Shown: positions 1 to 29,377 of the stretch, one piece after another | How the letters are laid out: the number at the start of each line of letters is the position of its first letter | Position numbering within the stretch: position 1 is the stretch's first letter | Virus record (IMG/VR): IMGVR_UViG_3300030333_006032 | Coordinates: 1-29,377 of that record | Source: a virus | Length of the DNA: 29,377 nt | Direction: 5' to 3' (one strand) | Translations under genes and position numbers: made by a program | The notes under the pieces: model-generated | The model's database searches: none | What the model was told of the DNA's origin: nothing | Seen by the model: the letters and a program-made list of their open reading frames with translations, nothing else

Positions 1-128
1 TTGCGTTCCAAAATTCTGACCCGTTCATTAAGGTCAGAAATCTTTTCTTCGCATCTTTGGATTTTGAGAGCTTGGACAACAATCCGAGTTTCCTGGGACG
101 CATCCAATGAAAGACTTTGGTCAGTCAT
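1..128 (-). CDS. Small charged coiled-coil-like protein, C-terminus beyond window
   Basis: Leftward reading frame of 42 visible codons that runs off the left edge. It starts at ATG 128, and its ATG overlaps the TGA of the upstream 147-aa gene (ATGA, 125-128), so the two are translationally coupled. The visible part is polar, with leucine, isoleucine and valine at heptad-like spacing towards the edge (KISDLNERVRILER), which suggests a coiled coil. The position after a membrane protein and this composition recall XhlA-type or spanin-like lysis accessories, which carry a coiled coil followed by a membrane anchor. The part that would hold the anchor is missing, so function is not assigned. Confidence 0.6.
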   Translation of the reverse strand, partial: MTDQSLSLDASQETRIVVQALKIQRCEEKISDLNERVRILER

Positions 129-568
129 GATTTTTTAGGAGTCGAATCCAAAACGGTAACTCCATCAGCAGTCACTAGTTTAATAGGAGTTTCAATCCGA
201 ATGGTTTGATAAGGCACACCGTTGGCAGTTCCTTCTAACTTTTCTTTTTCTGCTTTATCTTTTTCTACTTGATAAGTTCCGTCACCTTTCTTTTGTCCAG
301 ATTTCTCTAAGCCGAAGCTAGCAAGTCCTCCAGCTAGGAGCGACGCAGGAAATGTGATATCCTGCTTCTCACCTGATGTTAGACCAGGTATTTGTATATA
401 GTTAAGGGTGACAATTCCGCCACTCCAAATAACTACCATAAGCCTAACCAGTACACTTATATATTCAAATTGGGTTTCTTTATCTTCCATCTTCTCTTTG
501 ATGTAACCAATGACGCCCTTTTTCTTTTCGGGCGTTTGGGGGTCTACAGGAGTTGTTTGCTCAGGCAT
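125..568 (-). CDS. Putative two-helix membrane protein (holin-like candidate)
   Basis: A 147-residue protein. The N-terminus (1-33) is polar, with Pro/Thr and Lys/Glu. Residues about 36-58 (ISVLVRLMVVIWSGGIVTLN) form a hydrophobic helix. A second, weaker hydrophobic stretch follows at about 70-88 (ITFPASLLAGGLASFGLE). The rest is a charged Lys/Glu linker ending in a short beta-like tail. A hairpin of two membrane segments with charged ends is compatible with a phage holin, and the downstream coupled coiled-coil gene fits a lysis cassette. No sequence signature proves it, and it could instead be a virion or host-membrane protein. It starts at ATG 568, only 28 bp from the divergent gene at 597. 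Confidence 0.7.
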   Translation of the reverse strand: MPEQTTPVDPQTPEKKKGVIGYIKEKMEDKETQFEYISVLVRLMVVIWSGGIVTLNYIQIPGLTSGEKQDITFPASLLAGGLASFGLEKSGQKKGDGTYQVEKDKAEKEKLEGTANGVPYQTIRIETPIKLVTADGVTVLDSTPKKS

Positions 569-596
569 GATTAAGAGCGAATTGCTACTACATTAA
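569..596. promoter_or_regulatory. Short divergent gap with -10-like TACTAC
   Basis: The 28 bp separating the leftward gene starting at 568 from the rightward gene starting at 597 must hold both starts. TACTAC at 586-591 lies 5 nt before ATG 597 and resembles a -10 box feeding a leaderless or near-leaderless transcript. There is no Shine-Dalgarno sequence. The -10 match is weak. Confidence 0.3.
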
Positions 597-773
597 ATGA
601 ATGAAATCACAGCGGCAATCATTGGTGCTATTGCCAGTGCTTTATTGATGCTTTTGGCTAATGTTTCTAACCGTAGAGAGCGTGATATTCGAGAGATATT
701 TAATCGTTTAAATCGACTGGAGCAAGAAGTTGCCAAACAACAAAACCCCCGCAGTCGACTACGAGGGCTTTGA
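597..773 (+). CDS. Small N-terminally anchored membrane protein with coiled coil
   Basis: A 58-residue protein. Residues 4-24 are a hydrophobic helix (ITAAIIGAIASALLMLLANV), followed by Arg-rich and coiled-coil-like sequence (REIFNRLNRLEQEVAKQ) and a basic end. This is the build of small phage spanin or holin-accessory proteins, with an N-in anchor and a cytoplasmic or periplasmic helix. It lies opposite the leftward putative lysis genes. The start is ATG 597, with no Shine-Dalgarno. The last codons overlap a GC-rich hairpin (746-772). Function is inferred from topology only. Confidence 0.6.
   Translation: MNEITAAIIGAIASALLMLLANVSNRRERDIREIFNRLNRLEQEVAKQQNPRSRLRGL
746..772. terminator. GC-rich hairpin, terminator-like mainly for leftward transcripts
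   Basis: CCCCCGCAGT (746-755) pairs with ACTACGAGGG (758-767) apart from G-T wobbles, around a tight loop at GTCGAC. Read leftward, the stem is followed by TTTTG (745-741); read rightward it is followed by CTTTG. It could stop leftward transcription before the divergent lysis-like region and rightward transcription of the 58-aa gene. It sits inside the coding end of that gene. Confidence 0.4.
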
Positions 774-1114
774 AGAGTCTTTCCTAGGAAACCTGTGGAT
801 CGTTACCAAGCCTGACTAAAAGCTTGATCCCTCCAACCTTTCGGTCTCTCTAACCTTCCTCCGAAGAGTATCGCTTAGAGCAACAGGAAAACGGATGTTG
901 CAGTGACCTGTATCAACGGACGCACCGATTCGTGGTCTGCCTATACCCAGGCGGCTGGTCGACGTAGGACTTCGCAGGTCTGGGATTTGGTGGAGAGCTG
1001 ACCGACGCTCCAACAGAGCGGAGGCTGATTCAACAGCTCGTTAATGGGTCTAGTCTTCCCTCCAAGCCAACTATAGCAATTTCTTTTATCCTGGGTTATC
1101 GCAGTAACAACTTT
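774..1114. other. 341-bp gap with a weak leftward RHH-like reading frame
   Basis: No convincing gene. The leftward frame 816-1040 reads a ribbon-helix-helix-like stretch, GRPRIGASVDTGHCNIRFPV, then ALSDTLRRKVRETERLEGSSF and a stop. It has no ATG and would need TTG at 1013. This could be a decayed RHH regulator or a short real one. The region is more GC-rich than its flanks and holds a TTGGAGCG variant on the - strand (1006-1013). No tRNA or clear terminator was seen. Confidence 0.3.
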
Positions 1115-1330
1115 ATGAATAAGGAAGATAGTGACCGCGCCATGTCCACAGTTATGGGGCCAGAGTGGGTCAAAGAACAGCAGGCAAAAGCCGACAGAAT
1201 GAACGAGTTGTATGAAATGGATGAACGATCTGATGATCCTGATCATCCCATGCACGGATTATTTACTGGATTACACCAGGAAATAGTGATCTATGAAAAA
1301 TGGAGAAAGCAGTTCGGACTAGAAGTTTGA
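1115..1330 (+). CDS. Small acidic hypothetical protein
   Basis: A 71-residue protein, rich in Glu, Asp, Met and Arg, with no membrane segment. The N-terminus is helical-looking (EWVKEQQAKADRMNELYEMD) and the centre is Asp/Pro-rich (RSDDPDHPMHG). The start is ATG 1115. Its TGA stop overlaps a TTG (1327-1329) that could start the next frame. Not recognised. It belongs to a run of small rightward genes ending at 1733, convergent with the leftward replication operon. Confidence 0.6.
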   Translation: MNKEDSDRAMSTVMGPEWVKEQQAKADRMNELYEMDERSDDPDHPMHGLFTGLHQEIVIYEKWRKQFGLEV

Positions 1331-1485
1331 GTGCTTTGTTGAAAACTGATGATAGTATTGATTCACTACCTGAAGATGAGGTAGAAAGTCGAAGGCCTTT
1401 GTGTCTTTGCGAACATTGCTTAGAGATCAGAAATCAACAGATTCGTTGTCACCAGTGGAGACAGGAGAAGCGGATCTGCGAATAG
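1327..1485 (+). CDS. Small Cys-rich hypothetical protein, uncertain
   Basis: A 52-codon frame from TTG 1327, which overlaps the preceding TGA in a TTGA arrangement. An ATG at 1300 in the same frame would overlap the upstream gene more. The C-terminal half contains C-x-C-x2-C and a later C-H pair (LCLCEHC, then IRCHQW), a possible metal-binding set but not a recognised finger. Part of this stretch is also open in the frame of the downstream gene (from GTG 1401), so it may not be translated. Confidence 0.4.
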   Translation: MSALLKTDDSIDSLPEDEVESRRPLCLCEHCLEIRNQQIRCHQWRQEKRICE

Positions 1486-1496
1486 CGGAGCCCTAC

Positions 1497-1733
1497 ATGA
1501 ATTTCCGAGATTGGCTAGACGTCAAATTTACAGATGAGGAGACTCTCTCTATAGAGAAAGAAGCTCATAACATCGAAAACCATGAATGTGCAGAACACGT
1601 GGCACGTGTTTGCGTAATGCTGCTTAAGCAGACTAGGTATCAATCAAAACTGCTTGAGCAAGCAGTTAACAGGATTGGTTACTTAGAGATGGAGATAGAT
1701 AATCTCATTAAGAAGGGGCAAAATAGGCTTTAG
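1497..1733 (+). CDS. Hypothetical helical protein
   Basis: A 78-residue protein if started at ATG 1497, which has GGAG 6 nt upstream, the best start signal here. A GTG at 1401 in the same frame would give 110 residues. The sequence is mostly helical and ends in a leucine-spaced stretch (LLEQAVNRIGYLEMEIDNL) likely to form a coiled coil. It carries two Cys and no membrane helix. Its 3' end overlaps the convergent zinc-ribbon gene by 26 bp. Not recognised. Confidence 0.6.
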   Translation: MNFRDWLDVKFTDEETLSIEKEAHNIENHECAEHVARVCVMLLKQTRYQSKLLEQAVNRIGYLEMEIDNLIKKGQNRL

Positions 1734-1923
1734 TACCTGAATTCTTCCATTTAACTTCTCTACCTTTTACTACAGCTTCTGGGTACTGAACGGTGTACCA
1801 ACGATGGTTGCAGATATCGCAACGTCTTCTTCTTATAACCACACCATCTTCTCCTGTCTTAGTGCATACAACTCTTGCGGCTAAACCGTTGCAGTCAGGG
1901 CATTTCTGGGTCAGGTGTTTCAT
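1708..1923 (-). CDS. Zinc-ribbon protein, NrdR-N-terminus-like
   Basis: A 71-residue protein from ATG 1923. CPDC at residues 8-11 and CDIC (about 36-39), followed by NHRWYTV, form a four-Cys zinc ribbon. The spacing and the RW-Y-T ending match the N-terminal ribbon of NrdR-type repressors and of many small phage ribbon proteins, but the NrdR ATP-cone is absent. It is therefore a stand-alone ribbon, probably binding DNA or a protein partner. An upstream start at 1989 is in frame but would overlap the RHH gene deeply. It is the last gene of the leftward replication operon and overlaps the preceding gene by 29 bp. Confidence 0.7.
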   Translation of the reverse strand: MKHLTQKCPDCNGLAARVVCTKTGEDGVVIRRRRCDICNHRWYTVQYPEAVVKGREVKWKNSGTKAYFAPS

Positions 1924-2173
1924 TGTGTGAGTTGAGGGTCGTTCGGCCCTCCACTCGACGACGGACTGACTCTCGCCAAACCGCTTCATCCTTGGATCGG
2001 GCCTCTTTGTAAATGGAAGCGGGTAACTGACGTTCCAGCTCTTTGTAAACAGCGTCTCTTATCCAAGCAGTAGCTCGCTGTCCGTTCTCTTTAGCCCTTT
2101 CAGTGACTAATTTTGCTCGATGAGGGTCAAGCAAGATCTGAAGATACGTTTTGTTTCCGTGTCTCAGAGCCAT
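1895..2173 (-). CDS. Ribbon-helix-helix-like DNA-binding protein
   Basis: A 92-residue basic protein. Residues about 7-45 (NKTYLQILLDPHRAKLVTER, then an Ala/Trp-Ile helix ATAWIRDAVYKELER) fit the beta-strand/helix/helix pattern of Arc/MetJ-type proteins, where the strand contacts operator DNA as a dimer. The rest is charged. The start is ATG 2173. The 23 bp upstream contain -10-like elements, so it may have its own promoter and could autoregulate. The 3' end overlaps the zinc-ribbon gene. The RHH call rests on pattern only. Confidence 0.6.
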   Translation of the reverse strand: MALRHGNKTYLQILLDPHRAKLVTERAKENGQRATAWIRDAVYKELERQLPASIYKEARSKDEAVWRESVRRRVEGRTTLNSHNETPDPEMP

Positions 2174-2196
2174 GGGGCAATTGTAGTTGTACTACT
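2174..2196 (-). promoter_or_regulatory. Possible internal promoter before RHH gene
   Basis: On the - strand the gap reads as tandem TAC-rich elements, with TACAAT near 2185 lying about 10 bp before ATG 2173. A TACTAC-like element also lies here at 2190-2195. It belongs to a recurring TACTAC/TGTACT motif seen in several gaps. Weak; no clear -35 was seen. Confidence 0.25.
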
Positions 2197-2340
2197 CTAC
2201 CACCTAGCGGGAGAATCGACTTTTTTCTGCCAAGCATTGCGCTGAGCTTCTCTAGAAAGTTTTCGCTGTTTCTTAGAGCCAGCTCTAATTTCTCTGGCTC
2301 CTTTAAGAAAGTCAGCAGCTCTATGGAGATCGGCTGTCAT
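2197..2340 (-). CDS. Small basic hypothetical protein
   Basis: A 47-residue protein from ATG 2340, preceded by AAGGAA about 12 nt upstream. ATG 2409 in the same frame would add 23 residues but overlap the neighbour by 89 bp. The protein is very basic (KKQRKLSREAQRNAWQKK), consistent with nucleic-acid binding, but no fold is recognised. It lies in the leftward operon between the 59-aa gene and the RHH gene. Confidence 0.5.
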   Translation of the reverse strand: MTADLHRAADFLKGAREIRAGSKKQRKLSREAQRNAWQKKVDSPARW

Positions 2341-2500
2341 TGCCAGTTGAATTTCCTTGTTCAATAGTTCTAGAACTATTTGTCTTCCACTCTTCTGTGT
2401 AGGCGACATCCATCGCGTCTGAGAGACTGCTGTAATAGCCTAGCTCGTTTTCATTCTGACGTATACGCCATCCGTTAGCTGTTCGAGCAACTGCGATCAA
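2321..2500 (-). CDS. Small hypothetical protein coupled to polymerase
   Basis: A 59-residue protein. TTG 2500 is chosen because it overlaps the polymerase TGA (TTGA) and has GGAGG 8 nt upstream, the clearest Shine-Dalgarno in this operon. The fold looks like a short beta-beta-alpha unit: AVARTANGWRIRQNENELGY followed by a helix SLSDAMDVAYTEEW. This resembles small phage add-on domains that follow replication genes. The C-terminus is Ser/Asn-rich and disordered. Function unknown. Confidence 0.55.
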   Translation of the reverse strand: MIAVARTANGWRIRQNENELGYYSSLSDAMDVAYTEEWKTNSSRTIEQGNSTGNDSRSP

Positions 2501-4431
2501 TGGACTTCCCTCCAAGTTTTACCAATAGAAACTTCAGCCAAAGAGGGAATATCACCCAACCATTTGGCCTCTGCTTCTTCCATTACTTGTTTTAGTACGG
2601 CGGCCCATTCATCTGCTGTTTCTTCACGTACAAGTAGCAAGATTTCGTCATGAACTGCTGCGGCAATTCGAACTGTATCTTCTCCTGCATTCTTAACCTT
2701 GGGCCATAAATTCCCCAGTGCACACTTAAGAATCGCAGCACCCGCACCCTGGATCGGTGTATTACATCGGACTGTAACTTTGTTTAAATCTCCCTTTAGG
2801 AAACGGCGCATTTTTGAAACAGGGATACGTACTTCAGCCCATTCATCATGTTCTGTTTTTTGAGATAACAACTGATTCTCCACTTGCCAAGCTTTTATGC
2901 CGTCATAAGTAGATAACCAGTCTCCTCTTATTTTTCGTGCTTCTTCTTCTGTCATTGTTATTCCATTTCCGCCTGCATAATTACGAAGACCTTCCCAACC
3001 AGCACCATATAAAAGACCGAAATTAGCTGACTTAGCTATTTGTCTATCACATCCCATTGCTTCTGCTGTGTAGGTGTGTAAGTCCTCTCCAGCAGCAAAA
3101 ACCTCCTTCATCTTTACGTCATTCGCAAGTGCCGCCGCCAATCTCAGTTCCATTTGACTGAAGTCAGCATCCACAAGTAAGTAACCTTCTGGAGCCTCAA
3201 CACATTGTCTAAATGAAGCATCTCTAGGTATCTGTTGATTATTTGGTTTGATACAACTCATCCGACCTGTATCTGCCCCAAGTTGCATATATGACGCTCG
3301 GACGTATCCATCAATATCCATTTTTTCCTGGATAGAAGTAATCATTTGTCTCCTCTTTTCAGTTCTCTTCCATGTGAGGTATTTTTGGACTACCTCATGG
3401 TCAGCAGCGAATCCCCTAAGCGCTTGCCGTGAGGCGCTGGGCTTTCCGTCAGCTCCCGTAGGAGTGAAGCCCAGCACTGCTGTGAATTTATCGAGTAACT
3501 GCTTAGGACTATTGATATTGAAACCCTTGTACTTTTTAGTCCCTAAACGGATGGACCCCTCATCTTTGGAACGGAGATTAAACGGAGCCACATCACGCAT
3601 TTCTTTTAACTCAGATAAATCGTTTAGCCAACGATTCCGATCAACTGGATCGTGCCCCATTTCAGACAATTTATGTTCTAAGAGTGCAATCTTTGCGTCA
3701 CCTTCTCTAGGAAGTTTGTGTTCTTCAGGCAGAGCTATATCAAGTTCCCTTAAAAACTCTGTACCCATTTCCTTAGCGTCATATTCATAATCAACACGGC
3801 ACTGTTCTAAGGCTTTTGGATTCCAGGGAAGCCCTGTTCTCCACATCTGAGCGAGAGCTGGTATCGCCCTGCACTCCAACGCATAAGCAATGTTGAGATT
3901 TCCTATAAGAAGTTTTTTAGTTAGTAATACATCTAGCTCTAATAAAGCTTCTACATCTCTAGCTGCATAAATGAGTTGATCTTCACTAAGTTTTTCAGCA
4001 CTCCAATCTGAAAGTTGTTGTTCCTTAGATAGATCTATGTTCAAATGCCTTCTCATAAGATCACTCAGACCGTGCTTCATCCCTGGTATCCCGTTAGACA
4101 GAAGACGGCTAGCAAGCATTGTGCAGCCAATTTTTCCACGGGGATTAATAGCGTGTTCTTGTAACCAGGCAATATCGAATACTGCGTTATGCGCTAGCCA
4201 AAAACGTTCACCATTTTCAAAGAAGAGATCAAGGGTTTCCCAATCCTGCTCTTCTAATTTGAAACAATCAATGATGACTATTGTTTCGTCAACTAAGGAA
4301 CCTAATTGAATAAGTCTAAGTTTCCCTATCTCAGGCTGAAGCTGGAGCGTTTCAGTATCAAAGGCAATACTGATCGATGTATTGAGCTTATGGAGATACT
4401 CAATACCGTAGTATATTTTGAAGTTAGTCAT
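2497..4431 (-). CDS. polA: Family A DNA polymerase with 3'-5' exonuclease
   Basis: A 644-residue replicative polymerase. The proofreading domain occupies about 1-190, with the DEDDy set: D25-T-E27, D86 (NAVFDIAWL) and Y155-x3-D159. The polymerase domain follows: motif A at 418-432 (VDADFSQMELRL, D421/E428), O-helix R463, K467, F471 and Y475 with the spacing of E. coli R754, K758, F762 and Y766, and motif C H594-D595-E596. The 5' nuclease domain of bacterial Pol I is absent, as in T7-type phage enzymes. All catalytic residues are present. It lies in the same operon as the primase-helicase, and ATG 4431 overlaps the preceding stop, so stoichiometry is coupled. Confidence 0.96.
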   Translation of the reverse strand: MTNFKIYYGIEYLHKLNTSISIAFDTETLQLQPEIGKLRLIQLGSLVDETIVIIDCFKLEEQDWETLDLFFENGERFWLAHNAVFDIAWLQEHAINPRGKIGCTMLASRLLSNGIPGMKHGLSDLMRRHLNIDLSKEQQLSDWSAEKLSEDQLIYAARDVEALLELDVLLTKKLLIGNLNIAYALECRAIPALAQMWRTGLPWNPKALEQCRVDYEYDAKEMGTEFLRELDIALPEEHKLPREGDAKIALLEHKLSEMGHDPVDRNRWLNDLSELKEMRDVAPFNLRSKDEGSIRLGTKKYKGFNINSPKQLLDKFTAVLGFTPTGADGKPSASRQALRGFAADHEVVQKYLTWKRTEKRRQMITSIQEKMDIDGYVRASYMQLGADTGRMSCIKPNNQQIPRDASFRQCVEAPEGYLLVDADFSQMELRLAAALANDVKMKEVFAAGEDLHTYTAEAMGCDRQIAKSANFGLLYGAGWEGLRNYAGGNGITMTEEEARKIRGDWLSTYDGIKAWQVENQLLSQKTEHDEWAEVRIPVSKMRRFLKGDLNKVTVRCNTPIQGAGAAILKCALGNLWPKVKNAGEDTVRIAAAVHDEILLLVREETADEWAAVLKQVMEEAEAKWLGDIPSLAEVSIGKTWREVH

Positions 4432-4579
4432 TGGCTTTAAGGCTCTCTATATAATTTTGGTTAAGTACATGACCTGCATATGCGCTCGCAGAGCAACCTA
4501 GTTCTTTAGCTTTTTCCTCTATGTGTTTAAGGGTTAAAGCCCAAGGCGTTACCTGCATTCTTTTATTTTTTGTAGGCAT
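4424..4579 (-). CDS. Small RHH-like protein before polymerase
   Basis: A 51-residue protein from ATG 4579; an in-frame start at 4609 lies deeper inside the upstream gene. The N-terminus is basic (PTKNKRMQV), followed by a strand-like segment and two helices (LKHIEEKAKELG, then SASAYAGHVLNQN). This fits a short ribbon-helix-helix. It could be a DNA-binding regulator of the replication operon. It overlaps both neighbours by a few bases, so it is translated in series. The assignment is by pattern only. Confidence 0.5.
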   Translation of the reverse strand: MPTKNKRMQVTPWALTLKHIEEKAKELGCSASAYAGHVLNQNYIESLKAND

Positions 4580-4778
4580 TGAAATCACCCCCATGATCAA
4601 CTCCGACATATAAAGCAGAGTTAGGCCCGTATTTTTCTATAAGTTCAGGCCAGGTTTTAAAAATCTTGGCTTTGTTGTCCGCATCAGCGGCTAAAGCAGC
4701 ACCCGCCAAGCGGTTCATAAAACCACCGCCATATGTAATGGCTGTCTGGAGCGTCCAGTACGTTTCGTGCTGATTCAT
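4563..4778 (-). CDS. Hypothetical protein
   Basis: A 71-residue protein with a Gly/Ala-rich N-terminal half (ITYGGGFMNRLAGAALAADA) and an aromatic C-terminal half ending in DFNAYKK. No transmembrane helix or known motif. ATG 4778 overlaps the TGA of the upstream gene (ATGA). The gene contains an interrupted palindrome that includes one CTGGAGCG motif (4746-4753). Function not recognised; context suggests a minor replication-operon product. Confidence 0.6.
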   Translation of the reverse strand: MNQHETYWTLQTAITYGGGFMNRLAGAALAADADNKAKIFKTWPELIEKYGPNSALYVGVDHGGDFNAYKK

Positions 4779-4951
4779 TGATAACCCTCCTCATAGGCAT
4801 CTAACTCATTTTCGAGAAGCCCGATAACTTCGTCCAAGATATCTGATGTCTGTGGAAGTAGGTGTGCATCAATTTGATGCCTTTCTTCTTCACGCTTTCG
4901 CATGAGAATGAAGTCCTTGAGCATCAGCTCAAGCTTTTTGTATTCATTCAT
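4775..4951 (-). CDS. Small acidic helical hypothetical protein
   Basis: A 58-residue protein. The N-terminal half is amphipathic (KKLELMLKDFILMRKREEER) and the C-terminal half is acidic (SDILDEVIGLLENELDAYEE). Probably all helical, possibly dimeric. It starts at ATG 4951 and ends in TGA overlapping the next ATG. The 50-bp gap upstream holds promoter-like and operator-like repeats, so this may begin an internal transcript. Function unknown. Confidence 0.6.
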   Translation of the reverse strand: MNEYKKLELMLKDFILMRKREEERHQIDAHLLPQTSDILDEVIGLLENELDAYEEGYQ

Positions 4952-4969
4952 GAATTGGTCTTTTTTGGT

Positions 4970-5020
4970 TGGGGATGTACCCCAGTTACTCTATTAGTGT
5001 ACTACAGAGTAGTGTATTTA
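4970..5020 (-). promoter_or_regulatory. Putative internal promoter/operator in replication operon
   Basis: TGGGG-ATGTA-CCCCA (4969-4983) is a 5-bp-arm inverted repeat. Next to it, TGTACTAC, AGA and GTAGTGTA (about 4998-5016) form a second inverted arrangement. On the - strand this gives two TACACT -10-like boxes. It lies directly upstream of the gene starting at 4951, in the only sizeable gap of the operon besides its head. A control point is inferred, not proven. Confidence 0.35.
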
Positions 5021-5262
5021 GACAACTCTGGAAACATTTCTACATCAACCCTAGTGATGATAGAAACATCAATCCCCATTTCTAAAGCCGCTGTCGCTTC
5101 ATTATCGAAAGTAACTAAACCCAAGGCATCTGCTGGGTAATTTATTTGTTCCACAGCTAAGGGCTTCCCATCTTCGGCATAAGTGGTGTACCTAACAGAA
5201 GCGGCTGGACCACCTTTGTATGGAACTTCATAAACTGCCAATTGAGTGCTTTTATGGTTCAT
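5002..5262 (-). CDS. Hypothetical protein after primase-helicase
   Basis: An 86-residue protein from ATG 5262, whose ATG overlaps the primase TGA (ATGA). The sequence is beta-strand-rich (VYEVPYKGG, SVRYTTYAEDG) and then mixed, with no membrane segment or motif that I recognise. Tight coupling suggests an accessory to the replication enzymes. The promoter-like gap lies just downstream. Confidence 0.6.
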   Translation of the reverse strand: MNHKSTQLAVYEVPYKGGPAASVRYTTYAEDGKPLAVEQINYPADALGLVTFDNEATAALEMGIDVSIITRVDVEMFPELSKYTTL

Positions 5263-7625
5263 GTAGTCCAAAAGGCATCCGCTTCATTCTTCAATCTAGT
5301 CAACTCCCCATCTGTTCTTTCGTTCTCACGCGCGCGGGGATATTTCTCAAACGTCCCATTCATAGCACTTTCCTCATCACCACTGGGATCTGGCTTGGGA
5401 CAAGGGGGTGGGACGGAGGCTTCTGTACCAGGGGTGGGACAAATTGACTGTGTCTCAGGGGGCTGTCCCGTACCAGATTCCTCTTCATTACTAGCTTTTA
5501 CTGGGGTGGGACGACTATCTACAACCTCTCCACGCGCGAGGACTGCTTTATATATGTTTCCTTTTGGAGAGTGTTTGACTTCAATCAATCCTCTCTTTTC
5601 TAAACGCTGGAGCGACTTTCTAATAGCCTCTACTTTTCCACCAACAAGAGGATCAGAATTTAAATCAGACCTGGTTCGTTCATTTGGGTGAACAACCCTC
5701 AACCTGTGAAGTACTCGATCAATAATTCCAGCAGGTGAAGAATCCTCTTGATCTATTTCTGGGGTGTAATCACTGACGCTAAAACTCAGGTCATCTTCCA
5801 TCCTCATAATGAGGGAAGTACCAGATCTACCGCTTCTGGATTTTTCCACTTTGATAATTCGAGATTGTGTACCTACTGTTTCCAACTGTTTTTCCGAAGG
5901 CATCTTTAACGCCCAGGTCTCATCCACCGCATCACGAATTGCACTGGTCCCACGGAAACCACCCGTCTTATTCGCATGGTGAATCAGGAGAATTGTTGTG
6001 GCTGGAAACAGAACACCGTTATTTCGTGTCAACCAATAAAGGGGAGTGGCAAAGTCAGATTTGTTCTCATCAAATGCCCTTCCACCACTACAACCAATCA
6101 GAGAGTCAATCACCACAAGACTCGGCTTGATCTTGTTCATCAAATTGACAAACTGGGCATAACGTTGGAGCGACCAATCAGTTTGTATATGCGTATTCTT
6201 TCCAATTGGGAAGTCCACTTCTTCCAATTGCTCTTTCAACTGGATAAGTGGTTGGTCGCCATTCAAGAGAAGAACTGGTCCTTTTTTAACAGGAACAGGT
6301 TTACCTCGAACGATAAAGGGTTGACCCGTCGCTATATGTTTTGCGATTGCCCAAGCACTCATCGATTTACCATCACCACCTGCTCCATAAATAAGAACAA
6401 CCGAGGGAGTAGGAAGTACATCAGGAATCAAATAGTCCCTTTTACCCTCCATACCCATTAGGTCTTTTATGCTCATCAATCCAGTTGCACCCTCATATTG
6501 AATCTGATCAACAATGAGTTTTTCAAGTGCAACTTGATCCCTATAACCAGCCTGGAGCGCAAGAGAATTAAGTCTGTAATTCATCTCTGCGGGATTGTCT
6601 AGTTCTAGTATTGTTTTTGCTTGTTTAATCACCTCCACAAATGGGAGTGTCGATGTACGAATTTCCTGTACTTGACGTGCCTCCGCCTTCTCAATAATTG
6701 ACTTGCTGGACTCTTGAAATCGCGCCCTCTTCGGATCTTCTTGGTCCGCTAACCAAATAAGAGTTCCTAGACCGATTCCTCCTTGCTTGAAAGATCCCCA
6801 AGGTTCTTCACAAGGATTTTTATCGCCTTCCCACTCATCTGCATACTCAGGATCTTCACCAGACCAAGCAGACCAAAGAGTTAAACCAAGATCGTTAGGC
6901 AGTTCCGAGTGGATCGCCATCCCTATTTGAATCCAGTGATCCCTACTTCCTGCTCCTTGATGGGGGATAACGTTTAGACACTCTTGAATAATTTGAGCGA
7001 TTTCCTCTTCTGTTCTGTCTGATAAATCAAGTCCCTTTCTATTTTTTACAAAACCCTTTCCATCTCCAGCTTTTTGCACCTTCATTTCGGCTAAAAGCCA
7101 ATCCGGTGCCACAGGGATACTATCCAAATCCCCTTTAAAGCCATAAGTACCTTCTTCGGATACTTTTCCGCCTGGGTACTCACCGAAAATGACTCCCTGT
7201 CTGCCCCACAGGAGTTCGTAACAGCCTCCAGTGGCTTCACTTAGTCCATGCCCTTGAACTTCACCCCATAACTCTTCTGGAACGTAGAAGACATATTTCG
7301 CTGCGTTTCTTTTGGTACTTGTAATAACTGGAGCACCTTTTAGAGAATCTCCCCACTTTTTCTTGAGAGCAGAAAGGTTCCTATCGCAGTCAAGAATGAC
7401 CACACCATTTCCACGAATACCTGTGAAGAGGCCAACAGCTCCAAGGCTGGAGTTTCTTTCTAATTCAAGAGCAACATCCGCAGGTTTGAACTTTCTCTGG
7501 AACGCTGCTTCTAATGGATTTTTACCTGTTGCTTCTCTTCCTGAAAGCATCTTTGCGCCCTTCTTATAAATGGGTGCATAGACCAAATTATCTGGAAGCT
7601 GTTTAACGAAATCAATGAGTTGCAT
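5259..7625 (-). CDS. Primase-polymerase / RepA-type helicase fusion
   Basis: A 788-residue protein from ATG 7625; TTG 7670 in frame would add 15 residues. The N-terminal archaeo-eukaryotic primase-like domain has the catalytic pair at D79/D81 (VVILDCDRN). A PriCT-like linker region at about 205-295 includes HWIQIGMAIHSE and WEGDKN. The C-terminal P-loop ATPase of the RepA/DnaB-like class has Walker A at about 414-421 (GAGGDGKS) and Walker B around 503-507 (LVVIDS). A winged-helix-like segment follows (IRKSLQRLEKRGLIEVKHSP), then a disordered Pro-rich tail. It should make primers and unwind the fork for the polymerase in the same operon. First gene of the leftward operon. Confidence 0.9.
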   Translation of the reverse strand: MQLIDFVKQLPDNLVYAPIYKKGAKMLSGREATGKNPLEAAFQRKFKPADVALELERNSSLGAVGLFTGIRGNGVVILDCDRNLSALKKKWGDSLKGAPVITSTKRNAAKYVFYVPEELWGEVQGHGLSEATGGCYELLWGRQGVIFGEYPGGKVSEEGTYGFKGDLDSIPVAPDWLLAEMKVQKAGDGKGFVKNRKGLDLSDRTEEEIAQIIQECLNVIPHQGAGSRDHWIQIGMAIHSELPNDLGLTLWSAWSGEDPEYADEWEGDKNPCEEPWGSFKQGGIGLGTLIWLADQEDPKRARFQESSKSIIEKAEARQVQEIRTSTLPFVEVIKQAKTILELDNPAEMNYRLNSLALQAGYRDQVALEKLIVDQIQYEGATGLMSIKDLMGMEGKRDYLIPDVLPTPSVVLIYGAGGDGKSMSAWAIAKHIATGQPFIVRGKPVPVKKGPVLLLNGDQPLIQLKEQLEEVDFPIGKNTHIQTDWSLQRYAQFVNLMNKIKPSLVVIDSLIGCSGGRAFDENKSDFATPLYWLTRNNGVLFPATTILLIHHANKTGGFRGTSAIRDAVDETWALKMPSEKQLETVGTQSRIIKVEKSRSGRSGTSLIMRMEDDLSFSVSDYTPEIDQEDSSPAGIIDRVLHRLRVVHPNERTRSDLNSDPLVGGKVEAIRKSLQRLEKRGLIEVKHSPKGNIYKAVLARGEVVDSRPTPVKASNEEESGTGQPPETQSICPTPGTEASVPPPCPKPDPSGDEESAMNGTFEKYPRARENERTDGELTRLKNEADAFWTT

Positions 7626-7663
7626 TGTGCTACTATTCCTTTGGGTAATCGGACTCGTTTTAA

Positions 7664-7695
7664 CCCTCAAGGCTATTCCCGCCTTGGGGGTTTTT
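7664..7695 (+). terminator. Strong rho-independent terminator between divergent operons
   Basis: CCCTCAAGGC (7664-7673) pairs with GCCTTGGGGG (7681-7690), a 10-bp stem with one G-T wobble and a 7-nt loop, followed by TTTTT (7691-7695). It acts on the + strand, upstream of the rightward promoter. It would block rightward antisense transcripts coming out of the primase gene. On the - strand it lies near the primase leader, so it may also affect that leader. Confidence 0.75.
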
Positions 7696-7708
7696 ACATT
7701 GTAACCTG

Positions 7709-7737
7709 TTGCACGGATTCTGACACACTGCTACAGT
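7709..7737 (+). promoter_or_regulatory. Sigma70-type promoter of the rightward replication operon
   Basis: TTGCAC (7709-7714), a 17-bp spacer and TACAGT (7732-7737) fit the -35/-10 consensus well. The start point would be near 7744, giving about 30 nt of leader before ATG 7776. It sits just after the terminator, so rightward transcription of the 7776-9986 operon begins here. Confidence 0.6.
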
Positions 7738-7775
7738 AGTTAGGCACAGAGCACTCGCTCATCGCAATTTCTACT

Positions 7776-8396
7776 ATGCCTTTTCTATCAAAAGCAGGCT
7801 CTTCAGCCGTTGCTGTCAAGTCAACTGGAGGTTACTTGAATCCTGGAAGAATCCCTACAGGTTCAAGTGCTCGATTCGCTCTACTTTCTGATCAGCCTCT
7901 TGAATACTGGGAAGTATGGCTTCAAGACAGTGAGGGAAAACTTAATGACAGGGGAAAGATTATTTCCACTCCTTGCAGATTCACCACAGAACCAACTCCT
8001 GAAGATATTGAAGCTGAGTTAGGAACTCAATGGGTTCGTAGACCTAACTTCAATAATGATGGACCTGGACCAGTCTTATTTAATCTTGCTGCTCCTATTT
8101 ACAGCTACGACAATAAGTGTGTTCAAGTTTTTGCTTGTGATAAAGCTTCCATTAATCGTGAGTTGGATGCTATTAGCAACATGATTGAAAACGGGGATGA
8201 CTATGAAAGCATCCTTGATGTTGTTTTTGTCATAGATAAGGAGGGTTCAGGTCTAAACACTGAATATAAAGTTCGTATCTTCCCCAAGAAGAAGAAGGAC
8301 GAAGCGGTGATTGAAGAAGCCTGGGAAACAGCACAGGCTGACGGATTTGACATTTCCCGTCTACTTTCAGGAGGAAATCCTTTCAAAGAAAACTAA
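7776..8396 (+). CDS. Hypothetical replication-operon protein (ssDNA-binding candidate)
   Basis: A 206-residue soluble protein, the first gene of the rightward operon. The N-terminal half is beta-rich with several aromatics (YWEVWLQDSEGK, CRFTTEP, TQWVRRPNF). The C-terminal part contains VVFVIDKEGSGLNTEYKVRI and a charged KKKKDEAVIEEAWE helix before a short Gly-rich tail. Phage ssDNA-binding proteins often sit at this place beside polymerase and primase and have OB folds with aromatic residues, but the usual acidic C-terminal tail is missing. Single-strand binding is an inference from context. The TAA stop overlaps the next ATG. Confidence 0.6.
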   Translation: MPFLSKAGSSAVAVKSTGGYLNPGRIPTGSSARFALLSDQPLEYWEVWLQDSEGKLNDRGKIISTPCRFTTEPTPEDIEAELGTQWVRRPNFNNDGPGPVLFNLAAPIYSYDNKCVQVFACDKASINRELDAISNMIENGDDYESILDVVFVIDKEGSGLNTEYKVRIFPKKKKDEAVIEEAWETAQADGFDISRLLSGGNPFKEN

Positions 8397-8581
8397 TGTC
8401 ACATGTACCTGAACTAATCCAAACCACAAAGCTTGGTGGAACGGTTCATTCGTACAACTTGCCAGGAGGGAAGCGGGAATTTACTCGCTTCCTTGCCTGT
8501 TATTTAGGTTCCTGCAAGTTTTGCAATGACATGGAAGAAGCCATTGCTTATTTATCCACTGTTGAAGTTTTACCAGAATGA
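8396..8581 (+). CDS. Small Cys-containing hypothetical protein
   Basis: A 61-residue protein. The centre carries three Cys (CYLGSCKFC) inside a basic, aromatic context (GKREFTRFLA). A C-x4-C-x2-C arrangement could bind metal but lacks a fourth clear ligand. It overlaps the upstream stop (TAATG) and the downstream start (ATGA), so it is firmly inside the operon. Function unknown. It also resembles thioredoxin/glutaredoxin-like CxxC fragments only superficially. Confidence 0.6.
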   Translation: MSHVPELIQTTKLGGTVHSYNLPGGKREFTRFLACYLGSCKFCNDMEEAIAYLSTVEVLPE

Positions 8582-9084
8582 CCGTATCAAAACCTCTACC
8601 TTCTTTATCTCTTTTAGAGGAGCATTTTAAATACAATCCTGATACAGGTTTTGTGATAAATAAACATACAGGCAATATTATTCAGCGTTTAGATAGTAAG
8701 GGAAAGTATATACAGGTCGATTTCCTTAATGAAGTATGGCAATTACATAGATTTTGTTACTACTTGGGTACGAAGAAAAATCCTGGTTTACTCCAGGTAG
8801 ACCATAGGGACCAAGATAAAACTAATAATAAGTTAAGTAATTTACGTTTACTATCCAATGCCGAACAACAATTAAATACAAAGTTGAGGAGTGACTCTAA
8901 ATCTGGGTATAAAGGTGTAATTTTTGATAAAAAAGGTAATAAATGGAGAGCCTATATAACTTTTGAGAAGAAAAAGATCTTTGTGTACAGAGGAGATTCC
9001 TTAGACGAAGCTATAGCCGCTAGGAAAGCAGCAGAAAGAAAATATTACCCCCACCTATTCCCAGATCCGCCTAATGAGGTATAG
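8578..9084 (+). CDS. HNH endonuclease with C-terminal AP2 domain
   Basis: A 168-residue protein. The HNH core spans about 55-100: LHRFCYYLG, then VDHRDQDKTNNKLSNLRLLS, with the D-H pair, the central Asn and N-L-R in the usual places. The C-terminal AP2-type DNA-binding domain (about 110-158) runs from SGYKGVIFDKKGNKWRAYI to EAIAARKAAERKYY. This two-domain build is that of free-standing homing-type endonucleases common in phages. It is AT-richer in codon use than the flanking genes (many TTA, AAA and AAT codons), consistent with a mobile gene slotted into the operon. Its ATG overlaps the upstream stop (8578-8581). Confidence 0.88.
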   Translation: MTVSKPLPSLSLLEEHFKYNPDTGFVINKHTGNIIQRLDSKGKYIQVDFLNEVWQLHRFCYYLGTKKNPGLLQVDHRDQDKTNNKLSNLRLLSNAEQQLNTKLRSDSKSGYKGVIFDKKGNKWRAYITFEKKKIFVYRGDSLDEAIAARKAAERKYYPHLFPDPPNEV

Positions 9085-9089
9085 TAATT

Positions 9090-9986
9090 ATGGGAACGTG
9101 TATCTTAATGCCCACTAATGTAACGTTAGACGCACAGAACGCTCTAGCTGGTTTAAGAAAGTGGAAGCTGGTACGTGATGATTCCAATACGGAATTTCCC
9201 CATAGGGTTTATAGAGATGACAAAGGGAATGTTTATAGCTCTGTAACCCATATCCTTAACGAAACCGCCCCCAAAGAACAAAAAGATGCGCTGGAACGAT
9301 GGAGTAGTAGACCCAATTCTGCCCTGGAGCGTGATAATGCCTGTACAAGAGGGCATCTTGCTCACTCACATGCAGAGTATCTGCTCAAAACTTCAGCGAA
9401 ACTTAGTCGCCAAGTTGCGAACAAAAAAGGAACCTGGAGTACAACTGGGGATGGGCTGGAGCGATGCCCACCAAAAATCACCACATGGGCGTTACAAAAG
9501 TCAGTCAATTCAGCACCGAAGGTTGCGTGGTCAGCCAGTGGCTACGCCAGAGGCTTACGTGGATTTATCCTGGAACGAGTAAGTGCCATTCATGCTGTCG
9601 AATTTTCCATTCATTACACCCCCAAAACTGCCATTCACGGCAAGAAATCTGCCATTCATGGATTCGCTGGAACGTGTGATTGTCTTGTGGATGTTTATGA
9701 AAATGGGCATTCAACAGGACCATACATTTTGGATTGGAAGACCTCTCAAAATAAAAGATCAGAAAAAATGTACCGTCAATACTATGACCAATTGGGAGCC
9801 TACAGCCTTGGACTGGAGCGTCTTACGGGATTACAGGCAAAAGGTGGGATCATTGTCTGTGCCCGAAGATCAGGACCACCGGATGTAAAGGTGCTGGATC
9901 GTCTTGAGCTTATGGCGTCTGAAGATAGATTTAGAACTAGATTTTCTGAATATTTGGCAATGCTGGATCTCGGTGCCGCTGCCTAA
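9090..9986 (+). CDS. RecB/Cas4-like PD-(D/E)XK nuclease
   Basis: A 298-residue protein. Catalytic set of the PDDEXK family: H92/H94 and E96 (RGHLAHSHAEYLL), D197 (FAGTCDCLVDV), D215-W-K217 (YILDWKTSQ), and the Q-Y motif at 234-238 (YYDQLGAYS). It should be a Mg-dependent exonuclease acting on DNA ends during replication or recombination. Between E96 and D197 lies an unusual segment with repeated LER and four A/S-I-H units, encoded by DNA repeats described separately. GAGG lies about 10 nt before ATG 9090; ATG 9108 is an alternative. It overlaps the convergent gene by 4 bp. Confidence 0.85.
   Translation: MGTCILMPTNVTLDAQNALAGLRKWKLVRDDSNTEFPHRVYRDDKGNVYSSVTHILNETAPKEQKDALERWSSRPNSALERDNACTRGHLAHSHAEYLLKTSAKLSRQVANKKGTWSTTGDGLERCPPKITTWALQKSVNSAPKVAWSASGYARGLRGFILERVSAIHAVEFSIHYTPKTAIHGKKSAIHGFAGTCDCLVDVYENGHSTGPYILDWKTSQNKRSEKMYRQYYDQLGAYSLGLERLTGLQAKGGIIVCARRSGPPDVKVLDRLELMASEDRFRTRFSEYLAMLDLGAAA
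9291..9820 (+). repeat. Cluster of six CTGGARCG octamers in nuclease gene
   Basis: CTGGAACG or CTGGAGCG begins at 9291, 9324, 9456, 9570, 9667 and 9813. Five copies are in the gene's reading frame as Leu-Glu-Arg; the one at 9667 is in another frame. Ten further copies lie elsewhere on the + strand (4342, 4746, 5607, 6552, 7277, 7497, 10749, 21276, 23716, 28028) and one on the - strand (2031-2038). Confidence 0.7.
9584..9659 (+). repeat. Four iteron-like TGCCATTCAY repeats
   Basis: TGCCATTCAT (9584-9593), TTCCATTCAT (9605-9614), TGCCATTCAC (9629-9638) and TGCCATTCAT (9650-9659), with start-to-start spacing of 21, 24 and 21 bp, about two helix turns. All are in frame and encode an I-H dipeptide each time. 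The arrangement resembles origin iterons placed inside a replication gene, as in lambda O. Confidence 0.65.
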
Positions 9987-10273
9987 CGGTGCAGAATATT
10001 TTCAGGGAATTCCGTATGTCTGCTTGGCACGTATTCCCCACATGCAAATAATTCCATATTCGGAGGAATAGAAAAATGCCACCTAAGAGGCTTTAGATTT
10101 GTTTTGTTGGTATGTGTTCTTATATTTGCCATAGCCTGAAAGATTGATATTGCGTAAGTCGTAAAAGTTCTGACTGGTTCGTCTTTGTCTACCTGACAAA
10201 TCACAGTAAAAAGATGAGGCGAATCTAAAGCTAGTCGCCTCTCATCTTTCAAAATAGAACAAGGATTACTCAA
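9983..10273 (-). CDS. Hypothetical protein
   Basis: A 96-residue protein, the last gene of a leftward accessory operon. The start is TTG 10273, overlapping the upstream stop by 8 bp. The central part (TVICQVDKDEPVRTFTTYAI) looks beta-stranded, followed by a helix (SIFQAMANIRTHTN). Contains three Cys. No family recognised. Convergent with the nuclease gene, overlapping by 4 bp. Confidence 0.5.
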   Translation of the reverse strand: MSNPCSILKDERRLALDSPHLFTVICQVDKDEPVRTFTTYAISIFQAMANIRTHTNKTNLKPLRWHFSIPPNMELFACGEYVPSRHTEFPENILHR

Positions 10274-10595
10274 TTTTTGACTCTATATACTTTATTACTG
10301 CCTTAAATTTGTCTTTGTCAATGCTTTGATATTCCCATCGGTTCCCGTCTAGACATAATCCGGTGTCTGGGTCGTGTTCTAAAAGGGTGTCAGTGTAGTA
10401 GCTCGACAAGAGCCCGCCTTTTAGGTATCGAAACTCTATGACGTGTTGGTTAATGCCTTGGGCGTCCCATTCCTCTTGGACTTGTTGCATTATTCTGTCA
10501 GCTTCTTCTAACCCTGGTTTGTTGTGTGGTTTTTGGGGTTCAGCCTTTTTAATTTTTATTTTTAGGGCTAGCCCTTGGTCCGTTGTTAGGTGCAT
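10266..10595 (-). CDS. Hypothetical protein
   Basis: A 109-residue protein. The N-terminus is basic and Pro-rich (KIKIKKAEPQKPHNKPG), then a helix (LEEADRIMQQVQEEW) and a mixed alpha/beta remainder with several Tyr. ATG 10595 follows directly on the upstream TAA with no gap, so translation is coupled. Not recognised. Confidence 0.6.
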   Translation of the reverse strand: MHLTTDQGLALKIKIKKAEPQKPHNKPGLEEADRIMQQVQEEWDAQGINQHVIEFRYLKGGLLSSYYTDTLLEHDPDTGLCLDGNRWEYQSIDKDKFKAVIKYIESKIE

Positions 10596-10943
10596 TTAGT
10601 TTTCCTCCTTTTTACAATTTTTTAGGCATCTTTTCCAGTCGAATAACTCATCTAAGGCTTCCATTTGTAGGCATTTGTCAGAAACCAGTGATGCCAAGGC
10701 TTTTAGGGCTGTTTCTGTTTTAGCTTCTGTGTCTGCGAGTAGTGCCGCCTGGAACGCCCTTTCTATTAGATCCTTTTTGCTGAATCTCTCTATTAGGTCT
10801 TTTTCGGTTTGCTCATACATGACGGCCAACATGGTCGCCGCTCTTCTGTTAAGCCGGTGCGTAACCAATACGGCAAGTTTTGCGAGGTCTGGAGTAGACA
10901 AGCAAGATTCCTCTATATGTTTTTCTAGGGTGGATAGTTTCAT
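10596..10943 (-). CDS. Hypothetical helical protein
   Basis: A 115-residue protein predicted to be almost wholly helical, with alternating charged and Ala/Leu segments. It contains a short internal repeat, KDLIERF and KDLIERA nine residues apart. Its ATG overlaps the TGA of the upstream acidic gene (ATGA). It contains one CTGGAACG motif on the + strand (10749-10756). Function unknown. Confidence 0.6.
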   Translation of the reverse strand: MKLSTLEKHIEESCLSTPDLAKLAVLVTHRLNRRAATMLAVMYEQTEKDLIERFSKKDLIERAFQAALLADTEAKTETALKALASLVSDKCLQMEALDELFDWKRCLKNCKKEEN

Positions 10944-11134
10944 AGTGAAGGGTTCCTTTGCTGGGGCGTAAGTGATGGATGACCGCTGTAACTCCAGTAT
11001 TCACGGGCTTCCAGATCCTCGCGCATCTGGTCGATTTCTTCGTCTGTGAGGTCGTCAGGGATCTCGTCTGGTTCGTATTCCAACCAGGCTTCCAGATCCT
11101 CGCGGTCTGCTTCGTAGTCTTTGGGTGTGCTCAT
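10940..11134 (-). CDS. Very acidic small protein with internal repeat
   Basis: A 64-residue protein with a strongly acidic core rich in Asp and Glu (EYEPDEIPDDLTDEEIDQM). The heptad REDLEA occurs twice, 27 residues apart, from an exact 18-bp DNA repeat. Small acidic phage proteins can act as DNA mimics or host-enzyme inhibitors, but there is no direct evidence for that here. It starts at ATG 11134 and its stop overlaps the next ATG. Codons are GC-richer than in neighbours. Confidence 0.6.
   Translation of the reverse strand: MSTPKDYEADREDLEAWLEYEPDEIPDDLTDEEIDQMREDLEAREYWSYSGHPSLTPQQRNPSL
11006..11104. repeat. Exact 18-bp direct repeat, 81 bp apart
   Basis: GGCTTCCAGATCCTCGCG occurs at 11006-11023 and 11087-11104. 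The 81-bp period is 27 codons, so the reading frame is kept. It looks like a remnant of a tandem duplication inside the acidic-protein gene. Confidence 0.85.
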
Positions 11135-11136
11135 GT

Positions 11137-11481
11137 TTAAAAGCTCCTAGATGTTTTGTGAGCTGTAATTAAATCTTTTCCAATTGTTCTTATTGCTTCC
11201 GCGTCCTCGTTTGCTTCAGCTTGACAAAACAAATGACGTAAGGAGGAAATTACTAAATTTTTATCTAGTAGTGCTTGGTTCGTCTTTTTGTGCTCTGGGT
11301 CTTCCCATTTTGTATCTTTTTCCCAGGATTTAAACCACTTGTAACCCGTGGGAATAGGGATGTTGTGATCTTCATGTAGTAGATCTACAACCTGTTTTCT
11401 TGTGTGCTTGGTCTTGTCTGGATCGTCTTGGTTGATCTCCATTAGATCGGCTATCAGTTTCAAGCCTGCTTTTTTGTCCAT
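11137..11481 (-). CDS. Hypothetical protein, possible DNA-binding
   Basis: A 114-residue protein from ATG 11481. In-frame starts at ATG 11547 and TTG 11556 would add a Pro/His/Gln-rich stretch that looks less protein-like. A helical segment (KHTRKQVVDLLHEDHN), a turn, and the aromatic GYKWFKSWEKDTKW resemble a helix-turn-helix of the terminase-small-subunit or transposase type. The remainder is helical. First gene of the leftward accessory operon, facing the palindrome at 11562-11577. Regulator role is a guess. Confidence 0.55.
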   Translation of the reverse strand: MDKKAGLKLIADLMEINQDDPDKTKHTRKQVVDLLHEDHNIPIPTGYKWFKSWEKDTKWEDPEHKKTNQALLDKNLVISSLRHLFCQAEANEDAEAIRTIGKDLITAHKTSRSF

Positions 11482-11556
11482 AGTGTTTTGTATGTGGTGC
11501 GGTTCGGGTGGCCGCTGTTGCTTCTTAAGTATTACATGAGAAGACATAAAAAGCAA

Positions 11557-11711
11557 TTATCAATGATAATTATCATTATTGAATTTTTGCACTTGTTTTT
11601 GTATCCCTTGCGCTGCAATGGGTTTGGTGTATTGTTACTGAGTGTTACGCGGTTCTGTGTGATTGTTTCACCCTTCTGTTATTGTATTACTTAAGCACAC
11701 CCAAAGCTACC
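11557..11711. promoter_or_regulatory. Divergent control region with 16-bp palindrome
   Basis: AATGATAATTATCATT (11562-11577) is a perfect palindrome, AT-rich and operator-like; it resembles a Fur box only in part. The remainder is T-rich, with TTGTTT and TATTAC near 11665-11690 as weak promoter elements for the rightward gene at 11712. The region separates the leftward accessory operon (start 11481 or 11547) from the rightward one. Confidence 0.5.
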
Positions 11712-12146
11712 ATGAACAAAACAGAGCAGCAAATTATGGGGGTATTTAGTACCGCCTTGGCTCGCCACACTTCTAAGGTTCTTAATAATGAACTAACAGA
11801 CACTAACGAGATTTTCAAGGCTCCTGGCAACGTGTCTATTCGTCTTGATGGTTCTTTGATTCTTGTTTCTTTTTATGAAACCATTATTTGTGTTTTAGAT
11901 ATTGAGCGGCGACAGTTTCGATTAAATACCCGTAATAGTATTACCGGAAAGGTCTATAGGACAGACACAACTAAGTCTAGATTGAACATGTTGCTAGAAC
12001 TGCTAAAGCCTGGCGCGTCTATCTATCAGAAGGGCGGCAAGTGGTTTTATTCTTTTGGTGATAGTGAAATCTTATTTCAAGACTGGGATTGGTCTATACC
12101 TTTAGATCGTTCTTTATATACATCTATTAAGCAGGAGGTCGCCTAG
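11712..12146 (+). CDS. Hypothetical protein
   Basis: A 144-residue protein from ATG 11712; an upstream in-frame start at 11682 adds 10 residues. N-terminal helix, then a beta-rich body (NVSIRLDGSLILVSFYETII, VLDIERRQFRLNTR) and an aromatic C-terminal region (GGKWFYSFGDSEILFQDWDW). Soluble. No family recognised. First gene of a rightward trio; the next gene is 2 bp away. Confidence 0.6.
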   Translation: MNKTEQQIMGVFSTALARHTSKVLNNELTDTNEIFKAPGNVSIRLDGSLILVSFYETIICVLDIERRQFRLNTRNSITGKVYRTDTTKSRLNMLLELLKPGASIYQKGGKWFYSFGDSEILFQDWDWSIPLDRSLYTSIKQEVA

Positions 12147-12148
12147 TC

Positions 12149-12472
12149 ATGGGAATTAAAAAAGGAGATCTTGAAGACTTAGCCTGCGAGGTTCTATCTA
12201 TCCACGGTCTAGATATTTATGCAGAGCATCGACCCTCTGGCTGGTGCGTCTGTCGCCGTCTTGCTGGCTCTTCCGGTTGTAATGATATGCAAGCGGGCTT
12301 GAGTATTAGGGAAGCTTATTTTTATTTGTCTGCATTGGTCGTGGCTTCAGATCTGCCAAGGATCAAGGAGAGAGACGAGCACTTTGCAGTTACTAGCTAT
12401 AGGGCAAGGTCTACCGATCTACTAAGCCAGGCGATTTTTGGTGAGAGCTTAGGAAGGTTAGAGCAGTTATGA
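12149..12472 (+). CDS. Hypothetical protein
   Basis: A 107-residue protein with AGGAGG about 12 nt before ATG 12149, a clear ribosome site. It contains a Cys/Trp patch (GWCVCRRLAGSSGCNDM) and a helical remainder. Three Cys could hold a metal or disulfide. The stop overlaps the next ATG (12469-12472). Function unknown. Confidence 0.6.
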   Translation: MGIKKGDLEDLACEVLSIHGLDIYAEHRPSGWCVCRRLAGSSGCNDMQAGLSIREAYFYLSALVVASDLPRIKERDEHFAVTSYRARSTDLLSQAIFGESLGRLEQL

Positions 12473-12816
12473 ATTATCCAAACGGATTAAGCGAGGCAGA
12501 GTTCAGGTTCAACTGCCACAAGCTCTTACTAAATGATGAGGATCTGGAGCTAAGGAAAAAAGGAATTAAAAAATTTATTCCTTATTCTCCTGGGCTTCGT
12601 GTCTTCTCCTTTGGTGTTGTCCCTGGCGATTGGAACCTCGGCAGATTCGTCAAGACTCCTTGTTGTTCTGATGTTCGTTTGCTCTGGTATTTTCCAGATG
12701 GTATTAGCTGCGAGATTTGCGGCGTTGAGGTTAGTAGACAGGAGCTTCTATATGAGGTTAAAAATTTCGATATGACTTTATATGGTCAGGCGTTGGCGTC
12801 GGTTATCTATGGCTGA
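12469..12816 (+). CDS. Hypothetical protein with zinc-ribbon-like Cys pairs
   Basis: A 115-residue protein. C-C at about 64-65 (KTPCCSDVRLLWYFPDG) and C-E-I-C at about 81-84 (ISCEICGVEV) are separated by about 16 residues, as in a small zinc ribbon. The N-terminus has a charged helical part (NDEDLELRKKGIKKF). Third gene of the rightward accessory trio; it overlaps the preceding stop. It may bind nucleic acid. Not recognised. Confidence 0.6.
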   Translation: MNYPNGLSEAEFRFNCHKLLLNDEDLELRKKGIKKFIPYSPGLRVFSFGVVPGDWNLGRFVKTPCCSDVRLLWYFPDGISCEICGVEVSRQELLYEVKNFDMTLYGQALASVIYG

Positions 12817-12949
12817 TCGCTGGCGTTTTCTCTTCTTCCTTGCAGTTCTCCTGTAAAGCCTCCGCCCCCTCTTTCTCTTGTGCTACCTGTCCCCATGCCG
12901 TGACTGTTACAGAAGATTAAGGCCGTGATGCTGCAAGCTGGCTGTAGTG

Positions 12950-12955
12950 TAGTAT
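12950..12955 (+). promoter_or_regulatory. Possible -10 for secreted-peptide gene
   Basis: TAGTAT lies 45 bp before ATG 13000. No matching -35 was seen at 16-18 bp, so this is a weak call. It overlaps the left arm of the inverted repeat. Confidence 0.25.
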
Positions 12956-12999
12956 AGAAGCAAGAGGCAACCACCATCCACATGGTCCTCCCCCACAAC

Positions 13000-13149
13000 A
13001 TGAAAAATCTTTTTCCCCTCACCCTCGCCGCCTCGGCAATTTTTCTCCCCTCCCTACTTTTTGCCGCCGAGGATGCGCGCGCTTTGGAGTCGTGCCGCCG
13101 CGCCGGAAATCCTGAAGCCCTTTGCCGCCTGCGGGTCTACGGTAGATAA
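13000..13149 (+). CDS. Small secreted peptide with signal sequence
   Basis: A 49-residue protein. Residues 1-23 form a textbook signal peptide: basic start (MKN), hydrophobic core (LTLAASAIFLPSLL) and small residues at the end (FAA). The predicted mature part begins AEDARALESC, has Cys at about residues 32 and 42 (a possible disulfide), and ends basic (CRLRVYGR). ATG 12982 in frame would add six residues. Codons are strikingly GC-rich (GCC, CGC, CTC), unlike the surrounding phage genes, suggesting transfer from a GC-richer host. It stands alone between the accessory genes and the terminase module. It may be exported in the infected host. The coding call rests on the signal-peptide pattern. 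Confidence 0.6.
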   Translation: MKNLFPLTLAASAIFLPSLLFAAEDARALESCRRAGNPEALCRLRVYGR

Positions 13150-13456
13150 GCCGCGCCCTTTATGTGCCGATCATCGGACCGTCACCCTTCCGGTGGGGGG
13201 CGGGTCCGGCGATCCTTGGCGCTCGGCAGGGGCGGGGGAACCTACAGAATAACCATGAAATAAGCTCTTCTTTACTACATCTATATACTACACTAGTGAC
13301 TTCGATTAGTCAAAATTATTTCGATAAGTTTCTTTTTCGAGTAATGCGTTTGCGTACCCGCCAGCTTCTTCAAAGTCCTTGAAGGGAGCATCATTAAGAA
13401 GTTTTCATGCCCCGTTGGAGACCTATAAACGAAAAAGCTTCCTAACCAATTAAGCA
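13150..13456. other. 307-bp gap before terminase region
   Basis: The first part is GC-rich and holds the hairpin at 13169-13214. From about 13260 the composition becomes AT-rich, with TACTACATCTATA at 13273-13285 (also at 17378-17390) and a perfect hairpin, CTTCAA-AGTCC-TTGAAG, at about 13368-13384. No gene was seen. Its place beside the terminase genes makes it a candidate for a packaging site. Confidence 0.5.
13169..13214. other. Large GC-rich stem-loop (ncRNA or packaging-site candidate)
   Basis: Nested complementary arms: GATC (13169-13172) with GATC (13211-13214), CGGACC (13175-13180) with GGTCCG (13203-13208), and CACC (13083+100, i.e. 13183-13186) with GGTG (13192-13195) around the loop CTTCC. 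A G-run at 13195-13200 bulges on one side. There is no following T-run, so it is not a terminator. It could be a structured RNA or a DNA signal near the terminase genes. Confidence 0.4.
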
Positions 13457-13909
13457 TTAGCTCTTTTTGGACTCAACTCTGATCGCTAATTCAGGCGCAT
13501 TAATATTGACAGTTTCCACACTCTCCCCAACAACTTTCCCCAAGGAATCAAGAATCTGGGCCGCCGTTTGAAGTTGCCCTTTTCTTACCGCTTTTTCAAA
13601 TAACCGACACCTCATACTTTGCAATCTAGATAACATATTTTCCCGATCTTTTTGCCAATCCTCCTCATTCCACTTATTCACCTGCTCCCAGTCATACCAG
13701 GCAGTTCTAACCCCGATATTCTCTTTGGCCGCGTGCTCCAAAACGAGCTGGCGCGTTGTCAAACCATCAAGTTGTCGTTTATAAAGACGCTGCCTTCGCA
13801 TCTCTATAACAGCATCGGGATTTCTTCGACCTACCTTCTTTCCTTCGTGCTTAGGATTGATCGGTGTCTCTAGAAAATCGTCTGGATTGGGGAAATATGC
13901 TTCAGCCAC
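13457..13909 (-). CDS. terS: Candidate terminase small subunit (inverted)
   Basis: A 150-residue protein from GTG 13909. The centre has a helix-turn-helix-like segment (LTTRQLVLEHAAKENIGVRT followed by AWYDWEQVNKW), as in DNA-recognition domains of small terminases. A helical oligomerisation-like segment follows (MLSRLQSMRCRLFEKAVRKG), then an extended tail that could contact the large subunit. Size fits TerS. It lies directly next to terL but on the opposite strand, which is unusual. It would bind the packaging site and deliver DNA to TerL. It could instead be a transcription regulator of the late genes. Confidence 0.6.
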   Translation of the reverse strand: MAEAYFPNPDDFLETPINPKHEGKKVGRRNPDAVIEMRRQRLYKRQLDGLTTRQLVLEHAAKENIGVRTAWYDWEQVNKWNEEDWQKDRENMLSRLQSMRCRLFEKAVRKGQLQTAAQILDSLGKVVGESVETVNINAPELAIRVESKKS

Positions 13910-14010
13910 GGGCGTGAGAGGCAGTTACTAACACCAGGATAATAACTCCCCCAGGGGAATTCGGCCCATTCATAGGGGTAGGGGTTAAATATCCAGCTAT
14001 TCTATACAGT
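13910..14010. promoter_or_regulatory. Divergent promoter region terS / terL
   Basis: A 101-bp gap serving both genes. A CCCCCAGGGG inverted repeat lies near 13947-13956. TATTCT (13999-14004) ends 6 nt before ATG 14011, which would make a leaderless terL transcript. TATACA (14003-14008) overlaps it. No Shine-Dalgarno precedes ATG 14011. Both late and terS control probably act here. Confidence 0.45.
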
Positions 14011-15267
14011 ATGACAGTAAAAAATGCAGAACCTCTTACTCTCCGGTGGGCGCAAGGGGAAGTCTTCAACAGTCCCAAACGCTTTAGAGTATTAGTTGCG
14101 GGAAGACGTTTTGGGAAATCTTATCTTTCTTGCATCGAATTAATCCGCGCAGCAATAAATAGACCAGGGGAAACTTATTTCTATTGTGCCCCCACATACC
14201 GCATGGCAAAAGACATTGCCTGGAAAGAAATAAAGCGTTTAGTACCGAAAGAATGGATTCAATCGAAGAACGAAACCGATTTAAAGATTGAATTAATCAA
14301 TAAATCCACGATCGAATTAAAAGGAACTGAAAACGCAATGGCTCTACGTGGGCGAAGTCTTGCGGGAGTGGTTTTAGACGAAGCAGCATTTATGGATTCT
14401 GAGGTCTGGTTTGAGGTAATCAGACCCGCTTTAGCTGACAAGCAAGGGTGGACTCTCTTTATTTCCACACCAGACGGAACTGCAAGTTGGTTTTACGACT
14501 TGTGGTGTTACGTCCCAGAGGATGAAACGGGGGATTGGTCTAGATGGAGTTTTACAACAATTGAAGGGGGAAATGTACCAAAAGATGAAGTAGAAGCAGC
14601 CCGTGCTCAATTAGATCTAAGAACTTTCCGCCAAGAATTTGAAGCCAGCTTCGAGAATCTCACAGGTCTAGTTGCAGTCTCTTTTTCAGACGAAAATATA
14701 TCAACAAAAGCAGTTGACATCCCAATTCAGCCGGTGCTTTTGGGGGTTGACTTCAACGTAGACCCGATGTCCGGCATCTGCGCTGTGAGAGATAAGGAAA
14801 ACTTATATGTGTTTGATGAAATTAACCTCACCGGAGGAGCAACTACGTGGGATTTTTCAGAAGAAGTGACTCGAAGATACGGGGTAGATCGAAGAATTAT
14901 TGCCTGCCCAGACCCAACTGGAGGAGCAAGAAAAACAGCGGGAGTTGGTGCAACTGACCACAGTATTTTGCGTAGAAGTGGTTTTAATGTCTCTACTCCA
15001 AGAGCACCATGGAAAATTCGAGACAAAATAACTTGTGTTAACACTGCGTTACTTGACGCAACCGGAGTTAGACGAACTTACATACACCCACGTTGTAAGC
15101 AACTAATAAAAAGTTTGAGAACACTTACATATGCACCAAATACGGGCTTACCAAATAAGAACTTAGGGGTAGACCATGCCTTCGACGCATTTGGTTATCT
15201 ATGTCTACAACAATTCAATTTGGCCAAACCTCAAACTATGGGGCAGACTGACTATCGAATCTACTAA
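14011..15267 (+). CDS. terL: Terminase large subunit
   Basis: A 418-residue packaging motor. ATPase: Walker A at 29-37 (VAGRRFGKS), Walker B at 119-124 (GVVLDE, D123/E124), and the coupling motif FISTP at 150-154. The RNase H-like nuclease domain has acidic residues D247 (GVDFNVD), E270 and D388/D392 (DHAFDAFGY). It pumps DNA into the procapsid and cuts the concatemer. Length is on the short side for TerL but all motifs are present. It starts the rightward late operon; the small 56-aa gene follows after 5 bp. Confidence 0.96.
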   Translation: MTVKNAEPLTLRWAQGEVFNSPKRFRVLVAGRRFGKSYLSCIELIRAAINRPGETYFYCAPTYRMAKDIAWKEIKRLVPKEWIQSKNETDLKIELINKSTIELKGTENAMALRGRSLAGVVLDEAAFMDSEVWFEVIRPALADKQGWTLFISTPDGTASWFYDLWCYVPEDETGDWSRWSFTTIEGGNVPKDEVEAARAQLDLRTFRQEFEASFENLTGLVAVSFSDENISTKAVDIPIQPVLLGVDFNVDPMSGICAVRDKENLYVFDEINLTGGATTWDFSEEVTRRYGVDRRIIACPDPTGGARKTAGVGATDHSILRRSGFNVSTPRAPWKIRDKITCVNTALLDATGVRRTYIHPRCKQLIKSLRTLTYAPNTGLPNKNLGVDHAFDAFGYLCLQQFNLAKPQTMGQTDYRIY

Positions 15268-15272
15268 TTTTT

Positions 15273-15443
15273 ATGGAATTTACTCCTGAAATGCTAGACG
15301 TTGTTGAAGAACTAAAGGGAAAGAGAAAAGCGGGCTTATGGGATTACAGATGCCAACAATATTATGACCAAATGCAAAATCCACCAGCATGTCCCCCTAA
15401 AAAACCTGAGAAAAAAGCTGTTAATAAGGAAACAACCAGTTAA
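15273..15443 (+). CDS. Small hypothetical protein after terL
   Basis: A 56-residue protein. The N-terminal half is helical (MLDVVEELKGKRKAGLWDYR), the middle holds a Cys-Pro-rich stretch (NPPACPPKKPEKK), and the C-terminus is polar. Starts at ATG 15273, 5 bp after terL, with no Shine-Dalgarno. It could be a structural accessory or simply a spacer gene. Not recognised. Confidence 0.6.
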   Translation: MEFTPEMLDVVEELKGKRKAGLWDYRCQQYYDQMQNPPACPPKKPEKKAVNKETTS

Positions 15444-15476
15444 ACTAATCCCATACCCCTTTTTACCGGTTAGATC

Positions 15477-15893
15477 ATGGCTTTTTTCCGTGGTGAAGAA
15501 GGCTCCGTAAAGTTCAAGAACACTGCTGGGACAGTTGCTGCTGTAACTAGCACACGGAGCTGGAGTCTTTCAATATCCAAAGACACTCTTGATTGCACTG
15601 CTCAAGGAGCAACTTCACGTAGTTATGTCGGCGGCTTTATTGATGGCAGCGGCTCTGTTGAGTTGCTTTATACAGCAGCTAGTGGAGACGAAACTGCTGA
15701 ATTCGTCAACGATGTTTTGACTACAGAAGATGATGGAACTGCCAAATTTGAGCTGTTCTTAGATACTTCAACAAGTAAGAAGTTTACTTTTGACGGGATT
15801 ATTACTGGCGCTGAATTCGGCACTTCAGTAGGAGATCTTGTTTCTGTAACAGTGAATTTCCAGGTGAATGGTGCCATCACTTCTGCTGCTTAG
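15477..15893 (+). CDS. Tail tube (major tail) protein
   Basis: A 138-residue, almost all-beta protein with Thr/Ser/Gly-rich strands. It has the features of siphophage tube proteins: SWSLSISKDTLDCTAQGATS, VGGFIDGSGSVELLYTA and the C-terminal strand LVSVTVNFQVNGAIT. The SISKD...DCT and GSGS patterns match lambda V/TP901-type tube proteins, which stack as hexameric rings around the tape measure. The position between terL and the portal is unusual. It has a long leader with CCCC and a T-run (15456-15464) and no Shine-Dalgarno before ATG 15477. Confidence 0.8.
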   Translation: MAFFRGEEGSVKFKNTAGTVAAVTSTRSWSLSISKDTLDCTAQGATSRSYVGGFIDGSGSVELLYTAASGDETAEFVNDVLTTEDDGTAKFELFLDTSTSKKFTFDGIITGAEFGTSVGDLVSVTVNFQVNGAITSAA

Positions 15894-15926
15894 TGGGGGT
15901 AAATAACTAAAAAAGGGGTCTCTATC

Positions 15927-17375
15927 GTGACGTATGCCGTCCCAGGCAAAATCCGAACCCATCAAGTCAGTACAACTTTTCAAGGTGGTGCTGATAGCCC
16001 CTTCACTCGAACTAGAGCTGTTCTAGATCAGATGAAGGCATGGGAAATCATGAAAGCGGTAACGCTTGGGACGGAATACTTACGCGATAATTCTGAAGCC
16101 TTTTTACCTCTTGAACCTCGCGAAGATTATGAGGCTTATTTATCAAGAGTAAATCGAGCTGTATTTTCGCCTTATACGCAGCGTTTAATCCGGGCGGCTG
16201 CGGGTCTTGTTTTAAGGAAACCTATTTCTGTTATCGGAGATTCATATTGGGTTGACGTTTTTAACAAAGATGTCGATGGTTGTGGTTCAGACCTAGACGA
16301 ATATGCTCGAAGACACCTTATATGTGCTCTTACTTACGGGCATAGTCATACCCTGGTGGATTTTCCTGCTCCGACAGGGGCAAGGTCATTAGCTGAAGAA
16401 AGAGCAGAAAACCGTCGTCCTTATTGGATTGAGGTAGATCCAACCAATGTTTATGGATGGAGATTAGATAGAGAAGTTAATTATGGGAATCTCATCCAAG
16501 TTCGTATAGCAGAAAAGGCAGTTGTACCTGACGGAGAATTTGGAGAGACCGTATTTAATCAAGTTCGAGTTATCGAACCAGGTCAATACCGTGTTTATAG
16601 GCAAAAAGAGAGTGACTCAACTCTTTACGGCACAGAAACAGGTTTTTCAGGTCAATTTACCGCTCCTATAACACCAAAAGACTATGAATTAATTGATTCC
16701 GGTGAATTTAGTTTGGGAGAAGTACCTCTAGTGACCGTTTACACAAATAAAACGGACACACTGACCAGCAAACCGCCGCTTTTGGACATCGCGCACTTAA
16801 ATTTGTGCCATTTTCAGCGTCAAGCCGACTTAATACACAGCCTTCATGTTGCTTCTCAGCCGATGTTGGTTCTTGAGGGTTGGGATGATCAGACAAAAGA
16901 TATGACCGTCAGCGTTAATTATGCAATGGCGACTCAACCTGGCAATAAGGTGTATTACGTCGAGCCAGCATCAACAGCATTTGAAGCTCAAGCAGCAGAG
17001 ATCCAAGAATTAGAAAAACAGATGGCATCTTTAGGTATAAGTACTCTATCTCAACAGAAATTTGTTGCAGAATCAGCAGATGCAAGACGTTTAGACCGTG
17101 TAGACACAAATTCGATGTTGTCTTTAGTAGCGATGGAAATGGAGCAAAAACTCCAAAAATCGTTTAATTTATCTGCGCAATACCTCGGAATGGAACCCCC
17201 AGAAATTAAAATCAACAAAGATTTCGATATTGATCGTCTAATTGGTCAAGATGTGACCGCTTTAACCTCATTATTCGAGAATGGTGTATTAGGCAGAGAC
17301 GAGTTCCGACAGATTCTTGTACAGGGTGAAGTTCTACCTTCTGCAAACGAATTCGACGACTCTTCGGGGTCTTGA
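15927..17375 (+). CDS. Portal protein (DUF4055-like)
   Basis: A 482-residue protein from GTG 15927. The N-terminal sequence GTEYLRDNSEAFLPLEPREDY, followed by RVNRAVFSPYTQRLIRAAAG and LVLRKPISV, is the pattern of DUF4055-type portals. It forms the dodecameric ring at one vertex through which DNA passes. The C-terminal half contains a long helix (EIQELEKQMASLGISTLSQQ) typical of the portal stem and crown. It follows the tail tube gene and precedes the scaffold and capsid genes, as expected for a portal. Confidence 0.9.
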   Translation: MTYAVPGKIRTHQVSTTFQGGADSPFTRTRAVLDQMKAWEIMKAVTLGTEYLRDNSEAFLPLEPREDYEAYLSRVNRAVFSPYTQRLIRAAAGLVLRKPISVIGDSYWVDVFNKDVDGCGSDLDEYARRHLICALTYGHSHTLVDFPAPTGARSLAEERAENRRPYWIEVDPTNVYGWRLDREVNYGNLIQVRIAEKAVVPDGEFGETVFNQVRVIEPGQYRVYRQKESDSTLYGTETGFSGQFTAPITPKDYELIDSGEFSLGEVPLVTVYTNKTDTLTSKPPLLDIAHLNLCHFQRQADLIHSLHVASQPMLVLEGWDDQTKDMTVSVNYAMATQPGNKVYYVEPASTAFEAQAAEIQELEKQMASLGISTLSQQKFVAESADARRLDRVDTNSMLSLVAMEMEQKLQKSFNLSAQYLGMEPPEIKINKDFDIDRLIGQDVTALTSLFENGVLGRDEFRQILVQGEVLPSANEFDDSSGS

Positions 17376-17381
17376 TATACT
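17376..17381 (+). promoter_or_regulatory. Possible late internal promoter before 72-aa gene
   Basis: TATACT lies 22 bp before ATG 17404, with TTCGAC at 17352-17357 and an 18-bp spacer. The site is part of the 13-bp TACTACATCTATA element also found at 13273-13285. Weak to moderate. Confidence 0.35.
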
Positions 17382-17403
17382 ACATCTATAACCCTCTTAA
17401 GCC

Positions 17404-17622
17404 ATGCCAACATCAGGACCAGAAGGCTCCCTCGACAAGGTTTTACAACCCGACGGAAGCTACAAATGGGAAGTTGTTCCTCACCCAAGAGCGGAAGATT
17501 TAGATCCTCCAGCAAAGAAGGCTCCAGCTAAGCCAAAAACTAAAAAGTCTTTAGAAGGTCTTACTACGAAACAGAAAAAAGAGGTTGCATCTCCGACTTT
17601 TGATAACGACGCTGCTGAATAA
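17404..17622 (+). CDS. Small Lys/Pro-rich head-operon protein
   Basis: A 72-residue protein, disordered-looking: N-terminal GPEGSLDKVLQPDGSYKWEV, then a Lys/Pro/Ala stretch (PPAKKAPAKPKTKKS) and an acidic end. Small disordered basic proteins between portal and scaffold can act as head accessories, but function is unknown. Its TAA overlaps the scaffold ATG (TAATG at 17620-17624). Confidence 0.6.
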   Translation: MPTSGPEGSLDKVLQPDGSYKWEVVPHPRAEDLDPPAKKAPAKPKTKKSLEGLTTKQKKEVASPTFDNDAAE

Positions 17623-18353
17623 TGATTGAAGAAAAAGTCATCCAGCCTGAGTCCGTGACTCCTGCTGAACAGCCCGTGGCTGAAACTGATGCAAATCAAC
17701 AGCCAGCAGCTTCAGATTTAGATGCTCTGAAAGCAGAGTATGAACAGCAAATTGCAGCTCTTCGGGCTGAGAAAGCTGAGACTGACGAGAAATTTAAAGG
17801 TATAAAAGGTAAATTAGACGACGTTTACAAAAAAGCAGATGCCGAAAGGAAGCAAAAGTTGGAAGACCAAGGGCAGTGGAAAGACCTCTGGGAAGAAGCC
17901 AACAAAACAGCCCAAAGCCAAAGCCAAGAAATAAGCAATTTAAAAAGTGAATTAGACGATCTGAGACGTTCCAACGAACAAGAAGCAACAAGAACAGCAG
18001 CTTTAGCAGCCATCAGCAACGCTGGTGCCATTAATGCTGAACAATCTTTAGATCTTCTTCAAGGAAAATTGAAGCGAGATGCTAATGGAAAAGTTGTTGT
18101 TTTAAATGGTGGAGTTGAGCAAGACATAAATACATATTTAGCTAGCTTAAAAAATCCTGGTTCTGGATGGGAACACCATTTCAAACCAACTACAGCAGCA
18201 GGGATGGGAGCAAAGCCAACACCAACATCAAATATCTCCCCAGGCTCGGCAAATCCCTGGAAAGAAGGTAGTATTAACATTACAAGGCAAATGACCCTTG
18301 AAAATACCGACCCTGATCTTGCAGCCGTGCTCAAGAGAGAGGCAGGTATTTAG
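17622..18353 (+). CDS. Capsid scaffolding protein
   Basis: A 243-residue protein directly upstream of the major capsid gene. The N-terminus is Pro/Glu/Gln-rich and disordered. A long coiled coil spans about 30-125 (LKAEYEQQIAALRAEKAETD, then EISNLKSELDDLRRSNEQEA). A Gly/Ser/Pro tail follows, and the C-terminus is helical. This is the typical build of phage scaffolds that shape the procapsid and leave before packaging. No protease domain was seen. The C-terminal helix likely contacts the coat protein. Confidence 0.85.
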   Translation: MIEEKVIQPESVTPAEQPVAETDANQQPAASDLDALKAEYEQQIAALRAEKAETDEKFKGIKGKLDDVYKKADAERKQKLEDQGQWKDLWEEANKTAQSQSQEISNLKSELDDLRRSNEQEATRTAALAAISNAGAINAEQSLDLLQGKLKRDANGKVVVLNGGVEQDINTYLASLKNPGSGWEHHFKPTTAAGMGAKPTPTSNISPGSANPWKEGSINITRQMTLENTDPDLAAVLKREAGI

Positions 18354-18421
18354 TTAGTTTCCGTGAAGCTAATACCGAGTCTGTGACTTGGACCCCGAAA
18401 ACCTAAATCCCCTTTTTTGAA

Positions 18422-19501
18422 ATGGCAGCCCCTTTTCAGAATTATTCTGGCGGTGTCCTTCTCGCGGACATCGTAAAAAGGAATAATCTGTCTCGCTATG
18501 TAAGTGAGGCAATCAAAGAGCGTAGTTTATTTATCAAAAGTGGAGCTGTAGCTCGTAGTCCTTTCCTTGATGCAAAGGAAGGCGGTACACGTATTCAAGT
18601 TCCTGAGTTCAATCCAGTCTCTCCAACAGAAGAGATCATGGATGGCACAGCGTCTTGGGGTACAAGTACCAATGGCTACATGACCCCTCAGAAGATTGGT
18701 ACAGCAACTCAGATTGCATCCATCTGCCACAGAGGTTTTGCCTATGCGGTTGATGACGTTGCAGTTTTGGCTGCTGGTGAAGATCCAATGCTTCACATCC
18801 GCAACCAACTTGCTGATGCAATCAACAAGCTAAACAGCCAAAGACTTTTCTATCAGCTACACGGTCTTTTTGGTACAGCTCTTTCTGGCAATGCTGGTGA
18901 CTATGCAGTTGCTGCTTCTTCTGGTCAGGCTGAAGCCAACTATCTGACAGCCTCCAACGTAGCCAAAGCTCGCGCACTTCTTGGAGAGCGTGGCGATGAG
19001 CTAGACACAATCATTGTTCACCCCAACGTAGGTTTCTACCTGTATCAAGTTGGTCTTTTGACCTTCTCTACTTCTTCACTAACTTCTGGTGGAGCAGTTA
19101 CATGGGGTGGTGGCGGTGCTGGCGTTGATGCTAGAAGTATCGGTCAGTTTGCTGGCTTAGACGTCATCATGGATTCTCAGGTGAACACAGTTCAGCCTGG
19201 TTCTAGCGGTCACATTAAGGAGTACTACTGCTACTTACTTAAGAAGGGCACAATCCTTGAAGGTGTTCAGCAAGACCTTCGTATTGAAGCTGATCGCAAC
19301 ATCTTGTCTAAGCAGGATGTTCTATCAGTTGATTACCACACTGCGTATCACGTAATGGGTACTAAGTGGGGCAATGCTGCTGACAACCCAACCAATAGTG
19401 TTCTTGGTGCTAAGGCCAACTGGACTGCGACCTATGACATAGATCTCATTCCTATGGTTCAGCTAACCGTTAACACACCTCTTGATACCTCAACCCTCTA
19501 A
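18422..19501 (+). CDS. Major capsid protein (HK97 fold)
   Basis: A 359-residue protein following the scaffold gene. The N-terminal helix region is RNNLSRYVSEAIKERSLFIK. An extended E-loop-like section has polar strands (IQVPEFNPVSPTEE). The peripheral domain runs through ADAINKLNSQRLFYQLHGLF and ALLGERGDELDTIIVHPNVG, the signature of a coat protein. Gly-rich turns and the C-terminal VLSVDYHTAYHVMGTKW fit the axial domain. It would form the icosahedral shell. Codon use is more biased than in neighbours, as expected of a highly expressed gene. The leader has CCCC plus a T-run and no Shine-Dalgarno. Confidence 0.93.
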   Translation: MAAPFQNYSGGVLLADIVKRNNLSRYVSEAIKERSLFIKSGAVARSPFLDAKEGGTRIQVPEFNPVSPTEEIMDGTASWGTSTNGYMTPQKIGTATQIASICHRGFAYAVDDVAVLAAGEDPMLHIRNQLADAINKLNSQRLFYQLHGLFGTALSGNAGDYAVAASSGQAEANYLTASNVAKARALLGERGDELDTIIVHPNVGFYLYQVGLLTFSTSSLTSGGAVTWGGGGAGVDARSIGQFAGLDVIMDSQVNTVQPGSSGHIKEYYCYLLKKGTILEGVQQDLRIEADRNILSKQDVLSVDYHTAYHVMGTKWGNAADNPTNSVLGAKANWTATYDIDLIPMVQLTVNTPLDTSTL

Positions 19502-19529
19502 GGGATAATTAAGATAGGTTTGCATAATT

Positions 19530-19558
19530 AACCCCGCCCTGAGCAAGCGGGGTTTTTT
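19530..19558 (+). terminator. Rho-independent terminator after major capsid gene
   Basis: AACCCCGC (19530-19537) pairs with GCGGGGTT (19547-19554) around a 9-nt loop, followed by TTTTTT (19553-19558). It would reduce read-through from the very abundant capsid mRNA into the connector genes, which seem to have their own promoter-like element just downstream. Confidence 0.85.
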
Positions 19559-19566
19559 CTTGCCGA

Positions 19567-19572
19567 TATACT
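19567..19572 (+). promoter_or_regulatory. Possible promoter after capsid terminator
   Basis: TATACT lies 24 bp before GTG 19597. A -35 at the usual distance would fall inside the terminator and is poor. Position directly after the terminator and similarity to the elements at 17376 and 21470 make it plausible. Confidence 0.3.
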
Positions 19573-19596
19573 GGTAAAGACGCTTACTAAGTAAAA

Positions 19597-20127
19597 GTGG
19601 CTGCAACTATTACCGCTACGTTGAAGGGAGAAACTTCAAATAGCTATGTGACTTTGGCAGAAGCCAACACATATTTTGAAACCGCTCCAGAAGAATCAAC
19701 CTGGGACGACAAATCTGATGACCAAAAGAATCGAGCATTAATATCTGCTTGCCGTTGGATAGACAGTCTTAATTTTTTAGGAGATCGGTGTGATAACGAT
19801 CAAGCATTGAAATGGCCTCGAAATAACTATCATGTAGATAATGTGGAATTAGTTTGTACCGCTATTCCGAATGGAATTAAATACGCTCAATATGAATTAG
19901 CAAGAGCTTTAGCTAATGACACAGATGCAATAACTGGTAATAAAGGTACTGACGGAACATATGAAGAAGTGAAACTAGGTGACATTGAAGTGAAGTACAA
20001 CACCGATAGTCAGGGCGTTGGAACTATCAACAATGTTTTTGACGTTTATCCGTGGCTTCAGTCCTATCTTGGTGCTTATTGCCTTGGTGGTTCTGGTGCT
20101 TACCAAGTTCGCTTAGTGAGGGGTTAA
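19597..20127 (+). CDS. Head-tail connector (DnaT-like family)
   Basis: A 176-residue protein from GTG 19597. The N-terminal pattern SNSYVTLAEANTYFETAPEE, then ALISACRWIDSLNFLGDRCD and ALKWPRNN is typical of the phage family labelled putative DnaT-like, in fact connector/adaptor proteins that dock on the portal. The C-terminal part is beta-rich. It follows the capsid gene and is directly adjacent to the head-closure gene (TAA then ATG), which fits the neck assembly order. Confidence 0.8.
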   Translation: MAATITATLKGETSNSYVTLAEANTYFETAPEESTWDDKSDDQKNRALISACRWIDSLNFLGDRCDNDQALKWPRNNYHVDNVELVCTAIPNGIKYAQYELARALANDTDAITGNKGTDGTYEEVKLGDIEVKYNTDSQGVGTINNVFDVYPWLQSYLGAYCLGGSGAYQVRLVRG

Positions 20128-20511
20128 ATGGCAGCTCTAGATACACTTTTCAAGGATGTAGCCAAGCAAGTTGTTGCTGACCTTGGTTCTGCCTTGAATA
20201 CAACAATTACATACACACGTAAAGTTTCTCCCTCCTACAACACCTCTACAGGTGCTTTATCCACAACGAATACAACTTATTCAAGTATCTCAGTTCCGAT
20301 CGAATTTGTAAGATCTGAAGAAGGCGATGATGGAGAGAAAAGAGAGGCAAAAATCTACATAACACCCGATTTAATAGGGAGTAATCAACCTACTTTGCAA
20401 GATGAGGTCATCTTGTCCTACTCAGGATCAAATAGAACTGCTCAAATAACAGATATTCATACGTATAGAGGAGGTCAAACGTACTTATTTGTACTTAGGG
20501 TTAGGTTCTAA
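20128..20511 (+). CDS. Head closure / stopper protein candidate
   Basis: A 127-residue beta-rich protein with a short N-terminal helix. Strand pattern: TTITYTRKVSPSYN, SISVPIEFVRSEEG, DEVILSYSGSN and the final TYLFVLRVRF. Size and place between connector and neck gene match head-completion proteins of the lambda gpFII/SPP1 gp16 type, which plug the portal after packaging. The assignment is by gene order and fold guess. Its stop overlaps the next ATG (TAATGG). Confidence 0.65.
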   Translation: MAALDTLFKDVAKQVVADLGSALNTTITYTRKVSPSYNTSTGALSTTNTTYSSISVPIEFVRSEEGDDGEKREAKIYITPDLIGSNQPTLQDEVILSYSGSNRTAQITDIHTYRGGQTYLFVLRVRF

Positions 20512-21044
20512 TGGCTAAAAAGAGAAGGCCCGCCCCTAAAGGTTTTGCAAATAGTGCTGATCTAACCAAGACTCTTGAACGTGATTTACAAAACACGATC
20601 ACTCAGGATTTGAATGATTTAGTGGCTGCAACGGTCGCTGATCTATCAGTACAGAGTGTGAGTCCGGTTTTAACAGGCTTTTTCGCATCTAGTTGGAAGG
20701 CTTCTTCATCTCCAGTACGCCCTGTGGAAAAGCGGGAAAACTTTCCTAAATGGGCAAGAATCAAGTACACCCACACGAAAGAGCCAAGATTACTACCAGG
20801 TTTTAGTCCTTTAATTGAACCTAGACACCCCGTAAGGAATACTTTTCGTCTTAATCAGTCCGTTTTTATAGGAAATACAGCGAAGTACACTCCTTATGCT
20901 TTGGTTTCTCGAAAAGCCAAAATAATTAGGTTTCTACAAGGAGATAACGGGTTAAATGCCATGATCAACACGTTTATGAGTGATAAAAAGACTGATATAA
21001 GAGTAGGAGACCTTCCAAACACGTTCACTAAATACCCAACATGA
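20511..21044 (+). CDS. Neck / tail completion protein (HK97 gp10-like)
   Basis: A 177-residue basic protein. The N-terminus is Lys/Arg-rich (AKKRRPAPKGF); the helix TLERDLQNTITQDLNDLVAA is followed by VSPVLTGFFASSWKASSSPV. The SP-V-TGxxxxSWK motif (TG-x-F-x-SSW) is the hallmark of HK97 gp10/lambda gpZ-like neck proteins. A second motif, NTAKYTPYALV, follows, like the usual N-x-x-x-YA region. It joins the tail to the head. Its stop overlaps the tail-terminator ATG (ATGA). Confidence 0.8.
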   Translation: MAKKRRPAPKGFANSADLTKTLERDLQNTITQDLNDLVAATVADLSVQSVSPVLTGFFASSWKASSSPVRPVEKRENFPKWARIKYTHTKEPRLLPGFSPLIEPRHPVRNTFRLNQSVFIGNTAKYTPYALVSRKAKIIRFLQGDNGLNAMINTFMSDKKTDIRVGDLPNTFTKYPT

Positions 21045-21469
21045 CACTTGTAAATACTCGTGCTGCTTTCGAAAAAGCAGTAACCGATTCCGTTGCTTCC
21101 GCAGATGCAACCGTGAAGATGGTTTATGACAACACTCCTTTCATAACTCCAAGTAAGGGAATTAAATACATCGGAATGTCAGTCGATTTCAGTCGATCCA
21201 CGATTCAAAATCAAGGAGCTGCTTCTGACTATTACGTTGGAGTGATCCAATGCAATGTCTATGTACCCAAAGATGCTGGAACGTCTGTTCTGTCTTCCAT
21301 CAGTGAAGCAGTTATAGATGGTCTTACTTCGGTAAACGCTAGTGATTACACCGATACATTTAGTTGTAAGCCTCGCGTTACAGATATTGTTGGGCCTTCG
21401 CCGATTGAATTAGATGATGCTCCTCATTTCTTAGGAGTTATTTCTTGCCAGTTCTCAGCAAACGCTTAG
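21041..21469 (+). CDS. Tail terminator protein
   Basis: A 142-residue protein of the size of lambda gpU/DUF4128 terminators. Helix-strand pattern: N-terminal helix TRAAFEKAVTDSV, strands MSVDFSRSTIQNQ and YYVGVIQCNVYVP, then a helix (VLSSISEAVIDGL) and a final strand HFLGVISCQFSANA. It would cap the tail tube and set its length with the tape measure. It contains one CTGGAACG motif (21276-21283). It lies between the neck gene and the chaperone pair, as in lambda. Confidence 0.75.
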   Translation: MTLVNTRAAFEKAVTDSVASADATVKMVYDNTPFITPSKGIKYIGMSVDFSRSTIQNQGAASDYYVGVIQCNVYVPKDAGTSVLSSISEAVIDGLTSVNASDYTDTFSCKPRVTDIVGPSPIELDDAPHFLGVISCQFSANA

Positions 21470-21475
21470 TGTACT
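21470..21475 (+). promoter_or_regulatory. Possible promoter before tail chaperone genes
   Basis: TGTACT lies 26 bp before ATG 21501, with TTGCCA 19 bp upstream (21445-21450). The element TAGTGTACTA resembles other promoter-like sites in this window. Weak. Confidence 0.3.
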
Positions 21476-21500
21476 ATTATTAACCTAGTTAAAGATTCTT

Positions 21501-21854
21501 ATGGCACGCGCAGTCGATCTACTCCGCAGTAAATTCGGGGTCAGCCAGCTTTATCAGCATGAGATCAAGAAGGACGATAAAGTAATACTAGAGGTGTATT
21601 GGCATCCTCTAACAATTGCTGAGCGTGAATCGATCCAGGGCAAATCCAAGACTGACGATACAAATGATTTTGCTTTGTCTTTAATGATTGAAAAGGCTCT
21701 TGATGAAAACGGAAAGAGACTTTTTGCAGATGGTGATCGGGCTGTTTTAAAGAGAGAAGTTGAAGCAGCGGTTCTTCAAGAGATTCAATTAGCGATGCTT
21801 GAATCAGGAACAGAGAAGGAGGTGGACGAAGCGAAAGCTGATCTAAAAAGCTGA
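21501..21854 (+). CDS. Tail assembly chaperone, gpG-like
   Basis: A 117-residue protein directly upstream of the tape measure gene. The core is beta-helix (VILEVYWHPLTIAERESIQG) followed by helices rich in charged residues (LKREVEAAVLQEIQLAML). It would coat the tape measure before tube polymerisation. Its end overlaps a second open frame that starts immediately after an in-frame TAA, an arrangement typical of G/GT genes that make a fused longer protein by frameshifting. The stop is TGA at 21852-21854. Confidence 0.8.
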   Translation: MARAVDLLRSKFGVSQLYQHEIKKDDKVILEVYWHPLTIAERESIQGKSKTDDTNDFALSLMIEKALDENGKRLFADGDRAVLKREVEAAVLQEIQLAMLESGTEKEVDEAKADLKS

Positions 21855-21855
21855 C
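21845..21855 (+). other. Likely programmed frameshift site (+1 or -2)
   Basis: The zero frame reads CTA AAA AGC TGA C. The downstream chaperone frame is closed by a TAA at 21844-21846 and open from 21847. Shifting must occur in the ten bases AAAAAGCTGA. Either a -2 slip on the A5 run or a +1 slip at the slow TGA-C stop gives the fused protein. The -1 frame closes after a few codons, so a classic -1 shift is excluded. Confidence 0.65.
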
Positions 21856-22041
21856 GGGCAGTGGTTTTTTATCTTCTCTTTAGCCAAAGAGTTAGGTATG
21901 ACTGTATCTCGTTTAACTAAGGAGTTAACTAGGGAAGAGATGACTGGATGGGCTGCTTATTTTGATTTACAGAATGAAGAAAGGGAAAGAGAAAAAGACG
22001 CTGTTCAAAATAGGGCTGCTAGAAGAGTGCAGGCCAGGTAA
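21850..22041 (+). CDS. Tail assembly chaperone extension, gpT-like (frameshifted)
   Basis: The open frame following the shift site encodes about 63 residues: ADGQWFFIFSLAKELGMTVS, then RLTKELTREEMTGWAAYFDL and a charged helical end with VQAR. The EEMTGWAAYF-x-L motif is typical of gpT-type C-terminal chaperone domains (W-x-A-Y). It would be made mainly as a fusion to the preceding protein. An ATG at 21898 in frame could also start a free short form. It ends 34 bp before the tape measure GTG. Confidence 0.75.
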   Translation, partial: ADGQWFFIFSLAKELGMTVSRLTKELTREEMTGWAAYFDLQNEEREREKDAVQNRAARRVQAR

Positions 22042-22075
22042 ACTAAAGAATAGTTTTTCGAGGGTGCGGTAAAAA

Positions 22076-25000
22076 GTGGCTGACTATACCCGCCTGATTG
22101 AATTAAAAGTAAATGATCGTCAGATAAAACAGGCTACTGATCGTTTATTTAAGAGTTTAGATCGAATAGAAAAGAAGCTAGATGTAATTGCAGGTAAGGG
22201 ATTTGATGGTGTTGGAGCTAGTGCGAATAAGGCATCTAAAAACGTTGGCAAATTAGATGCTGCTTTTACAAAAGCTAGCCAGAAGACCAGGGACTTCATA
22301 CTAAAAACTGGATTATTAACAAGTGGTTTAGTTGCTTCAGCTTCCTATTTAGAGGCAAGCGCAAGAAAGGCGAAGTTTTTTGCGGACCAGTTAGCCTATT
22401 TCCCTGGGCTAGTAACTAAAGCTAGTGGAGCACTCAACACCTTCGCTGCTTCACATATAGGACTAACAGCGGCTGTTGGAGGAGGTGTAGCTGCATATAC
22501 TTTACTGGGATCAAGTATAAATAAGTTAATACCTCAAACATTCAAACTAGGGAAAGCATTTAGGCAATTTACTGATTCCATTCCAGGGAAGATAGCTGAA
22601 GTATCTGGTGCATTTGATAAGTTAAATCAGAAGATAGATTATACAACTAGTGGATTAATTGAGTTAGCTAAGGGAGAAGGATTAAAGGGATTAAAGTCTT
22701 TAATGTCCACGGCTGTTTTAGAGCAAGAGAAGCTTTTATCAAGTAATTCTTTATATTTAGCACAGGTAATTAAAGTAAGAGAAGTAGAATCTGCGGTTAA
22801 CCAAGAATTAATAGCTAGGCAGAGAATATTAGATGGAATTGTTCAAAAAGAGGGCATAACTGCTGGTCCAGGTTTATCGGGATTACAGAAAACTTTAAGA
22901 GAACAAGAAGCCATCCTTAACAGGATGTTGACGACTGAAGAAGGATTTAGTGCTCAAGTAGCAAAAGTAAAATCAATAGAGGAATTAATAAACGAAGAGT
23001 TAAAAGAGAGAGATAGGTTAATGGGCAAGATAAATATTAAGGAAGAGAAATCTGTAAGTCTTCTTCAGCGAGCAAGGAATGCTGCGAGTGGAGCTGGTGC
23101 GGCAGCCCAAAAATTCAGACCAGGAGGAAGAGGCTTTGGTGTTACTGGATTTGAGCGTAGAGGGCTGCAAGTTGGAGCAGCCGCCGCAGGAACGATGGGA
23201 GTTTCTGGGTACTTTGCTGCTCAGAATTCCATAGCAGCACAGGTCAATAAATTATCGAGCATCCCGATGCCTTTTAATCTTCCAGATTTAAATACTGGGA
23301 TTGAAATGGCCACTCAGAGTGCCAATGGTTTCCTCGGAGTATTAAATCAAATAGGGCAACAGTTAGGGCATGTTCAACCTGAGTATCTAGCTATAGCTGC
23401 TGCTGCCTATATGGCTTTCGGAGGCGATATAAGGAAAACAGTAGAGAATGTATTTAAAGCAGGTAAAGAGACAAGAAAGACAACAGCATCCTTAATCAAC
23501 TTTGGTAAAGCAGCATTAGATACGGGTAGATTTTTGAAGGGAATAAATATGGACTTTAAACTGACAAGTGCGGGGGCTAAACAACTAGGAGTAGATATAG
23601 ATACGGTTGCTAATGATATGGATAGGATGACTAGAAAGCGTGCGCTTGCTGCGGCGACTTTACAAAAAGGTGTATCTATAGGATCAGGAAATATACAACC
23701 AAGCGGTTTCGGTGCCTGGAGCGCTGCGGTAGATAAAAAAGCTGCTCAGGATAATGTACTTAAACAGAGGCAACTAGTAAGGCTTGGGTATCAGAGAGAA
23801 GTCCAACGCACACGAGGACTAAGTATTGACGAAAGAATAAACAGAGTTCTCGCCCAAAGAGGGAAAATAATGACAGCTAATGGGAAGATAGAGGATATAC
23901 AGAATAAGAAAAAAGGATTATTCCAAGGCGGGGCAAGAGGTGCAGTTAGTAGTGCAATGATTGGTGGTGGCTTCCCACTACTCTTTGGCCAAGGAGGAGC
24001 TTCTGCTATTGGTGGTGGTATTGGTGGTGCGCTTGGCGGAGCAATTGGCGGAGGGTTTGGTTTTGCGGCTTCTGTTGTTGGTACAGCAGCAGGTCAATGG
24101 GTTGAAAATGCAGACAAGTTCAATAGAGAAATAGCCAGAGCAAACGGTTCAATGTCCCGCATTGGGGATGGTGCTGGTTTCAGTGCCAAGCAAATAGAGA
24201 AGATGGCTAAACATATGAAGATAACGAAAGAAGAAGCTCTTACAGTTGCAACAACATTTAAGAGATTTGGAGCAGAAAATGCTGAGTTATTTGGTCAATT
24301 CTTTGGTGGAGATGCTTCAGGCTTAATGGCTGTTGGGAGAATACAGGATCAAGCAAGTGCGTTAGAAGCCATAAATGTACTTTCTAAAGATCTTAGTTTC
24401 CAAGAACAAGAAAGATTAATCGCAGCGTTAGAAACAACTTCTGCTGCAGAGATGCAAGTGAAACTACAAGGTTTACTACTCGAAATACAGTTCGAAGAGA
24501 ATAAGTCTTTAATTAAACAGGTAGGTCTTAAAGAAAAAATTTGGTATTGGACTAAGAGAACTTTTGCCCTGCTCATGGCTGATGATGCAGGAAGTCAAAA
24601 GGCTTTAGCAGGAGAATCTCCAGCGGAGAGGGTAACTAGAGAACTTAAAGAATTAGAAGAGGCTTATGCAAGGATAGAATCTAGGATTGGTGGGCTATTA
24701 GCAAATATAGGTGCAGTAGATAAAGCTTCTAAGCGTGCTACTGAAACCATTCCAGGCAAGATTGAGGAGATAGAGAGAAACCTTAAGAAGTTAACAAGTA
24801 AGACACATCAAATAATTTCAGCAGCACAAGCTATTGGAAGTGCTTTTAAAGATTCATTTAAAGGAATTATTGACGGAAGCATGAGTGCAGGAGAAGCCTT
24901 CGCTGCCTTCACGAGGAAAATTGCAAACTCCTTCTTAGATATGGCTGCTGAAATGGCAGCGCAGCAATTAACTCTGAGCATCTTGAAGATGTTTGCTGGC

Positions 25001-25489
25001 TCAACATTTACTTCTACTGGTCAGATTGGTTCAACAGGAATGCAAGGTTCCACGTTGGGGTCGAGTTACCAATCAACAACCAATCCAGCTTTAAATTCTT
25101 TCGATACTGGTGGGTTGGGCCTAGCGGAAGGAGGATATGTTGGCAGCCCAACTAATGCACTAATTGGTGAAGGCGGTGAAGGTGAATATGTCATCCCTGA
25201 GTCGAAGATGACTGATGCGATGGCTCGCTACGCTGGAGGTGCAAGAGGTGATGCTGTTCTTGCTGGTGGCGGGGGCGATGGTGAAGCAGGCGGAATTTCT
25301 GGAGGAGTTAGTGGTTCAATAGACGTCACTTTTAACACTCAAGTTATTAATGATGTGTCTTATGTTTCTTACTCTGAGTTCCAAGCTGGAGTACAACAAG
25401 CTGCAATAGAAGGAGCAAGACGTGGAGAACAAGCAACCCTTAGAAAATTACAAACTAGTCAATCCACTAGACGGAGGATAGGGGTCTAA
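22076..25489 (+). CDS. Tape measure protein
   Basis: A 1137-residue protein from GTG 22076 with a GAGGGTGCGG sequence upstream. Mostly helical, with long charged coiled-coil segments. Hydrophobic segments at about 76-95 and at about 626-672 (Gly/Ala-rich, IGGGIGGALGGAIGGGFGF) are typical of tape measures that enter the host membrane. The C-terminus has ALIGEGGEGEYVIPESKM, a motif common at the end of tape measures, then a Gly-rich segment. At about 0.15 nm per residue it predicts a tail near 170 nm. It contains one CTGGAGCG motif. Confidence 0.95.
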   Translation: MADYTRLIELKVNDRQIKQATDRLFKSLDRIEKKLDVIAGKGFDGVGASANKASKNVGKLDAAFTKASQKTRDFILKTGLLTSGLVASASYLEASARKAKFFADQLAYFPGLVTKASGALNTFAASHIGLTAAVGGGVAAYTLLGSSINKLIPQTFKLGKAFRQFTDSIPGKIAEVSGAFDKLNQKIDYTTSGLIELAKGEGLKGLKSLMSTAVLEQEKLLSSNSLYLAQVIKVREVESAVNQELIARQRILDGIVQKEGITAGPGLSGLQKTLREQEAILNRMLTTEEGFSAQVAKVKSIEELINEELKERDRLMGKINIKEEKSVSLLQRARNAASGAGAAAQKFRPGGRGFGVTGFERRGLQVGAAAAGTMGVSGYFAAQNSIAAQVNKLSSIPMPFNLPDLNTGIEMATQSANGFLGVLNQIGQQLGHVQPEYLAIAAAAYMAFGGDIRKTVENVFKAGKETRKTTASLINFGKAALDTGRFLKGINMDFKLTSAGAKQLGVDIDTVANDMDRMTRKRALAAATLQKGVSIGSGNIQPSGFGAWSAAVDKKAAQDNVLKQRQLVRLGYQREVQRTRGLSIDERINRVLAQRGKIMTANGKIEDIQNKKKGLFQGGARGAVSSAMIGGGFPLLFGQGGASAIGGGIGGALGGAIGGGFGFAASVVGTAAGQWVENADKFNREIARANGSMSRIGDGAGFSAKQIEKMAKHMKITKEEALTVATTFKRFGAENAELFGQFFGGDASGLMAVGRIQDQASALEAINVLSKDLSFQEQERLIAALETTSAAEMQVKLQGLLLEIQFEENKSLIKQVGLKEKIWYWTKRTFALLMADDAGSQKALAGESPAERVTRELKELEEAYARIESRIGGLLANIGAVDKASKRATETIPGKIEEIERNLKKLTSKTHQIISAAQAIGSAFKDSFKGIIDGSMSAGEAFAAFTRKIANSFLDMAAEMAAQQLTLSILKMFAGSTFTSTGQIGSTGMQGSTLGSSYQSTTNPALNSFDTGGLGLAEGGYVGSPTNALIGEGGEGEYVIPESKMTDAMARYAGGARGDAVLAGGGGDGEAGGISGGVSGSIDVTFNTQVINDVSYVSYSEFQAGVQQAAIEGARRGEQATLRKLQTSQSTRRRIGV

Positions 25490-25989
25490 TGGAAGCCGCA
25501 TTTGGTAACTTTCTTACGTTAAAAGCAGGAAACGATGTTAGATATCGGTTCCAAAATTTTTTCATTGGAGAATCAGTTACATATAGTAGTAATGATTATT
25601 CGTTTTTAGCCTTTGGATTTAGCGGAGTAACTTTAAATAGGTCAGGTGATGGAACGGAAGCGTCACTAGTTTTTCCTGTTAATGATATTAGTAAGGCTTG
25701 GGCAATTGATGCGATGGAGTTTTACGATTCGAGTGGATCACGAAAAGCACCTTGGATTGCACATGTTCAAGTTTTGCTTTTAGATCCAGACGATAAAACA
25801 TCATTTGCTACTACTAACCCCTTGTATCAATACTATGGGCAGATTGCAGGTGGCAGTTGGGATGAGGTGACTGTAAGTGTTACATTAAGTACTGTAATTG
25901 ATGCGGTAGGAAGTGATGTTCCTATGAGACGATTAACTCAATCTTTAGTTGGTTCGTTACCTACAACTAGCGGTGTCAGCTTACGGTGA
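25489..25989 (+). CDS. Minor/distal tail protein
   Basis: A 166-residue beta-rich protein immediately after the tape measure (TAATG overlap). Strands such as VTYSSNDYSFLAFGFSG and EASLVFPVNDISKAWAID precede a domain with WIAHVQVLLLDPDDKT and VTVSVTLSTVIDAVGSDVPM. The position corresponds to lambda gpM/gpL, which join the tube to the tip. The C-terminus (RRLTQSLVGSLPTT) is typical of such proteins. No Cys cluster of the gpL iron-sulfur type is present. Overlaps the next gene by 17-41 bp. Confidence 0.75.
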   Translation: MEAAFGNFLTLKAGNDVRYRFQNFFIGESVTYSSNDYSFLAFGFSGVTLNRSGDGTEASLVFPVNDISKAWAIDAMEFYDSSGSRKAPWIAHVQVLLLDPDDKTSFATTNPLYQYYGQIAGGSWDEVTVSVTLSTVIDAVGSDVPMRRLTQSLVGSLPTTSGVSLR

Positions 25990-26353
25990 TATCGCCAGCC
26001 TCATCGGTATGCCCTATCGATTGGGCGCTGATGGGAGCGACGGCTCCATAGACTGCATACATCTCTGCTATACCGCCTTCGATAGGCTCGGAATCCAAGC
26101 ACCACCTTTCGACGATGGATGGTATAGAGCTAGTAGAAGTCATATCTTGAGAGAACTGTACGGAAGTTTCGTCAGAGTTCATGAGCCTCGGTACACTGAA
26201 GGGGACTTACTACTTATACCTGAAGAGACATGGGTGTTCGCGGTGATATGGGAGACAGGCGTTCTATACGCGAGCGCAAGACAGGGGAAAGTAGCGTGGT
26301 CTACGGTGCAACACTTTACGAAGCTCCACTGCTTCCGTTCGAGAAAGAATTAA
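25973..26353 (+). CDS. NlpC/P60-like tail tip protein (gpK-like), perhaps inactive
   Basis: A 126-residue protein if started at GTG 25973 (TTG 25949 also possible; neither has a Shine-Dalgarno). MPYRLGADGSDGSIDCIHLC is the N-terminal NlpC/P60 motif with its catalytic Cys (D-C-I-H). The later motif that normally carries the catalytic His (H-V-G-I-Y) reads TWVFAVIWETGVLYAS here, with Phe or Trp in its place. The order TMP, minor tail, K-like, I/J matches lambda. Codon use is GC-richer than that of the two flanking genes. It overlaps the following start. Confidence 0.75.
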   Translation: MSAYGDIASLIGMPYRLGADGSDGSIDCIHLCYTAFDRLGIQAPPFDDGWYRASRSHILRELYGSFVRVHEPRYTEGDLLLIPEETWVFAVIWETGVLYASARQGKVAWSTVQHFTKLHCFRSRKN

Positions 26354-29300
26354 TAAAAACAATTGGATTAAGTGAGGAAGAATATAGATATTTTGTTGCT
26401 GAAGTAAGGAAGAAAGGAAGAATTAGGCCCGCTGGTTATGAATTAGTCCCTGACATCAAAGCTGAATTAACAACGGCTGCGGGAGGATTAAATGTTTTAG
26501 GTCAAATTCTAGTAGGAATTACGTTAACGGCTGTCTCGATGTTGTTGCAGCCAAAACCAAAAGCTCCTGGTGCAATAGATCGTAGAACTTTAGACAGCAT
26601 TACAGGTAGAAGTCGATTCTCTCCAACTAGCGGATTTGAAAGTCAGGCTGATTTAGCAGATTATGGGACACCTATCCCTATTGTTTTCGGACGTTATACA
26701 GGAATAGAGGGGGGAATGTTTATTCAGCCTCCAATGGTTTGGTCTCGGATGTTTAGTTATGGCTTAGAACAAGCAGTTAAATTAATGTTTGTTGTTGGAG
26801 AACAGGGATATGAAAGCAACGACACAACAGATGGGATTGTTGTTCCTGATTTAGCTGGAATTTATTTAGGAAATACTCCTTTAGATGGAATTTATGATCA
26901 TACCTTTGCGTTCTATTGGAAGAACAATACAACTAAGTCAGGGTGGTCAAGAATTAGGGCGGGGAATAAAAGATATGGAACGATTGGCGGCCCTGCAACT
27001 GGCGATCCAGAAGTAGGAGAAAGTGGAGACAAACTAGAAGATGCTTTTGATTGCCCTGTTTCTTATGACAGCGATCCTCGTGGTTTCTGTTCAGTTCATA
27101 GCCCCAGCAGTAATGCAGAATTTGGGTGCTATGAACCTATTCACAATGCAACCCCTTATAAACTTCAATGGCAAGTTGTAGGAAACCCAGAAGATCAAGG
27201 TGATGGGCACCCAGGCACACTAAGAAAACAAAGCTGGGAAAGATTAAAAATATCAGGTGATAGGAATGGTGCTAGTGGCTATACAGCAGGACAAGGTGGA
27301 GGTGGCTGGCAACGCAAATTAAGAAGTTATGGGATGGGTGGAACGGGAAGATCCTATTCAAGAAGGATGGGCATTATAAGAATTAATGGAGCAGCACCAA
27401 CTGCTTCTACAGGAATAGAAGAAAAAGACATTAGTGTGGGAGATAAAATTATTTTTCGCATCTCTTCTAATAAAATACCGGAAACTCTTTATGGAGGAGC
27501 TAATGACGACGAGAGAGTAAAAGTAGATGACATAAATAGTGCAGTACAAGAAGGGAACTTAGTAGCAGAAGATGCTTTGCAATTAGGTGAAACTTATATG
27601 ATTGGAAGTGTAATTTTTAAAGTAATTTCAAGAAGCAAAACTTTTTGGAATCCAGATGATGAAAACTCTGGTAATCAGGATGTAACTTTAGAATGTATTG
27701 AAGTTCCTAATTCTGCTCTTAAAAGAATAGGGTTTGTTGATGAAGTAAAAATTCTAGATCCAGCTTTGGGTTATGTAACAGATATGGGAAATATAGATGA
27801 TCCCTCGACCCCTGAACATGATGAACATAAACCTTCACCAGGTATTGCTTTTTATCCTTTAATGAAAGTAGCAAGAGGAGTTATTAGAAATACTCGTTCT
27901 TGTGAAGTAACAGAGTTTGGGATTAGGTCGAAAGTTTTTCAGAGGTTGTCGGGTCTCGCGAATTTCCAATCCATACCCCAACCTGCGGAGCTAGTAAATC
28001 TTGATAGAGAAGCCGTCGATGTTACCGCTGGAACGAATAGCTCTTACATAAAGCGTTCGTCTGCTTTCTTTCTTGAATTAAGAAAACTAGGTGAAACCAG
28101 TTGGAATGTTGTTGATAAAACTTTTGTTGTAGTAGGGAATAGACCAATAGATCAATATAATTTCATTCGGATATTCCAACCTAAAGGTACTTATGAATTT
28201 AGATTTACGCCTTTAAGTGGAGCAGCGATGAATGATTTAGGTTTAGAGAGGGATATATGGATTTTGGGGAATAAGAACCAAGATAGCAGTACTTCTTTGG
28301 CAGAAGATATAACTGTGGGAGGAGAATCTTTTAGATTAAATGCTGTTGGTAGAGAGTCTAAAATTGCAGACATTAGGTATAACAAAGAGTTCTTAAATAG
28401 TTATTCAGCTACAACAACTGTAACGACAAAAAGCTATCCTTCATCAATAGGAATTAAACATCGAATACCTGAGATTGAATCCCAAGAAAATAAGATAACC
28501 TCTGTTGAAAAGGTGGGAATCTATTCAGAGCCGACAAACATTAATGGTGGGGTCATGGGTGGCTTTGCTTGGGAGTTATTTGGCGCGGTACCTTCTGGTT
28601 GGCCTGAAGGAGCAGAGAAGAAAGTCACTAAAGAGCATAGGCTTGCAGGGTCAAGAAATATAGAAATTGAATACACAGCCGTTAAATATTCATTGCCCAG
28701 TGCAATGCAAACTGCAACAGGAGAAACTCATTCTTGGAATATTATTCGTTATGACGTTAGAAGTTCTAGTTGGGGTTTTGACTACGGATCAGAATTCACT
28801 GTGACAGAAGATTTAGATGGCAGTAATCCTTTTAGAAACACTCAAAATAGCCAAGGGACAATGACAAAGGCGGGTTTAAGATTAAGGGTAGCGGGTGCTA
28901 ATTTTTATAATAGACATAGAGGCAGGCAACAAGCTTATTTATATGAAGCTTTAGGTAGAGCCGATAACTATGAACCTGGTAAATCAGTTACAGCTCATTA
29001 TAATATTACTGAAGACAGTAAGACGGTAAGACTTAAAATAACAGCGACAGCAAGGCTTTGGTCTGATAGATGGGGAACTACTCCACATTGGTCAACTTTT
29101 AAGCATTACTGGGGTGAACCTAAGTTTGAGGCAGTACCAGCAAGTCCCACGACTACAACTTGGAACACTGGTGATACTTTTACTCATTTATTTGAAGTAG
29201 AGAATCTGGCTAATCCCGCTCTTACAAATTATTATGCAGAGTGGAGGTCGGATAGTGATTACAAGCAATATGTTGGGATTACTTACATTGTTGAAGCAAC

Positions 29301-29377
29301 AGCTACATCAACAGCCGCTACTGGGCAGACAAACGCAGATAGATACTTTGAAGGGCAAAGTCAATATGCCGATGTAA
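26296..29377 (+). CDS. Tail tip protein, gpI-gpJ-like fusion, C-terminus beyond window
   Basis: A rightward frame open for 1027 codons to the window edge. GTG 26296 has AGGGGA about 7 nt upstream. The N-terminal 90 residues include a hydrophobic segment (LGQILVGITLTAVSMLLQP followed by PKPK), as in lambda gpI. Next comes TPIPIVFGRYTGIEGGMFI, the strand that opens gpJ-like tip proteins. The remainder has Gly-rich loops and beta-rich modules, plus a DNA-level CTGGAACG (28028-28035). The far C-terminus, which determines the receptor, is missing. It forms the baseplate hub and central fibre. Confidence 0.88.
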   Translation, partial: MVYGATLYEAPLLPFEKELIKTIGLSEEEYRYFVAEVRKKGRIRPAGYELVPDIKAELTTAAGGLNVLGQILVGITLTAVSMLLQPKPKAPGAIDRRTLDSITGRSRFSPTSGFESQADLADYGTPIPIVFGRYTGIEGGMFIQPPMVWSRMFSYGLEQAVKLMFVVGEQGYESNDTTDGIVVPDLAGIYLGNTPLDGIYDHTFAFYWKNNTTKSGWSRIRAGNKRYGTIGGPATGDPEVGESGDKLEDAFDCPVSYDSDPRGFCSVHSPSSNAEFGCYEPIHNATPYKLQWQVVGNPEDQGDGHPGTLRKQSWERLKISGDRNGASGYTAGQGGGGWQRKLRSYGMGGTGRSYSRRMGIIRINGAAPTASTGIEEKDISVGDKIIFRISSNKIPETLYGGANDDERVKVDDINSAVQEGNLVAEDALQLGETYMIGSVIFKVISRSKTFWNPDDENSGNQDVTLECIEVPNSALKRIGFVDEVKILDPALGYVTDMGNIDDPSTPEHDEHKPSPGIAFYPLMKVARGVIRNTRSCEVTEFGIRSKVFQRLSGLANFQSIPQPAELVNLDREAVDVTAGTNSSYIKRSSAFFLELRKLGETSWNVVDKTFVVVGNRPIDQYNFIRIFQPKGTYEFRFTPLSGAAMNDLGLERDIWILGNKNQDSSTSLAEDITVGGESFRLNAVGRESKIADIRYNKEFLNSYSATTTVTTKSYPSSIGIKHRIPEIESQENKITSVEKVGIYSEPTNINGGVMGGFAWELFGAVPSGWPEGAEKKVTKEHRLAGSRNIEIEYTAVKYSLPSAMQTATGETHSWNIIRYDVRSSSWGFDYGSEFTVTEDLDGSNPFRNTQNSQGTMTKAGLRLRVAGANFYNRHRGRQQAYLYEALGRADNYEPGKSVTAHYNITEDSKTVRLKITATARLWSDRWGTTPHWSTFKHYWGEPKFEAVPASPTTTTWNTGDTFTHLFEVENLANPALTNYYAEWRSDSDYKQYVGITYIVEATATSTAATGQTNADRYFEGQSQYADV

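Follow-up and report, generated by a model that had tools for sequence, protein, structure and literature searches.

A strand-polar motif of cyanobacterial phages tracks their replication module and may mark an origin and priming sites

The phage DNA analysed here, a stretch of 29,377 nucleotides (the window; IMG/VR record IMGVR_UViG_3300030333_006032), carries the octamer CTGGARCG mainly on one strand. What does so short an oriented word do in this genome? An earlier note had suggested a Chi-like, priming, packaging or origin signal. The clade consists of uncultured cyanobacterial phages from the ocean, and its relatives are numerous in IMG/VR. A collection of 50,697 phage records held no close relative of the window's primase, exonuclease or single-stranded DNA-binding protein (SSB), and replication in the clade is therefore unstudied. 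No report of the motif was found in the literature. As detailed below, the motif is probably where the phage replication enzyme begins DNA copying.

Copy number and strand of the octamer

All 16 plus-strand copies listed in the earlier note were at the exact positions given (Table 1). Its single minus-strand copy must be raised to two. A third-order Markov model predicted about 0.9 copies on the plus strand (0.36 + 0.52) and 0.44 + 0.29 on the minus strand. Under this model, CTGGAACG and CTGGAGCG ranked first and second for over-representation among the window's octamers, with z of 12.7 and 10.4. We also permuted synonymous codons inside genes, holding proteins and codon usage constant. These shuffles yielded 2.5 ± 1.2 plus-strand copies versus the 16 observed (0/500), and the minus strand of the window showed no excess over them. 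The exonuclease gene alone contained six copies versus 0.84 by codon shuffle, and the primase gene four versus 0.16.

The copies are unevenly spread: 13 of the 16 plus-strand copies fall within 4.3-10.8 kb, and the exonuclease gene is the densest part of the window. In the structural half (14-29 kb), the wider motif TGGANCG is near background, with six copies on the plus strand and five on the minus strand. The plus orientation also persists in the antisense of leftward genes. The remark that the octamer is never followed by G reflects a small sample, as the next base family-wide is T in 45%, G in 23%, A in 16% and C in 15% of cases.

Table 1. Octamer copies, module genes and candidate origin features in the window
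Feature	Position	Strand	Basis or remark
CTGGAACG	2031..2038	-	octamer count
CTGGAGCG	4342..4349	+	octamer count
CTGGAGCG	4746..4753	+	octamer count
Fused replication protein (prim-pol/helicase/predicted winged helix)	5259..7670	-	Pfam, AF2, Foldseek
Candidate replication origin, divergent M1/TGGGACR array in primase 3' end	5265..5690	.	positional homologue of array in 51-56 relatives
Array site TGGGACG, M1-like	5352..5358	-	array map
Inverted-repeat arm I1, 18 nt, 78% complementary	5385..5402	+	partner 5464-5481
Core repeat TGGGACA	5396..5402	+	repeat/array maps
Core repeat TGGGACG	5409..5415	+	repeat/array maps
Core repeat TGGGACA	5435..5441	+	repeat/array maps
Inverted-repeat arm I1	5464..5481	-	partner 5385-5402
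Array site TGGTACG	5469..5475	-	array map
Core repeat TGGGACG	5507..5513	+	repeat/array maps
CTGGAGCG, right-arm array site	5607..5614	+	nearest relatives: site at about equal offset
CTGGTTCG, right-arm array site	5671..5678	+	offset +215; G002 +212, L101 +221
CTGGAGCG	6552..6559	+	octamer count
CTGGAACG	7277..7284	+	octamer count
CTGGAACG	7497..7504	+	octamer count
SSB-like gene, module member	7776..8396	+	PHROG 1607, 6.8e-6; co-occurrence
PD-(D/E)XK exonuclease gene, module member	9090..9986	+	PHROG 298, 5.5e-21; Pfam PDDEXK_1, 2.7e-6
CTGGAACG, exonuclease gene	9291..9298	+	octamer count
CTGGAGCG, exonuclease gene	9324..9331	+	octamer count
CTGGAGCG, exonuclease gene	9456..9463	+	octamer count
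CTGGAACG, exonuclease gene	9570..9577	+	octamer count
CTGGAACG, exonuclease gene	9667..9674	+	octamer count
CTGGAGCG, exonuclease gene	9813..9820	+	octamer count
CTGGAACG	10749..10756	+	octamer count
CTGGAGCG	19683..19690	-	octamer count; missed in the earlier note
CTGGAACG	21276..21283	+	octamer count
CTGGAGCG	23716..23723	+	octamer count
CTGGAACG	28028..28035	+	octamer count

The family motif and the replication module

CTGGARCG is a slice, and in the window the commonest form, of a broader family-wide motif, M1 (5'-YTGGADCGK-3'). Strand polarity was seen in 18 of 18 relative records, and M1 was enriched in all IMG/VR contigs examined that carry homologues of the primase-helicase, SSB-like and exonuclease genes. 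Close relatives by terminase (TerL 84-86% identical) in which this module is replaced lack M1 (counts: L034, 2/0; L068, 1/0; AG418, 10/9; L030, 1/6). Thus, M1 tracks the phage replication module and not the terminase. A packaging (pac) signal should follow the terminase, and this part of the earlier proposal was rejected. Among other cyanosiphoviruses, S-2L (29/28) and MED4-184 (3/1) gave no M1 signal, and the excess in KBS-S-2A was no more than weak (22 copies on the plus and 10 on the minus strand versus about 11 and 9 expected). The primase, SSB and exonuclease homologues are always found together, so the partner of M1 may be a protein other than the primase.

Family exonuclease genes carry 3.8 M1 sites each, and in the family maps M1 density peaks in and around this gene. 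Between exonuclease genes of less than 60% identity, only 4-12% of M1 positions are common to both. The copies turn over under selection while their density is kept.

The primase of the module is a fused protein with a prim-pol domain (about aa 15-200), a PriCT_2 helix bundle (aa 228-308; Pfam, 1.1e-14), a RepA-like hexameric helicase (about aa 405-625; AAA_25, 4.8e-17), a predicted winged helix (about aa 640-710) and a low-complexity tail. A sequence-level PDB search with it returned no match. An AF2 model of aa 1-345 (pLDDT 78.6) adopts the archaeo-eukaryotic prim-pol fold of pRN1, NrS-1 and RepB'; its top Foldseek matches were pRN1 ORF904, NrS-1 PrimPol and RSF1010 RepB' (E values of 7.9e-6 for 9aam, which is pRN1 ORF904, 8.3e-5 for 3m1m and 1.2e-4 for 1rni). 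Profile comparison of the window primase with the NrS-1 primase was not significant, and the proposed kinship of the two is one of predicted fold. The low-confidence model of aa 385-740 best matched RSF1010 RepA (8.7e-7) and winged-helix proteins (rmsd 2-3 Å over 68 columns, E 0.02-0.05). The candidate winged helix in it is a helix-helix-helix-hairpin with pLDDT of about 78-84. An SF3 helicase was not found in the protein, which instead gave the AAA_25 and RSF1010 RepA/RecA-like fold matches.

A divergent array at the primase 3' end

In the relatives, M1 polarity flips where the primase gene reaches its 3' end, around a stem-loop-forming core. From -300 to +50 bp relative to primase codon 738, there were 157 minus copies versus 3.9 expected (51/51 genomes), and from +50 to +350 bp there were 146 plus copies versus 5.9 expected (56/56 genomes). 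This corresponds to 40 times expectation left of the switch and 25 times right of it. The array spans about 650 bp with mixed spacing (about 12-100 bp, many near 60) and is origin-like, with every copy directed outward, on what would be the lagging-strand template. Along the right arm out to +9 kb, plus copies are at 4-9 times expectation and minus copies at 0.4-0.9 times. Left of the candidate origin, plus copies are also enriched (3-6 times); as both orientations are up there, the fork picture is not simple. Most relatives have a large stem-loop directly at the 3' end of the replication gene: compared with shuffles, the core fold had a mean z of -3.8, with 64% below -3, versus -0.6 to 0 for controls.

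The array of the relatives recurs in weaker form in the window. Plus sites are interleaved with the minus sites at 5352 and 5469, the core fold is not significant versus shuffles (z -0.7 and -1.0), and 5200-5720 contains no tandem iterons. The site at 5607, at offset +151, has counterparts at +148 (G002), +157 (L101 and L104) and +163 (L102). By position, the candidate origin would lie at about 5.27-5.69 kb.

Readings of the motif and known systems

Several functions could be proposed for such a motif. A by-product of the LER peptide, codon preference or common descent would suit the exonuclease gene, where five of the six window copies and 129 of the 274 family copies encode LER. This reading, to which we give almost no credence, is contradicted: the codon shuffles described above do not reproduce the plus-strand copies, sites also lie antisense to leftward genes, 103 of the 274 are in another frame, and positions turn over. 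The earlier note had likewise doubted peptide conservation, and the shuffle and turnover tests bear it out. A cyanobacterial host Chi or other chromosome signal, carried for phage protection, is scarcely more credible. The Chi octamer is GCTGGTGG. M1 resembles it and is polar genome-wide in the phages, but TGGADCG had an observed/expected ratio of 1.01 in Prochlorococcus and of 0.92 in a single-contig Synechococcus-type genome, with no polarity along the latter chromosome; these are probable host types, and the exact host of the M1-bearing phages may differ. Furthermore, strands were balanced in 41 family genomes of the host type, with no consistent excess over a reversed-pattern control, and a phage relative from a Prochlorococcus SAG lacks M1. 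For the host types tested, the host form of the Chi proposal, KOPS included, is thus contradicted. Restriction avoidance was rejected as it predicts depletion, whereas M1 is enriched; stoperator-like transcription sites, as the orientation ignores transcription direction in leftward genes; and GC skew, as the plus orientation persists where the skew is negative.

Two readings within the phage deserve more weight. M1 could be a phage-encoded Chi-like hotspot acting with the PD-(D/E)XK exonuclease and SSB in recombination-dependent replication. The exonuclease belongs to the module, M1 is densest around its gene, and Chi is likewise oriented along fork direction, so that M1 orientation by itself does not separate priming from such a site. 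Chi is also a short, polar, over-represented octamer. However, Chi sites would not be expected to cluster divergently, at 25-40 times expectation, over some 650 bp at a primase 3' end, and none of the window genes scanned could be recognised as a RecBCD/AddAB-like helicase-nuclease; we consider this reading improbable. Less so, although still unlikely, is that M1 acts as a double-stranded iteron to which the replication protein binds through its winged helix, the dispersed copies being auxiliary initiator-binding or loading sites and not primer starts. The gene at which the divergent array clusters encodes a protein with a predicted winged helix, and phage P4 alpha binds origin repeats through such a domain (PMC4234260). 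Nevertheless, the spacing is mixed, and hundreds of dispersed copies in one orientation fit single-stranded template recognition more easily.

With moderate confidence, we favour M1 as the recognition or priming sequence of the phage's own replicase, with an origin at the primase 3' end. The array, the polarity switch and the module dependence all argue for this part of the earlier proposal. M1 points away from a recognisable origin at the primase gene end, and is therefore probably a replicase start sequence. It would be recognised by the fused prim-pol/helicase/winged-helix protein, and the origin would comprise the divergent, closely spaced set around the stem-loop-forming core. Right of it, nearly all dispersed copies are on the plus strand, which would be the lagging-strand template of an outgoing fork; these thus most likely act as template-recognition sites at which priming is preferred, in lagging-strand or restart synthesis, and rightward forks may dominate. 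More tentatively, it is plausible that the prim-pol-helicase uses one 8-9 nt word for two purposes, an origin built as a divergent array around a stem-loop in its own gene and lagging-strand priming, so that fork direction can be read from the sequence. If so, the whole genome would be imprinted with lagging-strand priming preferences, a directly testable natural example of selection on priming sites. M1 would allow origin and fork direction to be mapped from sequence alone, and define the template word of a new prim-pol, of use in primer-free amplification.

Known systems resemble this arrangement in part. ORF904 of pRN1 shares the prim-pol fold and has a C-terminal winged helix, a domain that is a candidate here, and pRN1 requires a stem-loop 3' of orf904 (PMC4234260); as in the clade, the stem sequence changes fast. 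pRN1 differs in its SF3 helicase, in its GTG primase site, and in lacking a flanking divergent fixed-motif array and polar dispersed copies. Bordetella phage BIP-1 also has PriCT_2 (PMC4234260). RSF1010/IncQ has the RepB'-like primase fold and RepA-like helicase, but as separate RepA, RepB and RepC proteins versus one ORF here. Its 20-bp iterons were not seen at 5200-5720. Its oppositely oriented single-strand initiation signals ssiA and ssiB (PMC4434180) recall the array, although they are 40-nt hairpins, one per strand. The deep-sea phage NrS-1 shares the fold and has adjacent RecB-like nuclease and SSB genes. Its PrimPol recognises 5'-TTTGGTTA-3' (PMC8718748), like M1 a word of roughly 8 nt with a TGG core. 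Motif and prim-pol co-occur in the clade, whose prim-pol may likewise recognise a template word. The NrS-1 genome has no dispersed polar copies of this word, unlike the genome-wide set of M1. Like the array, its one copy sits by the primase 3' end: it is at 17198, some 150 bp beyond the gene end at 17051.

Motif counts in the window and its relatives

The octamer CTGGARCG was recounted on both strands. All 16 plus-strand positions in the earlier note were exact; its single minus-strand copy was also present, and a second had been overlooked, giving two. A third-order Markov model predicted 0.9 copies on the plus strand and 0.7 on the minus strand. Synonymous shuffling of every gene yielded 2.5 ± 1.2 plus-strand copies and 0 of 500 trials reached 16, which speaks against codon preference as the cause, as the note had argued; the minus-strand count matched the expectation from this shuffle. 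TGGANCG occurred 21 times on the plus strand and 0 times on the minus strand at 2.5-14 kb, and 6 and 5 times, respectively, at 14-29 kb.

For strand comparisons, all contigs of relatives were oriented with TerL reading forward. In the comparison with related phages that the note had proposed, 18 of 18 records were polar and controls were balanced. The top polar words among IMG/VR relatives were forms of TGG[A/T]NCG: TGGAGCG and TGGAACG typified G+C-rich members and TGGATCG A+T-rich members. Alignment of 1,459 dispersed sites gave the consensus YTGGADCGK (M1), with C avoided at the N position.

Features of the window and of relative L107
Feature	Position	Strand	Detail
Small protein	1708-1989	-	NrdR-like zinc ribbon, Pfam PF22811, 7.9e-8
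Octamer, minus-strand copies	2031-2038, 19683-19690	-
M2 (GCCATTCAT)	2605, 2839, 5356, 9586, 9607, 9652, 13966	+
Candidate origin (counterpart of core/array)	5265-5690		TGGGACR repeats, 18-nt inverted repeat
CACGCGCG boxes	5327-5337, 5531-5541		Both sides of candidate origin core
Right-arm M1 sites	5607, 5671	+	Offsets near those of nearest relatives
HNH endonuclease gene	8578-9084	+	Between SSB-like and exonuclease genes; PHROG 99, 1.8e-43
L107 switch sites	1698, 1760, 1859, 1923	-
L107 switch sites	1943, 2015, 2055, 2067, 2119	+

Origin of the signal and host

Wherever a contig had a homologue of the primase, SSB-like or exonuclease gene of the window, M1 was enriched and polar, even at 37-40% exonuclease identity. 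TerL relatives at 81-86% (L034, L068, L030 and AG418, the phage in Prochlorococcus AG-418-M08), with no module homologues in the sequence examined, were without M1. The DNA polymerase gene was immaterial: a G+C-rich group had no homologue of it, yet bore M1. The host comparison suggested in the note found TGGADCG neither enriched nor polar in the host-type genomes tested. Observed/expected ratios were 1.01 in 340 kb sampled from Prochlorococcus and 0.92 in 820 kb sampled from a Synechococcus-type genome (one contig, 2.4 Mb); copies showed no polarity along the chromosome, and strands were balanced in 41 genomes of the family. Because M1 tracks the module and is flat in host-type genomes, it is the phage's own signal, going with the replication module.

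Among 72 exonuclease genes, a density of ~3.8 sites per gene was maintained, and shared M1 positions amounted to 82% (identity >90%), 12% (45-60%) and 4% (<45%). The sites were used in the LER frame and in another frame. M1 in these genes thus reflects selection, not inheritance.

The head module of the window, a 29.4-kb IMG/VR virus fragment, is of cyanosiphovirus type: the portal matched S-2L at 36%, and the capsid matched S-2L at 34%, KBS-S-2A at 33% and MED4-184 at 28%. No close relative of its primase, exonuclease or SSB-like gene was found in any of the 50,697 phage collection records. Picocyanobacteria are likely hosts of the family, since the Prochlorococcus single-cell genome AG-418-M08 holds a 41-kb relative (TerL identity, 81%). 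For M1-bearing members we infer the host, because the replication module of that relative differs from the window's. Its contig (L205 / G019:C13) shares the structural module but differs in its replication/recombination genes, among which, by eye, are another PD-(D/E)XK nuclease and an ERF-like annealing protein; it is a natural module swap.

Polarity switch at the primase 3' end

Minus-strand M1 (M1-) clustered right at the primase gene 3' end, with plus-strand sites (M1+) directly after. Relative to primase codon 738, M1- numbered 157 at -300..+50 versus 3.9 expected, with the excess in 51 of 51 genomes; at +50..+350, M1+ numbered 146 versus 5.9, with the excess in 56 of 56. The genomes are kin, so these tallies are not independent trials; expectation ratios and turnover bear the argument. 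Up to 9 kb rightward, M1+ remained at 4-9x and M1- dropped to 0.4-0.9x; leftward, both were enriched, M1- most strongly within 1 kb (8x).

The core between the array arms held genome-specific repeats, oriented both ways (GTGGGACA in the window, GGGGACA in G008, GTGTCCAGGG in L107, TTTTGTCAAAA in L097). In relatives it folded far better than shuffles: z averaged -3.8, against -0.6 to 0 at three control positions. At window 5265-5690 the core fold was not significant, and the window's array is degenerate relative to many others. CGCGCG boxes akin to CACGCGCG occur in G008 and L107.

Replication protein and possible roles of M1

The window's primase contains PriCT_2 and AAA_25 (Pfam). An AlphaFold2 model of residues 1-345 (pLDDT 78.6) matched pRN1 ORF904, NrS-1 PrimPol and RSF1010 RepB'; a low-confidence model of the second half matched RSF1010 RepA helicase and winged-helix proteins. 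A PDB profile search with the first half gave no match and profile comparison with NrS-1 primase was not significant, so the putative kinship to known prim-pols rests on fold.

The template words that archaeo-eukaryotic prim-pols recognize are short: ORF904 uses GTG and NrS-1 uses TTTGGTTA (PMC8718748). The NrS-1 word occurs once in that phage, ~150 bp beyond the primase stop codon. A stem-loop just 3' of the replication gene is needed by pRN1 and has been proposed for phage BIP-1 (PMC4234260). The lagging-strand template is the plus strand for a rightward fork from the switch and the minus strand to its left. With M1- left and M1+ right, M1 therefore sits on this template on both sides near the candidate origin. 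In the simplest model, the fused protein would assemble where its own gene ends, on the array and stem-loop, and open the DNA there; M1 would be its priming site on both exposed strands. The dispersed sites would then promote lagging-strand priming or restart. We speculate from the genome-wide M1+ excess that rightward synthesis dominates later. A recombination role for M1 is possible, since the exonuclease and SSB occur together with the primase.

M2, a second strongly polar word, gave pooled plus/minus counts over relatives of 36/0 and 71/1 and was concentrated in and around the exonuclease gene. In contrast to M1, it was kept in TerL relatives without the M1 module (L034, 8/0; L068, 11/0; AG418, 11/1) and therefore goes with a family-wide feature, perhaps packaging. 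AAGAATTA, possibly a ribosome-binding or promoter word, gave 8/1 in the window and 7/1 in AG-345-A17. GAATTAA occurred 17 times on the window's plus strand and 0 times on its minus strand (3.7 expected).
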